Below are positions 1 to 64,000 of a stretch of 64,000 bases of DNA, in pieces. The notes beneath the pieces were generated by a model. The model had not been told where the DNA came from and searched no databases. It was given only the letters and a program-made list of their open reading frames with translations. This stretch comes from Tridacna crocea (lineage: Eukaryota; Mollusca; Bivalvia; Cardiida; Cardiidae). The stretch's first letter is position 1, and each line of letters starts with the position of its first letter. The stretch spans positions 17,365,235-17,429,234 of the forward strand of contig OX031069.1 in assembly GCA_943736015.1 (NCBI GenBank), read 5' to 3'. Made by a program: the position numbers and the translations under genes.

Positions 1-651
1 ATAAAACTTATAAATTTGACAAGTCAAGTTCATCCATGTCGAAAAGATATTCTCAAATTCAGAAAAAATCCTTTCATGCAAAAAGACTACGTTCGAGGAA
101 AAAATCTTCCTTTCGTGTACATACATACTTTCACGCAAGAACGGTTATTCACTTTCACCGCGATAGTAAAACACGATTTTTCGAGTGTAAAAATCTTAAA
201 TTCATAATCTAACTTTTGCAAATACCTAGAATGTACAAGCAATAAATCAACGGCAGTTTCCTTTCGTGAGGAAAACGCTTCTTTCATAGTAAAGAATCTT
301 CCTTTCGTGGACGTAATCTTCCTTTCGCGAAAGGAAGCGAAAGGAAGTTCCTTTCGCTGTTTAGCTATACCGTAAATAGACTAGTCATGTGATCAAAAAA
401 GAAATTTAATGATTTTTCAACTTTTACCGACTTTAATGTGCGTATCCGGGAATTTCCCCAGACTTTCTCATATGTAGACCATGCCCTGTCAAACTGATAA
501 AAGACGGAAAACATGCAATTTTTTATGGAGCCTTAGAAAATTTAGGGGTCCAAATAAAAAGGAACATGGGAAACCCTACATTCAGTCTGAAGGGTTGATG
601 CGATCTTATTTTTGTGACTGGATCTCCCCATCCCTTCAAATTAGCCCTTTT
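1..651. other. Left edge, no gene recognised
   Basis: Positions 60-360 contain scattered repeats of TTCCTTTCGTG-like words and a perfect palindrome CTTCCTTTCGCGAAAGGAAG at about 330-349. No exon of the downstream receptor gene could be seen. Confidence 0.5.
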
Positions 652-1203
652 TTAACCCTTTACCACACAACGCCGACTTTTAACGACCTTGGGAAAGAAA
701 CCTTTTGAAAACATTGTGGGAAAAGGAGAAAATGCTGGAAACCAGCATTTTCTCCTTTTCCCACAATGTTTTCTACCCTGCTAGAAATAAATTTCAATAT
801 TTTATCAAAGTGACCATATGCCTGACCGTCGTGTACGAAGAAAATAAATACTGCGAGGATGACTCGCATGCCATTCCACATTTTGGCCCAACCCATTTAC
901 ACAGTGTACGTAAGAGTCAGATTCTTCAGTGCGGACATGACCGCGTCATGCACTGAATGAAGAAATCGGAAATAGAGCGCACGTAAGTCATACCTGCAAG
1001 ACAATATTTCATCAGTTCGGGCACCCAACAAGTTTTCTTTCATTGAGTAAACAACAGTCGTCCTCGCAGTATGAATTTTCTTCAGTGTGTACATGACAGT
1101 CAGGTAAATATCATCGGCAATTTTTTATTTGTATTTTCTTTGTCATCTGCAAGTGCTTTCAATTTTGACCAGTCTAAAATTTTGGTGTTTGGTAAAGGGT
1201 TAT
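652..1203 (+). mobile_element. TTAA-MITE A, interrupted by a nested TIR element
   Basis: The left arm and central palindrome (652-820) and the right arm (1105-1203) are separated by the TIR element at 821-1104. The right-hand TTAA has decayed. Confidence 0.85.
821..1104. mobile_element. TIR element nested in a MITE
   Basis: Inverted repeats of about 45 bp bound a 284-bp insert. The left end starts CCTGACCGTCGTGTAC and the right end closes GTACATGACAGTCAGG. Both arms carry the complementary words GAAGAAAAT and ATTTTCTTC. There is no coding capacity. Confidence 0.75.
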
Positions 1204-1934
1204 TACCATCTGGAAATTTGACAGTCTTACACATTGTCTTTCAATCTGCTTAATGTGTCTTTAATCTGCTTGTCAGCTGTGAAAAAGGACATGCATTGAT
1301 AAATATATAATTTAACTTCATGTAGACACCAAGTTAAGTGTAAAGATTTCATTCATAGTTTTGTAATTTACCATTTATCTAACATTAACACATCTGGCTA
1401 ATTTGTAAACAAACACTGGTAAATTCAGTCAACTGCACATGCTTGGTAAATTTGATTTGAAAAAAATAATATTGTGTGCTCTGTAATTTGAGTGATTAAT
1501 ACAACTCCTTTTAGTAATTTGAGTGATAAATACAACTCCTTTTAGTTTTCCTTTTTATGCACACGCTGATAACACAGAAACCAATAAATTGTGTTAGAAA
1601 TAACTTTAAGGTACCGGAAGTGACTTCTGAAACTTGCACAGTAAATGTCCAGCCTTCTTTTTGATTTTCTTGGAAGTAGGTCAATGGATATTTACATTCT
1701 GAAATAATGGAATTACAAGGAGGTAACACTGTGCCTTTTTTTTTTATTTCAGTGTTTTTGTAAAGAATAACCATTAGTCTATCAATTAAGGATCTTATTG
1801 TTCACTGACAAAGAAAAGATTGTCACATATGGCCATTTGAAAGGATGCTGGAAATTTAATTTTTCACTGCAGATTTGTCATAAGAGTGGCTGCTTTGGGG
1901 ACTAGGGTAGAAACAATAATAATAACATCTGAGC
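1204..1934. other. AT-rich spacer, nothing recognised
   Basis: No exon or known repeat is visible apart from a short direct repeat (GTAATTTGAGTGATWAATACAACTCC without the middle) near 1485-1545. Confidence 0.4.
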
Positions 1935-2165
1935 TAGCCCTTTACCAAATGAGAAGAATATAGACTGATGCAAATTTAAAAAGCACTTGCAGACGATAAA
2001 ATAATTGTAACTCAATAAGTTGAACTTTGTTTCCAGCAGGGAAGAAAACATTGTGCGTAAAGGAGAAAAATGCTGGTTATTAGTATTTTCTCCTTTTCCC
2101 ACAGTGTTTTCAAAGGGCTTCTAGCTCAGGGTCGTAAAAATCAGGGATTGTTTGGTAAAGAGCTA
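1935..2165 (-). mobile_element. TTAA-MITE A
   Basis: Reverse-orientation copy with both arms present. The left terminus has decayed and the centre reads GGTTATTAG. Confidence 0.75.
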
Positions 2166-2353
2166 CTCCCTGATTCAGGGGTAGGAAAACTCTGTTTACC
2201 TCTGTTGATATCGTCCACAGTAGTATCTGCTTGTGGATAGTGAATAAAATAGAAATAAGCAAAGCCTAGGAAAAGTAAAAAAGAGACTGCATTAAACAAT
2301 ATGATAACCTTTCATTTTTTTAACTACCCTACCATTTTTGTATTACATCTTTC

Positions 2354-2583
2354 TTAACTCTTTACCACATAATCTGGACTTTTAATGACCATGAGAAAGA
2401 AAGCTTTTGAAACCAATGTAGGAAAAGGAGAAAATGAGGGTAACCAGCATTTTCTCCCTTTTCCCACAATGTTCTCTACCCTTCCCAAATCAAATTTTAG
2501 TTTTTGAGTCACATCTATTTTGTTGTCTGCAAATGCTTTGAAATTTGACTCGTCCAAAATTTTGTTGTTTGGTAAAGAGTTAA
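2354..2583 (+). mobile_element. TTAA-MITE A
   Basis: Full copy between TTAA at 2354 and TTAA at 2580. Confidence 0.9.
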
Positions 2584-2790
2584 ATGAACATACTAGTACA
2601 TACTAGTACATAGACATTGTGGTTGAAGGCACACAGTCAGATTCAGCTAGTTTTCACAATGGGTTGAAGCTATGTTTTAAATTTTTTGCATGTCAAAGAA
2701 CCAATCTATCTCCAGATCCATGTGTTAGATTTATAGGACTTGATGGATCCGTAATTATGCAATGACTTGCTTGGTATAATCAGAGATGCT

Positions 2791-3024
2791 TTAAACCCAT
2801 TACCACACAATCCCTACTTTTGACGTCCCTGAAAAAGAAGCCTTTAGAAAACATTGTGGGAAAAGGAGAAAATGCTGGTAACCAACATTTTCTCCTTTTC
2901 CCACAATTTTTTCTACCCTTCACAAAACAAATTTCAAATTGTCAGTCACTTTTATTTTGTCGTCTGCATAATTATGCTTTCAATTTGGACCAGTCTAAAA
3001 TATTGTGGTTTGGTAATGGGTTAA
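2791..3024 (+). mobile_element. TTAA-MITE A
   Basis: Full copy bounded by TTAA at both ends. The right arm contains a small insertion (AATT) in the CTGCAAATGC word. Confidence 0.9.
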
Positions 3025-3036
3025 GACGATTTACAG

Positions 3037-3103
3037 ATGTTTCAGTAACAGACGAATTTGGTAACATAGACTTATAGGGTAAATTGATTGGATGTTTCTG
3101 TAA
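3037..3103. repeat. Dispersed repeat N, fragment
   Basis: A segment with GATGTTTCAGTAACAGACGA and TTGATTGGATGTTTCTGTAA recurs at about 57176-57229 and, inverted, at about 57492-57573. Confidence 0.55.
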
Positions 3104-3563
3104 CAAAGCAATTATTATATAGTGTTTATGTATGGTGACGTTCTTTACCCCAAACGCATGGCTTTATTTTGTTCAAACCTTCGTAATTCAAAACCTTAAT
3201 TTGTATTTTCTACTATGTATAATAAATAATTTTTTGTTATGTATACCTCATTCAATGCTGTATATATTGACCATGTGGATTGCCTATCTTTCAAGCAAAA
3301 GGGGGAAGATAGTGAAAAAATAAAAAGTCTGAACCTATCTATAAAGGGATGAATGGGTGAAAAGTGCAAAAGTAAAAGGTTTGAACATAACAAAGCCATA
3401 CATTAGGTGTTAACCTGAACGTCACAGAACATATACACAATATAATTGCTTTATTACCAAAATATCCTGTCGATTTACTCTGTAAGTCCATGTTATCGAA
3501 ACATGTGTTACCCCATTAAGACCCCTTTTGTCAGACAATGGCTCAAACATATTGTTGTTACAG

Positions 3564-3657
3564 GTTTGAAGTGACAGGTGCAGATGGGTATATCTACAGT
3601 TATGAACCCTGTGATGGGTTAGTAAGTGGTTGTGCAGGATCCACAGAACCCGTAGCA
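3564..3657 (+). CDS. MRH-domain sorting receptor (M6PR/ATG27-like), first exon found
   Basis: This internal exon lies between a TTACAG acceptor and a GTAAGT donor at 3658. It encodes FEVTGADGYIYSYEPC followed by a Gly/Ser/Cys-rich loop, ending in phase 0 after GCA. DGYIYSYEPC corresponds to DTYIYIFRVC of vertebrate cation-dependent mannose-6-phosphate receptor, the early strand of the lectin-like MRH fold. The exon needs two bases from an upstream exon to complete its first codon, so at least one earlier exon with the signal peptide exists. I could not find it between position 1 and here. A TTAA-MITE starts 44 bp after the exon. Proteins of this family carry cargo between Golgi and endosomes or lysosomes. 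The family assignment is firm because the following exons fit in order and phase. Confidence 0.82.
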
Positions 3658-3700
3658 GTAAGTATCTATGGTGTCTTTCGTCTTTCTGGTCAAGGGAGGG

Positions 3701-3927
3701 TTAACTATTTACCGCACAATCCCTACTTTTAACAACCCTAAGAAAGAAAGCCTTTGAAAACATTGTGGAAAAAGGAGAAAATGTGGATAACCAGCATTTT
3801 CTCCTTATCCCACAATGTTTTCTACCCTTTCCAATTCAGAATTCAATTTTTGATTCACATTTATTTTGTTGTCTGCAAATGCTTTCAATCTGGACTAGTG
3901 CAAAATTTTGTTGTTTGGTAGAGTTAA
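3701..3927 (+). mobile_element. TTAA-MITE A beside a splice donor
   Basis: Full copy with TTAA at both ends. It begins 44 bp after the MRH-receptor exon that ends at 3657. Confidence 0.9.
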
Positions 3928-4302
3928 GGTATTAATAATACCTTTACACTTCTAGTGCAACATGGAATAAAATTACTTATAACTTATTAGTTGATAACTA
4001 AGGATTGGTACTGATACAGTAATTCCTTTGGTTTTGAATTTATTTATTGATACTTTTCTTAGTTTCCTGAATAAGCAGGTAATTTTATTATCTCCCTTTG
4101 AAATGAGGACAAAGGGGTTTTAGATTTATAAATGATAATTCTGAGAGGGAAAAAAAAGGAAAAAGTGGCTCAGTTAAAGTAGTACAATACTTATTATTAA
4201 TCATTGCAATATTTTTAGGATAATGTTATATTGGAAATACCTGTTTTCCATTAGGATGGTACTACTTGAAGTCAAAGGGGAGGTCAGTTTCTAGGTCAAG
4301 TT
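3928..4302. other. Intron sequence, nothing recognised
   Basis: AT-rich, with no exon-like reading frame or known repeat. Confidence 0.4.
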
Positions 4303-4631
4303 TTAACTCTTTATAGAATGACAATTTTTTTTTTTATCTAGATCTAGTACAAGTTATAAAGATTTACAGACAACAAAGTACACATGTAGATATGACTGAA
4401 AATTTTGAATTTGTTTTAGGAAGGATATAAAAAATCATTGTGGGAAAGAGAGAAAATGCTGGTTATCAGCATTTTCTGCTTTTCCCACAATGTTTTCTAT
4501 CCTTCCCTAAACAAATTTCAATCACATTTATTTTGTTGAAATGTAAATTATTCGGTCAATGTTTTTTTGTCAACTGAAAATGCTTTCAGTTGGAAGAGTT
4601 CAAAATTTGTTCCTTTTGTAATGTTACTTAA
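4303..4631. mobile_element. Symmetric TTAA-MITE with two right arms
   Basis: TTAA borders and the central palindrome (about 4430-4500) are present. Both flanks resemble the same arm, the one with CAGACGACAAA and TTGAAATTTG words, in opposite orientation, so the whole element is one long degenerate inverted repeat. The right half holds a short insertion. Confidence 0.6.
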
Positions 4632-4982
4632 TGAGGGAAACAGTAAATCCTCTTGTCCTAAATGGTTAACCAGATGGCATTTGACCTTAATACTCAGCAT
4701 CATCAAATGAGCATGAATTGTAAATGTCCTTATTTTAGCCCTGGGACAAAGAATTGTCCCCTTTAGGCTTCACATATTTTACTGAGAATTGTGGCAGAAA
4801 AAAGTGAAAAGATTTGCTTGTCTGAAAATTTAATAGCTGGATGACTTTTTAGCTCTGCTTTTTGCAAAAAAGAACATCCAGATATTTAATAGCTCTGTTG
4901 ATGTTTGCATGGTCATCGTGCAAAATCGAACATATTCATAATGTCACATCTCTGTAATTTCTGAAGGTATATTATTATATAA

Positions 4983-5149
4983 TTTCAATGTGGCTCAAAT
5001 AGTGCAACTGTTTATTGATAGGATAGAAAACATTGTGGGAAAAGGAGAAAATGCTGGTTACCAGCACAGCATTTCCTCCTTGTCTTACAATGTTTAAAAA
5101 GGCTTGTTTCCAAGGTTCGTCAAAAGTCGTCAATGTGTGGTAAAACATT
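4983..5149 (-). mobile_element. TTAA-MITE A, left-truncated
   Basis: The arm is cut short. The central palindrome is slipped (AGCACAGCA duplication) and the right end reads GTGTGGTAAAACATTAA. Confidence 0.65.
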
Positions 5150-5204
5150 AAAGCTGTCCAAAGGAGAACCAATACAGCAGGAGAATGTGTCCATCAAAAT
5201 GTTT

Positions 5205-5433
5205 TTAACCCATAACCACACAATCCCTACTTTTGACAACCCTGAGAAAGAAGCCTTTAGAAAACATAGTGGGAAAAGGAGAAAATGCTGGTAACCAGCA
5301 TTTTCTCCTTTTCTCACAATGTTTTCTACCCTTCACAAAACAAATTTAAAATTTTCAGTCACTTTTATTTTGTTGTCTGCAATTCCTTTCAATTTTGACA
5401 AACCTAAAATTTTGTCGTTTGGTAATGAGTTAA
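5205..5433 (+). mobile_element. TTAA-MITE A
   Basis: Full copy with intact palindrome and TTAA at both ends. Confidence 0.9.
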
Positions 5434-5601
5434 TACAGTGTGAAACACTTACATGGTTTTACCCCTGTTCTGACACAGAATTTTCGCTGAACATCTAGCA
5501 AATGCAGGAAAACATTGGCACCCACATGCGATACTTTTGTAAAAGTCTTTTGTAAAAGTCTTTTACTACAATTGTATTCGGAGACAACATGTAAATCTAG
5601 G

Positions 5602-5795
5602 ACCACACAATCCCCAGTTTTACTCATTACCAAACAACAAATTTTGAGACTAGACCAAATTGAAAGCATTTGCAGACGACAAATTTAGTGGAACTCAGTG
5701 ATGATTTTTAAACATTTTTTTCTTTTCCCACAATGTTTTCAAAAGGCTTCTTGCTCAGGGTCTTTAAAAGTCGGGATTGTGTGTCAAAGATTTAA
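5602..5795 (-). mobile_element. TTAA-MITE A, deleted centre, joined to a second fragment
   Basis: A short left end of a forward copy (ACCACACAATCCC, 5602) runs into a reverse copy whose palindrome has lost its left half. It ends at TTAA 5792. Confidence 0.65.
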
Positions 5796-5854
5796 CAACC
5801 CCTAAAAAAAAAATTGGAAAAGTATAAAGTTGTGTCAGTGCTAGTGTGAGAAAG

Positions 5855-5925
5855 TCTGGAAACACTTGTGTAGGTGTACTGGCAATGGTGATATGACCTA
5901 AAATGGCATTCTAACATGATACATG
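5855..5925 (+). repeat. SINE tail fragment
   Basis: The words GTGAGAAAGTCTGGAAA, CACTTGTGTAGGTGTACTGG and GATATGACCTAAAATGGC match the tail of the tRNA-derived SINE at 37833-38098. Confidence 0.5.
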
Positions 5926-6141
5926 AATTTGGCTCTATAAAAACAATGCAACGAAAACATGGTAAAGTCTAGGTTATACCATAGAGATTGATGTCATTTT
6001 ACGTAAAGACTTTAAGTGACATCATCCTGTATAAAGTCAGTCAGTCAGTGAGTTATTCAATGGAATACAATCTGCATCCACTTTTTGACTGTAAGTATGA
6101 ACTTGTTTTGCTTTGATTAAGAGTTGATCATGTTAGAAACG

Positions 6142-6310
6142 AAATTATCTTCTTTCTATGGTGTTTTATCATTCAATAAACCATGCTCTGAGTTATGAGG
6201 TGCAATAGATAAACCACTTGGGCTATCGACCTCGTGGATTATTTATTGTGCCTCATAACTCACAACTGTAGTTTATTGAATTATAAACCACGATAGAAAG
6301 AAGATTATTT
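6142..6310. mobile_element. Palindromic MITE family K
   Basis: One long imperfect inverted repeat. The left arm has ATCTTCTTTCTATGGTG and the right arm has CACGATAGAAAGAAGAT, with TGAGTTATGAGGTGCAATA paired to its complement inside. Confidence 0.7.
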
Positions 6311-6315
6311 GTTAA

Positions 6316-6543
6316 TTAACCATTACCACACAATCCCTACTTTTGACGCCCCAGAGAAAGAAGCCTTTTGAAAACACTGTGGGTAAAGGAGAAAATGCTG
6401 GTAACCAGCATTTTCTCCTTTTCCCACAGTGTTTTCTACCCTTCCTAGAACAAATTTCATTTTTTCAGTCACTTTTATTTTGTCGTCTGCAAATACTTTC
6501 AATCTGAACCAGTCCAAAATTTTGTCATGTGGTAAAGAGTTAA
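6316..6543 (+). mobile_element. TTAA-MITE A (reference copy)
   Basis: A near-intact copy that shows the family plan. TTAAC and TTTACCA-like ends form inverted repeats of about 13 bp. The left arm ends GAAGCCTTTTGAAAACA and the centre is a hairpin of about 66 bp around GCTGGTAACCAGC. The right arm holds GTCGTCTGCAAAT and CTAAAATTTTGTC-like words before GGTAAAGAGTTAA. There is no ORF. TTAA borders and ends beginning CCC suggest mobilisation by a piggyBac-type transposase, an inference from the family's known target. The single base at the palindrome centre is A in this orientation. Confidence 0.93.
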
Positions 6544-6587
6544 ACTACAATACAAGAAGAAGATAGAAATAGTACATAATATATAGA

Positions 6588-7030
6588 GGATATTTGTTTT
6601 TTTCGGTGTAAGATCGAAATTTATTTCATCGAGTGGACACCATCGGTAATATTTTCACGAGTGGCACAGCCATGAGTGAAAATATTACCGATGGTGTTCA
6701 CGAGATGAAATAAATTTCGATCTTTCACCGAAAAAACAAATATTCTATTTATTTTATGCTTTTAACCCTTTCTGGGAGGAGCTTTACCAAAATTCAGTAC
6801 AGCTCTTTTCCCTTATTCCCCGTGGCGTACCCCTTCTGCATAGCAACGTTACGTCATGCGAGAGAAATGTAAGGTATATGACATCATATTTCCCATCTGG
6901 TCGTTAGGCACGCGCAATTTACCTAGGCGACAAGAATGTGAAAATCGGTATTTTCACTGGTGGTACCAGTGTAAGATCGAAAAATATTTTCACTGCTATT
7001 TCTCGATATCCTACCGGAAAGCATGAAATA
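6588..7030 (+). mobile_element. Palindromic element family L
   Basis: Two nested palindromes. The arms carry GATCGAAATTTATTTCATC and its complement around GGTAATATTTTCAC. They are followed by a tail with TTCCCCGTGGCGTACCCC and TTTACCTAGGCGACAAGAA. It ends AAAGCATGAAATAAA about 20 bp before the exon at 7053. A near-complete inverted copy is at 37302-37765. Confidence 0.75.
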
Positions 7031-7052
7031 AATTGCTTTATTATTCTCACAG

Positions 7053-7189
7053 GTATGTCAGAAATCAACTGGAGCTGGATCATTAGAATATAATGCTGGT
7101 TTACAGAGTTCTGCAACCTTCTCTGGGGATCCAGCATTGAACAACTTGCAGATACAATACACAGGGCCGCAAAAAGATATTCCAGTAAG
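7053..7189 (+). CDS. MRH-domain sorting receptor, second exon found
   Basis: The exon follows TTCTCACAG and ends before GTATGC. It starts in phase 0, directly continuing the preceding exon, and leaves two bases (AG). It encodes VCQKSTGAGSLEYNAGLQ, then an Asp/Asn-rich turn and NNLQIQYTGPQ. VCQ lines up with the LVQ of vertebrate CD-MPR, whose Gln contacts mannose-6-phosphate, and the IQYTG strand lines up with LIYKGG. The acceptor lies only about 20 bp beyond the end of a palindromic transposon (family L), so part of the branch-point region may be transposon-derived. The exon limits are supported by the phase match with the next exon (AG+G = Arg). Confidence 0.85.
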
Positions 7190-7285
7190 GTATGCCTTGA
7201 AAAGGAAATTGTAGTAATACCAATTTTCACAGAATGAACAGGGAAACATACTGTAGTAATTTGGAAAACATGAGTGAATTCTAAT

Positions 7286-7513
7286 TTAACCCTTTACCCC
7301 ATGAGGCATTTCTATGGTATCTCTAATTGACCCTAAATAAAAACAAGGATGAAGTCGTTTCTTATGTGTATATGACACCTTTTGATATTGTAGAAAACAT
7401 TGTGGCAAAAGGTGAAAGTGCTTGTTAGGAGCAATTTCACCTTTTGCCATGATGTTTTCCAAAAGCTCCTACAAGCAGTGCGTAGAAATGAGTATCTATG
7501 GAAAAAGGGGTAA
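7286..7513 (+). mobile_element. TTAA-MITE B
   Basis: Subfamily B has different arms (GGCATTTCTATGGTATCTC on the left, AAGCARTGCGTAGAAATGAG on the right) around a related palindrome built on GTGGCAAAAGGTGAAA. The right end is decayed. Confidence 0.85.
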
Positions 7514-7699
7514 CTAACGTAATGAAGAGAACCACAAACAAGCACTGTACTATTTTGGAAACATGTATGTAAATAAATACTAAATAAAACTGACATAATA
7601 ATTATTTGAAGACTTTTCTTGAGCATAATTTCCACTTGAACTTCTTTTTTCCCGGCTCTAAAGGTTTACAATCTGGCTAAAATAATGGACTTTGTCTTT

Positions 7700-7905
7700 A
7701 ATATGGTAAAAATCATTGTGGGAAAAGAAAATTCTTGTTACCAGCAATTTCTCCTGTATGGCAATGTTTTCCTTTGCTTCCATTCTAGGGGTCATTAATA
7801 TGGTAAAAAAAAATTTTGGGAATAGAAGAGAATTCTTGTTACCAGCAATTTCTCCTGTATCTGCAATGTTTTCCTTTACCTTCATTCTAGGGGTCATTAA
7901 AGAGG
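7700..7905. repeat. Degenerate MITE centre, about 100 bp duplicated in tandem
   Basis: Two adjacent copies share TTCTTGTTACCAGCAATTTC, TCTCCTGTAT and CATTCTAGGGGTCATTAA. They derive from a MITE with a B-like centre. Confidence 0.65.
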
Positions 7906-7955
7906 ATTGTGTGGTAAAGAGGGCAAAAAGAAATGTTGGGAATGTGTGGTACAGG

Positions 7956-8089
7956 GTTTATAGGATAGAAAACATTATGGGAAAAGGAGAAAATATTAAT
8001 TACCAGCATTTTCTCCTATATTCACAACGTTTTCCAAAGCCTGCATCTTTTGGATTGCTAAAACTCTGGATTGTGTGATAAGGGGTTAA
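7956..8089 (-). mobile_element. TTAA-MITE A, left-truncated
   Basis: The palindrome (centre TTAATTACC) and right arm are present, ending GGGGTTAA at 8089. A further palindrome fragment lies at about 8113-8170. Confidence 0.7.
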
Positions 8090-8170
8090 GGTCTTGTAAA
8101 TCTGTTTCTCAGGCCAGCATTTTTTCCTTTTTCCACAATGTTTTCCAAAGCTTGTTTTAGGGGTTGTTAC

Positions 8171-8662
8171 GAGTCAGGCGTAACTAGAAAGAAGAAGCCA
8201 GCAACAAACGATAACAATTAACAAAATTTATTAACAAAAATATGAAATAAACAGTGACAATATTACAATAGTACAAAACAATACCTTAGACGTTAAATTT
8301 AGAAGACAAACTATTCCAGTCTTAATTCCAATCTGATCCTGATCCAAACTGAATGTAATCCAGGCACTAATTATGACACAAACACAAGATAATCCCCACT
8401 GTAGTCTGGCAATCATGTATTAACTAGTGAACACTGAGATGTAAAAAGCTTTTCCTTTTATAATAACAGGGAAACTTCCAGAAAATTCATGTTAAAATCA
8501 GTTGCATAATTTCTAGTAATCAGATTGTATAAAGGCCTGGAAACTTCCAGCACAATATTCCACAAGAGAGAATCCAGTTCTAAAAATAGCAACAGGGGAA
8601 AACCATTCAAAAATAGATACACACATGAACAAAGCTAGGAATAACTGGGTATGTACATAACA
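8171..8662. other. Intron sequence, nothing recognised
   Basis: AT-rich stretch with no exon-like frame. It is not seen elsewhere in the window, so no repeat family can be assigned. Confidence 0.35.
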
Positions 8663-9062
8663 GGGTATACTGGGTTCAGCCTGTCAGTGTGTCCCTCTGT
8701 GTGTCCGTCAGTGTGTAAAGTCACATTTAGTGACAGCTCTAGTTGAAATTGGAGATTGTATGGTAAGGGGATAAGGTCTTGTAAATCTATATTTCAGGTC
8801 ATCAACCATCCATCTGTGTGTCGGTCCGTGTGTCAGTCTGTGTACAAAATACTGTCTAAGCGATGATTGGGGTATAAAGTCAGATTCAGTGACAGCTCTA
8901 GCTAAAATTGGGGATTGTATGGTAAAGGGATAAGGTCTTGTAAATCTATATTTCAGGTCATCAACCATCCATCTGTGTGTCGGTCCGTGTGTCAGTCTGT
9001 GTACAAAATACTGTCAAAGCGATGGTGGGGGTATAAAGTCACATTCAGTGACAGCTCTAGTT
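8663..9062 (+). repeat. Tandem array of family Q 3' ends with duplicated splice acceptors
   Basis: Units of about 158 bp each hold a family Q 3' end (hairpin GTCAC-ATTCA-GTGAC, then AGCTCTAGTT or AGCTCTAGCT), a MITE right end (GGATTGTATGGTAAGGGG) and the 3' splice site of the exon at 9114. Q ends fall near 8751, 8910 and 9062. Only the first unit keeps part of a Q 5' end. Confidence 0.8.
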
Positions 9063-9113
9063 TCAGGATTGTATGGTAAGGGGATAAGAAAGTCTTGTAA
9101 ATCTATGTTTCAG

Positions 9114-9201
9114 GTCATCAACTATCCATCTGGTATGTACCCAGGGACCAGTAGATTCTTTTGTTTTTAATGGCGAACAAGGGAAAGGATCTGGCAAATT
9201 T
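9114..9201 (+). CDS. MRH-domain sorting receptor, third exon found
   Basis: The acceptor TTTCAG precedes position 9114 and a GTAAGT donor starts at 9202. One base completes the Arg codon of the previous exon. The reading frame is then SSTIHLVCTQGPVDSFVFNG and ends GKGSGKF in phase 0. STIHLVC corresponds to the VVMISC strand of CD-MPR. The Arg that contacts phosphate in CD-MPR, just after that Cys, appears to be Gln here. The 3' splice site and the first 19 exon bases are also present in two near-identical copies upstream, with AG at 8797 and 8956, and a weaker one at 8112. Only this copy continues in frame to a donor, so I take it as the real exon. Confidence 0.85.
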
Positions 9202-9237
9202 GTAAGTTTTACATGTTGTCTTTACCATAATATTATT

Positions 9238-9370
9238 CTTTAAAAATGCAGTGCCAAATTTTAAGGACTATCGGGAAAGAAGTGTTACGAAAATTTTGAA
9301 GGAAAAGGAGAAAATACCAACAATCAGCATTTAATCATTTTCCAACAATGTTTTCTATTCTATAAATGAA
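9238..9370 (+). mobile_element. TTAA-MITE A fragment
   Basis: A degenerate forward copy with a decayed palindrome (AAAATACCAACAATCAGC). The right arm is missing. Confidence 0.55.
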
Positions 9371-9392
9371 AAATTCATAATTTTAATGTTGT

Positions 9393-9620
9393 TTAACTCA
9401 TTACCAAACGACAATATTTTAGGCTTGCCCAAATTGAAAGCATTTGCAGACGGCAAAATAAAAGTGACTGAAAATTTGAAATTTGTTTTGTGAAGGGTAG
9501 AAAACGTTGTGGGAAAAGGAGAAAATACTGGTTACCATCATTTTCTCCTTTTCCTCCAATGTTTTTAAAGGCTTCTTTCTCAGGGGTGTCAAAAGTAGGG
9601 ATTGTGTGGTAATAGGTTAA
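9393..9620 (-). mobile_element. TTAA-MITE A
   Basis: Full reverse copy between TTAA at 9393 and 9617. The palindrome is slightly eroded. Confidence 0.88.
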
Positions 9621-9665
9621 ATGGTCATGTGCAAATGCTGTAAATTTGGACTTTCCTACATTTTT

Positions 9666-11560
9666 AGCTCACAGGAGCACAACATGCTCAAGGGCAGCTT
9701 TTAGGATCACCCTGTGTCCCTCTTACCTTGTCCGTAGTCCATCTGCAACAATTCTTGTAACTTCTTCTCCTCCTAAAATGCTGGACCAATTAGACCGAAC
9801 TTGGCTGGAATGATCCTTGGGAGGTCTTCTTTAGGAACTGTTCACAGAATTTGATTCTATCAAAAACTCTGGTTGCCATGGCAACCAAATGGAATTTTCA
9901 AAGAAATGCTTTAAAAATCTCCTCTGAAACCACTGGTCAGATTTTTATACGCCCGTCGAAGACGGGACGTATTATGGGATCACCCGTGGCGGGCGGGCGG
10001 GCGGGCGGCGTCCAGTTCTTTGTCCGGAGCATATCTCCAAAACTATACAAGCTAGGGTTATGAAATTTCATGGGTGGATAGATCTCATCGAGGCGGAGTG
10101 CAGTGCACAGGAATCATAACTCTTGCTTGCTTAATTTTTGAGTTATTGCCCTTTGTTGTTTTTCATACTTGAATTTTGTCCGGAGCATATCTCCAAAACT
10201 ATACTAGCTAGGGTTATGAAATTTCATGGGTGGATAGATCTCATCGAGGGGGAGTGCAGTGCACAAGAATCATAACTCTTGCTTGCTTAATTTTTGAGTT
10301 ATTGCCCTTTGTTGTTTTTCATACTTGAATTTTGTCCGGAGCATATCTTCAAAACTATACTAGCTAGGGTTATGAAATTTTATGGGTGGATAGATCTCAT
10401 TCAGGGGGAGTGCAGTGCACAAGAATCATAACTCTTGCTCGCTTAATTTTTGAGTTATTGCCCTTTGTTGTTTTTCATACTTGAATTTTGTCCGGAGCAT
10501 ATCTCCAAAACTATACTAGCTAGGGTTATGAAATTTCATGGGTGGATAGATCTCACCGAGGCAGAGTGCAGTGCACAGGAATCATAACTCTTGCTCGCTT
10601 AATTTTTGAGTTATTGCCCTTTGTCGTTTTTTATACTTGATTTTTGTCCGGTGAATATCTCCAAAACTATACTAGCTAGGGTTATGAAATTTCATGGGTG
10701 GATAGATCTCACCGAGGCAGAGTGCAGTGCATAGGAATCATAACTCTTGCTTGCTTAATTTTTGAGTTATTGCCCTTTGTCGTTTTTCATACTTGATTTT
10801 TGTCCGAAGCATATCACCAATACTATACTAGCTAGGGTTATGAAATTTCATGGGTGGATAGATCTCATGGATGGGGGGTGCAGTGCACACAAATCACAAC
10901 TCTTGCTTGCTTAATTTTTGAGTTATTGCCCTTTGTTGTTTTTCATACTTGAATTTGGTCCGGAGCATATCTCCAAAACTATAGTAGCTAGGGTTATGAA
11001 ATTTCATGGGTGGATAGATCTCACTGAGGGGGAGTGCAGTGCACAAGAATCATAACTCTTGCTTTCTTAATTTTTGAGTTATTGCCCTTTGTCATTTTTT
11101 ATACTTGAATTTTGTCCGGTGAATATCTCCAAAACTATACTAGCTAGGGTTATGAAATTTCATGGGTGGATAGATCTCACCGAGGTGGAGTGCAGTGCAC
11201 AGGAATCATAACTCTTGCTTGCTTAATTTTTGAGTTATTGCCCTTTGTCGTTTTTCATACTTGATTTTTGTCCGAAGTATATCTCTAAAACTATACTAGC
11301 TAGGGTTATGAAATTTCATTGGTGGATAGATCTCATCAAGGGGGAGTGCAGTGCACCGAAATCACAACTCTTGCTTGCTTAATTTTTGAGTTATTGCCCT
11401 TTGTTGTTTTTCATATTTGAATTTTGTCTGGTGCATGCCCCAGCTTTACAACTTGGGGTAAGACGGGCGTATCTTGCGACAATTTGCCGCTCTTGTTAAA
11501 TAATGTCACAGAAGTTTTCCTAAAATAACCCTTTTCAAAAGAAATTGGAGCAGGGGATCT
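9666..11560 (+). mobile_element. Family C element split by a nested family J element
   Basis: It begins AGCTCACAGGAGCACAACAT after a T run, with the 5' hairpin GAGCA-CAACA-TGCTC. It continues to GGTCAGATTTT at 9946 and resumes at 11498 with AAATAATGTCACAG, exactly the junction seen uninterrupted in the array at 22375 (GATTTTGAAATAATTTCACA). It has no coding capacity. The right end is degenerate. Confidence 0.8.
9947..11497 (+). mobile_element. Family J hairpin-ended element with 9-unit tandem core
   Basis: The 5' end ATACGCCCGTCGAAGACGGG forms a stem CCCGTC/GACGGG with a GAA loop. A core of about nine units of roughly 155 bp (GCATATCTCCAAAACTATAC) follows. The 3' end has GACGGGCGTAT, the inverted repeat of the 5' end, then the imperfect hairpin GCGACAATTTGCCGC and CTCTTGTT. 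It is inserted between T residues inside a family C element. I infer a non-autonomous Helentron-like element. Confidence 0.85.
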
Positions 11561-11612
11561 AATTTGAGACCATTTTTATTCAGTTTCTGGTTTTCTACTT
11601 ACCAATCTTTCT

Positions 11613-11841
11613 TTAACCCATTACCACACAATCCCTACTTTTGACGCCCCTGAGAAAGAAGCCTTTTGAAAACACTGTGGGAAAAGGAGAAAATGCTGGT
11701 AACCAGCATTTTCTCCTTTTCCCACAGTGTTTTCTACCCTTCACAAATCAAATTTCAAATTGTGAGTCACTTTTATTTTGTCGTCTGCAAATGCTTTCGA
11801 TTTGGGTAAACCTAAAATTTTGTCGTATGGTAATGAGTTAA
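11613..11841 (+). mobile_element. TTAA-MITE A
   Basis: Full copy with perfect-looking palindrome and TTAA at both ends. Confidence 0.92.
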
Positions 11842-11953
11842 CTGTGCACCAAATGACAAGATTTTAGACAGGTCCAAATTGACCAGCATTTTGTCCCTTT
11901 TCAACAATTTTTTTAGGGTCATTAAAAGTAGGGATTGGGAGGTAAAGTTTTAA
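11838..11953 (-). mobile_element. TTAA-MITE A, internally deleted, sharing a TTAA with its neighbour
   Basis: Begins in the TTAA at 11838 that also ends the previous copy. About half of the element, including the left side of the palindrome, is deleted. Confidence 0.65.
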
Positions 11954-12187
11954 AACGTTCTTAGTCTTATTCTCCAGATTTTTTTCAACGTGAAAGTAAC
12001 ATAACTTTGTGAAATAGAGGTCCTAGGTAGGGTGCTAACTTGCTGCATGATTTTGTCTTTGTGAAATACATCGTGGGAACTACAAGTTTCCAGATAAACA
12101 TTTTAACTAATGAGTCTTAGAAAAAACTGACAATTGATGGTTATTCATCTGTTCATATCGCCCAATAGCTCCAAAATTAGCTGCCAA
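11954..12187. other. Intron spacer with a family D fragment
   Basis: GTTCTTAGTCTTATTCTCCAG and GTGAAAGTAACATAACTT near 11957-12015 match one arm of palindromic family D. The rest is unassigned. Confidence 0.5.
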
Positions 12188-12455
12188 TTAACCCTTTGCC
12201 ATAAAATCTTTAGTTTCAATGTTTCTGTTCAGGAAGGCTTTTAATGTTTTTGAAAACATTGTAGCCCTGCTGTCTTTAAAGAAAATGTCAGGTAATGCTG
12301 TAGCCCTGGTATCATGGTTCAGTGACTTTGATTATATTCATTAATATGTCTGTTATTACAACCAGCATTTTTCCCTTTCCCACAATGTTTTAAGAAGGTT
12401 TCATCCTTTTGGTAAAAAAAAAAAAAAAAAAACTGGGATTGTTTAGTATACAGTT
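12188..12455 (+). mobile_element. Degenerate TTAA-MITE
   Basis: The TTAACCCTTTGCC start, GAAAACATTGTAG, ACCAGCATTTTTCCCTTTCC and GGGATTGTTTAG remain. The centre is expanded by unrelated sequence and an A20-like run. Confidence 0.55.
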
Positions 12456-12688
12456 AGATATTTTTTCCCTTTCAAAATAAGTAGGTTGACCTTGATAACA
12501 GGGAAATGTAGATAGAGAAGGAATTATTTTTGTGTGTGCTGAATTATTACCATAGAAACAAATACGAAATATTTATAATGTGTGCTGTTTTATGATTAAT
12601 ATGTCTAAAAATAGCCAATAATCAGAGTTGTTATTTAACTTTATTTTTTAAGATTCACTGATGTATACTAGCATTTATTTATTTATAG

Positions 12689-12786
12689 GATTTCACTCTC
12701 ACAACCAGATATGCATGTACCAGTCTACCCCCAACCCCAGCTCCAGAACATCATGGCCTTAGTACAGGCTCAATTCTACTTATTTT
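12689..12786 (+). CDS. MRH-domain sorting receptor, fourth exon found (MRH end and start of membrane segment)
   Basis: This exon encodes DFTLTTRYAC, the closing strand of the MRH domain with its last cysteine, then a Pro-rich stalk (TSLPPTPAPEHHG) and LSTGSILLI, the start of the transmembrane helix. LSTGSILL matches LSVGSILL of vertebrate CD-MPR almost exactly. The exon starts in phase 0 and leaves two bases. The Glu of the CD-MPR binding site maps to Thr here, while the Tyr before the last Cys is kept, so classic mannose-6-phosphate binding is doubtful. The exon end and its donor (12787) are repeated several times in the following intron as decoy-like donors. Confidence 0.87.
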
Positions 12787-13000
12787 GTAAGTACTTTATA
12801 ATATGGGCACAGTTCTGCTTATTTTGTAAGTTAAAAAAGTCTCAAATCTGCTTATTATACTATACTACAATTCTGCTTATTTTGTAGGTCCTACATAATA
12901 TGGACTCGGTTCTGCTTATTTTGTAAGTAATAAAGGCTCAGCTCTGCTGGTTTTGTAAGTAGCTTAGGCTCAAAGCTGCATAGCCTATTTTGTCAGTAAG
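12787..13000 (+). repeat. Amplified 5' splice site of the MRH exon
   Basis: After the true donor at 12787, the exon end (TTCTGCTTATTTT) plus GTAAGT-like donor recurs with GT at 12826, 12884, 12923, 12955 and 12992, at a spacing of about 32-58 bp. It is a local minisatellite seeded on the exon-intron junction. Confidence 0.8.
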
Positions 13001-13063
13001 GTTTAATTTGGCTTTTTTATGGTAATAGGTCAGGCTCCTTTCAGCTGAATTTGTTATTAAAAC

Positions 13064-13153
13064 AGGCTTTAATTTTTTACATTTCCAAATTGAAAGCATT
13101 TGCAGATGGCTCAAATGGTGGGGTTTATCTTTCACAGGGTAGAAAAAAGTGTG
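13064..13153 (-). mobile_element. TTAA-MITE A left-arm fragment
   Basis: The words CCAAATTGAAAGCATTTGCA and CACAGGGTAGAAAA are kept. It breaks off before the palindrome. Confidence 0.6.
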
Positions 13154-13157
13154 GATA

Positions 13158-13359
13158 ACCTGTTATCAGACGAGAAAATTTAGCCTTGTCCAGATTGAAA
13201 GCATTTGCAAACAATCACTTCAATGTGGCTAAAATGGTACAATTTTTCTTTCACAGGTAGAAAACATTGTGGAAAAAAGGAGAAAATGGTGGTTACCACA
13301 ATGTTTTTAGGTCTCTTTTCTAGGGTGGTCAAAAGTCAGCATTGTGCGGTAAAGGCTTA
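13158..13359 (-). mobile_element. TTAA-MITE A
   Basis: Reverse copy with a shortened palindrome (ATGGTGGTTACCACAATG). Its right TTAA (13356) is shared with the next copy. Confidence 0.8.
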
Positions 13360-13588
13360 ACCCATCACCACACAATGCCTGCTTTTGACTCCCCAGGGAA
13401 AGAAGCCTTTTTGAAAACACTGTAGGAAAAGGAGAAAATGCTGGTAACCGGCATTTTCTCCTTTTCCAACAATGTTTTCTACCCTTCTCAGAACAAATTT
13501 CCATTTTTTTCAGTCACATTTATTTTGTCTTCTGCAAATGCTTTAAGTTTGAACCAGTATAAAATTTTGTCGTGTGGTAAAGAGTTAA
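13356..13588 (+). mobile_element. TTAA-MITE A, tail-to-head with the previous copy
   Basis: Full forward copy starting in the shared TTAA and ending at TTAA 13585. Confidence 0.9.
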
Positions 13589-13735
13589 GAAGAAAATCCT
13601 GTTTTCCAGCATTGTTCCTTTCCATCAATTCCATTTTTAAAAACCTAATGTTAGTTTATGACTAGAAGTAACTGATAAGCACATGATTTCGTTTTTATCG
13701 GCATATTGATTGTATGTATTTGAGTTCTACAGCTT

Positions 13736-14160
13736 AGGCCATATCAGTGCAGCCAGTGTACCTATGTATGTTGTTCTTTTTCCTTTTCACACACCAACTC
13801 TGACACATTTCTTCTTTCCAGGCCACTGACTGATTTCTCACATGCATCAGGCCTACGAAAAAAATTATTTGTGTGTAGGGTTTCCTGACCCTACCTAGAA
13901 AAAGCTACTGACCTCAAACTGTCAATAGTAAAACTGAAAAAAAAAGTCTGTAGGTTGTGATTTCCTTTCGTGGTCCGTGTTAAAAAAAATTCTTGAAAAA
14001 AGTCCATACCTACCCTTTTTCTTTACAGCATCTTTGCACCCAAGCTCTTTAGATAATTATTAAAGGTCAGAGCCAAAAAAAATGCTTACCCTGACTGGGT
14101 ATCACACCAGCAACCAACAGGTTACAAGGCAAACCACTAAGCTATCAACCTGGGCAACTT
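13736..14160 (-). repeat. tRNA-derived SINE, interrupted
   Basis: Tail words (TTTCTCACATGCATCAGGCC) lie at 13736-13860. A tRNA-like head lies at 14088-14160, in complement TAGCTTAGTGGTTTGCC and GTGTGATACCC. About 220 bp separate them. Confidence 0.45.
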
Positions 14161-14198
14161 ACTATATAGAGTAAATCTGAATTTTGTGTTTATTTCAG

Positions 14199-14325
14199 AT
14201 TTTTTGTATTCCTAGCCGTATATTTTATCGGAGGAGTCTTGTTTTTAAAGTTTGTTAGAGGTGCTCAAGGTACAGAGTTGGTTCCAAATTTAGAATTTTG
14301 GACAGTGCTTCCAGGTCTTATAAAG
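14199..14325 (+). CDS. MRH-domain sorting receptor, fifth exon found (transmembrane helix and tail start)
   Basis: The exon starts with one base completing Leu, then FFVFLAVYFIGGVLFLKFV, the hydrophobic membrane span, followed by RGAQGTELVPNLEFWTVL and PGLIK. It corresponds to the CD-MPR segment running from LVAVYVVGG through GAKGMEQFPHLAFW. It ends in phase 0 before GTATGG. The TTAA of a truncated MITE begins at 14336, only 10 bp into the intron. The Gly-Ala-x-Gly and Pro-x-Leu-x-Phe-Trp pattern is the strongest single piece of family evidence in this gene. Confidence 0.9.
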
Positions 14326-14335
14326 GTATGGACTT

Positions 14336-14436
14336 TTAACCCTTTCCCAAACAATCTCTGGTTTTCAGGATCCTTTAAAGGAGACCTTTTGAAAACATGT
14401 GAGAAAAGGAGAAAATGCTGGTAACATTTTCTGAAA
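14336..14436 (+). mobile_element. TTAA-MITE A, right half missing, 10 bp from a splice donor
   Basis: The TTAA starts 10 bp after the MRH exon ending at 14325. The copy stops just past the palindrome centre (GCTGGTAAC). Confidence 0.8.
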
Positions 14437-14569
14437 AAATTTAGAAGGTGCTGAGATAAGTTTTATCTGCAGTGAGCTGAACATTTTCACGTCCTCTCTT
14501 TTTTGATTCAGTGTTGGGCAATTTTCCTCTGTCAGTGTCATCCTTGATGCAACACTACTCTGGCGAGCT

Positions 14570-14930
14570 TATAAATAGAGTTTATTTCATCAGCTTGTGG
14601 TTAATATGGGGAAATATTTGCTGAAAAAGGAAAGTCTGCGAAAATAATGAATGCCTTACGGCACTTTCTATTTTCACGGACCTTTCCCTTTTTTGGTAAA
14701 TACTTCCCCATATTATCCACAAACTGATGAAATAAATTATATATTTCCTCTGATTATTTTGTCAACGAATGCCAACTAATAATCTCTAGTCTATTAACCG
14801 ATTAAGTCAAGTTTCATTAAAGTTGAACAAAAAAAGTAGTTCCAGAATTTCGGCAGGAGGAAAATGTTCACTGAAATGGGGAAATAATTACCCCCAGCTT
14901 AAATTACGACATTTCTTTACCCATAACATT
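14570..14930 (+). mobile_element. Palindromic element family U
   Basis: Inverted arms (TTTATTTCATCAGCTTGTGG against CCACAAACTGATGAAATAAA) surround a centre with TGCCTTACGGCA. The tail holds AGTAGTTCCAGAATTTCGGC, as in the tandem pair at 54211-55101. Confidence 0.6.
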
Positions 14931-15163
14931 TCTAAAAATAGACACATGAAATATGATATTGTTTTTTTTCATGGAGGAGTTTGATAGGATTTTACCTCAA
15001 AAGCCAAGAATTATTGGAATCTATCACATAACTCTTATCAAGAATTATAGTTTTTGATGTGTTGAATACAGCCCGTCATATACATTTGTATTGAAAATTA
15101 CCTAAAGCCTCTTTGCTACTTTGACAGGTAAATTAAAGGATGTAAAAGACTTCCAAAGAAACT

Positions 15164-15391
15164 TTAACCATTTCCCAAACAAGCCCTGATTTTTATGTGT
15201 CCGCAGTAAACGTCTTTTGAAAACACTGTGGGAAAAGGAGAAATTGCTCGTAAAGAGCAATTTCTCCTTTTCCCACAGTGTTTTCTACCCTGTTTGAGAT
15301 CTTTCTGGCATTTTCACCAAATCTAAAATTGTCGTCTGCAAACTCTTTTGGTTTGGAAGAGTCCAAAATTTGTCGTTTGGGAAAGGGTTAA
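15164..15391 (+). mobile_element. TTAA-MITE A with a B-like centre
   Basis: The arms are type A, but the palindrome centre reads AATTGCTCGTAAAGAGCAATT, closer to subfamily B. TTAA is present at both ends. Confidence 0.88.
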
Positions 15392-15628
15392 TACACATAG
15401 TGATTTTGTTTTTAATCTATCTATTACCAGCTTTCACCAATTTTGAAAAGAAATCTGGGTCAGCATTGATTTAGACATAATTACAGAAAGTTGCCTTAAC
15501 ACAGCACTCACAATTTGTTTGTTTCAAATGTGTGTAAGGTAAGAAAAATTTGTAATGGTTGCATTATACTGAAAACAAAGGTACATGTACTTACGTGATA
15601 AAAATAGATTTGTCTTTCTGCTTTTCAG

Positions 15629-15688
15629 GAGGGATTCCAGTTTACATTTCGTGGATGTAAGACCAGCACCTCATACTCTCAGATTTAG
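15629..15688 (+). CDS. MRH-domain sorting receptor, last coding exon
   Basis: The exon follows CTTTTCAG in phase 0 and encodes EGFQFTFRGCKTSTSYSQI, then TAG at 15686-15688. The EGFQF segment matches the DGCDF region of CD-MPR. The protein ends in YSQI, which fits the YxxPhi tyrosine sorting signal read by AP adaptor complexes. Yeast ATG27 also ends in such a motif, whereas vertebrate CD-MPR has a longer tail with an acidic dileucine signal. The tail therefore points to endosomal or lysosomal sorting through a Tyr signal. No canonical AATAAA is obvious in the next 150 bp, so the 3' end of the transcript is not placed. Confidence 0.85.
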   Translation, partial: EGFQFTFRGCKTSTSYSQI

Positions 15689-15871
15689 CGACAGTTGGAA
15701 CAAGTGGGCAGAATATGGGATGTACATATTAGCAATCAAAACCTGCTGAATTTTTATATGCTCACCAACTATAGTAAAATAGCCATAAACCAAACATTTC
15801 AATTTAAGCCTCTTGTCATTTGTCATCTGCTTTCACAAGCATTGTGCTAAAATTGCTTCTGCGTGAAATGG
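15689..15871. other. 3' region of the MRH receptor gene
   Basis: This is the presumed 3' UTR. No clear AATAAA is seen before the MITE at 15872. Confidence 0.4.
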
Positions 15872-16032
15872 TTAACTCTTTACCAAATTATAAAATTTTG
15901 GACTCAACCAAGTTGAAAGCATTTACAGACAACAAATTAATTGTAGCTCCAGTGATGATTTCTGTCCTTGATAGAGGAGAAATCACTTTTGGAAAAGGGA
16001 GAAAATGCTAGAAACTAGAGTTTTGTCTCCCT
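15872..16032 (-). mobile_element. TTAA-MITE A, right arm missing
   Basis: Reverse copy from TTAACTCTTTACC to a shortened palindrome, fused directly to the following B copy. Confidence 0.7.
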
Positions 16033-16246
16033 TAAGGTATTTATATGGTATCTCTAATTGATACTAAATAATAGCAAAGATGAAGCAGTTTCTTATGTGT
16101 ATATGGTACCTTTTGATGGTATAGAAAACATTGTGACAAAAGGTGAAATTGCTCGTCACCAGCAATTTCACCGTTTGCCACAATGTTTTCCAAAGGCTCC
16201 TACAAGCAATGCGTAGAAATTGAGTATCTGTGGAGTAAAGGGTTAA
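16033..16246 (+). mobile_element. TTAA-MITE B, left tip lost
   Basis: Centre GCTCGTCACCAGC and right end GGAGTAAAGGGTTAA (TTAA 16243). A right-arm scrap of an A copy follows at 16248-16310. Confidence 0.82.
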
Positions 16247-16310
16247 CACAATGTTTTGAAAAGCCATCTTTTTCAGCGTTGTTAAAACCATGTGATTTTG
16301 TGAATTAAGG

Positions 16311-16592
16311 TTGTTGGAGTATTTTTCTGAAAATGTTGTAGCAAAAGGTTGGTCTTTAAAGATACCCATTTACTCATTTTAGCAGAATGTAGAAATGTGT
16401 TTAAAATCAATAAATTAGAAAAATCTGTGGCCCCAAAGAATAAAAGGAAGTTTAAGATTTGTTATTTGAAATGAATTTTGGTCAGGAGAAAATTGTGTCT
16501 GGTCAGAATTATAAACAATGGGGAAGTGTAGCTCTAGAGTTGTTTACACACACAGGGCCATCTAAAAATAGAAAGCTAGATTACTTGTTGCT
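16311..16592. other. Spacer, nothing recognised
   Basis: AT-rich, with no reading frame or repeat match within the window. Confidence 0.35.
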
Positions 16593-16822
16593 TTAACTTT
16601 TTACCAAACAACAAAATTTTAGGCCATGTCCAAATTGAAAGCATTAGCAGACGACAAAATCAATGTGACTCAGAAATTGAAACCTGGCTTGAAAAGAGTA
16701 GAAAACGTTGTGGGAAAAGGAGAAAATGCTGGTTAACAGCATTTTCTGCTTTTCCCACAATGTTTTCAGAAGACTATTTCCCCTGGGTTGTAAAAATTAG
16801 GGGTTGTTTGGTAAAGGATTAA
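16593..16822 (-). mobile_element. TTAA-MITE A
   Basis: Full reverse copy between TTAA at 16593 and 16819. Centre GGTTAACAG. Confidence 0.9.
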
Positions 16823-16994
16823 CACACATAATGGCACACTTGTCTGTATGTAAGATCATGTCCTCCCTTCCTTTAGCAATCCAAAAACGGGAAATTTTAA
16901 TGTGCTCGTACAAAATTTACATTTCTGTCTTTAAACAATTCCACTGCACTGACGATATAAAATTCTGACTTCCTGCTGTTGGGTTATTGTGACA

Positions 16995-17195
16995 TAAACC
17001 CTTTACCAAACAATCCCTGGTTTTTACGGTCCTCAGATAGAAGCCTTTTGAAAACATTGAGGGAAAAGGAGAAAATGCTGGTAACCAGCATTTTCTCCTT
17101 TTCCCACAATGTTTTCTACCTGACTGGAAACAAAACTGAATTTTTGTGTTATGTTTATTTTGTTGTCTGCAAGTGCTTTCGATTCGGACTGGTTA
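16995..17195 (+). mobile_element. TTAA-MITE A, right end lost
   Basis: The left end and palindrome are intact. The right arm stops after GATTCGGACTGG. Confidence 0.8.
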
Positions 17196-17454
17196 ATTGT
17201 TGTAACAGTAGACACGTGTAGTGTATCTCGGCTCCACTTTCTTGATAGCCACATGAATATGCAAGGCAAAGGTCGTACTCGGTCACATAACAAGCATCAT
17301 GCGGTATCCTTGATTGAACAGTAAATAGGAGCCATGACCAAAATTGCATTTTCTATCCATCATAATCTATGCAATACTAGTATCTGAACTGCCAGGTGTA
17401 ATATTTGTCATGAAGCCTCAAGTATGACTACATTTTGATCAAATATCAACCAAA

Positions 17455-17680
17455 TTAACCCATTACCGCACAATCCATACTTTTGACGACCCTGAGAATG
17501 AAGCCTTTAGAAAACATTGTGGAAAAAGGAGAAAATGCTGGTAACAAGCATTCTCCTTTTCCCACAATGTTTTCTACCCCTCACAAAATAAATTTCAAAT
17601 TTTCAGTCACTTTATTTTGTAGTCTGCAAATGCTCTCGATTTGGATAAACCCAAAATTTTGTCATTTGGTAATGAGTTAT
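17455..17680 (+). mobile_element. TTAA-MITE A
   Basis: Full copy. The right TTAA is mutated (GAGTTAT). Confidence 0.88.
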
Positions 17681-17817
17681 GTTTGGCTTAAAATGACTAG
17701 ACGGGTATTATTTTTATATCAGTCCTGACTCTTTCAGAACTTTGAGTACATTACTGAGCTCCAGATCAGAGGGAGTTACAGTATTCTAAATCCAGTTTTT
17801 CCTCTTCCGAACCCAAT

Positions 17818-17874
17818 GTTGTGGGTACTCATTAGAATTGTCTCAATGAGGCAATTCTAATGAGTATGCACAAC
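17818..17874. repeat. Isolated hairpin
   Basis: GTACTCATTAGAATTG (17824-17840) pairs with CAATTCTAATGAGTA (17852-17866) across an 11-base loop. The stem ends just before a MITE. Confidence 0.6.
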
Positions 17875-17881
17875 ATAAGGT

Positions 17882-18110
17882 TTAACCCTTTCCCAAACGA
17901 TAAAATTTGAGACTGGTCTAACTTGAAAGCACTTGCAGATGACAAAATAAAAGTAACTCAAAAATTGAAAAGTGTTTCCAGGAGGATACAAAATATTGCG
18001 GGAAAAGGAGAAAATGCTGGTTACCAGCATTTTCTCCTTTTCCCACAATGTTTTCAAAAGGCTTCTTTCTCAGAGTCGTAAAAACCAGGGATTTTTTGGT
18101 AAAGGGTTGA
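17882..18110 (-). mobile_element. TTAA-MITE A
   Basis: Full reverse copy with intact palindrome. The right border has drifted to GTTGA. Confidence 0.9.
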
Positions 18111-18329
18111 GTGATATTTTCAATTTTGAAATCAAAATCACTTTGTCTTGAGCTCTGACATTAGGTCCTGCTGTTTACTTTTATGCCATACATTGTTTTT
18201 TAAAACAGTGCAGACAAAGAAAAAAGTGCTCTTACAATGCATTTTTCTCCTTATTCCACAATGTTTTCATCTCTTTCAAAGTCATTCCAATTATTCAAGC
18301 AACATTCAACCCTTATTCTGCTAAATAAT

Positions 18330-18558
18330 TTAACTCTTTACCACACAATCCTGACTTTTAATGATCCTCAGGAACAAGCCTTTTGAACACATTGTGGGAA
18401 AAGGAGAAAATGCTGGTAACCAGCATTTTCTCCTTTTCCTACAAGCTTTTCTACCCTGCAGGAAATAAATTACAAATTTTGAGTTACATTTATAATGTCG
18501 TCTGCATGTGCTTTCAATTTGGACCAGTCTAAAATTTTGTTGTTTGGTAAAGAGTTAA
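18330..18558 (+). mobile_element. TTAA-MITE A
   Basis: Full copy, TTAA at both ends. Confidence 0.92.
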
Positions 18559-18619
18559 AAAAAAACTTTCAAGATAACTTGAAGTAGCTACTACAAAGGT
18601 AACTTTTGGGGGAAATTAT

Positions 18620-18712
18620 GTCCTTATCGGACAGTGTAGATCATTGATCAGATTGCACTTTCTGTGCAGTCTAATCTTGGTCTACATTGTCCAGAAAAGT
18701 TTATGGAGTCAT
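18620..18712. mobile_element. Palindromic family F
   Basis: GGACAGTGTAGATCATTGAT is paired with its complement around GATTGCACTTTCTGTGCAGTC. Other F copies are near 29255, 47706, 51527 and 53896. Confidence 0.7.
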
Positions 18713-18734
18713 GTTTAACAGACTAAGAGTGAAT

Positions 18735-19015
18735 TGGATATCTGCAAATACTTCAAATTTGGACCAAGCTAAGATTTTGTCTTGTGTTAAATAGTTACCA
18801 AGCGACAAATTTTTAGACTAGTCAAAGTTGAAATTATTTGCAGACGACAAAATAGATATGACTTTAAAGTTGAAATTTGTTACTGGAACGGTAGAAAACA
18901 TTGTGGGAAAAGGAGAAAATGCTGGTTATCAGCATTTTCTCCTTTTCCCACAATGTTTTCAAAAGTCTTCATTTCCAAAGGCATTTAAAGTCGGGATTGT
19001 GTGGTAAAGAATTAA
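18735..19015 (-). mobile_element. TTAA-MITE A, joined to a forward fragment
   Basis: A forward right-arm scrap (18735-18790) shares its TTAA with a full reverse copy that ends at TTAA 19012. Confidence 0.8.
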
Positions 19016-19280
19016 AGAGTTACGAAAATTTTTGTGGAAATAGAACCAATTGCACGAAGCGAGCAATTCGCTGAAAATGCAAGAACAGTTACTGTAGTAT
19101 TTTTACATCCTATTGCATTGTTCTATTTTTTGATGCTATTGTTGTTTTTTTTATTATTGTTATGATAATTAACTGTGAGAGATGTACTCTTATATACATA
19201 TATTTTTAGAGTTATTGCGCTAACACAATACTTTTACCCTCAAAGTACCTATCACAACTATAGTTACCAGTGAAGAGCAA

Positions 19281-19311
19281 GATCAGACTGCAGTATATGC
19301 AGTTTGATCTT
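19281..19311. repeat. Family F core hairpin
   Basis: GATCAGACTGCAGTATATGC and AGTTTGATC form a short hairpin like the F centre, without the outer arms. Confidence 0.5.
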
Positions 19312-19453
19312 TTATCTGAAATATCAGCTTTGCCTGAGAAGAGTAACTCTGAAATTGAAATTATTTTGGTCTTATTTCTACACCAAGAGTGCCCATTAGG
19401 ATTATTTGGCCCTTTTTAGGGTGTGACTTGTCTATTCATAGAGTTATGCCTGT

Positions 19454-19675
19454 TTAACTCATTACCTAACAACAATATTATGGACTAGTCCAAATTGAAA
19501 ACATTTGCAGACGACAAATTAAATGTTAATCAAAAATTGAAATTTGATTTGGGAAGGGTAGAAAACATTGTGGGAAAAGGAAAAAAATGCAGCATTTTCT
19601 CCTTTTCCCGCAATGTTTTCTAAAGGCTTCTTTCTCAGGCTCGTCAAAAGCAGGGATTGTTTGGTAATGGGATAA
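19454..19675 (-). mobile_element. TTAA-MITE A
   Basis: Reverse copy. The palindrome lacks the GCTGG centre (AAATGCAGCATTT), leaving a perfect shorter hairpin. Confidence 0.88.
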
Positions 19676-19696
19676 ATATAGGTACGTTTTCACTGG

Positions 19697-19917
19697 TTGA
19701 CTCTTTAACACAAAGTTTTGGAATGAACTAAATTGAAAGCATTTGGAGCATATTATATTAAATGTAGCTTAAATGATGATTTCTGTATTTGATAGGGTAG
19801 AAAACATTGTGGGAAAATTAGAAAACCCTGACTGATTACTAGTATTTTCTCTTTTCCCACAGTAAAGGCTTCTCTTTCAAGATTGTTTTAACTCAGGGTT
19901 GTGTAGAAAAGAGTTAA
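19697..19917 (-). mobile_element. TTAA-MITE A, degenerate
   Basis: Reverse copy 22 bp after the previous one. The left border is TTGA and the right TTAA is at 19914. Confidence 0.75.
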
Positions 19918-19933
19918 AAATCATTCATATCTT

Positions 19934-20146
19934 TTAACCCTTTACCAAACAATCCTTTGTTTTAAAGACCCTGAAATCATTGTAGGAATAGTAGAAAATG
20001 AAAGTAATCATCATTTTCTTCTTTTCCCACTATGATTTCTACCCTGCTGGAAACACATTTTAATTTTTGAGTTATATTTATTTTCTTGTCTGCAAGTGCT
20101 TTCAATTTGGACCAGTCTAAAATTTTGTCGTTTGGTAAAGAGATAA
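19934..20146 (+). mobile_element. TTAA-MITE A, shortened
   Basis: Forward copy with part of the left arm deleted (no GAAGCCTTTTGAAAA). The right border has decayed to GATAAA. Confidence 0.8.
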
Positions 20147-20219
20147 AGTGCCTTAAATGCTGAAGTTCTTTTCTCTCATTTGTAAAGATTGACTCATTGA
20201 TTGTATGGTATTTAATGCA

Positions 20220-20483
20220 CTATTCAACATTATTTCACCTATTTTTGGGCACCCAGTGCACCTATCCATCCTTTCTGGAGTTTCTTTTACCATTACTCCG
20301 CACAGTTTCCTTTCCAAGCCACAGGCTGCTTTCCCACATAACCATCATCAAAACAATGCTCAGTGGTGGGAGAGGAATGAATCCTGTCACAATGACTATC
20401 ATCAATCCTGAGAAGAAATTGGCTGGGCCAGGGATTGAACCCGCAACCCCCTGTTCTCAAGTCCTGCATGCTACTGGGGCTCA
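20220..20483 (-). mobile_element. tRNA-derived SINE (V-type body)
   Basis: In complement, the head has TAGCATGCAGGACTTGAGAA and box B-like GCGGGTTCAATCCC. The body has GATAGTCATTGTGACAGGAT and TTCATTCCTCTCCCACC. Related copies are at 29802 and 53560. Confidence 0.7.
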
Positions 20484-20494
20484 GCTCTTGGATT

Positions 20495-20724
20495 TTAACC
20501 CTTTACCCCATAAGGCATTTCTATTGTATCTCTAATTGACCCTAAATAACAGCAAGGATGAAGCCATTTCTTATGTGTATATGACACCTTTTGATAGCAT
20601 AGAAAACATTGTGACAAAAGGTGAAATTGCTCGTCACGAGCAATTTCACCTTTTACCACAATGTTTTCCAAAGAATCCTACAAGCAATGCGTATAAATGA
20701 ATATCTATGGAGTAAAGGGTTTAA
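20495..20724 (+). mobile_element. TTAA-MITE B (reference copy)
   Basis: Full B copy. The centre GCTCGTCACGAGC lies in a near-perfect palindrome starting AAAACATTGTGACAAAAGG. It begins 12 bp after a SINE head. Confidence 0.9.
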
Positions 20725-20888
20725 AAAGGTAGTTTTATGGATAGATGCAGCCACAAGGACAGATTGAACTGTACTTTACATTCAAATTCTTTCGATTTTA
20801 CAGAAGATATCCTTCACATTCTTCAACATTTTCACAGAAAAAGTAATGGTCTGCCAGTATTTATATATTTATGTATTTATATATATGT

Positions 20889-20964
20889 ACCTTTTACCAC
20901 ATTGCTTTCCAAAGGCTCCTACAAGCAATGCGTAGAAATGAGTATCTATGGAGTAAAGGGTTAA
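20889..20964 (+). mobile_element. TTAA-MITE B, right-end fragment
   Basis: Only the last third is present. Its final TTAA (20961) is the first TTAA of the next A copy. Confidence 0.75.
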
Positions 20965-21186
20965 CACTTTACCAAACATCAAATTTTTAGATTGATCCAT
21001 ACTGTGAAAGCATTTGATGTCAACAAAGTAAATGTGACTTGAAAATTGAAATTTGTGTTGGGAGGGGTAGAAAACATTGTGGGAATGGGAGAAAATGCTG
21101 GTTACCAGCATTTTCTCCTTTTACCACCATGTTTTCAAAAGACCTCTTTCTCAGGATCGTTAACAGTCGAGGTTGTAAAGAGTTAA
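20961..21186 (-). mobile_element. TTAA-MITE A
   Basis: Full reverse copy sharing TTAA with the B fragment. Confidence 0.9.
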
Positions 21187-21449
21187 AGAAGATATGGTGC
21201 ATACTGAAAGGAAGCTTTTTAAATGTATCACGAAAAAGAAGAGATGTATGAAGAGATTTTTTTCTATTACAGGTAACAAAAATTCCCAGGATTTTTTTTT
21301 TTTTACCAAACTGTACAGATCCCGCCTGTTAAACTAACATTTGTGTAAGATGATTGTTAATGTAATTTACATATATCTCTGTTTGTATTTCATCAGAGAT
21401 TCGTTTTTTTTATTTTATTTTTTGTTAGATAAGATCATATTTATTCTAT
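21187..21449. other. Spacer, nothing recognised
   Basis: T-rich, with no exon or repeat match. Confidence 0.35.
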
Positions 21450-21682
21450 TTAACTTGTTTATCAAACAACAAAATTTTAGAGTTGCCCAAAATGAAAACA
21501 TTTGCAGATAACAAAATAAATTACCCAAAAATTGCACTTTTTTATTATAGACATGATGTGGAAAACATAATGGGAAGAGGAGAAAGTGCTGGTTACCAGC
21601 ATTTTCTTCTTAGTCCAAAATGTTTTCAAAAGGTTACTTTCTATGGTTTGTTAAAACTTGCAATTACTTGGTAAATGGTTAA
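21450..21682 (-). mobile_element. TTAA-MITE A
   Basis: Full but diverged reverse copy with TTAA at both ends. Confidence 0.85.
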
Positions 21683-21902
21683 TCCTATTACGTTTACTAC
21701 ATTTTCTTCCTTATATGGTTAAACTTCTTGTTATACCCCACCACCTATGAAATGGGGGGGGGGGGCGTAAACTGATTTCACTATGTCGATCTGTCCATCT
21801 ATTCATCAATTGAACCGTTTTTATAGACTTTTCCTTTCTGTGCAAACTTCAAAATCCGGTTGACCTAGGATCCTGACATTTTACACAAGAGTTGCTCCTT
21901 AT

Positions 21903-22129
21903 TTAACCCTTTCCAAAACAATTCCTGGTTTTTACAGGTCTGGATTAGTAGCTGTTTGAAAACAAAGTGGGAAAAGGAGAAAATGCTGGTAACCAGCATT
22001 TTCTCCTTTTCCCACAATGTTTTCTACCCTATCATAAACAAATCATCTTTTCAGCAAGAGTTGAATTGTCGTCTGCAAATGCTTTCAATTTGGTCTAGTC
22101 CAAAAGTTTGTTGTTTGGGAAAGGGTTAA
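21903..22129 (+). mobile_element. TTAA-MITE A
   Basis: Full copy of a variant with GATTAGTAGCTGTTTGAAAA in the left arm and ATCATAAACAAATC in the right arm. A similar variant is at 47944. Confidence 0.88.
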
Positions 22130-22374
22130 AGAGGTTATCTGTAGTTTCGGGGTCACATAGGTCAAGGTCACAGGGGATATTGTTTTGAAAATCTTTTCCA
22201 TTCTCCGATTCTTATGCTTCAGTGACAAGCTGCTGGTAGGGGGTATTTGTCTACTTTGTGGTTGTTCTAAACTTTGTGGTTGTTTTGTGCTTTGTGGTTG
22301 ATTTATGCTTTGTGGTTGTTCTAGTTTTGATGCTGCCGCATTGATGGCTTTTTTTTTGTGAAAACATTCTTTTT

Positions 22375-23971
22375 AGCTCACCTGAGCACAACGTGCTCAA
22401 GGGGAGCTTTTAGGATCACCCGGTGTCCGTCCTTCGTCCTCCGTCGTCAACAATTCTTTAAACATCAACTCCTCCTAAACCGCTGGGTGGATTTGGACCA
22501 AACTTGGGAAAAATGTTTCTTGGGAGGTCCTCTTTAAAAATTGTTCACAGAATTTGATTCCATCAAAAACTCTGGTTGCCATGGCAACCAAATGGAATTT
22601 TTTAGCAAATTCTTTAAAAATCTTCTCCTCTGAAACCGCTGGTCGGATTTTGAAATAATTTCACAGATATGTTCCTTGGGTAACCCTTTTCAAAAACATT
22701 TCGTGAAATTTTGATCCGTCAAAAAATGTGGCTCTGGTGAATGGGGGCTACTTGCACTATACAGAAATGAAGGAATTCTTTAAAAATCTTCTCCTCTGAA
22801 ACCGCAGGTCAGATTTTGAAATAATTTCACAGATATGTTCCTTGGGTGACCCTTTTCAAAACTTGTTCGTGAAATTTTGATCCGTCAAAACATGTGGCTC
22901 TGGTATATGGGGGCTACTTGCACTATACAGAAATGAAGGAATTCTTAAAAAATCTTCTTCTCTGAAACCGCTGGTCAGATTTTGAAATAATTTCACAGAT
23001 ATGTTCCTTGGGTGACCCTTTTCAAAGGTTGTTCGCGAAATTTTGATTGGTCAAGAAACATGACTCTGGTGAATGGGGGCTTCTTGCACTATACAGAAAT
23101 GAAGAAATTCTTAAAAAATCTTCTTCTCTGAAACAGCGGATTAGATTTTGAAATAATTTCACAGAGTTGATCCTTTGGTGACCCTTTTCAAAAATTGTTC
23201 GCGAAATTTTGATTGATCAAGAAACATGGCTCTGGTGAATGGGGGCTACTTGCACTATACAGAAATGAAGAAATTCTTGAACATTTTTCTTCTCTGAAAT
23301 GGCTGGACAGATTTTGAAATAATTTCACAGAGATGTTCCTTGGGTGATCCTGTTCTAAAATTGTTCGCGAAATTTTGATTGGCCAAGAAACATGGCTCTG
23401 GTGAACGAGGGCTACTTGCACTATATGGAAATGAAGAAATTCTTGAAAATTCTTCTTCTCTGAAACCCATTGTCAGATTTTAAAATAATCTGACAGAGAT
23501 GTTCCTTGGGTGACCCTTTCAAAAGCTGTACATATAATTTTGATCCGTCAAGAAACATGGCTCTTGTGAATTGGGGCTACTTGCACTATACGGACATGAT
23601 GAAATTGTTGAAAATTCTCTTTCTCTGAAACCCCTGGTCAGATTTTAGAAGAAATTTTCCAAAATGTTCTTTGGGTGACCCTTTTCAAAACTTGTTCGTA
23701 AATTTTGATCCATCAAGAAACATGGCTCTCGTGGATGAGGGCTACTTGCTCTTATACAGAAATCAAGAATTCTTAAAAATTCTTCTTTTTGAAACTGATG
23801 GTCAGATTTCGAAATGACTTTTACAGGTGACCTTTTGAAAATTGCTTGGCAAAATTATAAATTTGGTTCCAATGTTTCAATTGCCCCCCCCTCCTCCTCC
23901 CCTCCAAAAATAGACTATGGTCATCTCAAAAATTCAGGTGAGCGATCCAGGACCATCTTGGCCCTCTTGTT
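22375..23971 (+). mobile_element. Family C hairpin-ended element with about 8-unit tandem core
   Basis: The 5' end AGCTCACCTGAGCACAACGT has stem GAGCAC/GTGCTC. Core units of about 165 bp follow (GGCTACTTGCACTATACAGA). The 3' end has CAGGTGAGCGATCC, the inverted repeat of the 5' end, a hairpin AGGACCATCTTGGCCCT and CTCTTGTT. It is flanked by T runs. Confidence 0.85.
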
Positions 23972-24031
23972 TTTTTTATTTTTAGCTATTGGCATTTAAA
24001 GACAAAGTATGAGATTGTTTACTAAATTTGG

Positions 24032-24260
24032 TTAACCTTTTACCACACAACCTTTAGTTTTGAAAAAACCCTCGGGAAGAAGCTTTTGGAAAATATTGTT
24101 GGAAAAGGAGAAAATGCTGGTAACCAGCATTTTCTCCTTTTCCAGCAATGATTTTTTCCCATTCAATTGAGAATGAAATTGTTGGGTCAGCATATGATTT
24201 GCTATTTGCAAATGCCTTCATTTTGGACAATCTTAAATTTTGTATGGGGTAAAGAGTTGA
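24032..24260 (+). mobile_element. TTAA-MITE A
   Basis: Full copy. The palindrome stem uses TTGGAAAAGG and CCTTTTCCAGCAA, a matched change on both arms. Confidence 0.88.
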
Positions 24261-24885
24261 TGCACTTTCCATTCATCCCCATAGAAAAAAGAGCTTATCA
24301 TTATACTCATTACTACAGCAAATAAAATTTCAGTCAATTATTTTTTATCTCAACATTTTGATATACAGATGATGTACATGAATTATTGCTTATTTTGCCT
24401 CAAAGCCCAGTTGCTGCAGGAGTTTAACAATTTAGTTGTTGAAATGTATTTAGATCTAAACTTTACCAAGTATAAAACTTATTTTGAAGATGACATTCTT
24501 TTATTGCACAGTCATTCCAAGTGAATCAAACTTTCCACACAATAGGCCACGACTTTTCTGTTAAAATAAGTGGAAAATTTGAAGGTTGTTTCCTAAAAGC
24601 AAAGTGGCTTATAAGTTAGATTTATTTTTCTAATTGATCTTGTTGTAAGTGCTTAAAAATTGAGGAAATTATCACACAATTACCCATATGGGTGCTATTT
24701 TGGTTCAAGGCCCTAATGTATTTTTGGCACACTAATATCTTTAATCGGTAGAAAAGTTAACCTGCTTGCAAGCTTACAAAAGTGTTGTGACCACGGACCA
24801 CCCTTGATTTTCACAACTATGGATTAATAGTGTTTGATGGTACCAGTCAGTTTAACACTATCAATGTAATTAAAGGCATTGTACA
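24261..24885. other. Spacer, nothing recognised
   Basis: No exon-like frame, RNA gene or repeat match is visible in these 625 bp. Confidence 0.35.
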
Positions 24886-25115
24886 TTAACCCCTTTCCCA
24901 AACGACAAATTTTTGAACTGGACCAAATTGAAAGCATTTGCAGGCGACAATTCAACTCTAGCTGAAAAGATGATTTCTATCTATGATATTGTAGAAAACA
25001 TGGTGGGAAAAGGAGAAAATGCTGGTTACCAGCATTTTCTCCTTTTCCCACTATGTTTTCTAAAGGCTACTTTTCCAGACCCGTAGAAACCAGGGATTGT
25101 TTGGGAAAGTGTTAA
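24886..25115 (-). mobile_element. TTAA-MITE A
   Basis: Full reverse copy whose right TTAA (25112) is shared with the next copy. The stem carries a matched ATGGTGGG/CCCACTAT region. Confidence 0.9.
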
Positions 25116-25325
25116 CCCTTTACCACACAATGACGACTTTTACCATCCCTGAGGAAGAAGTCTTTTGAAAACATTGTGGGAAAAGGAGAGGTTACCAGCA
25201 TTTTCTTTTTTTCCCACAAAGTTTTCTACCCAACTAAAGCAAAATTTGAGCCACTTTGAAATTGTCATCTGCAAATGCTTTCAATTTGGATAAGTATAAA
25301 ATTTTGCCATGTGGTGATGGGTTAA
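25112..25325 (+). mobile_element. TTAA-MITE A, sharing a TTAA
   Basis: Forward copy with a deletion in the left side of the palindrome (GGAGAGGTTACC). Confidence 0.88.
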
Positions 25326-25741
25326 GCAAGTGTATCAGCCACCTCCTATGTGCAGGAGCAGCTTATAAGATAAATTTTACTAGTATTCCTAAAATAGTAA
25401 AAATGACAGGGTGTGGCCTATGTAGTGCAGCGGCTTATTGTGGTAAGTTTCTGGCAGACAAACAAACTATAATTAGATTAAAAGTTGCCAAGGTGCTCTA
25501 TCTTTGATTTGTTACTTTTTTTTTGTAACTTAATCTTGTATAGTTACAGATTTTCAGTCTTTTTTATTTTTCAATCTTTTTTTTTTTTCTTACAATGATT
25601 TCCACGGTCTTGAAGGGTAATACTTTAAATGCATTTTAATCTCTACATACATTGTATTTTGATACTGGCCAATATACTCAAATTTAAAGGATGATCTGAA
25701 ACAAGACTCACTGAACTAGCTGCAGGAGGTGGTGGTAGAGT
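25326..25741. other. Spacer, nothing recognised
   Basis: Contains short Met-started frames without splice or family support, and T-rich runs. Confidence 0.35.
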
Positions 25742-25967
25742 TTAACCCATTACCACACAATCCCTACTTTTGACGACCCTGAGAAAGAAGCCTTTGAAAA
25801 CATTATGGGAAAAGGAGAAAATGCTGGTAACCAGCATTTTCTCCTTTTCCCACAGTCTTTTCTACCCTTCCCAGAACAAATTTCAATTTTTCAACCACCT
25901 CTATTTTGTCGTCTGCAAATGCTTTCAATTTGAACCAGTCTAAAATTTTGTCATGTGGTAGAGTTAC
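25742..25967 (+). mobile_element. TTAA-MITE A
   Basis: Full copy. The right border has decayed to GTTAC. Confidence 0.9.
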
Positions 25968-26025
25968 AAAACAAGGCTTCTTTTTAGCATGACCTCTTGT
26001 CCAACCTAGGCAAATTATAGTTCCC

Positions 26026-26248
26026 TTACTCTTTACCGAACAATCCCTGGTTTTTACAATCCAGAGGATGAAGCCTTCTGAAAACATTGTGGGAAAAGCA
26101 GAAAATGCTGGTAACCAGCATTTTCTCCTTTTCCCACAATGTTTTCTACCCTTCACAAAACAAATTTCAAATTTTCTGTCACTTTTGTCATCTGCAAATG
26201 CTTTCAATTTGGACCAGTCTAAAATATTGCCATTTGGTAATGGGTTAA
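26026..26248 (+). mobile_element. TTAA-MITE A, first of a tandem pair
   Basis: The left half is almost identical to the next copy, including the private changes GGATGAAGCCTTCTG and AAAGCAGAAAATG. Confidence 0.88.
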
Positions 26249-26466
26249 CTCTTTACAATCCCTAGTTTTTACAATCCAGAGGATGAAGCCTTCTGAAAAC
26301 ATTGTGGGAAAAGCAGAAAATGCTGGTAACCAGCGTTTTTTCTTTTTCCCACAATGTTTTCTACTCTTCTAAAGTCAAGTTTCAATTTTTGAGTCATATT
26401 TATATTTTCGTTAGCAAATGCTTTTAATGTGGACAAGTCTAAAATGTTGTTGTTTGATAAAGAGTG
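26245..26466 (+). mobile_element. TTAA-MITE A, second of a tandem pair
   Basis: Shares the TTAA at 26245 with the first copy. The right half (CTTCTAAAGTCAAGTTTCAA) differs from its neighbour. Confidence 0.88.
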
Positions 26467-26543
26467 TGAGCCATGCTCTGTGATAAGGGGGTTTAATGCA
26501 TTTAACTCGGGTCATCCTGCCTTTGTCAATTTTTTTTTTTTAA

Positions 26544-26773
26544 TTAACCCTTTCCCAAACAACAAAATATTTAGACTAAACCAAATTGAAAAGGTCAGCA
26601 GAACAGGAATTAAATATACCACTCATAATGATTTCTGTTTTTAACAGGTTAGAAAACATGGTGGGAAAAGGAGAAAATGCTGGTTACCAGCATTTTCTTC
26701 TTTTCTCACCATGTTTTCAAAAGGACTTTTCTCCTGGGTTATAAAAACCAGGGATTAATTGGGAAAGGGTTAA
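26544..26773 (-). mobile_element. TTAA-MITE A
   Basis: Full reverse copy with TTAA at both ends. Confidence 0.9.
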
Positions 26774-26921
26774 GTCAGTTTGCAGCATATCAAAGTCTGC
26801 CTCATGAATCAATTGGTTGTTTAACAAATTTGATTTTAGTGATTTATTATCATATAATGACTTGCTTTGCTTAATGCATCACAGAGATGCAATAAACACA
26901 CTTGAGCCAAAGCATGGTATA

Positions 26922-27119
26922 GGATCTGTATCCACCAACCATTCTTAAGAATATTCTTTGTTTTTTGCTCCATAATTTTCTAAATATGAAAGGAACACAA
27001 CTTCTGATTGGCTAAACCAAATGGTTTAGCCAATCAAAAGTTGTGTTACTTTCAAATTTAAAAAAAAAAATTGTGAGGAAAAGACCACAAACATTGTGAG
27101 GAATGGTAGGTGAATAATT
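26922..27119. mobile_element. Palindromic MITE family D
   Basis: Inverted arms run from CCACCAACCATTCTTAAGAA to its complement. The centre CTTCTGATTGGCTAAACCA mirrors GGTTTAGCCAATCAAAAG. Confidence 0.75.
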
Positions 27120-27529
27120 ATGTACCAGATGCTTTTAGTTGATTGAGCAAAACATTTTCATACTTGCCTTGTTATTTAAAAATTGGAGGGAAAATACAGA
27201 AAAGAGTTACGACCTGTAGGTTGGACTGTAGGATGTTTTTATTTTTGTAACTGTAAACAGATTTCAATGTACATTCATATCCTAGGTCTACAGAAATTTT
27301 GCATTTTTAGTTTTATTGGCCAAAGGCTTGTACTGTGATGTCATGGCTCTGTGTCTTGATACTTTTTCAGACAAGTGTAAAAAATTGGGTATGACTAACT
27401 CAAGAAGTAAGTTTATGTGGGACGAATTTTGAGAAAACTGTCCACTCCAGAGATTATAATGTCAATTATATACTTTTATGAGTTTGTAGGAGTGTTTGTC
27501 TTGATGATACAAGATATATTGATATTGTC

Positions 27530-27596
27530 AGTTTGCTTCCAAAACCTCGTAACTACAGCTTGTTTCAAGCTTTAGTTACGAGGCTTTGGAACCAAG
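27530..27596. repeat. Hairpin family I
   Basis: CCAAAACCTCGTAACTACAG pairs with CTTTAGTTACGAGGCTTTGG. A second copy is at 28680-28747. Confidence 0.65.
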
Positions 27597-27917
27597 TCAA
27601 CGATATAATATACTTGATGATATATTATCTTGATATTAGCCAACTTCAAAATAGATCATGTCAGGTCAAATAGTAGGTCACTAGGACTAATTTATTTGAA
27701 AAATCTTGTATACACTCTAAGGTCCACATTTTCAGTCATATACCCTACAACATTGGTCAAAATGTTTGTCTTGATTATATCGGGGACTAGATGTCAGGTC
27801 AAAAAGCAAGTCAATAGGACAAACCTTAGCAAAACCTTATGGATACTCCAGAGATCTCATTGTCAGTCCAGTGCTTATAAATATTGGTCTAAATGTTCTC
27901 TCTGACTAGCATGAAAC

Positions 27918-28140
27918 CGGGGCCTGTACTCACCACTATTTTTAAGAACGTTCTTGGTCTTATTCTTCAAGATTTCCTGACCGTGAAAGTAACAGGACTT
28001 CTGATTGGCTAAACCATTTTCTGATTGGCTAAACCATTTGGTTTAGCCAATCAGAAGTTCTGTTACTTTCACATTAACAAAATTCTGAAGAATAAGACTA
28101 AGAATGTTCTCAAGAATGGTTGGTGAATATAGATCCGGGT
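27918..28140. mobile_element. Palindromic MITE family D
   Basis: Full inverted-repeat copy with the central half-site TTCTGATTGGCTAAACCATT duplicated. Confidence 0.8.
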
Positions 28141-28679
28141 TGTATTGGGTCAAAGAGTTGGTATCTTGAACAGATTTTAGAAAAAAAACCTTGATTATGA
28201 GCTGAAGGCAAAACCTTCAGTAGGTTGTCTGCCATGTTTGTCTCAATAGTATCTATGACAAGTTTGATAAGGTTTAATGTTTATGTCAAGAAGTAGGTCA
28301 TAGAGATATATCTGGAATAGATGGTCCGTGTACTGTTGAGGCCACATTTTCACTTTGATATTCATCAAATTTGGTCACAGCATTGTTTTGATTACATCTG
28401 AAACAATTTTGAAAGTTGATTGGCCCAGTAACAAACTAGTGACATCAGGTCACCAGGCATTATTGTCTATACTTGTGTAGTTTATATCCTCAAAGGTTAC
28501 TAGGTTCAGTCAAGCAATTCAGGGCCATGGATGCCCTCGTGTACAAGTATTACTATACTAGTAGAGCATCAGTGGGCTATTGTGGCTTTCTGTTTTTATT
28601 AGTAAAAATTTATACACTATTCAAGATCTGGTATCTCATCTTGCATGCATATTTTGTTTATACAGTGGTATATTGTCTG

Positions 28680-28747
28680 ATTACTTCCAAAACCTCAAAA
28701 CTACAGCTTGTTACAAGCTGTAGTTACAAGGTTTTCGAAGTAAACCC
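28680..28747. repeat. Hairpin family I
   Basis: ACTTCCAAAACCTCAAAACT and TACAGCTTG mirror CAAGCTGTAGTTACAAGG. Confidence 0.65.
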
Positions 28748-28810
28748 ATGATATACCTCTGTGTAACATTTACATTGTTTTCTAAGAGATCATTGAAATT
28801 CTTAGTTGTT

Positions 28811-29119
28811 ATACTCCTGCAAAATGAACGTTTTCGGGGTATACTGGAATCAGCCAGTCAGTCTGTGTGTCCGTCTGTCTGTCTGTCTGTCCGTGTGTAT
28901 ACAAAATACTAGGAATTTTGTGTCGCAAACTCTTCCTACAGTTTTCCTTCAATTGTATTGACACTGCAAATATATTGATCATATATTGAAGATTTGCAAG
29001 ACGCAATTTTCAAGTGTCAACTTTCCCTGGTTGAGGAATTATCTCCCCTTGAATTTGACACGTTTTTCTGTCAAAGTGCTGGCGAGGGTATTAAGTCACA
29101 TTCAGTGACAGCTGTAGCT
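28811..29119 (+). mobile_element. Family Q hairpin-ended element
   Basis: The 5' end ATACTCCTGCAAAATGAACG has an imperfect AAAA-TGAAC-TTTT type hairpin. A (GTCT)n tract follows. The 3' end has GAGGGTAT, the inverted repeat of ATACTCC, then hairpin GTCAC-ATTCA-GTGAC and AGCTGTAGCT. At about 309 bp it lacks a long tandem core. Confidence 0.7.
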
Positions 29120-29254
29120 ATATTTATTTTCAGTTGAATAACTATCAGCCTTTAACCGTTAACTTGCTAAACTTGTGAAATAAAACTTGCGAGCCGATAT
29201 TAAGTATCAAAATTTTGCCATGTCATGTGACTCATTTGGGAAAAAAATTACCCA

Positions 29255-29330
29255 TATCAGACAGTGTATATTGAAGGTTCGACTGCATGTTCTGTGCAGT
29301 CTGATCTTAATATAATCTATCTGTAAATAG
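29255..29330. mobile_element. Palindromic family F
   Basis: ACTGCATGTTCTGTGCAGTC centre with decayed arms (CAGACAGTGTATATTG). Confidence 0.6.
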
Positions 29331-29364
29331 TCTTAATGTCAGGCTAAGCAGCCTAAGGGTTACT

Positions 29365-29593
29365 TTAACTCTCTACCAAACAATTCCTGGTTTTAACGAC
29401 CCAGAGAAAGAAGCCTTATGAAAACACTTTGGGAGAAGGAGAAAATGCTGGTAACCAGCATTTTCTCCTTTTCCCACAACGTTTTCTACTTTTCTAGAGT
29501 CAAGTTTCAATTTTTGATTCATGTTTATTTTGTTGTCTGCAAATGCTTTCAATTTGGACAAGTCTAATATTTTGTTGTTTGATAAAGAGTTAA
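29365..29593 (+). mobile_element. TTAA-MITE A
   Basis: Full copy between TTAA at 29365 and 29590. Confidence 0.92.
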
Positions 29594-29801
29594 ATGTAAT
29601 TTGATGAAAGTATCACTGGTACCCGACAATGGAAACTCAGATCTTTAGTTGATAGAGATGTGCATCTGTTTGATGCAAATTTTGTAGTGTATGTGTAATT
29701 TATAACAATGAATTAATTTTGAATTGTGACTTGTTTGTTATTGTCTTATCTTAGTATTGCGTGTCTAAACAAAAGCTGTGACATGATACTCTTTTTGTTG
29801 T

Positions 29802-30072
29802 AGCCAGGACCCAGTAGTTTAGTTGGTATCATACAGGACTTGAAAAGAAGAGGTCCCTGGTTCGAGTGCCCACTTAACCAATTTCTTTTTGAGGATTGAT
29901 GATAGTCATTGCGACAGGATTCATTCCTCTCCCACCGCTGACCATTGTTTCGAAGATGGTTATGTGGGAAATCCTGCATTGGCTTGGAAACAAAATTAAG
30001 CGGAATACTGATTAAAAAAAAAAAAATGTAGAGAAGCATGTTTGGGTGTACTGGCCGCTGCGATATAACTTG
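29802..30072 (+). mobile_element. tRNA-derived SINE (V-type body)
   Basis: Head CCCAGTAGTTTAGTTGGTAT and box B-like GGTTCGAGTGCC, body GATAGTCATTGCGACAGGAT, then an A13 run and GGTGTACTGGCCGCTGCGAT. Confidence 0.75.
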
Positions 30073-30118
30073 CATAATGTTGAAAACAGCTAATCAATTT
30101 CGGGTGATTCAGGATTGT

Positions 30119-30192
30119 GTCCTCTAACTCATCAGTAAATATTGTGTAATACCGACGTTTTCTTAAAGGTTGTTCGGCCAATTTCAGCATCT
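30119..30192 (+). repeat. Dispersed repeat O, left copy
   Basis: ATATTGTGTAATACCGACGT and GTTCGGCCAATTTCAGCATC match the segment at 31479-31555, so the two flank a family C element. Confidence 0.6.
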
Positions 30193-30203
30193 TTGGTCTT
30201 TTT

Positions 30204-31452
30204 AGCTCACCTGAGCACGAAGTGCTCAGAGTGAGCTATTGTGATAGTGCTGTGTCCGGCGTCCGTCATGCATCGTCCATCGTCAACCTTTACCTTGTGT
30301 ACACTCTAGAGGCCACATTTTCAGTCCGATACTCATTAAAGTTTGTCAGAATGTTTGCCTCGATGAAATCTCGGACAAGTTTGAAATTGGGTCATGTTGG
30401 GTCAAAAACTAGGTCACAAGGTCAAATCTAAGAAAAACCTTGTGTACGCTCTAGAGGCCACATTTTGAGTCCGATACTCATGAAATGTAGTCAGAATGTT
30501 TGCCTGTATGATACCTCGGACGAGTTCGAAAATTGGTCATGTTGGGTCAAAAACTAGGTCACTAGGTCAAATCTTAGAAAAACCTTTTGTACGCTCTAGA
30601 GGCAACATTTTGTGTCCAAAACTCTTGAAAGTTGTACAGAATGTTTGTCTTGATGATATCTCGAACAAGTTCGAAAATGGGTCATGTCGGGTCAAAAACT
30701 AGATCACTACGTCAAATCTTAGAAAAGCCGTGTGTAAGCTCTAGAGGCCACATTTTCAGTCTGATACTCATGAAAATTGGTCAGAATGTTTGTCTTAATT
30801 ATATCTCGGATTAGTTTGAAAATAGGTCATGTCGGGTCAAAAACTAAGTCACTAGGTCAAATCTTAGAGAAACCTTTTGTATGCTCTAGAGGCCACATTT
30901 TCAGTCCAAAACTCTTGAAAGTTGGTCAGAATGTTGGCCTTGATGATATCTCAGATGAGTTTGAAAATGGGGCGTGTCGGGTCAAAAACTAGGTCACCTA
31001 AAACTTGTTCATAATATTTGCCATGGTGATACCTTGAATGAGTTTGAAAATATGTCAAGTGGAGTCAAAAACTAGGTCACTGGGTCAAATATTAGAAAAA
31101 CCTTGTGTACACTCTAAAGGCCACATTTTCTGCCTGATACTCTTGAAACTTGGTCAGAATGTTTGTTTTGGTGATGTCTCAAAAGAGTTTGATAATGGGT
31201 AATTGTCGGGTCCAAAACTAGGTCACTTGGTTAAATCTTAGAAAAACCTCTTGTACACTGTAGAGGCCATATTTTCAGTCCAATACTCATGAAACTTGGT
31301 CAGAATGTTTGTCTTATTGATATCTCAAAAGTGTTTGATGATGGGTAATGTCTAATAAAAAACTAGTTCACTGGAAAACTGGATTGAAAATGGTTCATGT
31401 TTGGTCAATAGACTCAGATGAGTAATTTCAGGGCCATCATGGCCCTCTTGTT
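30204..31452 (+). mobile_element. Family C hairpin-ended element with about 8-unit tandem core
   Basis: The 5' end AGCTCACCTGAGCACGAAGT has stem GAGCAC/GTGCTC and a GAA loop. Units of about 145 bp (CGCTCTAGAGGCCACATTTT) follow. The 3' end has hairpin AGGGCCATCATGGCCCT and CTCTTGTT. Its core differs from the family C member at 22375 but its ends match. Confidence 0.88.
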
Positions 31453-31469
31453 ATATGAGAGTTAGGGGC

Positions 31470-31557
31470 CGTAGACTCACTAACCCATCGGAAAATATTG
31501 CGTAACTTCCACGTTTTCGCAAAGGCTATTCGGCCAATCTCGGCAGCTTCAACTCGG
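31470..31557 (+). repeat. Dispersed repeat O, right copy
   Basis: AATATTGCGTAACTTCCACG and CTATTCGGCCAATCTCGGCA, similar to the copy at 30119. Confidence 0.6.
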
Positions 31558-31632
31558 TATTGTGCATTATATAATCTGAAAGGTGTACGCACAGAATACA
31601 TAGATCCCAAATTATCAAAACGACACATTTTT

Positions 31633-32878
31633 ATGCTCCCCGAAGGGCGAGCATATAGTCGCCGCTTCGTCTGTCCGTCCGTCTGTCCGTCCGTCCTTCC
31701 GTCCGTCTGTCCGTCCGTCCGTCCGTCCGTCCGAAGCCATTTCTCCACAACCCTTGGACCAAATTGGATGAAACTTCATATATGAACTCCTTAGGGTAAT
31801 GCGCCGATATACTTTTCCCGGATTTTCAATTTGACCCCGTGTCATGGAAAAAAGGGGCTTAATGCAAAATTGCAATTTTTACCAATATCTCATTCAGTTT
31901 TTGTCAGAATATCATGAAACTTCATGGTTATATTGTTTATGGAAAGTTTTAGCATGTGCCCTTGCTATTTTTAATCTGGGCATTTTTTAAGTTGACGTTC
32001 TGTCATGGAAAAAGGGGGCTTCTTGCAAAATTCCAATTTTTACTAATATTTCATTCAGTTTTGGTCAAAATTTCATTAAACTTCATGGTTATATTGTTTT
32101 TTCAAAGTTTCACCATGTGCTCTTGTTTCTATATCTATGTGTTTTTCAATTTGACCCTTTGTCATGGAAAAAGGGGGTTTCTTGTAAAATGAAAAAGGGG
32201 CCCTAATGCAAAATTGCAATTTTTACTAAAACTTGTTCAGTTTTTATCAACATTTCATGGTCATGTCTTGTTTTACAAGTTTCAACATGTGCCCTTTGTT
32301 TTTGCAATCTATGAATTATTAATACGCAAATACGTCTTTCCTGGTTTCTCAAATTAAGGCTGCGTCACAGAAAAAGGGGACTTCATGGAAAAAATTGTTT
32401 TTCACTAGGTTCTCCTTTATCAGTGCTCAAAACTTTGTGAAATTTCAAATCTGAACTTGGTGGAACGTTGCCCAGGTACCTCTCTTCCTTTTTCTCAATT
32501 TCAGGCTGCGTCTCGGAAAAAGGGGGCTGGGGGGCTTCATGTAAAAAATTGTTTTATGTAATATTTAATACATGACTGCCAAAATTTTATGAAATTTCGA
32601 ATTTTGAATTATTATTAAAAAATGCCACAAACCACACACCCATTGTATTTATTGCAATGATCCAATATTGTCTTATGGGAAAAGGGGGCTTATTGGGCTT
32701 GTTGTCCTCTACAAGTTTATGTTGGCTATCTCTAAGATAGTAATTGCCTTTTCACTTCAAATTTTTGGGGGCATGAAGAGGTTCTTCTTGGATAAAAGAA
32801 GTAAATTTATATCAATGTCTTATATTTTATGACAAGCACTTGTTCGGGGAGCATAACCCGTCTCTGACGGCTCTTGTT
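31633..32878 (+). mobile_element. Family P hairpin-ended element with tandem core
   Basis: The 5' end ATGCTCCCCGAAGGGCGAGC folds with a GAA loop. A CCGT/CTGT microsatellite (31669-31732) and about six degenerate units of roughly 150 bp (GTCATGGAAAAAGGGGGCTT) follow. The 3' end has TTCGGGGAGCAT, the inverted repeat of the 5' end, hairpin CCGTC-TCT-GACGG and CTCTTGTT. Confidence 0.88.
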
Positions 32879-32882
32879 TTTT

Positions 32883-33525
32883 GTCTAAAATCAAAGCTTT
32901 TGCAGACGACAAAGTGAATGCAGCTAAAAAGACTATTTCTGCTATTAAAATGATAGAAAACATATTGGAAAAAAGGAGAAAATGCTGGAAACCAGCATTT
33001 GTTTTCCTTTTTGCTGGAAACCAGCATTTGTTTTCCTTTTTCCCACAATGTTTTTAAAAGCCAACATCCGTAAGATCGTTCAAATTAGAGACAAACGGCT
33101 GCTTTCCTTGTAATTCGTAGGATTGCAGCAGGCTGGGTAGTTCTTATTCCAAATCCTATATTTTTTTCTCGATGTAAATAGGGTTTGGAATGGGAATCAA
33201 TTGGCCTGTGGGACCCCGTGTGGTTTAATCGGGGGTATAAGAATAAACCACTGCAGTCCCGCGATCGTCACATCTGCCATTTCATCTGGCGGAAAAAAAA
33301 GTGACAGCATGCATATCGTAAAAGGCGACAAAAGGGGCATCATTTTGTGTTTCATCCATTCCTCATTTATCATGTTTGTCTTGTGGTGTTCGACATGTAT
33401 GTTATTTTCACCTCACATTATTGTTTACTAAGTGCGCCCAATATGACCTAAGTTGTCGACGGGCCTTAAAACACTATTCATTCATTCATTCATTTTAAAA
33501 CTTCGATTGTGTGATAAAGAGTTGA
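32883..33525 (-). mobile_element. TTAA-MITE A split by a retroposon-like insert
   Basis: Left part 32883-33078 contains a duplicated GCTGGAAACCAGCATTTG hairpin. The right end 33497-33525 (GATTGTGTGATAAAGAGTTGA) follows an (ATTC)n tail. Confidence 0.7.
33079..33496 (+). repeat. SINE-like or non-LTR 3' fragment with (ATTC)n tail
   Basis: The segment ends GTCGACGGGCCTTAAAACAC then (ATTC)4, a 3' tail pattern of non-LTR-mobilised elements. It contains TGTGGTTTAATCGGGGGTAT but no clear tRNA promoter. It interrupts a MITE, which shows it was inserted. Confidence 0.5.
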
Positions 33526-33746
33526 CCCTTTCCGAAATTATTCCGAGTTCTAACAAATGTGGGGAGAATAGCTTTTGAAAACATTGTGGGAAAAGAAGAC
33601 AATAATGGTTAGTTTTTCTTTTTCCCACAATGTCTTCAATTCTTAGAAGGAAACGGAATCACCGTATTAGCTACATTTACCTTATCGTCTGCAAAATGCC
33701 CCCAATTAAGTCTTGTCCAAAATTTTGTCGTTTGGTAAGGATTTAA
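33522..33746 (+). mobile_element. TTAA-MITE A, diverged
   Basis: Forward copy beginning TTGACCC. The palindrome is partly deleted and the right TTAA (33743) is shared with the next copy. Confidence 0.78.
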
Positions 33747-33971
33747 CTCTTTACCACACGAGAAAACTTTAGACTGGCCCAAATTGAAAGCATTTGCAGA
33801 CGACAAAACAAAGGTGACTGAAAAATTGAAATTTGTTCTGGGAAGAGTAGAAAACACTTTGGGAAAAGGAGAAAATGCTGGTTACCAGCATTTTCTCCTT
33901 TTCCCACAGTGTTTTCAAAAGGCTTCTTTCACGGGGGCGTCAAATGTAGGGATTGTGTGGTAATAGGTTAA
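33743..33971 (-). mobile_element. TTAA-MITE A
   Basis: Full reverse copy with a well-kept palindrome and TTAA at both ends. Confidence 0.9.
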
Positions 33972-34878
33972 AACAACGTTGCTTTCGGTCAAAACGTTGA
34001 AATGGAATGATTATTAAGGACGCTAATGGAAATTGATGGCATCTAGAGGTGAATTGTTTGATGTTTAATTGATTTAACTATTAGTTTACAATAATAAAAG
34101 CACTGGATGAACGGCCGCTGGTGGCATTGTATACTATCGGAGAATTTGTTGACTTTAATCATAAATAAAGTAGCTTCATCCCATTATCCCACTCGCCACA
34201 ACTCGGCCGACTCCGTAACTGCAGCTTATCTCGTCCGTATCGCGGCGGTTCCATGTGCTGTCGGTCACATGATCACATGGCGATGTCCACGTAATTTCTT
34301 TAGCAACGACATGAATTACCACCGTGAAGTTATTCACATCTATTGATCTATCGATAAAAGCTCCCGCTCTCAACTAAATTAATAGACTAAGTTGAAAATT
34401 GAATGCACAAACTGTTTGTCAACTTAAATATTCTCAAAAAGTTATCGATTGAAAATTGGGACTCGTGTTTTCCTTTTTAAAAGGAGCCTTGCAGTTTTAA
34501 AAGACGGTAGATCAGTGTACTTTAGGCGAAGAAATGCACCGTATTGGTGCATATAAAACTACGTCATACAGCCGGGGTACCTGCTCACCGACACCGGATC
34601 AACCGAGGTTTGTCGAATGGGCGGTTTCCCAGTGCCGACGTCAGTGAAATGATCCTAACAAGGCGGTGCCGATGTACAACAAAGTGAAGCACTAGAGTAA
34701 ATCGTAGAAACCCCGGTGTGCATTAAAACCTGCATTTTCAGCCCGATACTCTTGAAACTTGTATAGATGTTATCTTGAAAATGCCATGAATGAGTTTGAA
34801 GACGGTTCTCATAAATTTGTAACGTAGGTATTTGGATAAAGTTTTTTTTTAATACTGTAGAGGCGACATTGTCAGTCA
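33972..34878. other. Unassigned, less AT-rich stretch
   Basis: Contains CpG-bearing words (CCACAACTCGGCCGACTCCG at 34196, similar to a segment at 57126). No supported gene was found on either strand. Confidence 0.4.
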
Positions 34879-35083
34879 AGGGTCTGTATTCACCAACTAT
34901 TCTTAAGAACATTCTTGGTCTTATTCTTCAGAATTTTGTCAAAGTGAAAGTAACAGAACTTCTGATTGGCTAAACCATTCGGTTCAGCTAATCAGAAGTT
35001 CTGTTACTTTCACAGTTAGAAAATCTTGAAGAGTAAGACAGAATATTCTTAAGAATGGTTCTTAGTGATTGCGGACCCAGTAC
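34879..35083. mobile_element. Palindromic MITE family D
   Basis: GGGTCTGTATTCACCAACTA mirrors TGGTTCTTAGTGATTGCGGACC. The centre CTTCTGATTGGCTAAACCAT is followed by its inverted partner. Confidence 0.8.
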
Positions 35084-35724
35084 TCATAAAACTTATTTAG
35101 CATATATCATGTCTCGACGATATCTCAGCCATGTTCGTAAAAAGGTGACGCTGGATCAAAAAGTCCTAGAAAAACCGGTCGTGTATACCCTAGAGGCTAT
35201 AATATTTTCAGTCCAGTACTCACGAAAATTAATCACAACATTTTTCTTGGTGATAACTTTGAACAGGTCACATGGGGTCACAAAGTAGGCCACTGAATCA
35301 AATCATAGAAAACCCCTGTGATAGAGGCCATCTATTTTAGCCCATGTCTTTCTGACTTCCGGATCACTCTTCTCATGTAAGCGCTGGCTCTAGGGCCAAT
35401 GAACATCTTTTGTCTTGAAACATCCGGACTTTATGACAAAATAATAGTTGATTTGATGTTACAATGGAAATATGGATGACAGATATCAAAAGACGATGTG
35501 CTTCCTTCCATTAGAGCTATACATCTAAACTTGTGATCTGTTTCCTGTTGCTTCAAGCGACACAAATAAAATCAAAACAATATCCTGGATTTCATATTGA
35601 ATTTAAAGTTTTATTTAGACAGGGTACATTCTTAAAAGGCTGTAGAAATGATTGGTTTAAAGACAATTGGACGTTCAACATCTCTGTATTTTTGTTTTAA
35701 ATAGCAGAAATATTATGTTTTTTT
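35084..35724. other. Unassigned spacer with family C core scraps
   Basis: Words such as TGATATCTCAGCC, TATACCCTAGAGGC and ATAGAAAACC up to about 35330 look like decayed family C units. The rest is unassigned. Confidence 0.4.
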
Positions 35725-36315
35725 AGCTATTTGAAAACAACGTGCTCAAAGCGAACTTTGTTGACCATGCTGTGTCTATCGACAGGGCGTCAACACTTGC
35801 TTTGTGCGCTCTCTAGAGGTCACATACTCATATCTGTCAGATTGTTTGTCTATTACCCCGGACAAGTTTTAAATTGGGTCGTGTTGTGTAAAAAGTAGGG
35901 CACTATGTCATATCTTAGAAGAACATTGCATGTAATCAAGTGATCATATTTTCGTCATGAAAAGTGGCCAGGATGTTTGTATTGATGCCTCGAACAATTT
36001 TAATTTTGGTTACCTCGAGTCAAAAATAGAAAACTAGGACTACTCTTGAAAAAAAAAAAAAAACTTGTGTGTACAATAGAACCCAAATTTTGTGTGAAAT
36101 CTTGCCAAGATGCTTGGCTTGACAATATTCAGAGAATTTCTAAATAGGGTGATTTTTGAAAACAAGAAGATCCGACTGCAACTCTTTTTTTTCCCTCCAT
36201 ATCTCATGAAAATTGACCAGAATATTTCCCTTGATAATATCTTGGTCGACTTTAAATGTTGTTAATGTCGGGTCAAAGTTGGTCTTTTGAACAAATCTTC
36301 TATCCACTGACCCCG
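35725..36315 (+). mobile_element. Old, degenerate family C element
   Basis: Starts TTTTAGC with a remnant AACGTGCTCAAAGCGAAC. Core words GCTCTCTAGAGGTCACAT and TTGATGCCTCGAACAA remain. No 3' hairpin was found. Confidence 0.5.
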
Positions 36316-36559
36316 TTTGTTTGGTTGTTGTGCCATTTCATATACTACTATTATCGGAAAACTTTTTTTCTTAAATTCAACCTAGAACATGAATTTGGTA
36401 TTTTAAATTGAAGCGAGCTATACACAGAGGCAAACAGTTGCAAAACGCCATCAAGCTCTTTAAGATTTTTTTTATCTACAAGTTATAAATGACTCCCAAA
36501 AGTGTTTTAGGTAATGGAGCGTTCAATAATTTCTCCATAGTCTTGTGTGTCACTTAAGT

Positions 36560-36787
36560 TTAACTCATTACTAAACGACAAAATTTTACGTTTGTCCACA
36601 TCCAAAGCATTTGCAGACGACAAAATAAAAGTGACTAAAATATTGAAATTTGTTTTTTGAAGGGTAGAAAACATTGTGGGAAAAGGAGAAAATGCTGGTT
36701 ACCAGCATTTTCTCTTTTTCCCACAATGGTTTCTAAAGGCTTCTTTCTCAGGGTCGTTGAAAGTAGGGGTTGTGTGGTAATGGGTTA
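36560..36787 (-). mobile_element. TTAA-MITE A
   Basis: Full reverse copy with TTAA at both ends. Confidence 0.92.
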
Positions 36788-37301
36788 ATTGCATTTCGCT
36801 GCAATAAAAATGAAACCGACGAATCAGAAAGTCCGTACAGCGAAGTAGCTTTTTCTTCCGGAAAATTCAAGATGGACTTGAGACGATTTAGTGCACAAAA
36901 AAGTCCACATATGTAAAGCAGCATTGTGTTGTCTACCAACCCAGAGAATCGTTTGGTGCTTTTATTTTGTGCGACCAACGTCCCACGTGGTGTTTAGGGT
37001 TAAAATCAATTAATTAAATAGAGACAATTCCCAATTGTGCCCAACTCATCAATGTATGATCGGGAGGCTTTCTACAGTCGGAAAACACATTTGTTAATTA
37101 TGTATTCGATCGCATCAATAGATAGTATTTAAAAGGCCGATCCCTTCACTGATGGAAATGCAAACACTTGGAAAATTACTGTAGTACTGAACTTGTGGCT
37201 AGTGGACATACCCAATGCCCAGTTTTATTTTCACTTCTGTAAACGTCAGGGAGAATTACAAAATTTGCGATTTATTTATTTGGCAGGTAACAAAATATGA
37301 C
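36788..37301. other. Spacer, nothing recognised
   Basis: No supported exon, RNA gene or repeat match. Confidence 0.35.
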
Positions 37302-37765
37302 TTTTTATTTCATGCTTTCTGGTAGGATATCGAGAAATAGCGGTGAAAATATTTTTCGATCTTACACTGGTACCACTGGTACCATCAGTGTAAATACCGA
37401 TTTTCACGTTCTTGTTGCCTAGGTAAATTGCGCGTGCCTCACAACCAGATGGAAATATGATGTCATTTACCTTACATTTCTCGCGCTTGACGTAATATAG
37501 TAATGCGTTGCTATGCGGGAGGGGTACGCCACGGGGAATAACGGAAAAGAACTGTACTGGATTTTGATAAAGCTCCTCCCAGAAAGGGTTAAAAGCATGA
37601 AATAAATAGAATATTTGGTGGGGTTTTTTTTTCGGTGAAAGATCGAAATTTATTTCATCGAGTTGGCTCCATCAGTAATATTTTCACGAGTCGCTACTCG
37701 ATGAAATAAATTTCGATCCGTTTCGATGAAATAAATTTCGATCCGTTTCACCGAAAAAAACAAAT
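37302..37765 (-). mobile_element. Palindromic element family L
   Basis: Inverted relative to the copy at 6588, sharing CATGCTTTCTGGTAGGATAT, GCCACGGGGAATAACGG and GATCGAAATTTATTTCATC. The loop half of the inner palindrome is duplicated (TTTCGATGAAATAAATTTCG). Confidence 0.78.
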
Positions 37766-37832
37766 ATCATCTAGATCTATATGTTTTTTTTTTTAACTTT
37801 GGACAAATTTTGTGTGTAACTTCTTGTACGTG

Positions 37833-38098
37833 TCAGTCCGACCGGATAGTTCAGTGGTTGGCTTATCTGACTAGTGATCTGGAGGTTGTGGGTTCGATCC
37901 CCGGGTGTGGCGAACTTTCTTTCCCGGGTATTTTCGCTTCTCACATCTGATGCATGTAAGAAAAGAAGTCAGAGGCTTTGGAAAGAAAATTTCCCGGTTC
38001 TTGTGTGAGAAAGCTGGAAAACACATGGGTGCGTCACTGACCGACATGCTATGACCTAAGCCGTTAAAATGTGATTAATCTCCAATACATACATTTCA
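37833..38098 (+). mobile_element. tRNA-derived SINE
   Basis: A clear pol III promoter: box A-like TAGTTCAGTGGTTGG and box B GGTTCGATCCC, spaced as in tRNA. The body has GTGTGAGAAAGCTGGAAAAC and ends with TATGACCTAAGCCG. No acceptor-stem pairing fits a functional tRNA. Confidence 0.8.
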
Positions 38099-38114
38099 CT
38101 TTATATTAAGAATA

Positions 38115-38262
38115 TTAAAAAACTATTTACCGCAGAATCCCGAATTTGAACCACCCTGAGAAGGGCAGCTTTTGAAAACGTTGTTGGAAAAGGAGAAAAT
38201 GCTGGTTACCAGCTTTTTTTCCTTTTCCCACAATGTTTTCTACCGTTCCCAAAACGAATTTA
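38115..38262 (+). mobile_element. TTAA-MITE A, cut by a Tc1-like element
   Basis: The left arm and palindrome remain. The right arm stops at CCCAAAACGAATTT, where the Tc1-like terminal repeat begins. The palindrome centre is T although the arm order is forward, the one clear exception to the orientation tag. Confidence 0.75.
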
Positions 38263-38757
38263 AATGAAGGTGGTACTAAAATCAAAGTTGCAAAAGTATC
38301 CAAAGACTAAGGGAATATAAAAGTTAGGTTTTTTTTCTTTTAAATTCTTGTAATTTTTAAATCAATATCTTGTATGGCCACCCCTGCTGTCGATACAGGC
38401 AATTATTCGATGTCGCATAGACCTTACATAACGTATTGCATCAGTAATGTTATTCCATTCCTGAACGAGAGCGGTGGCCAAGTCCATGAGATTGTTGAAG
38501 ATTCGCCGTGACCGAAGCTTTGTTGCTAAGTAATCCCAGACGTGTTCCATTGGATTCATATCCGGCGATAAAGCTGGCCAAGGAAGCGTCAACAGTGTTT
38601 CTGTTCAGAAACTGCTGATTGATTCGTGCAGAGATGGCCATACAAGATATTGATGAAAAAATTACAAGAACTTCAAGAAAAGCCTAACTGTAATGTTACT
38701 TTAGTCTTTGAGTACTTTCGCAATTTTGATTTTAGTACCGCCTTCATTTAAACTGCA
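38259..38757 (-). mobile_element. Internally deleted Tc1/mariner-type transposon
   Basis: Terminal inverted repeats of about 70 bp (TTTAAATGAAGGTGGTACTA against TAGTACCGCCTTCATTTAAA) enclose 500 bp. The minus strand encodes the C-terminal transposase end PWPALSPDMNPMEHVWDYL, with the last catalytic acid, and IACIDSRGGHTRY (38362-38592). A frame change separates it from the preceding QQFLNRNTVD segment. The catalytic core upstream is missing, so it is non-autonomous. Confidence 0.88.
38362..38640 (-). pseudogene. Tc1-like transposase, C-terminal remnant
   Basis: MTLPWPALSPDMNPMEHVWD runs through W-x-x-I (EWNNITDAIRYV) to a GGHTRY end and a stop. The adjoining INQQFLNRNTVD lies in another frame. 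The first two catalytic aspartates are not present in this element, so it cannot encode an active enzyme. Confidence 0.85.
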
Positions 38758-39149
38758 AAAACCTGACTTAAACTTTCTATTAGTCAAAATCTGATTGGCC
38801 TGGAATTTTCTACAGACTCTGAACTGAAGCATTATAACAAATTAATTTTGTTCATCTTCATTAAAACACGCGACGAGAAATAAAAGAAAATTAAGTGCAC
38901 ACTATTTATGGAACTGGGTATATTTATGCTGCAAAAAAATCAGGTAAACTGCGAAAGAACCTTCAAAGATCTCAGAGATTATTGAGAAAAGAAAGAAAAG
39001 AATCAATAGAAAATATATTTTATCACCCAAGGCATTGCAGGCTTTTATAATTTTTTTAAGACTGTAAATTCAGGAAATGAAGCAACACATGAAGCCATCC
39101 AAATTTAAGACCTCAAAAGAGGTCTTCATATTACTAGCTGAAGTAAACT

Positions 39150-39507
39150 TTTATCACATAACACTCCTTCTTCTTCGAAGATTCGACCTGTCTTATATGG
39201 GGCATCACTAGCCCCGAAAGCGGACAGACTGTAATATTACGCTCTGTAAAGTAGCAATGTAGAAAATCGCTTTTATCAATACGTTTGAGGACAAATGAGA
39301 CCTGCTTTAGCACCTGATTTCTCTTAACTACTAATAGTAGTTGAGAGAAATGCACGACTTAGCGTTTTATTGAGTAAACATTTATTTTAGTTTGAAATTC
39401 AAAGTAGCGGTTCTCGCGTACGACAGTGGTTCGGTTCTGGACCCAGGATGCCCAAATTAGATAGATGAGTATTTATAGAATGCCATCTAGCGGGAGATAA
39501 TGGTTTT
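39150..39507 (+). repeat. Dispersed repeat H
   Basis: Shares CTTCGAAGATTCGACCTGTC, TAGCCCCGAAAGCG, GCGTTTTATTGAGTAAACAT and GCCATCTAGCGGGAGATAAT with copies at 53040 (+) and 56385 (-). Function unknown. Confidence 0.75.
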
Positions 39508-40137
39508 CAATGTAATACAACCATTACGAATTTTCTTGTCTCACACGCGTGTGAGATCAGAAAATAGTGCTGTATTTGGTCAACACTCTGTGATTATACG
39601 CTTTATTCTAAAACATTACTGATTAAGGTTCCCAATGAAAATTGGTGGTCAAAATTCTTCATGGTGATAAAGTTGTTAATTTAATCACTTGTGGACTCAA
39701 AACATAATCAGTATATAATGCAACTTTCTTCGGTACTGTTTTTCGTTCGTCAAAGTAAGCGCACAGGCTTCATGTAAATTTCACTACACATGATACATAT
39801 ATGCCTCTGGCTTAACACAATTTGGAATATAAACTTTTTGTTATATAGTAAAGTGATAAAAAGAATCTGACACTCGTCTGTTTTTGAGGTAAAAAATTAT
39901 TAAACTCGTCCACAAAAAATGTTTTTAAGCTCGCCAAAGGCTCGCTCAATAACATTTTTGTAGACTCGTATAATAGTTTTTTTTTTTATCTCAAAAACCA
40001 ACTCAAGTCAGATCCTATATTTCTCTGCTGATGAAATACTGAAGTCCATTTGCAATCTCAAAAATCCTAAAGGATCAAGTGCAAAGGATAACATCCTGAA
40101 TAAATACACTTATCGTACGAAAGACAAACTATCGCCG
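39508..40137. other. Spacer, nothing recognised
   Basis: A short palindrome TCTCACACGCGTGTGAGA lies at about 39539-39556. No gene is supported. Confidence 0.4.
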
Positions 40138-40512
40138 GTGTAATGCAGAGAAATGACCCTCCACTACAAAATGATCCATGGGTCATTTCACTACGTAGAG
40201 GGATGAGCCGGGTCAATTTTCTATGTCAAGAAATGACCCAAGATGATTATTTCTCTACGCACCAATTTTCAGTACACTTTGCACATTATGTACACAGTGC
40301 AGGTGTAATGCAGAGAAATACCCCCCCCCCCGCCCCCTACACACACACAAAATGACTCAACGTAGAGGAATTACCCTGGTCATTATTCCACATAGAGAAA
40401 TGACCAAGAGGGTCATTCCTCTACGTAGTGAAATGACTTCTGCGGTCATTTCTCTACGAAGAATAATGACCCGGGTCATTTTGTAGGGGAGGGTGATTTC
40501 TCAGCATTACAC
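40138..40512. mobile_element. TIR element made of repeated inverted GTCATTTCTCTACG blocks
   Basis: The ends GTGTAATGCAGAGAAATGAC and its mirror (GTGATTTCTCAGCATTACAC) are inverted. Inside, GAAATGACC and GGTCATTTC words alternate many times with CTACGTAG joints. A second internal copy of the left end starts near 40310. There is no coding capacity. Confidence 0.7.
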
Positions 40513-41340
40513 AGGTCCGTCCATACTGTTTCTCGATAAATGTTCAAATGTTTAGACACTTGATCTGTTTCTAATGTTAGTTTTCATAAGAGTTTTTCCT
40601 CTTTCTTAGTCAGCTGTAGAAACTGGATCCAATAAATACTCTCGGCAGCCGTTGATCAGTGTGGCAGGAAAGATCTTGAGTACTATCCTTGATCGCCAGT
40701 TTATACACATCTCTAACAACACTGATTAACTTACTTCCCCTTTCTAACATACTGACCCCAAAAGAGAAAACTTGAGAAATTCCTCTTTATATCCTCAGGG
40801 ACCAATTGATCCCATATATTCATCAATCTGTTCAATTATCCAAAGCTATTTAATCAGACCCAAACAAAGCTACTGGATTATTTAAATAAGGTTATCTTTA
40901 ATGCTGGTCGTAACCAACGCAACGTGTTTGAATTGAATCGCTCACGCAGACTGCTCAAAACACCTTTCAGAAACTACTCACAGATGGTGAAGGCATTTTC
41001 CCTCTGCATTTCACTTTCATACTGAAAGTTTCTAGGCCATTGGAATCAAATTGGGTTTTGGTAGGCACAACCTTAAATCATTCCACAAGCTTTTGACCAG
41101 CGGCTTCACTTAGTTCCTTCAGACTGTTTTCACTTGAACTTAACTAAGAGGTTTTCCCACTAAAATTAAAACATTTACGTTACAGAGACCAGAGCTTTAT
41201 TTTATAAGTCATAAATTTTACCTTTACTTGCTGGCATCATGCACTGTGTGACATTAACTTTGACATAAGTTTGGGGTCATTGAGGAAGATGCTTACAGAT
41301 CGAGCTGTTTGATTTCTGAAATTTCAACAAGTATGGGATC
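40513..41340. other. Unassigned, may belong to the adjacent hAT-like fossil
   Basis: No intact reading frame. The position next to the hAT-like fragment on its downstream side suggests decayed transposase, but I see no motif. Confidence 0.3.
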
Positions 41341-41664
41341 CTACCGGCACCACCACAAAAACTGAGAGTCAGCGTGTAAGCAATATGACGCTTGGCAAAA
41401 AATGCCAGGAGCAATATATTTCATCTTTTGAAAAAAAAACAACTTGTTGCCAACCATTGCAGCAGCACCATCGGTGTCGATTTCTCTAAGTAACTTGACA
41501 TCAGTTTCCTTTGTACTTAACATTTTAAGAACAACAAAATAAATACTTTCATCACTGGCTCTATCTAACTGTGTTATTTCTGTAACCCTACCAAATGCAT
41601 CATTTTCTAAAATGCGTATCACCCTATGTAAACTGCGAAACAGAAATATCCATGGACTTTTCAT
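41341..41664 (-). pseudogene. hAT-type transposase fragment
   Basis: The segment REIDTDGAAAMVGNKLFFFQ and KYIAPGIFCQASYCLHAD resembles the TDGAPAMxG ... H-C-x-x-H region conserved in hAT and ZBED/SCAND3-type proteins. The second expected His of THCxLHR reads as SYCLHAD. It is a fragment without the rest of the catalytic domain. Confidence 0.6.
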
Positions 41665-41814
41665 CCATTTAACTAAACCTATCCTATCATTTAACCTTAG
41701 ACACTAAATCCATTGTTGGAGTCACTGGTGTTTTTTGTCTGCGTGTAATTCTTTCAGCTGATTACACCCCTGAAGAGGACTCCGGAATTTCTAACACTAA
41801 AAAGTACAAGTTAC

Positions 41815-43710
41815 ATTAACATGGAAAAACAAAGGGGTCAATATATATTGGGGCTACTTTTCTATTACGGCCTTTTGACCCCATGGTGATATTTTTGAAT
41901 CGTTTTTAAAGCTTTATAAACATAGCCATTATCATTTATACTAAATACAAATATAGGATAAGTATAATTTTTATTGGTATGTAGAGCGAAGTAATGCCAA
42001 CAATCTACATGTATGAGAAGTTCGCTTCTCTATTTTAGTATTTTGACGCAGAAGTCATAAAGCATTTAAAAAGCTTTGTCATTTTCATGCCAATACAAAA
42101 ACAGTGTCAAAACAATTCCATGTTGAAGCCAGTGGGTGTCAATTCTTATTTATACCCAACACACACTAAAAAGAATAACTACAAAATACACTGCTTTGTA
42201 AAAAAAAAGGGGGGGGATCAACAATCTAATTAAAGGTTACTTTTCTATTTCAGTATTTTGATGCAGGTTACAGTTTACATTCCCATGTTAAAACCAAAGA
42301 GTTTCAATATTATGTTAATGTCTTTAGACTCGAGGGTCATAAAGCGATTGTATACAGATAAAGATTTCTTTTTTTTTCATTTATAAATAACGCACACATA
42401 CACAAACAAAAGTTCAATCTACATTTCTATGTTAAAACAACGGGATGCCAACAGATTATAGTAGGCCTAAGGTCATTTTTCTGCTATACTATTTTTGAAC
42501 ATAGGCTCATAAAACATTCATAAAGCATAACATTTTTTTATAAATACCGAACACAAAACAGTATCAGTACAGAATCACTGACTCCTAAATACAAAGGGAT
42601 CAATAGTCCTTTGGATGATCACTTACTGTTAAAGTATCTTAACTCAAGGATAATAAAGCACTTTTAACCACTTACATATAGATATTTTACCGAATATAAA
42701 GCTTTAGACTAGCAAATTAGCATTGCCCTCTAAAAATGAAACGGGTCATTTATCTTTGGGGTGACAGCTTTTCAATTATAGTATTTTGACCCCAAGCTTC
42801 ATGAAACATTTGTAATTAATATATGACAACTTTCAAACTATAACAAAGATAAGAACAATTCATATCAGCAAGTAAAAGCCAAGGAGAAGTTGTAAGAAAT
42901 CTATTTTACTCTTATTGTCTCTCCTGACACAGTGAAGTACAGTGACCTCCCCTATTCTAAAAATAGACGGTCAGAATTTTGCATGTCTATTTTTAGAATA
43001 GCAGGAGGTCACAGTTATTTACCTTATATCCTCTCGTTTCTAGTAGCCTGTTACGCAGATCCATAATGACATTGTTCATGAATTGTGCGTGTTAATTTAC
43101 TTGCAGATTGAAATGATTTTTTAACTGATTGGATTCGTATACTACCGTGATTTGCAACGGCATTGTCACCCATCAAAGTGCTAACCAAAACGAACGCTGT
43201 TCATCTTTCACAGGAGAAAGATACACCAAACTGCATCGCTGTAAAACCTAATCCTAACTGCAAGGCACTTTCTTAAAGTGCTGTTAAATTAAGTGTCAAT
43301 CGACTCTCCTTGACATCATTTTCCCTGTCGAGAAATCTCGACCCTGGGACTCGTATACAAATAAGTCAAATGAACATGTTAGGGTACAGCATGTCCTCTT
43401 TCAGTAAATGTAATGTGCTTAATTTGCACAGAAAAATACCAGATTATTTTCTAATGGAATCAGGGCTTAACAATAATCTCGTATGTCGTTAACATTTAAT
43501 GATTTCAAGAAAGCGCCGTCAGATTTATTCTTTTTTCTCCAGTGAAGACCAATTGTGAATAAAGTCCCTATATGTAAAACGGGCACGAGTTTAATCTATT
43601 GGGAGGTCACTTTTCTATTGAAGTCACCTGACTCAGAAATCAAAGTACAAATGTACTGTTATTAAGCAATAGCATTTTCATTTATACTAAACACAAAACA
43701 CAAAACTTTA
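41815..43710. repeat. Degenerate tandem array M (about 150-230 bp units)
   Basis: The words TTTCTATTNNAGTATTTTGA and AAAGCATTTATAAAGC-like blocks recur near 41871, 42027, 42242, 42478, 42620, 42770 and 43611. ATACTAAACACAAAACAGT also recurs. The units are strongly diverged. Confidence 0.6.
42942..43012. repeat. Hairpin E
   Basis: GTGACCTCCCCTATTCTAAA pairs with TTTAGAATAGCAGGAGGTCAC (with one bulge), a stem of about 28 bp. Confidence 0.7.
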
Positions 43711-43724
43711 TTGTTATTGATTTT

Positions 43725-45114
43725 AGCTCACCTGAGCACGAAGTGCTCATAGTCAGCTATTGTGATAGTGCGCTCTAGAGGCCACATTTTCAGTCATGAA
43801 AGTTGGTCAGAATGTTTGCCTCAATAACATCTCGGACGAGTTCGAAATTGGGTCATGTAGGTCAAAAACTAGGTCACTTGGTCAAATCTTAGAAAAACCT
43901 TGGGTACGCTCTAGATAGAGGCCACATTTTAAGTCCGATACTCATGAAAGTTGGTCAGAATGTTTGCCTTGATAAAATCTCGAAGGAGTTCGAAAATGTG
44001 TCATGTCGCGTCAAAAAACTAGGTCACTATGTCAAATCTTAGGAAAACCTTGTGTACGCGCTAGAGGCCGCATTTTCAGTCCGATAGTCATGAAAGTTGT
44101 TGAGAATATTTGCCTTGATGCTATCTCGGACGAGTTCGAAAATGGGTCATGTCGGGTCAAAAACTAGGTTACGAGGTCATATCTTAGAGAAACCTTGTGT
44201 ACGCTCTAGAGGCCACATTTTCAGTCCAAAACTTTTGAAAGTTAATCAGGATGTTTTTCTTGATGAAATCTTGAATTAGTTTGAAAATGGGTCATGTCGA
44301 ATCAAAAACTAGGACACCTGGTCAAATGTTAGAAAAACCTTTTGTACGCTCTAGAGGCCATATTTTCAGTCCAAAACTCTTGTTAGTTGGTCAGAATGTT
44401 TGTCTTGATGATATCTCGGCCGAGTTTGAAAATGGGTCATGTTGGCTAAAAATTAGGTTACCAGGTCAAATCTTAGAAAAACCTTGTATACGCTCTGGAT
44501 GTCACATTTTCAGTCCAACACTCTTGAAAATTGGTCAGAATGTTTGCCTTGATAATATCTTGGATGAGTTTGAAAATGGGTCATGTTGGGTCAAAAACCA
44601 GGTCAATATGTCAAATGTTATAAAAAATCTTGTGTATGCTCTGGAGGACACATTTTAAGTCTGATACCCCTGAAACTTGTTGATACCTTGAATGAGTTTG
44701 AAAATGGGTCGTGTGGAGTCAAAAACTAAGTCACTGGGTCAAATATTAGAAAAACCTTGTGTACACTCTAAAGGCCACATTTTCTGCCTGATACTGTTCA
44801 CGTGGTCAGAATGTTTGTTTTCGTGATGTCTCAAAAGAGTTTGATAATGGGTAATAGTCGGTCCAAAACTAGGTCACTTGGTCAAATCTTAGAAAAACCT
44901 TTTGTACGATGTAGAGGCCACATTTTTTAGTCCAATACTCATGAAACTCGGTCAGAATGTTTGTCTTATTGATGTCTTAAAAGTGTTTGATAATGGGTAA
45001 TGTCTGATTAAAAAAAAAAAAAAACTAGGTCACTTGAAAACTAGAGTGAGAATGGTTCATGTTTGGTCAATAGACTCAGGTGAGCGATTTCAGGGCCATT
45101 ATGTCCCTCTTGTT
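43725..45114 (+). mobile_element. Family C hairpin-ended element with about 9-unit tandem core
   Basis: Same ends and core type as the copy at 30204. The 5' hairpin GAGCAC-GAA-GTGCTC and 3' hairpin AGGGCCATTATGTCCCT are followed by CTCTTGTT. It ends 50 bp before the ATG of the Cys-loop receptor gene at 45164. Confidence 0.88.
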
Positions 45115-45163
45115 TATTATTTCAGACTGGAGGAACTGAAGTGAACGTAGGAGTCTATTTAGG

Positions 45164-46474
45164 ATGAAAGCCTTGATATTGTTCCTGTTTCTGACCAACA
45201 TACCCAGTGCACGACATGCAGTGGTTACAGAGATGGATCGCTTGTACACAGCCATATTTCAAAACTACAATCGAAAGACGCTACCGTTGCTGAATGCATC
45301 AGACCCTGTGTATGTTGGATTGATTGCTTACGTTGTGAATGTAAACAATTTCGACGAAATATCCGGAGAACTCTCAGTAACCTTGGCGTTTATTATACAA
45401 TGGCAGGAACAACGGATCTCGTGGAATGTTTCCGATTTCGATGGTATTCTGTCGATAGCAGTTTGTCCCGAAGATATTTGGAGACCCCAAGTTTACTTGT
45501 TACAATCATCAGATTCAGTTAAAGATATCGGTAATACTTCATTGCAACCGACCATCAGTTCTAATGGCAGTGTTTCATGGATCACATCTAAAGTGTTCAG
45601 GGTATCATGTTCAGTGAATGTACTTCATTTTCCTTTCGACACCCAAACTTGTGATTTGTCTTTGTTGAACTGGGCCTTGCCTGTGACTTCTTTAATCCTT
45701 TACGCTCAAAACACGTCACTACAAGTAGATTATTACAACCGTAACAGCCAGTGGGACTTAAAAGCAGGGACTTTAGACAACTGCGTAGATTTACCACCTG
45801 TTCCTTGTCTGAATGTAAAACTCGTTCTAAAACGTAGAAGTGGCTTCTTTATTGTCTACATCGTGGTACCACTTGCTTTCCTCGGTTTGATAAATAATTT
45901 AGTTTTTATAATGCCACCATCAACTGGGGAAAGGACATCTGTGGCTGTCACCACGTTCTTGTCCTTTATAGTATACATGGGCACTGTGAACGACATCGTG
46001 CCGCAGAGCTCTGATCCTATTGCTCTAATATACTATTATATAGCTTTTCTATTGCTATATAGCTGCTCGACAATGTTCTTGTGCATTATTGCATTAAGAA
46101 TTTACGATCGAAAAACTGAGGTTCCAAGCAAACTAAAGTTTTTGATTTGGATGGTTGGATTTTATTTCCTACGGCTACGAAAAGCAGCAGTAAGTGACGC
46201 TCCACAGGCAAGAAAAGGTCTGCAATCAGTGAACGAAGATGTCACGAAAGATGATGTATTTGAATTAAATGATAAAGATGTCGCTTCGTTAAATGGAAAC
46301 AACAACAATACCGATATTCACCGAAATGCTTCGTTAATGTCCGCGACTCGCTCGGAGTGGAACTGCACATGGAAGGACGTTGGAAAAACATTTGATGCTT
46401 ATTGTAGTGTGATTTTGTATCTATTCTTTGTGGTTGTGTCGATCGTCTTGGCGAACTTGTGGGGATCAGCATAA
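45164..46474 (+). CDS. Cys-loop ligand-gated cation channel subunit (nicotinic receptor-like), intronless
   Basis: This 436-residue ORF has no introns. A signal peptide spans about residues 1-19. The extracellular domain carries the Cys-loop C149-C163 with FPFDTQ inside it, and EDIWRP before it. M1 is about 228-250, M2 about 257-277, M3 about 286-310 and M4 about 414-432, with a short M3-M4 loop. M2 begins GERTSVAVTTFLSF: the Glu at -1' fits cation selectivity and Leu at 9' is the usual gate. Loop C has C207 and C215 apart instead of the vicinal Cys pair of acetylcholine-binding alpha subunits, so the ligand is unknown. It is probably a pentamer-forming plasma-membrane channel. A possible splice acceptor (TTATTTCAG, ending 45125) upstream could join a 5' non-coding exon. 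A family C repeat ends 50 bp before the ATG. Its paralogue lies 3 kb away, convergent. Confidence 0.93.
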   Translation: MKALILFLFLTNIPSARHAVVTEMDRLYTAIFQNYNRKTLPLLNASDPVYVGLIAYVVNVNNFDEISGELSVTLAFIIQWQEQRISWNVSDFDGILSIAVCPEDIWRPQVYLLQSSDSVKDIGNTSLQPTISSNGSVSWITSKVFRVSCSVNVLHFPFDTQTCDLSLLNWALPVTSLILYAQNTSLQVDYYNRNSQWDLKAGTLDNCVDLPPVPCLNVKLVLKRRSGFFIVYIVVPLAFLGLINNLVFIMPPSTGERTSVAVTTFLSFIVYMGTVNDIVPQSSDPIALIYYYIAFLLLYSCSTMFLCIIALRIYDRKTEVPSKLKFLIWMVGFYFLRLRKAAVSDAPQARKGLQSVNEDVTKDDVFELNDKDVASLNGNNNNTDIHRNASLMSATRSEWNCTWKDVGKTFDAYCSVILYLFFVVVSIVLANLWGSA

Positions 46475-46655
46475 AGAAAAGTTCAATGACGTTGCAAAGC
46501 TCAGGGTCCGTATTGACCGACCATTCTTTAGAACAGTCTTAGTCTTATTCCTCAAACTTTTGTAAGTGTGAAAGTAACGTAACTTCGGATTGGCTAAAAC
46601 AAATGGTTTAGCCAATCAGAAGTTTTGTTACTTTCACACTATCTTCGTTTATTTG
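46475..46655. mobile_element. Palindromic MITE family D, right arm truncated
   Basis: Begins GGGTCCGTATTGACCGACCA 26 bp after the receptor stop codon. The centre AACTTCGGATTGGCTAAAAC mirrors GGTTTAGCCAATCAGAAGTT. Confidence 0.72.
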
Positions 46656-46762
46656 TTACAACCAACCCATAGAATATGGTTGTATCTATCATTACCGAAA
46701 AACTCATTAAAAAATATCAAAATATAAAAGAATGACAGTACTTGTCCCGAAACTTTTCAAAC

Positions 46763-46990
46763 ACCCCTCGTATCTCGCGCTTGACGTATTATTAATTGTA
46801 ATGCGTTGCTATGGGGGAGGGGTATGCCACGGGGAATAACGGAAAAGAACTGAACTGGATTTTGATAAAGCTCCTCCCAGAAAGGGTTAAAAGCATTAAA
46901 TAAATAGAATATTTGTCTATTGTGAAAGATCGAAATTCATTTCATCTTGTAAACACCATCGGTAATATTTTTACTTGTGGCTGTGCCACA
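46763..46990 (-). mobile_element. Palindromic element family L, partial
   Basis: Shares CTCGCGCTTGACGTA, ATGCCACGGGGAATAACGG and AGATCGAAATTCATTTCATC with the copy at 37302. Both ends are cut. Confidence 0.7.
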
Positions 46991-47019
46991 CTGTGCCTCT
47001 ATTTATTTGATAAATTCGA

Positions 47020-47220
47020 ACCCCAGAACTCCCGAACGAATGGCAAATACCCTAACCACTGAGCCAAAGAGATATCCCTTTGGCTCAGTGGTTATGGTAT
47101 TGGTCTTTGAATCCTCGAACAAGGAGGAAATATGTCCTTCGTGGGTTCGAATCCCGCTAGATGCAGTTTCTACTTAAGCTATGCATTTATTTGTTTCTTT
47201 GTTACGGTCTTTGCTCGTAA
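47020..47220 (+). mobile_element. tRNA-derived SINE with an inverted second head
   Basis: Box A-like GGCTCAGTGGTTATGG and box B GTGGGTTCGAATCCCG (47148-47163). Directly upstream the first head is repeated in reverse (CCTAACCACTGAGCCAAAG), making a hairpin around GGATATC-like centre. The tail TAAGCTATGCATTTATTTG matches the SINE near 62600. Confidence 0.65.
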
Positions 47221-47705
47221 GAGCATTTTCTTCTAACATGTCATAATTGATTAAAGTGTGAAAGAGCGAGGACGTGGCATGAACTTCGGTAGACACCTTT
47301 TTGCGACTTGCTGTTGGGCACATACATATATGACAATTTGTTGCAACTTTGGAAAGTCTTGTTCTGCCTTTCAATAAACTGTGTAAATTTACGCAAATTC
47401 TTAGGATTATTTTGGGTAAAGTTGTTTCGTATACATGTGCGGCATTGAGCGTCATATCAATTCAGTTATATCGCTAGAGCCTGTACAACCATCCATGCTT
47501 TCGTGGATTTTTTTTTACAAATAATTTATACACTATTTTTACCATGACACTGGCAGCTGTACCACATACCATCGTCGAAACAGGTATCAGTCACTGTGTT
47601 AACCCTAAAGTGCTGAATTAAAACAAGAGACATTTTTAAATAGGAAAATCATCTGATATATTGCTGTACCAAGTTTTTTCTTTGCTAGAATATGTAACAA
47701 AATAG
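47221..47705. other. Spacer, nothing firmly recognised
   Basis: A 93-codon frame on the minus strand has no family resemblance or splice support. Confidence 0.35.
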
Positions 47706-47812
47706 TGGACAGTGTAGATCTAAGATCAGACTGCACGTTTTGTGCAGTCTGATCTTGATCTACAATGTCCACAAAAACAAGTTGAGTTGGTTCCAGCGTT
47801 TTAAGGGTTAAG
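47706..47812. mobile_element. Palindromic family F
   Basis: GGACAGTGTAGATCTAAGAT and TGTGCAGTCTGATCTTGATC form a near-perfect hairpin around GCACGTTTTGTGC. Confidence 0.75.
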
Positions 47813-47943
47813 CGAGCATGAATCACGTCGCAATGCAAATAATTGGTCCTCGGAAAAAAAAAATATTAAGATGCGGTTCAAGCCCGGTACGTAATCGACT
47901 CGGCCCATTTATATTGATATTATTTGCTGACAAAATAATTTAC

Positions 47944-48172
47944 TTAACCCTTTCCCAAATAATCCCTGCTTTTTACGGGTCTGGAATAGAAACCTTTTGA
48001 AAACATTATGGGAAAAGGAGAAAATGCTTGTAACCAGCATTTTCTCCTTTTCCCACAACGTTTTCAACACTATCATATAGAAAAATCATCCTTTTAGCAA
48101 CTGTTAATTTGTCATCTTCAAAATGCTTTGAATTTGGTCTGGTCCAAAATTTGCCGTTTGGGAAAATGTTAA
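47944..48172 (+). mobile_element. TTAA-MITE A (variant as at 21903)
   Basis: Full copy with TTAA at both ends. The right arm has ATCATATAGAAAAATCATCC. Confidence 0.88.
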
Positions 48173-48264
48173 CCTTAGCTGATGAGATTTGTCGGGTAGG
48201 GTAGATAACATTGAAAACATTGAAATTGGTGATTATCGAAGAAAGTGGGGTTTCTTTAACATCG

Positions 48265-48310
48265 TTCGTCTTCTTCTTCTTCGTCTTCTTCTTCTTCTTC
48301 TTCTTCTTCA
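48265..48310. repeat. (CTT)n microsatellite
   Basis: About 15 CTT triplets with single CGT interruptions. Confidence 0.9.
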
Positions 48311-48680
48311 GGGTCATCAAAACAAGTGATTGAAATATTCTTCACAAGTCTTTTCCAAATTCTTCTAGCATACCAGGAGTCATTTGAAAGAATATATCAA
48401 ATAAAAAATGTAAAATTTTTCCCCGTGGGAAAAATTGATCAAAGTCAGATCTACTTTAGGTTGATCTGCATAAAACATCAAATTTGGCCGTAATACACAA
48501 ATGTGGACTTCCATATATTAGGAATAAAAGGTCTAACAGGAAAGCGAACCAGTTTATATCTATTGATAGCAAACTTTAATAGGAGAAAAGGAGAGCAAGG
48601 ACACACGTTTTAAATAAACAATTTACGTCAGAAAAATTAGCTGGACCGAAGGCATTAGATTTTTTTAAGTAATCAAAAAA

Positions 48681-49421
48681 AAGTGTGGTTCCTCAAAAGC
48701 CTTGTAAACGTAGGGAGTAATCAGTTTGTAGTTCCTTAAAAGCCTTGTAAACGTATAGAGAGTTATCAGCGTGTAATTTCTCAAAAGCCGTGTAAACGTA
48801 GAGAGTTATCGGAGTGTAGTTCCTCAAAAGACTTGTAAGCGCAGGCAGTTATCGGAGTGTAGGTCCTCAAAACCCTTGTAAGCGCAGGCAGTTATCGGAG
48901 TGTGGTTCCTAAAAAGCCTCCTAAACGTAGGAAGTCATCAGCGTAAAATTTCTCAAAAGCCTTGTAAACTTGAGAGTAGTCAGAGTGTAGTTCCTTGTAA
49001 ACTTCGGGAGTTATCAAAGTGTGGTTCCTCAAAAGCCTCGTAAACGTAGAGAGTAAACAGAGTGTAGCTCCTCAAAAGCCTCGTAAACGTAGGGAGTTAT
49101 CAAAGTGTAGTTCCTCAAAAACCTCGTAACCGTAGAGAGTTATCAGAGTGTAGTCTTCAAAAACCTCGTACACGTAGAGAGTAATCAAATATAGTTCCTC
49201 AAAAGCCTCATAAACGTAGAGAGTAATCAGAGTGTAGTTCCTCAAAAGCCTCGTAAACGTAGAGAGTAATCAGAGTGTAGTTCCTCAAAAGCCTCGTAAA
49301 CGTAGAGAGTAATCAGAGTGTAGTTCCTCAAAAGCCTCGTAAACGTAGAGAGTAATCAGAGTGTAGTTCCTCACCCTCGTAAACGTAGGGAGTAATCTGT
49401 GTAGTTCCTAAAAAGCCGAGC
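48681..49421. repeat. 43-bp minisatellite, about 17 units
   Basis: Units of the form GTGTAGTTCCTCAAAAGCCT then CGTAAACGTAGAGAGTAATC. The units around 49205-49370 are nearly identical and outer ones are diverged, typical of growth by unequal exchange. It lies 65 bp beyond the stop of the receptor gene at 49487. Confidence 0.92.
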
Positions 49422-49486
49422 CCAGTTCTGATCTTGACCTACACTATCCGCAAAAGGTCCTTGAGTCGTGTTTAGCAGCCCATGGG
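49422..49486. mobile_element. Family F, one arm
   Basis: TTCTGATCTTGACCTACACT and ATCCGCAAAAGG match the right half of F. Confidence 0.5.
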
Positions 49487-50890
49487 TTATGTGTATAATC
49501 CCTCGTTCTTCCGAAGACTCTCGAAGGTATCCACAGAGATAATGATAAAAACCAAAACGAGAAGTACAAAACAGTAAAAATCGAACGTTTTACCAACAAT
49601 GTCCCAAGTTACTCTGAATATTTCTGTAATTTCTTTGATGTCATTTGGGCAACTACGGTCTAGATTTATTTCACAACGGTCCTGGTTTATCTCACAACGG
49701 TCTGGGTTTATCTCGGTATTTGTGTAGCCTGCTATTTGCGTGCCATGCTTTTCTCGATCTAGCGAATCTAGTTGTACAATATCGTGGTCCGTGTTTGAAG
49801 GTAAATCTAAATCGTCCAATCTGTCTTGACCTTTACGCGGGATCTTCAGCCGAATGAATCTTAATCTGGTGTACCATATAATGGTTCTGACAAGGTCAGG
49901 AATCGCCGAATCCTTGTTGTAGATGCGTAGAGAGAAAACGCACAGAAGTAACGACGCACAGCTGTATATAAGCAGGTATAAAATGTATGTATAAATGTAA
50001 GCCATTGGTCGTGAACTCTGTGGTACCATATCGTTAACGATATCCATAAAGACAACAAATGATAGAAATATTGTTACAGCAACTGATGTTCTTTCTCCGG
50101 ATGAAGCCGGCATGAGGAATACGATATTGTTTGTCAAACCAAGTAGAATTAGCGGCACTACAATGTATACTACATAAAATGAGCTACGGCGTTTCAGAAC
50201 GATTTTGAGGCCAATACATGGTACTTTTTCAAATTCTGGTTGCGAACAACTTGACAATGTGCTCGGTCTTAACTCCCATTGACTGTTGTGGTTCAGATGA
50301 GGTTTTTGGACGTTTTCCATCAGTGGTATGAGCTTCATTTCGTTGTCGTATAACGCCCAGTTCAAAAGCGTGAGATAACATATTTGGGTATCGAACGGAA
50401 AATATTTCACGTCCACGTCGCACGCCACTTTAACCACCTTTCCTGTGCTTAAGATAATCGCTCCATCACGATGCAGTCTGGCTTGTACTGTAGTGTCAGC
50501 TATATCAATAACAGTTTCTGAAGATTCAAGAAGGTACACCCGCGGTCTCCATATATCTTCAGCATGTACAGGAATAGAACTAATGTTGCTATAGTCCGGG
50601 TTATTCCATCTTAATCGTTCATCCACCCACGTGAATGTAAAAGCCATGGTTAACGATAGCTCCCCGGACATTTCATCGAACTGGTTGATGTTGACAGCGT
50701 ACGCTGTTAGTCTAACGGTAACTGTGTCGGTGAGAGAGAATACAGGCAGTGTTTTACTGCTATAGTTGTTAAATACTGCTTCGTACAAATCATCAAATCT
50801 TGTCGTAAATCCACAGTTAACTGAATTTATGGCAATATAAAACAAAATAGTGTTTTTCAAAGTGAGTATATGTTGATTTCTCCCAATCAT
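49487..50890 (-). CDS. Cys-loop ligand-gated cation channel subunit (nicotinic receptor-like), intronless paralogue
   Basis: The ORF has 467 residues and no introns. An N-terminal hydrophobic leader ends near residue 26. The Cys-loop is C157-C171 around FPFDTQ, EDIWRP is at about 111-116, M1 about 238-260, M2 about 267-287 (GERTSVAVTIFLSF, -1' Glu and 9' Leu), M3 about 297-321 and M4 about 438-453. It shares long blocks with the gene at 45164, including LKRRS, VYIVVPL and PQSS, so the two are paralogues. Loop C again has separated cysteines (C215, C225), arguing against a classical acetylcholine-binding alpha subunit. The M3-M4 loop holds three heptads of the form xEINxDR. A 43-bp minisatellite lies just beyond the stop codon. 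Confidence 0.93.
   Translation of the reverse strand: MIGRNQHILTLKNTILFYIAINSVNCGFTTRFDDLYEAVFNNYSSKTLPVFSLTDTVTVRLTAYAVNINQFDEMSGELSLTMAFTFTWVDERLRWNNPDYSNISSIPVHAEDIWRPRVYLLESSETVIDIADTTVQARLHRDGAIILSTGKVVKVACDVDVKYFPFDTQICYLTLLNWALYDNEMKLIPLMENVQKPHLNHNSQWELRPSTLSSCSQPEFEKVPCIGLKIVLKRRSSFYVVYIVVPLILLGLTNNIVFLMPASSGERTSVAVTIFLSFVVFMDIVNDMVPQSSRPMAYIYTYILYLLIYSCASLLLCVFSLRIYNKDSAIPDLVRTIIWYTRLRFIRLKIPRKGQDRLDDLDLPSNTDHDIVQLDSLDREKHGTQIAGYTNTEINPDRCEINQDRCEINLDRSCPNDIKEITEIFRVTWDIVGKTFDFYCFVLLVLVFIIISVDTFESLRKNEGLYT
49655..49717 (-). repeat. 21-bp x 3 in-frame repeat in the receptor M3-M4 loop
   Basis: Three adjacent 21-bp units encode TEINPDR, CEINQDR and CEINLDR (residues 392-412 of the receptor). 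The paralogue at 45164 lacks them, so the expansion happened after the duplication. Confidence 0.85.
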
Positions 50891-51048
50891 TTTCGTGAGG
50901 TTTATTCGGTTTCAGCCAATTCTTTTAAATGTGCTGTTGATTCCAATCTCATAGGGTTGTGTTACCAGTGTAGATCAGTATCAGGCTACACGAATTGTGC
51001 ATTTGGATCTTCGGTTTACGTCGTTCGGCTATCCCTATATGTTCTTAT

Positions 51049-51277
51049 TTAACCCTTTATCCCATAAGGCATTTCTATGGTATCTCTAATTGACCCTAAA
51101 TAACAGCAAGGATGAAGCCGTTTCTTATGTATATATGACACCTTTTGATAGCATAGAAAACATTGTGACAAAAGGTGAAATTGCTTGTCACGAGCAATTT
51201 CACCTTTTGTCACAATGTTTTCCAAAGTTTCATACAAGCAATGCGTCGAAATGAGTCTCTATGGAGTAAAGGGTTAA
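51049..51277 (+). mobile_element. TTAA-MITE B
   Basis: Full copy with TTAA at both ends. The palindrome centre is CTTGTCACGAG. Confidence 0.92.
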
Positions 51278-51521
51278 ACAGCCCAACATTTGCAAATATT
51301 TTTCTATTACCTTCTGATCGGTATTAATGACAAAGGAAATCCGAAATAAGTCCAAAAATACAAAAAAAAAAGAAACCTTATAAAAGATTTTATCACAAGC
51401 TCGCACGCTTATTCCAACGGATAGAATCCGCTGTTGGTGTTTAATTGGCTTTACTGCTTTACTACCTCTTCTGTTTTGCTTGGTGAATCTCAACCCTTTT
51501 GTTGCTAAATACGACTCACTG

Positions 51522-51602
51522 ACCTTTTGCGGACAGTGTAGATTACGATCAGACTGCACAAAATGTGCAGTCTGATTTTGGATCCACATTGTCCGATAAG
51601 GA
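51522..51602. mobile_element. Palindromic family F
   Basis: GCGGACAGTGTAGATTACGA mirrors TTTTGGATCCACATTGTCCG around GACTGCACAAAATGTGCAGTC. Confidence 0.75.
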
Positions 51603-51701
51603 GATATAATTACCCAAAACATAATTATCTTTGAAAAAGCAATATTTGAGTTTTTACTATCGAATTGAAATTGTCCTTTCGGTTATTTAGCAGGACAGAG
51701 G

Positions 51702-51930
51702 TTAGCTCAATACCAAACGACAAAATTTTAGACTAGTCCAAATTGAAAGCACTTACAGACGACGAAATAAATGTAACTCAAAAATTGAAATTTGTCTCCA
51801 GAAGGGTAGAAAACATTGTGGGAAAAGGAGAAAATGCTGGTTACCAGCATTTTCTCCTTTTCCCACAATGCTTTCAAAAGGCTTCTATATCAGGGCCGTA
51901 AAAACCAGGGATTGTTTGGGAAAGGGTCAA
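51702..51930 (-). mobile_element. TTAA-MITE A
   Basis: Full reverse copy with intact palindrome. Both TTAA borders have drifted (TTAG, TCAA). Confidence 0.88.
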
Positions 51931-52264
51931 ACGGATGTTGGAATTTTCACACAATAGATATTAACTTGATAATCATGTACAGACTAGTCCTGCTTTAGTA
52001 AATGACCCTGAGTTTGAAAGCGTTTGAAAACATTGTTGGCAAAATGAGAAAACTTGAATGAAGACTATGTAGCCGTTTTCCTTTACGTAAATTTGTAAGT
52101 CTTATCTACATAATTATAAATATATCACTTCTCAGGCAAGTCCGTAATTTGAACCGTATTTCTTTTTTAAGCCGCACTTCCTGTCATTCCGAACAGACCC
52201 AAAATTTACTTGTCTGGTAACGTTTTAAATCCGCTTTTAATTGTTGAAGCAATTCATTTACATA
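51931..52264. other. Spacer with a MITE scrap
   Basis: CCTGAGTTTGAAAGCGTTTG and AAAACATTGTTGG near 52003-52045 are a forward MITE fragment. The rest is unassigned. Confidence 0.45.
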
Positions 52265-52612
52265 TGGCTTGCAACAGGCGAAAAGGGGCATTCGGACATT
52301 TGCGTAAAGTGTCGTCTCGGATCAGCCTGCGCAGTCCGCGCAGGCTAATCCGAGACGGCACTTTACGTCTACATTAGATGTTGTTCTTCACCAGACTGGT
52401 GCAAAACAGAAACTTACCTACAAACGGAAATTGTCGTTTCGGATTAGCCTGCGCGGACTGCACCAATCTCCGAGCAGAGTTGTCGTTCGTTACTACATGT
52501 ATATCACCATACATGAATGTGAATGATCCGGAGTGCAATCTTGAGAGTGGGACTGCACAGGCAGATCCGTGACGTCACTTTACGCCAATGTCCGAATTTC
52601 CCTTTTGGCGTG
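52265..52612. mobile_element. Palindromic MITE family G
   Basis: ATTCGGACATTTGCGTAAAG and its mirror CTTTACGCCAATGTCCGAAT bound the element. Inner blocks CAGCCTGCGCAGTCCGCGCA and ATCCGAGACGGCACTTTACG occur in both orientations. It is GC-richer than its surroundings. A second copy is at 61906. Confidence 0.78.
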
Positions 52613-52744
52613 TTGTAGGTCAGTTGTAGAAATGAGATATTCTATACATATACATTTCATACATGTATATATACGAAAGTGGCATTTATAGGCTACATCT
52701 TACTTGCACGTTTCCATGTATGGTTTGTATATGTGTTATTAGTG

Positions 52745-52972
52745 TTTCCCATTACCACACAATCCCTACTTTTGACACCCCTGAGAAAGAAGCCTTCGGA
52801 AAACATTGTGGGAAAAGGAGAAAATGCCGGTAACCAGCATTTTCTTCTTTTCCCACAATACTTTCTCCCCTTCTCAAAACAAATTTCAAATTTTCAGTCA
52901 CTTTTATTTTCTCGCCTGCGAATGCTTTTGATTTGGATAAGTCTAAAATTTTGTCGTCTGGTAATGAGTTAA
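52745..52972 (+). mobile_element. TTAA-MITE A
   Basis: Full copy. The left border is decayed (TTCCC) and the right TTAA is at 52969. Confidence 0.88.
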
Positions 52973-53039
52973 AAGTATTTCAGTTATATCACAGTGACAG
53001 TCTGTCTATTCATTCACGTGTAGGCCATGCACTGGCAAA

Positions 53040-53400
53040 ACCCAGTTGTCTGCGCATGTCATATTCTTCGAAGATTCGACTGTCTTATAATCGCGCATCA
53101 TTAGCCCCGAAAGCGGGCAGACTGTAAAATGACGCTCTTTAAAGTATTACTAATAGAAAATAGCTTTTATCAATACGTTTGAGGAGAAATGAGACCTGCG
53201 TTAGCTCCAGATTTCTCTAAACTGCCGATCATAGCTGAGTGAATTGCACTAGGTAGCTTTTTATTGAGTAAACGTTTATTTTAGTTTGAAATTCAAAGTA
53301 ACGGTTGTCGCGTAGGAAAGTGGTTCGGTTCCGTACCCAGGATGCCCAAATTAGATAGATGAGTATTTATAGAACGCCATCTAGCGCGAGATAATGGGCA
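53040..53400 (+). repeat. Dispersed repeat H
   Basis: Includes TCTTCGAAGATTCGACTGTC, TTAGCCCCGAAAGCGGGCAG and GCCATCTAGCGCGAGATAAT. Confidence 0.75.
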
Positions 53401-53559
53401 AAACCCAGCAAGTCATTACATAATTATGAATCTATAAAATCCATTCAATTGATCGAGTCTGGAGTTAGATTGGTCCTTTGCTTTGCAGAAAATTTACAAA
53501 CTGCAAAAATCGACCTTTATCAAAGTATGTCCAACGCCATTTTAAACATTATTTCAATT

Positions 53560-53845
53560 ATATCGCGGCGGTCAGTGCACCTATCTATGCTTTCCTAGAG
53601 TTTCGTTTAGTAGTACTAGTCACAATATTCTTCTTTAGCTACAAGCTGTTCTCCCATGAAATCATCATCGAAGTAAATATCAGTGATTAGAGAGAAATCA
53701 GTCCTGTCGCAATGACTCCCAGAATTCCTCGGAAAGAAGTTGGCCAAGCTGGAGATCGAACCTAGGACCTCCTGTTCTAAAGCCAGGATTTCGAACCAGC
53801 GAGCCCCTGTCCTGTACGTTACCAACTGTGCTACTGGGACTGGTC
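53560..53845 (-). mobile_element. tRNA-derived SINE (V-type body)
   Basis: In complement, AGTCCCAGTAGCACAGTTGG head, box B-like GGTTCGATCTCC, body AGTCATTGCGACAGGACTGA, and GGTGCACTGACCGCCGCGAT tail. Confidence 0.72.
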
Positions 53846-53895
53846 TACTTCACCTTGTACCACACGAAAAAAAACACCTGTACTGATGTACTTAT

Positions 53896-53970
53896 TGATG
53901 TACGGATGGCGTAGATCAAGTTCAGGCTGCACAAAACGTGCTGTCTGATCCTGAATCGACATAGTCCGCT
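53896..53970. mobile_element. Palindromic family F, diverged
   Basis: GTACGGATGGCGTAGATCAA mirrors TGAATCGACATAGTCCGCTAC around GGCTGCACAAAACGTGCTG. Confidence 0.65.
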
Positions 53971-54077
53971 ACCTGCACCTATTCTTCAGCCAAACCGGTT
54001 CTAGATGTAACGAAATATATATCTTTAGACCTTGGGAAAAAAGTCGAACTCACTTAGTTGGCAGCGAAAGAGGTAAC

Positions 54078-54136
54078 TCTAGCAAACGAAGAAGTTTTAG
54101 ACTTGCTCCAGTTCAAAGCCTTTGCAGACGACAAAA
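54078..54136 (-). mobile_element. TTAA-MITE A left-arm fragment
   Basis: Only CAAACGAAGAAGTTTTAGAC and GCAGACGACAAAACAA remain. Confidence 0.6.
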
Positions 54137-54210
54137 CAAGAAATATCTGTTTAAAAAAAAGATAGACGGCGTAAAAGGCACTGGGGTATGAACATTTAAA
54201 TTCGTTTGTA

Positions 54211-55101
54211 GTATAGGATAAATAGAGGATAATCAAGTGGTTATTTTTGATATGAAAAATATCTCACGAGGATGCGTCGTTAGGCGTTGAAAAAACGAGT
54301 GCGCAGCACGAGTTTTTTTAACGCCTTACGACGCATCCGAGTGAGATATTTTTCATATCAAAAATAACCACTTGATTATTCTATTTATTATACACTGTAT
54401 ACCTTATTAACATTATTATTTCTTATTTTTCGTTTGAAAGTCGAAATCAATACTTTGGATAGAGAGAAGGAATCAAGGACAAAGTGCGGATGAATACATA
54501 ATTTAAAAGAACAAAACGAGACTTCACAAAACTTACAATTAACACTATCTATAAGTGCTTAATGAAAAAAAGTAGTTCCTAAATTACGGCAGGAAGTGAA
54601 AGTGAAAGTTGATATCGTCACTAGTGATGATATCAAAATTTGTTACACTGGGAAATTCCAGGATTTCACTGCTAGGTATATAATAAATAGAGGATAATCA
54701 ACTGGTATTTTTCATATGAAAAATATCTCACGAGGATTCTTTGTTAGGCGTAGAAAAAACGTGAGCGCAGCCCGAGTTTTTTAACGCCTTACGACGCATC
54801 CGAGTGAGATATTTTTCATATCAAAAATAACCAGTTGACTATTCTATTTATTGTATACTTTATTAACCATTAATTTTAACTTTTCGTTTAAAAAGTCGAA
54901 ATCAATACTTTGGATAGAGACAAGATATCAGGGACATAGTGCGGATGAATACATAATTTAACACTATGTGTAAGTGCTAAATGAACAAAAATAGTTCCTA
55001 AATTACGGCAGGAAGTTAAAGTGAAAGTTGATATCGTCACTAGTGATGATATCAAAATTTACTACACTGGGAAATTCCAAGATTTCACTGCTAGGTATAT
55101 A
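54211..55101 (+). mobile_element. Palindromic element family U, two copies in tandem
   Basis: Unit 1 is 54211-54680 and unit 2 is 54681-55101. Each starts ATAAATAGAGGATAATCAA with a long palindrome (GATATGAAAAATATCTCACG mirrored, centre near GCGCAGC). Each ends with GTGAAAGTTGATATCGTCAC and GGATTTCACTGCTAGGTATA. The units are about 90 per cent alike by eye. Confidence 0.8.
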
Positions 55102-55170
55102 CGTGCTCGTAATAAAGACAAAATTATGAAAATAGTTCAGAAGGTAGTGTCTTGTAAAAGCAATACCCTA

Positions 55171-55396
55171 GTTCTCCCTTACCCAAACGTCTAATTTTGG
55201 ACTCTATATATTTCAGAAACATCTGCAGACAATAGATTCAAAACTATGCAAATGAACGTGAGCTCTCTGATGGGGCACAAAACATTGTGGGGAAAGGAGA
55301 AAATGCTGGTTACCAGCATTTTCTCCTTTTCCCACAATGTTTTCAAAAGCCTTCTTTTCCAGGGTCGTAAAAACAAGGGATTGTTTGGTAAAGATT
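55171..55396 (-). mobile_element. TTAA-MITE A
   Basis: Full reverse copy with decayed borders. The palindrome is near intact (GTGGGGAAAGG). Confidence 0.82.
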
Positions 55397-56384
55397 GGTT
55401 GTATTGCGGTTCAACTTACTCTTTGGAGTGACTTATTAGAAACCTAGTCTCTTTACTGACAACGCAATTAAGGCAAGACCTGTGAAATGGAAAACAGTTG
55501 TTTCCACTAAAATATCATCCTGCAAAATAAGCTATAATTAAAAATGAGTATTATAGAAGTACTTTCACCTTTTCATTTTTTTCCATTTTTTTTCCTTCTT
55601 TGAATTATCATTTATAAATCTAGAACCACTATATTCTCAATTCAAAAAGAGATAATTATTACCTCCCTTTTCAAAAAACTAACAAAAGTATAAAAAAATG
55701 ATTTCAAGATAGACATAAACGGAATATCTGACCTGTTAGAAATGTGCAAAAATATTATTTCTGCATAAATCCTCCTTTATCCTTATTTATCAACCAATTA
55801 GAATTTTCACCGGAAGAGTATTACACAGGTCTTACCTTAAAACCGATTGTTCCACTAGGTATAAATAGTTATTCTCGTTGCGCAATAACTCACCAACTTT
55901 AAGACATAATATTTTTGTCATAGTGAGAAGAAACGAAAGAATTTGTTTGACATACCCGTTTGCTTCTTGTACAATACTTGTAGAGCGGTAGCCTGTCATA
56001 GCACGTGAAGAATAGGTACCAAATCTCTTACACTAAACAAAATAGAAAACTCTCCGATACTCATTGCGATTAGTTTATCCATTGAGTAATTTTAAGGCAT
56101 GAACAACTTTATCCATTGTTGGTAAATTTTTTCTGTGACCTTGACTTTTTTGCGTAGTTAACATACAATTGGGCAATCACAAAATGAGTAACAAATCATT
56201 TCCTCTTAGTACTTGAAGTAGGTCAAGAAAAGAGATCATTCAGCTCGCTGAATATTTAAAGCTTTGCTTTCGGTCTAATACATTTCGTAGATTTTTTTTT
56301 CAACTTTTGACTTGTCTTTAAGTGATTGTAATTAGATCTAATTGATGAATGAAATATGTTTGAAATAACGGTTGTCGTTTTGAA
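55397..56384. other. AT-rich spacer, nothing recognised
   Basis: Nearly 1 kb without an exon-like frame, known repeat or RNA gene. Confidence 0.35.
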
Positions 56385-56735
56385 ACTTTATCTCCCGCTA
56401 GATGGCATTCTAAAAATACACATCAATCTAATTTGGCATCCTAGGTACAGATCTGGACTAACTTTCTACGTGACAACCGTTACTTTGCATTTTAAATTAA
56501 AATAAACGTTTACTCAATAAAACGCTACCTAGTATGATTCATTCAGCTGTGATAAGCTATTTAGAGAAATCTGGAGGCCTGATTTCTCCGCAAAAGTATT
56601 GGTAAAAGCCATTTTCTCAATGACTGCTTTATATCGCGTACTAATTCAATCTCCCAAATATTGGGGAAGGTGATGTGTCATAGGAGACAGGTCGAATCTT
56701 CGAAGAATATGACATGCGCAGCCCACGGTTTTGAA
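56385..56735 (-). repeat. Dispersed repeat H
   Basis: Inverted relative to the other two copies: TATCTCCCGCTAGATGGCAT through AATCTTCGAAGAATATGACA. A further scrap (GCAATCTAGCGGAAGATAAT) lies at about 56796-56815. Confidence 0.75.
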
Positions 56736-57175
56736 AAGTAGTCCCATTCTGTATAGAATATCCCAAAATTAGAAAGATGTTTATTTGAAGAATGCAATCT
56801 AGCGGAAGATAATGTTCAAAGATGTACATTAAAACAATTGTATTTGTGAAAACTATTTTTTTTTAAAGAAATTTGTTCCCAGCGCGAAAAACAGGCAAGA
56901 TTTTTGCACAGACGTGTTGTTCATAGCCTTTTGCTCCACTGCCATTGCTACTTATAAGCGGCGACTTTTAGTTTACATACCGCCTGTTACATTTATAGAT
57001 TACAGGATCGTGATGTGTCATTTAGCAGACAGGTCGAATACAAGCGCAAGATCTGCGTTCTTTTTTACTAAACTCTGGGCTGAATTTTAGTGATGTCATA
57101 CGACCATTACGGTATGTCAGCACCCGTCACAACTCGGTCGAGTCCGTACCTACGGATCATCTGATGTTGACTGGT

Positions 57176-57573
57176 ATTTCGGTAACAGACGAGTTCGGTA
57201 AATAGTGTAAATCGACTGGGTGTTTCGTTTTCACCTTCCATGTTTTACTTACTTCCAAGTTTAAGTCATAGCTGAGGTAGTAAATACGTCATCCGAGGCA
57301 TATTTCTATGGTTTCTCCTCTTAATCAGTCCTTTAAGTTTTAGAGAAATGTTGAAGTATTTTCTTTAAAGTAAACATTTCGACAGAAAAAAGTCATGTAT
57401 TGGGTTTGGAAAACGTCACGATTCATAAAAACTATATGATTGCCTTGTTTTCGAAACATGCAAATGATTTACTCATTGATTGCTGTTTATCGAGCCTGTT
57501 AACCGAAACATCCAATTGATTTACTATTGGATCCAATTTACCGAACTCGTCTAGTACCGAAACATCCGTAAAA
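57176..57573. repeat. Repeat N arms in inverted order
   Basis: GGTATTTCGGTAACAGACGA and TCGACTGGGTGTTTCG at the left face GTTAACCGAAACATCCAATT and AACTCGTCTAGTACCGAAAC at the right, about 260 bp apart. This could be the terminal repeats of one element. Confidence 0.55.
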
Positions 57574-58638
57574 AATCACCTGATCACCCGAAGTATGCCG
57601 AATGAACATGTCGGATGATGAACAGCACTGGGTTCTAACGTCGATGTATCTTACACTGTGTGACTTGATGAGTGAATGACTGTTTGACAGCGGATATTAC
57701 TTTTTTTTATCGGAAGGTAAAACATGGTTATTTCGTATATTCTACTCATGTTTACCTTATAATGCCAATGAAAACCACTGCTTTAAAATTATTCGCACAT
57801 GTGTCAATTCGTACTGGAGTTATTCCAGTCGGTTTCAAGAAGATTCGACCCCAAGAGCATTCGTCCAAAAGCCAACTTACGTCACGAATTTCTAGAAAAT
57901 TCGGCCCAAGTGATATTGCATCATTATAGATAGGATGTTTTCATGGATGTTATATTTTTTTTCAAACCATATGACACTCTTTTTTGATTCACCGCATCAA
58001 GTGTTTTGACGTCATATTGGTTTGCTCGAATGGCAGACGTTTCACTATTTAGACGTTTCCTACCAAAACGTTTCCATATTATATAGCCTTGAGTGTTCGT
58101 ATTCCATGATGATAAGGAAACAACGGGAAGAAATTAAGACTTGGGGACCAGAATATGAGCCAGAAATTAATTGCATTCATAAAAAAGTCATTTCTGGTCA
58201 CTTTCATATCAAAAGAATAACTTGGATAACTATTTTCATGTTCAATATGCAAAAATAAAGAATTACCCTTGGCCTTCCTGTGCAAAAATGGCGTAACCTA
58301 ATTCTGGTAGCTTGGTAGTATTTACAGCAGAAAGTTGATGATCTTTGCATTTCTTGAGAAGGAACACTACTTAACATCAAGAAAAAAGACGTGGAATTCT
58401 TTAACATGTGATAATTAGTTTATTTTCTGGTGTATTTGTCTGAAATTTGTGGACAATGAGACATTCGGATCTTGGTAAGGGTTGCGAACAGAAATAACAT
58501 ATAATCCACGAGGACAAGAGTGAAAAGTCTTGGTAGGAAACGTCTATCTATATAGTGAAATGTGTTGAATGTGAAACATCTTAGTAGTGACATGTCTGAC
58601 ATTCTGTTTGCTCTACCAGTTTGTAAGCTATTACAAAA
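57574..58638. other. Spacer upstream of ACLY, no gene supported
   Basis: Near 58030 and 58550, CAGACGTTTCACTATTTAGA and GGTAGGAAACGTCTATCTAT form inverted words about 500 bp apart. A 5' non-coding ACLY exon could lie here but cannot be recognised. Confidence 0.35.
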
Positions 58639-58865
58639 TTAACCCTTTACCACACAACAAAATTTAAGACCAGTCCAAATTAGAAGCATTTGCAGATGAC
58701 ATTTTCAATGTGGCTCAATGATGCTATTATTGTTGGATAGGGTGGAAAACATTGTGGCAAAAGGAGAAAATGCTGGTTACCAGCATTTTCTCCTTTTCCC
58801 ACAGTGTTTTCCAAAGGCTTCCTCTTCAGGGTCGTTAAAAGTAGGCTTTATCCGGTAAAGAGTCA
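58639..58865 (-). mobile_element. TTAA-MITE A
   Basis: Full reverse copy starting TTAACCCTTTACC. The right border has decayed to GTCAA. Confidence 0.88.
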
Positions 58866-58879
58866 ACTGTTGAAAGTAG

Positions 58880-59045
58880 CGTATAAACATTGTGGGAAAA
58901 GGAGAAATGCTGGTAACCAGCATTTTATCTTTTTCCCACAATGTTTTCTACCCTATCAATAATTTTATCAACAAGATTTAATTTGTTGTCTGCAGACGCT
59001 TTGAATTTGGTCCAGTCCAAAAATTTGTAATTTAGTAAAGATTGT
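58880..59045 (+). mobile_element. TTAA-MITE A, left-truncated
   Basis: Starts just before the palindrome (ATAAACATTGTGGG) and keeps the right arm. Confidence 0.8.
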
Positions 59046-59073
59046 ATACACACTTATACACTTTATTGAACTC

Positions 59074-59202
59074 TTAACTGATTTACAAAATTTTACACTA
59101 GTCCAATTTTTAAAGCATTTGCAGATGAAATAATAAATGACATAAGAATAGAAATTTGTTAAGGGAAGGGTGGAAGATATTGTTGGAAAAGGAAAAATGC
59201 TG
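59074..59202 (-). mobile_element. TTAA-MITE A, left half
   Basis: Reverse copy that stops at the palindrome centre (GCTGGTTACC). Unrelated sequence with GAGTCCC and GGACTC words follows. Confidence 0.75.
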
Positions 59203-59598
59203 GTTACCTGACCTTGTTTCCAGTATTGTCTCTTTTAATAATCTCAGTATGATTTCATCTAGTCTCAATAATGAGATGCTATCATATGGTGATTTCTTTT
59301 TCATATTTGACCATCTATCAGTGTTTCTTTTACATTTCAAGATGAATGAGTCCTTTACCATTGAATTCATACAATCAATGAGTCCCAGTATGTAAAAATT
59401 AAATAATTTCAAAATTTTTATGAGTCCCTGGCAATTTTTATGAATCCAGGACTCGGGACTCACAGGTAAAAAAATCACTGATCTATGTATTATGAGGTCC
59501 ATCGTAAAATTTTCATTATCAAAGATAGAGTGCTATTCTGACCGTGTTACTGATTTGCGAATAAAATAAGGAAATGAATAAATGATGTGTCTTTTCAG

Positions 59599-59765
59599 TT
59601 TAATACTGGACAAAAATGTCTGCCAAAGCCATATATGAAGCAAAAGGGAAGGAACTATTAAACCAGTATTTGAAAGGTAATTGTTTCAAGAACAAGTATG
59701 TGATCATAACAGAGGATGTCAACTGGCCACAACTGGAACAAGACAATCCATGGCTCCTTACACAG
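59599..59765 (+). CDS. ACLY: ATP-citrate synthase, first coding exon
   Basis: After a CTTTTCAG acceptor, 17 bases of 5' UTR precede ATG at 59616. The 50 codons begin MSAKAIYEAKGKELL and end EQDNPWLLTQ in phase 0 before GTAAAT. Human ACLY begins MSAKAISEQTGKELL and has LLQDHPWLLSQ at the same place, so identity is clear. The enzyme is cytosolic and makes acetyl-CoA and oxaloacetate from citrate, CoA and ATP, feeding lipid synthesis and protein acetylation. This is the start of the N-terminal citryl-CoA synthetase part. The acceptor upstream implies at least one 5' non-coding exon, which I could not place. Only about 90 residues of a protein of roughly 1,100 are in the window. Confidence 0.95.
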
Positions 59766-60155
59766 GTAAATTCAGAAACAAGGTGTATTGCCATGATAAA
59801 ATTTCAGGTTGATTGCTTGAATTGAAAGGCCCATGGAGAGCAGGGTTTTCCCTGGCCCCTTGTTTCTCTTGGAATTTTCTGAAGGCAAACTATCCAAGAT
59901 TCACTTTCTTTTTGTCTCTTACTTGGTGACTTTTCATTGACTCTGAGTATAGATTCATCCAGCTGTATATCATTCATCACTGTCATGTAATGCCTCATGC
60001 ACAAGCAATAATTCAACAAAGTTGTCTAACTTACATCCCTAGGGCAAAAAATGACTCTAGCTTGTTTCACATAATTATGTATATACATGAATATGTACTT
60101 GAAAACATCTTAATAGTTTCCCATACGGTTGCTTAAGATAGCGCTAGCAATTATT
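59766..60155. other. ACLY intron, nothing recognised
   Basis: Contains AGCAGGGTTTTCCCTGG (59832), a short palindrome resembling hAT-type ends, without a partner. Confidence 0.4.
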
Positions 60156-61431
60156 CAGGGCTCCCGCTGTTGATCGCCAGTGGCGCCAAATGCGAAAATT
60201 TAGAGAAAATGGCACCAAAAATGAAGCACTGGCGAATGTATTGGCGACAAGTAAATGTCATTAAACTATCCTCTGACATACACAGTATGTATCAAGTATA
60301 AAGGAAGCCTGCATAACTGTTTATCACACCTTATCAGGCTGGCATTCATTAACGGTCTTGTCTAAATTATACACCATAATTGCATACACACCACTGCTAA
60401 ACAATCAAATATCAATATTTCGTCACGCCCATTTGAGCACTCTATATCAAACCAATCAGTTATCAGATACAAGATTTAGTCGCCGCCCATAATTTGTAAA
60501 GCCACGCCTTCAGTATGCCTTACCTGGTTACCTGGTCTACATCCTTTCACTGGCTAGAAATTTATCGCGTGTATTTACCGATGTTGTTAATGAAAAACAT
60601 GATAATGGTATTGATCTGCTTATCTAGCGTAAAAATGACAGATCTTGGATCAAATTGCTACATATACCGAAAATTTTATGCACAATAATGCCGAAAACAA
60701 TTTCTGAAAATTAACTGATATGAAAAAATGGATTGTCGAAAAAGCGTGAAAACCCATGACACAACAACATGTCAGTTTGACATTGTCCGATCAAAAGCAT
60801 TTCAGACTGTCTGTAGCTTTGATGATGACTTAAAATAGCAAGTTTACACAAATATATGTATAAAACTCTAAAGTAGGTGCTAAAATATGTCTTATAATGA
60901 GGAAAAACACGGATGATTTTATGATGTGAAAATGCTGAATGATTGGGGGGGGATTACATTTCATAGACCACTTTGTCTTAGTGACAGCACAGGAACAAGT
61001 TACTATATAGGACACTCATACTGAGAGAAAAGACCAGAATAAAAGGACCTTTTAAAAAATTAAAGTATTTTCAGGATAAAAGAAATGATGTGGTAACCCT
61101 TCACCACACAATCCCAAATTTCATCCTGAATTTCTTAAAAACTAATGGAATTCTAACAGATTGGCAGTCATAGAATTAAGGAGCTGTATTACTTTTAAAA
61201 TACAAATTCTATGTCCCTGCAGCTCAAAGCCTTGAAACCATTGGGGAAAAAGAAACATAAGTAAGCTTGTACAGCACTATTAAGCAATGTATTTAGAAGC
61301 TTTAGCATTGGCCAATAAACTGAAGTATCTAAAGCACTATGTGGCTACTTCAGTTGGCTCCTACTGGCCCCAATTTTTATGAAGTGGCGAATTTGATGGC
61401 GCAAAAATTAGAACTTGCAGGGGAAGCCCTG
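60156..61431. mobile_element. Possible non-autonomous hAT-like element in an ACLY intron
   Basis: The left end CAGGGCTCCCGCTG and right end GGGGAAGCCCTG are inverted. Both are followed inward by paired subterminal words (CGCCAGTGGCGCCAAATGCG on the left; GAAGTGGCGAATTTGATGGC on the right). The 1.28-kb interior has no ORF. CAGGG...CCCTG ends are typical of hAT elements, but I see no clear 8-bp target duplication. Confidence 0.5.
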
Positions 61432-61520
61432 TTATTTAAGAGCTATGTTCAATGTAGTTCCATAGGCAAACTTGATCCAAGCTTGTTTTACATATACGAT
61501 GTACGTGTACTTGATCCCAC

Positions 61521-61724
61521 TTAATCCCAAAGTCCCCGAGAAGAAAGCCCTTTTAAAACCTGGTTGGAAAAAAAGAAAATGCTGGAAACCAGCATTTTCT
61601 CCTTTTCCCGCAATGTAATCTTACCTATCGAGCAGAAATCAACATTTAAGCAACATGAAGTATATCTTCTGCAAATGCTTTCACTTTTGACTACCCTAAA
61701 ATTTTGTTGTTTGGTAAATAGTTG
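61521..61724 (+). mobile_element. TTAA-MITE A, left end lost
   Basis: Starts near TTAATCCCAAAG. The palindrome centre reads GCTGGAAACCAGC and the right border has decayed to GTTGA. Confidence 0.78.
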
Positions 61725-61789
61725 AGGCCAATAAGCTTTGGTCATGGCCATGGAAATATCTTATTTTCTGAAACTACCTTTAAATTTTA

Positions 61790-62235
61790 AGCTTGCATGA
61801 GAACAAAGTCTCAAGGTGAGCTTTTGTGTTCATGCTGAGTCCGATTAACGTCATAGGTTGTCTGTCTTATGTGTGTGGTCATTGACTTTGAGGCCAAATT
61901 GGCGTGCAACACTTGAAAAGGTGCATTCGGACATTTGCGTAAAGTTTCGTCTTGGATCAGCCTACGCAGTCCGCGCAGGCTAATCCGAGACGGCACTTTC
62001 CGTTTTAATGATATTTTCTGTTTTGCGCATGTCTACTGTAGCACAAAACCCAATGTAGACATAAAGTGCCGTCTCGGATTAGCCTGTGCAGAGTGCGCAG
62101 GCTGATCCAAGACAACACTTTACGCAAATGTCCGAATGCGCCTTTTCGTGTGTTGCAAGCCAATTTTCAATCTGCTACCCACAAAAATTGATCATAATAT
62201 TTGTCTCAATAATTTCTCAAATAAGCCAGAAAACA
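61790..62235 (+). mobile_element. Family C fragment carrying a nested family G element
   Basis: A decayed 5' end AGCTTGCATGAGAACAAAGT and GTGAGCTT at 61790 is followed after the insert by core words CAATCTGCTACCCACAAAAA and ATATTTGTCTCAATAATTTC. No 3' hairpin remains. Confidence 0.6.
61906..62158. mobile_element. Palindromic MITE family G
   Basis: GCAACACTTGAAAAGGTGCA at the left mirrors GCGCCTTTTCGTGTGTTGC at the right, with the CAGCCTACGCAGTCCGCGCA block inverted between the arms. The terminal repeats are about 100 bp. Confidence 0.85.
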
Positions 62236-62258
62236 TTTTTGGGTAAAATTGCTGTCAA

Positions 62259-62403
62259 TGAAATTGTTTCAAATAAAAATGTCTACTGTCCTCATTGTAC
62301 TCAACGTTGAAATTGTTTCAAATAAAAATGTCTACTGTCCTCATTGTACTCAACGTTGAAATTGTTTCAAATAAAAATGTCTACTGTCCTCATTGTACTC
62401 AAC
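62259..62403 (+). repeat. 49-bp x 3 minisatellite next to the ACLY acceptor
   Basis: Three near-identical copies of a 49-bp unit (GAAATTGTTTCAAATAAAAA and onward, ending CATTGTACTCAAC) end 12 bp before the ACLY acceptor, so the last copy lies in the polypyrimidine and branch-point zone. Confidence 0.92.
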
Positions 62404-62415
62404 TACCCTTTCCAG

Positions 62416-62538
62416 CAATTGGTGGTGAAACCTGACCAGCTGATTAAGAGGCGTGGAAAGTTGGGACTTATCAAGGCTGGAGCTGACTTGAATGAAGTTA
62501 AAGAATGGCTGTCACACAAAGTTGGCAAAGACTTCAAG
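62416..62538 (+). CDS. ACLY: ATP-citrate synthase, second coding exon
   Basis: The acceptor TTTCCAG ends at 62415 and a GTAACT donor starts at 62539. The 41 codons begin QLVVKPDQLIKRRGKLGL and end HKVGKDFK, in phase 0 at both ends. Human ACLY has NLVVKPDQLIKRRGKLGL directly after LLSQ. The K-P-D-Q-L-I-K-R-R-G-K-L-G block belongs to the ATP-grasp-like part of the enzyme. A 49-bp minisatellite runs right up to the acceptor, and a SINE with a MITE inserted in it lies in the next intron. No further ACLY exon was recognised before the window ends. Confidence 0.95.
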
Positions 62539-62579
62539 GTAACTTTAGGATACCGGTACTTTATTTTTAGTGTAAGAGT

Positions 62580-62960
62580 TTTAAGTCTTACAAACATGAA
62601 AGTTTGCAACAAATGCATAGCTCAAATACAAAGCGCACATGGCAGGATTCGAACTCACGCAGAAAGATTCTTGATTTTCTAGCTTTAACCCATTACCACA
62701 CAATCCCTACTTTTGACGCCCCTGAGAAAGAAGCCTTTTGAAAACACTGGGGGGAAAGGAGAAAATGCTGGTAACCAGCATTTTCTCCTTTTCCCACAGT
62801 GTTTTCTACCCTTTCCAGAACAAATTTCAATTTTTCAGTCACCGTTATTTTGTCGTCTGCAAATGCTTTCAGTTTGGACCAGTCTAAATTTTTCTTGTGT
62901 GGTAAAGAGTTAAAAAGACCAACACCATAACCACTGAGCCAAAGAGAATTCTCCCCAACA
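62580..62960 (-). mobile_element. tRNA-derived SINE split by a MITE
   Basis: In complement, box A-like GGCTCAGTGGTTATGG lies right of the MITE and box B-like GAGTTCGAATCCTG left of it. The MITE at 62685 therefore sits between the two promoter boxes. Confidence 0.72.
62685..62913 (+). mobile_element. TTAA-MITE A inside a SINE
   Basis: Full copy with TTAA at 62685 and 62910. The split SINE head shows the inserted length directly. Confidence 0.93.
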
Positions 62961-63328
62961 TAGTTGTCAGGTATCGATTATAGGAGAGGAGGCCATGCAG
63001 TAAAGAAGGAGTTATAGCCTGAAACAAAGCCCCTCTTAAATGTTCTCATCAAGCTGTAAGTCTTATTATTTAGGCAACAAATGGCTCAATGGTCAATCCC
63101 CAAAGAGCCTCCATCCTAAGAACATGACGGTTCGCAATAAATGTACAGCTCAAATACAAACCAGTTCTCTTAAAACTTTGTCAGAATGTTTTTCTTATTC
63201 TTGTTTACATGATTACTAGTAGGTAATGACATTTCCTTGAAAACTATGGGTCTGGTTTTACTTGAAGTCTCATGTTTTGCTCAAATCATTTAACAGATCC
63301 AGCCTCCGACATAGGTTGAGATCATTAT
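62914..63328. other. ACLY intron with SINE scraps
   Basis: GACGGTTCGCAATAAATGTA and CAGCTCAAATACAAA near 63127-63160 resemble the SINE tail at 62600. No exon is seen. Confidence 0.45.
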
Positions 63329-63541
63329 TTAACTCTTTACAAAATAGCAAAATCTTAGACTGGTCCAAAGTGAGAGCATTTGCAGACAACAAAATAAACA
63401 TGACTCATGGATTGAAACTTGACTTTTGAAGAGTAGAAAATATTGTGGGAAAAGGAGAAAATGCTCTTTTTCCCACCATATTTTCAGAAAGTTTCTTCCT
63501 TGGGGGTCATTAAAACCAGAGATTGTTTGGTAAAGAGTTAA
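63329..63541 (-). mobile_element. TTAA-MITE A
   Basis: Reverse copy with a deletion in the palindrome centre. The right TTAA (63538) is shared with the following B copy. Confidence 0.88.
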
Positions 63542-63766
63542 CCCTTTACCCCATAAAGCATTTCTATGGTATCTTTAATTGACCCTAAATAACAGCAAAG
63601 ATGAAGCTGTTTCTTATATGTATATAACACCTTTTGATAGTGTAGAAAACATTGTGGCAAAAAGTGAAATTGCTCGTCATGAGCAATTTCACCTTTTGCC
63701 ACAATGTTTTCCAAAGGCTCCTATAAGCAATGCGTAGAAATGAGTATCTGTAGGGTAAAGGGTTAA
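63538..63766 (+). mobile_element. TTAA-MITE B sharing a TTAA with an A copy
   Basis: Full B copy, centre GCTCGTCATGAGC, TTAA at both ends. Confidence 0.92.
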
Positions 63767-63964
63767 GACATATTACACTAACATGAATAGACTTAAGTAA
63801 CATATCAAATCCTGAGCTGACAAGTTTCAGACTCGACTCAGTAAAAGAAACAGTCTGGACTAAGTACACAGACTCAAGTGCATTATTTTGCTGAGTTAAG
63901 TCTGGAACATTGTGTCAACTCGGTATTTTAGATCTTAAGTCTGTTACTGTCAGTAACATGTGTC

Positions 63965-64000
63965 TTAACCCATTACCACACAACCCATACTTTTGAAGCC
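63965..64000 (+). mobile_element. TTAA-MITE A, cut by the window edge
   Basis: TTAACCCATTACCACACAAC is the left end of another forward copy. Confidence 0.85.

Follow-up and report, generated by a model that had tools for sequence, protein, structure and literature searches.

Repeat families J, C, P and, in decayed form, Q of Tridacna crocea follow the hairpin-ended plan of Helentrons, with a coding partner for family C

The repeat families J, C, P and Q in a 64,000-nucleotide stretch of the Tridacna crocea genome (hereafter the window; contig OX031069.1, positions 17,365,235 to 17,429,234) are very probably non-autonomous Helentron-associated elements (HINEs) of the Helitron2 class. They are apparently non-coding relatives of Helentrons, an already known class and not a new one, and their design with two hairpins is the one already published for Helitron2/Helentron elements. 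One of them, C, has a coding partner of the Rep/helicase/endonuclease type with the same ends. The assignment to Helentron-type rolling-circle elements, made in the original prediction, is supported by the ends, the T-run targets and this coding partner.

The common plan proposed for the four families, namely a T run, a 5' hairpin, a complementary outer arm near the 3' end and a 3' hairpin leading into CTCTTGTT, holds for J, C and P, but not for Q, which is decayed. The elements described here all lie on the forward strand. The J element (9946..11497, with boundaries set from sampled J copies) comprises a GAA-loop 5' hairpin (9947-9972), 156-bp tandem repeats, and a 3' subTIR and hairpin followed by CTCTTGTT. 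It interrupts a decayed C element, the 5' part of which (9664..9945) begins with the C 5' end bearing three mismatches; homology to the C repeat resumes past J, and the flanks of J, once joined, match C repeats at approximately 80 %. A C1 element (22374..23971) combines an AAC-loop 5' hairpin with 166-bp repeats, while two C2 elements (30203..31452 and 43724..45114) incorporate GAA-loop 5' hairpins and ~145-bp repeats; all three terminate in a 3' hairpin and CTCTTGTT, with one mismatch in the hairpin of the last. The GAA loop ascribed to C is present at 30203 and 43724, but is replaced by AAC at 22375. The P element (31631..32878) consists of a GAA-loop 5' hairpin, a CGTC-type microsatellite, ~161-bp repeats and a 3' hairpin with CTCTTGTT. 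The decayed Q element (28809..29119) retains the predicted 3' hairpin, but its 5' stem is interrupted and lacks a clean GAA loop, and AGCTGTAG follows the 3' hairpin. Exact end matches, all on the forward strand, were obtained for J (5' at 9946, 3' at 11462), P (5' at 31631, 3' at 32843) and C (5' at 22373, 30202 and 43723, 3' at 23937), with the remaining two C 3' ends in the window running to 31452 and 45114. The longest open reading frame overlapping J encodes 70 amino acids, the longest in 28809-32880 encodes 109 amino acids and is situated between Q and C2, and an Rfam search of the window gave no matches. The families had been considered unrelated, and their stems do differ, but, as read by eye, J and C1 carry a GRRTCACC-like block after the 5' hairpin, and Q and two related families carry a less exact form of it.

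Hairpins of the C-GAA-G type near a T run (stem of at least 4, both strands) occur three times in the window, whereas 100 dinucleotide shuffles averaged 0.66 and never exceeded two. Similarly, a scan for a hairpin followed by CTCT[TA]GTT returned seven matches, against a control mean of 0.43 and maximum of four. These include three C ends, one P end, two Q-like ends near 8719 and 9037, and one minus-strand match that looks like chance. The 3' end of J was missed by the window scan because its hairpin contains an internal mismatch (fold -2.1), and the 5' end of P because its inner stem has only three pairs, followed by a bulge. The 5' ends of J, C and P are exact matches that fold as hairpins, while the fold of the window Q is weak (-3.3). 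A 3' subTIR just upstream of the 3' hairpin could be located for J, C, P and Q, the J hairpin being imperfect. Furthermore, the C 3' stem shows a compensatory change, with 63 G-C, 35 A-T and two G-T pairs among the first 100 places listed; these pair tallies, like the J and P loop tallies below, are hand counts over the first 100 places listed per search, on the first chromosomes.

Across the genome, the 5'-end patterns matched 8,477 (C), 3,232 (J), 1,444 (P) and 3,766 (Q) times, with no matches to the reversed patterns used as a control. Copies of J hardly differ from one another, with 98-100 % identity over most of the query in the 40 best 5' matches. Among the eight best-scoring copies fetched, TTTT lies directly 5' of J in all eight and the J 3' end was found in seven, with the DNA past CTCTTGTT differing between most copies. 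Nested J insertions were observed at T-run target sites in a C repeat (in the window), in a J repeat (locus L007) and in a palindromic repeat (L002 and L004). Insertion at T-rich or TT sites without target duplication fits the J copies, from which a duplication of TT alone would be indistinguishable within T runs. A series of seven 5' ends, approximately 6.1 kb apart, at C2:24411490-24447996 was considered as a rolling-circle concatemer and rejected; it appears to be a duplicated block of genomic DNA, since the two unit starts read match for 200 bases on both sides and no 3' end is present at the junction.

The closest known systems share this organisation. In Helitron2, the 5' inverted repeat and adjacent DNA form a 5' hairpin and the 3' inverted repeat lies just before the 3' hairpin, with compensatory changes (PMC3627910); the window families have the same hairpin plan and, in C, compensatory changes, but different sequences. 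Helentrons and HINEs are characterised by subTIRs, a 3' palindrome, T-rich or TT targets, a variable number of T residues, an unmodified target and a same-ended Rep/helicase/endonuclease partner (PMC4067079). These features are shared, although a partner was found here for C and not for J, P or the window Q. Cg_HINE elements of the Pacific oyster, of which there are several families per genome, have a subTIR, inverted repeat and microsatellite at the left end, central arrays of mostly 140-180-bp repeats, a subTIR and palindrome at the right end, and a TT preference (PMC7492417); their end and array plan is that of the window families, likened here by description, and in a different genome. Drosophila DINE-1, with 13-bp subTIRs, an incomplete inverted repeat next to the 5' subTIR, a GTCY microsatellite, central repeats, a 3' stem-loop and TT preference, has the subTIR, microsatellite, repeat and stem-loop plan and the TT preference in common with the window families (PMC2374699). 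Three pattern scans of the viral_contigs collection gave no matches; one pattern combined the subTIR of PMC2374699 with an approximate arm, and the blank for this DINE-1-type pattern says little. FoHeli1 and FoHeli2 of Fusarium have GAA-loop 5' hairpins on unrelated stems and several 5' ends combined with a single 3' end (PMC5148889); the GAA loop is shared, but these elements are fungal, insert at TNAT/A or T and end in ATTTT.

Thirteen neighbourhoods of Rep genes were read, and the C 3' end occurs downstream in sense of all four Rep genes of one clade and of none of the nine others. The C 5' end with C repeats lies upstream of three of the four C-clade genes (L016, L017 and L019), while no C 5' end was found within the stretch read at the fourth (L010). 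The outer limits of L016 and L017 are not unique, as each has two C 5' ends and an additional C 3' end (two mismatches) lies upstream of Rep in L016. DUF6570 and Helitron_like_N domains were found in all five Rep proteins scanned, the C-terminal half of L017 matches PIF1, and endonuclease matches scored 23.0 and 23.5 bits, under the Pfam cut-off of 24.5. The Helentron-type GS-H-H motif is present in 19/30 Rep loci, and the diagnostic residue of RG(S/L)PHxH is S, not L, in each of the 19 loci retrieved by the search expression, with some overlap among loci. The remaining eleven do not match the expression, seven of these forming a second clade with RGM[IV]HWHG. Other Rep lineages are 23-48 % identical to the C-clade Rep over the aligned parts and have other 5' ends; a further locus, L033, is suggestive of a coding partner for a Q-like family. 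The Rep/helicase element with the same two ends, proposed as a check in the original prediction, was found for C, and none for J, P and the window Q among the Rep loci examined.

A single Helentron transposase acting on all four families through hairpin structure (the GAA-loop 5' hairpin and the 3' hairpin) and not sequence, as the original prediction proposed, is improbable. Consistent with it are the absence of a partner found for J, P and the window Q despite the nearly identical J copies, the recurrence of GAA-type loops over unrelated stems and the terminal CTCTTGTT/CTCTAGTT common to the families. However, structure is not the sole candidate signal, since sequence motifs are shared, and the loop is not constant, being AAN in C1 and AAA and TCT in related families. 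Cognate pairs of transposase and ends are favoured because the C 3' end accompanies one Rep clade only and different 5' ends are found with the remaining Rep lineages; cross-mobilisation may still occur, as J, P and the window Q have no partner found. A partner for J was sought in the Helentron lineage of L009 and L015, where the J 5' end and J repeats lie upstream in sense, with no J 3' end before the open reading frame. This pairing is very doubtful and was rejected, as Helentron 5' ends were found inside the T runs of the J repeats. At L015, the T run of a J repeat is occupied by another 5' end with its own hairpin (GAGTCGCC...), which makes J the target, and at L009 a hairpin-ended sequence begins at such a T run, followed by the GAGTCGCC end. 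A pattern search for this type of end returned four places, each on both strands, three of them exact and of the L015 form, against one and one in the control. Furthermore, the J parts of the two loci are ~93 % identical while their longest matching coding stretch is 68 % identical, and no J 3' end was found downstream in the stretches read. It is scarcely credible that the elements are MITEs, satellites or canonical Helitrons instead of Helentron derivatives. The elements do have inverted repeats and cores of tandem repeats, and DINE-1 was formerly called a MITE (PMC2374699), but the 3' inverted repeat has a subterminal position, with a hairpin and a fixed end after it, the insertion sites are T runs and the C partner encodes Rep/helicase. 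Nor were the 5'-TC, 3'-CTRR and A/T insertion of canonical Helitrons (Helitron1) encountered, the ends being CTCTTGTT with T-run flanks.

The GAA-loop 5' hairpin, suggested to be undescribed, is for the most part not so, as Helitron2 is defined by its 5' hairpin (PMC3627910) and Fusarium GAA examples have been printed (PMC5148889). The loop is frequent and not universal, and its recurrence over unrelated stems may be the one new point; the parts of the literature consulted carry no comment on the loop as a shared feature. As a universal mark it was rejected, with C1 loops of the AAN type in 5,389/8,477 C 5'-end matches, and with AAA and TCT loops in TTATACCCCCC families among the listed matches of the L033 5'-end search (156 matches with at most two mismatches). 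The conservation of the loop inside one family largely reflects common descent. Where the loops of J and P depart from GAA, they most often read AAA (first 100 places listed each), a change as expected from CpG transition. The C-GAA-G loop is a GNA-type triloop, unusually stable in single-stranded DNA. It is conceivable, though rather unlikely, that the Helitron2/Helentron Rep reads a conserved structure at the 5' end, a short hairpin closed by a GNA-type triloop (C-GAA-G in most cases), which would present the initiation site single-stranded and persist from the fungal FoHeli1 and FoHeli2 to this bivalve as the stems turn over completely.

Following the published model, the partner Rep would nick within the T run that adjoins the 5' hairpin and its helicase would release a single strand, copying would halt at the 3' subTIR and hairpin, and the strand or circle would enter another T run with no clear target duplication. 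The common plan is probably inherited, being shared by several Helentron lineages that have diverged and differ in their end sequences. Four abundant repeat families can be assigned to a known transposon class, and one gains coding partners with matching ends. As several Helentron lineages with different ends occur in one genome, cognate recognition becomes testable, and the recurrent GAA loop offers a specific feature that a eukaryotic rolling-circle transposase may recognise at its 5' end.

The described ends of the J, C and P families were found in the window above chance and on the plus strand throughout, and the Q element is decayed. The window occupies G000:C14:17365235-17429234. Across the genome (1.05 Gb, 31 contigs), searching both strands yielded 8,477 exact matches to the C 5' end pattern, 3,232 and 1,444 to those of J and P (<=2 mismatches), 3,766 to that of Q (<=3 mismatches) and 7,464 to the C 3' end pattern (exact, with free positions), with 0 genome-wide matches to each of the five reversed-pattern controls. 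Among the 100 C 3' end matches listed, 94 terminate in CTCTTGTT, a sequence partly fixed by the search pattern, while the free pair of the 3' stem is G-C in 63, A-T in 35 and G-T in 2; the G-C/A-T difference is compensatory, between two subfamilies. Three successive Q-like 3' ends occur with a period of 159 bases at 8709-9062, a clear 5' end missing before each. At 45114-45601 a C2 element ends ~50 bases ahead of an open frame encoding the ligand-binding domain of neurotransmitter-gated ion channels (Pfam PF02931, E 7.6e-22), and a 43-base repeat array of ~17 copies spans 48682-49417.

Inspected one by one, eight J copies gave no sign of boundaries lying elsewhere than predicted. TTTT stands ahead of TATACG in 8/8 copies, which were the best-scoring rather than random ones, and the 3' end was located in seven of these. 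Flanks beyond CTCTTGTT differ among copies except between L002 and L004, which sit in the same repeat. In the window J lies in a C repeat, splitting the C element at 9664 into two; L007 is inserted in a repeat of J itself, and L002 and L004 in a palindromic one. At Rep locus L015 a Helentron 5' end was located within a J repeat. The palindromic repeat GGAGAAAATGCTGGTAACCAGCATTTTCTCC (<=5 mismatches) occurs at 39 places in the 64-kb window, from 725 to 62758. The T-run sites are compatible with insertion with or without TT duplication, as is likewise reported in PMC4067079.

The Helitron_like_N search (42 candidates scored) gave 32 matches, and DUF6570 accompanied this domain in all five proteins scanned; in L017, PIF1 lies in the C-terminal half of the protein, together with an endonuclease match under the cut-off. 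In the Rep tree, constructed without L012 and L021, six loci (L010, L016, L017, L019, L013 and L014) form one supported clade. Neighbourhoods of thirteen Rep genes were examined, and from this clade they comprise the first four loci. The C 3' end lies downstream and in sense in 4/4 of these, 7.2, 7.0, 5.7 and 5.6 kb, respectively, from the Rep motif, against a chance expectation of ~0.025 per 7 kb on one strand (from its genome-wide density). The C family has a coding partner. C 5' ends and C repeats occur upstream of L016, L017 and L019, and no C 5' end was found within the stretch examined at L010. C repeats do not recur ahead of the C 3' end, which counts against a foreign Helentron sitting in a non-autonomous C element. 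Two consecutive C 5' ends precede the single Rep gene at L016 and L017; at L017 one C 3' end follows, with no C repeats over the next 2.2 kb. The doubled 5' ends resemble, and the L017 arrangement fits, composite elements described in PMC5148889, which begin at an outer 5' end and terminate at whichever 3' end comes first.

A single transposase recognising structure in all families is unsupported, as 0/9 of the other Rep neighbourhoods examined contain an in-sense C 3' end. In the aligned parts, some of them short, L009/L015 are 41-48% identical to the C clade, L033 33-42% and L011/L012 23-32%. L033 carries TTATACCCCCCACAAAC-GAA-GTTTGGGGGTATA upstream of Rep, and 4.7 kb downstream of Rep it has a Q-like 3' end, a pairing which is suggestive only, since L009, L015 and L017 also have in-sense Q-like 3' ends nearby. 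The GAGTCGCC ends of L009/L015 carry GTA and GAA loops, and L011/L012 have the 5' end AGTCGCCGCGC-AGAA-GCGCG; 3' ends of these two lineages were not found in the neighbourhoods examined. In a second Helitron_like_N clade (L020, L023, L025, L026, L028, L029 and L032), whose element ends were not found, RGM[IV]HWHG replaces the Helentron motif; near-identical pairs (L020/L023 99%, L025/L026 100% over the stretch compared) suggest that it was probably recently active. A related 5' end recurs seven times at ~6.1 kb spacing in G000:C2:24411490-24447996, apparently a genomic block duplicated in tandem.

Loops of the C-GNA-G type show unusual stability in DNA. Hand counts of 100 matches listed per family gave GAA 91, AAA 5, GTA 2, GCA 1 and CAA 1 for J; GAA 87, AAA 11, GTA 1 and GGA 1 for P; GAAT 68, AAAT 19 and other 13 for Q; and AAN 60, GAA 29 and other 11 for C. 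GAA is found on the unrelated stems of J, C2, P, the L033 type and L015, with GAA-containing variants in Q (GAAT) and L011 (AGAA), and is absent from C1 and several TTATACCCCCC families. The C element at 22375 has an AAC loop, and the C partners L019, L016 and L017 have GAA, AAA and AAT, respectively. PMC5148889 already shows GAA-loop 5' hairpins in two Fusarium families. The text portions of the literature searched contained no comment on the loop as something that families share, and its recurrence over unrelated stems may be new.

Under the published rolling-circle model, a nick would be placed in the T run adjoining the 5' hairpin, helicase would then drive strand release, copying would halt at the 3' subterminal inverted repeat and hairpin, and insertion into a T run would follow as the last step. 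Pairing of the two subterminal inverted repeats, thereby opening the 5' hairpin, has been proposed for the end point (PMC3627910). The two-hairpin architecture is already published (PMC3627910, PMC4067079, PMC2374699 and PMC7492417), and the J, C, P and Q families are real but ordinary representatives of it.
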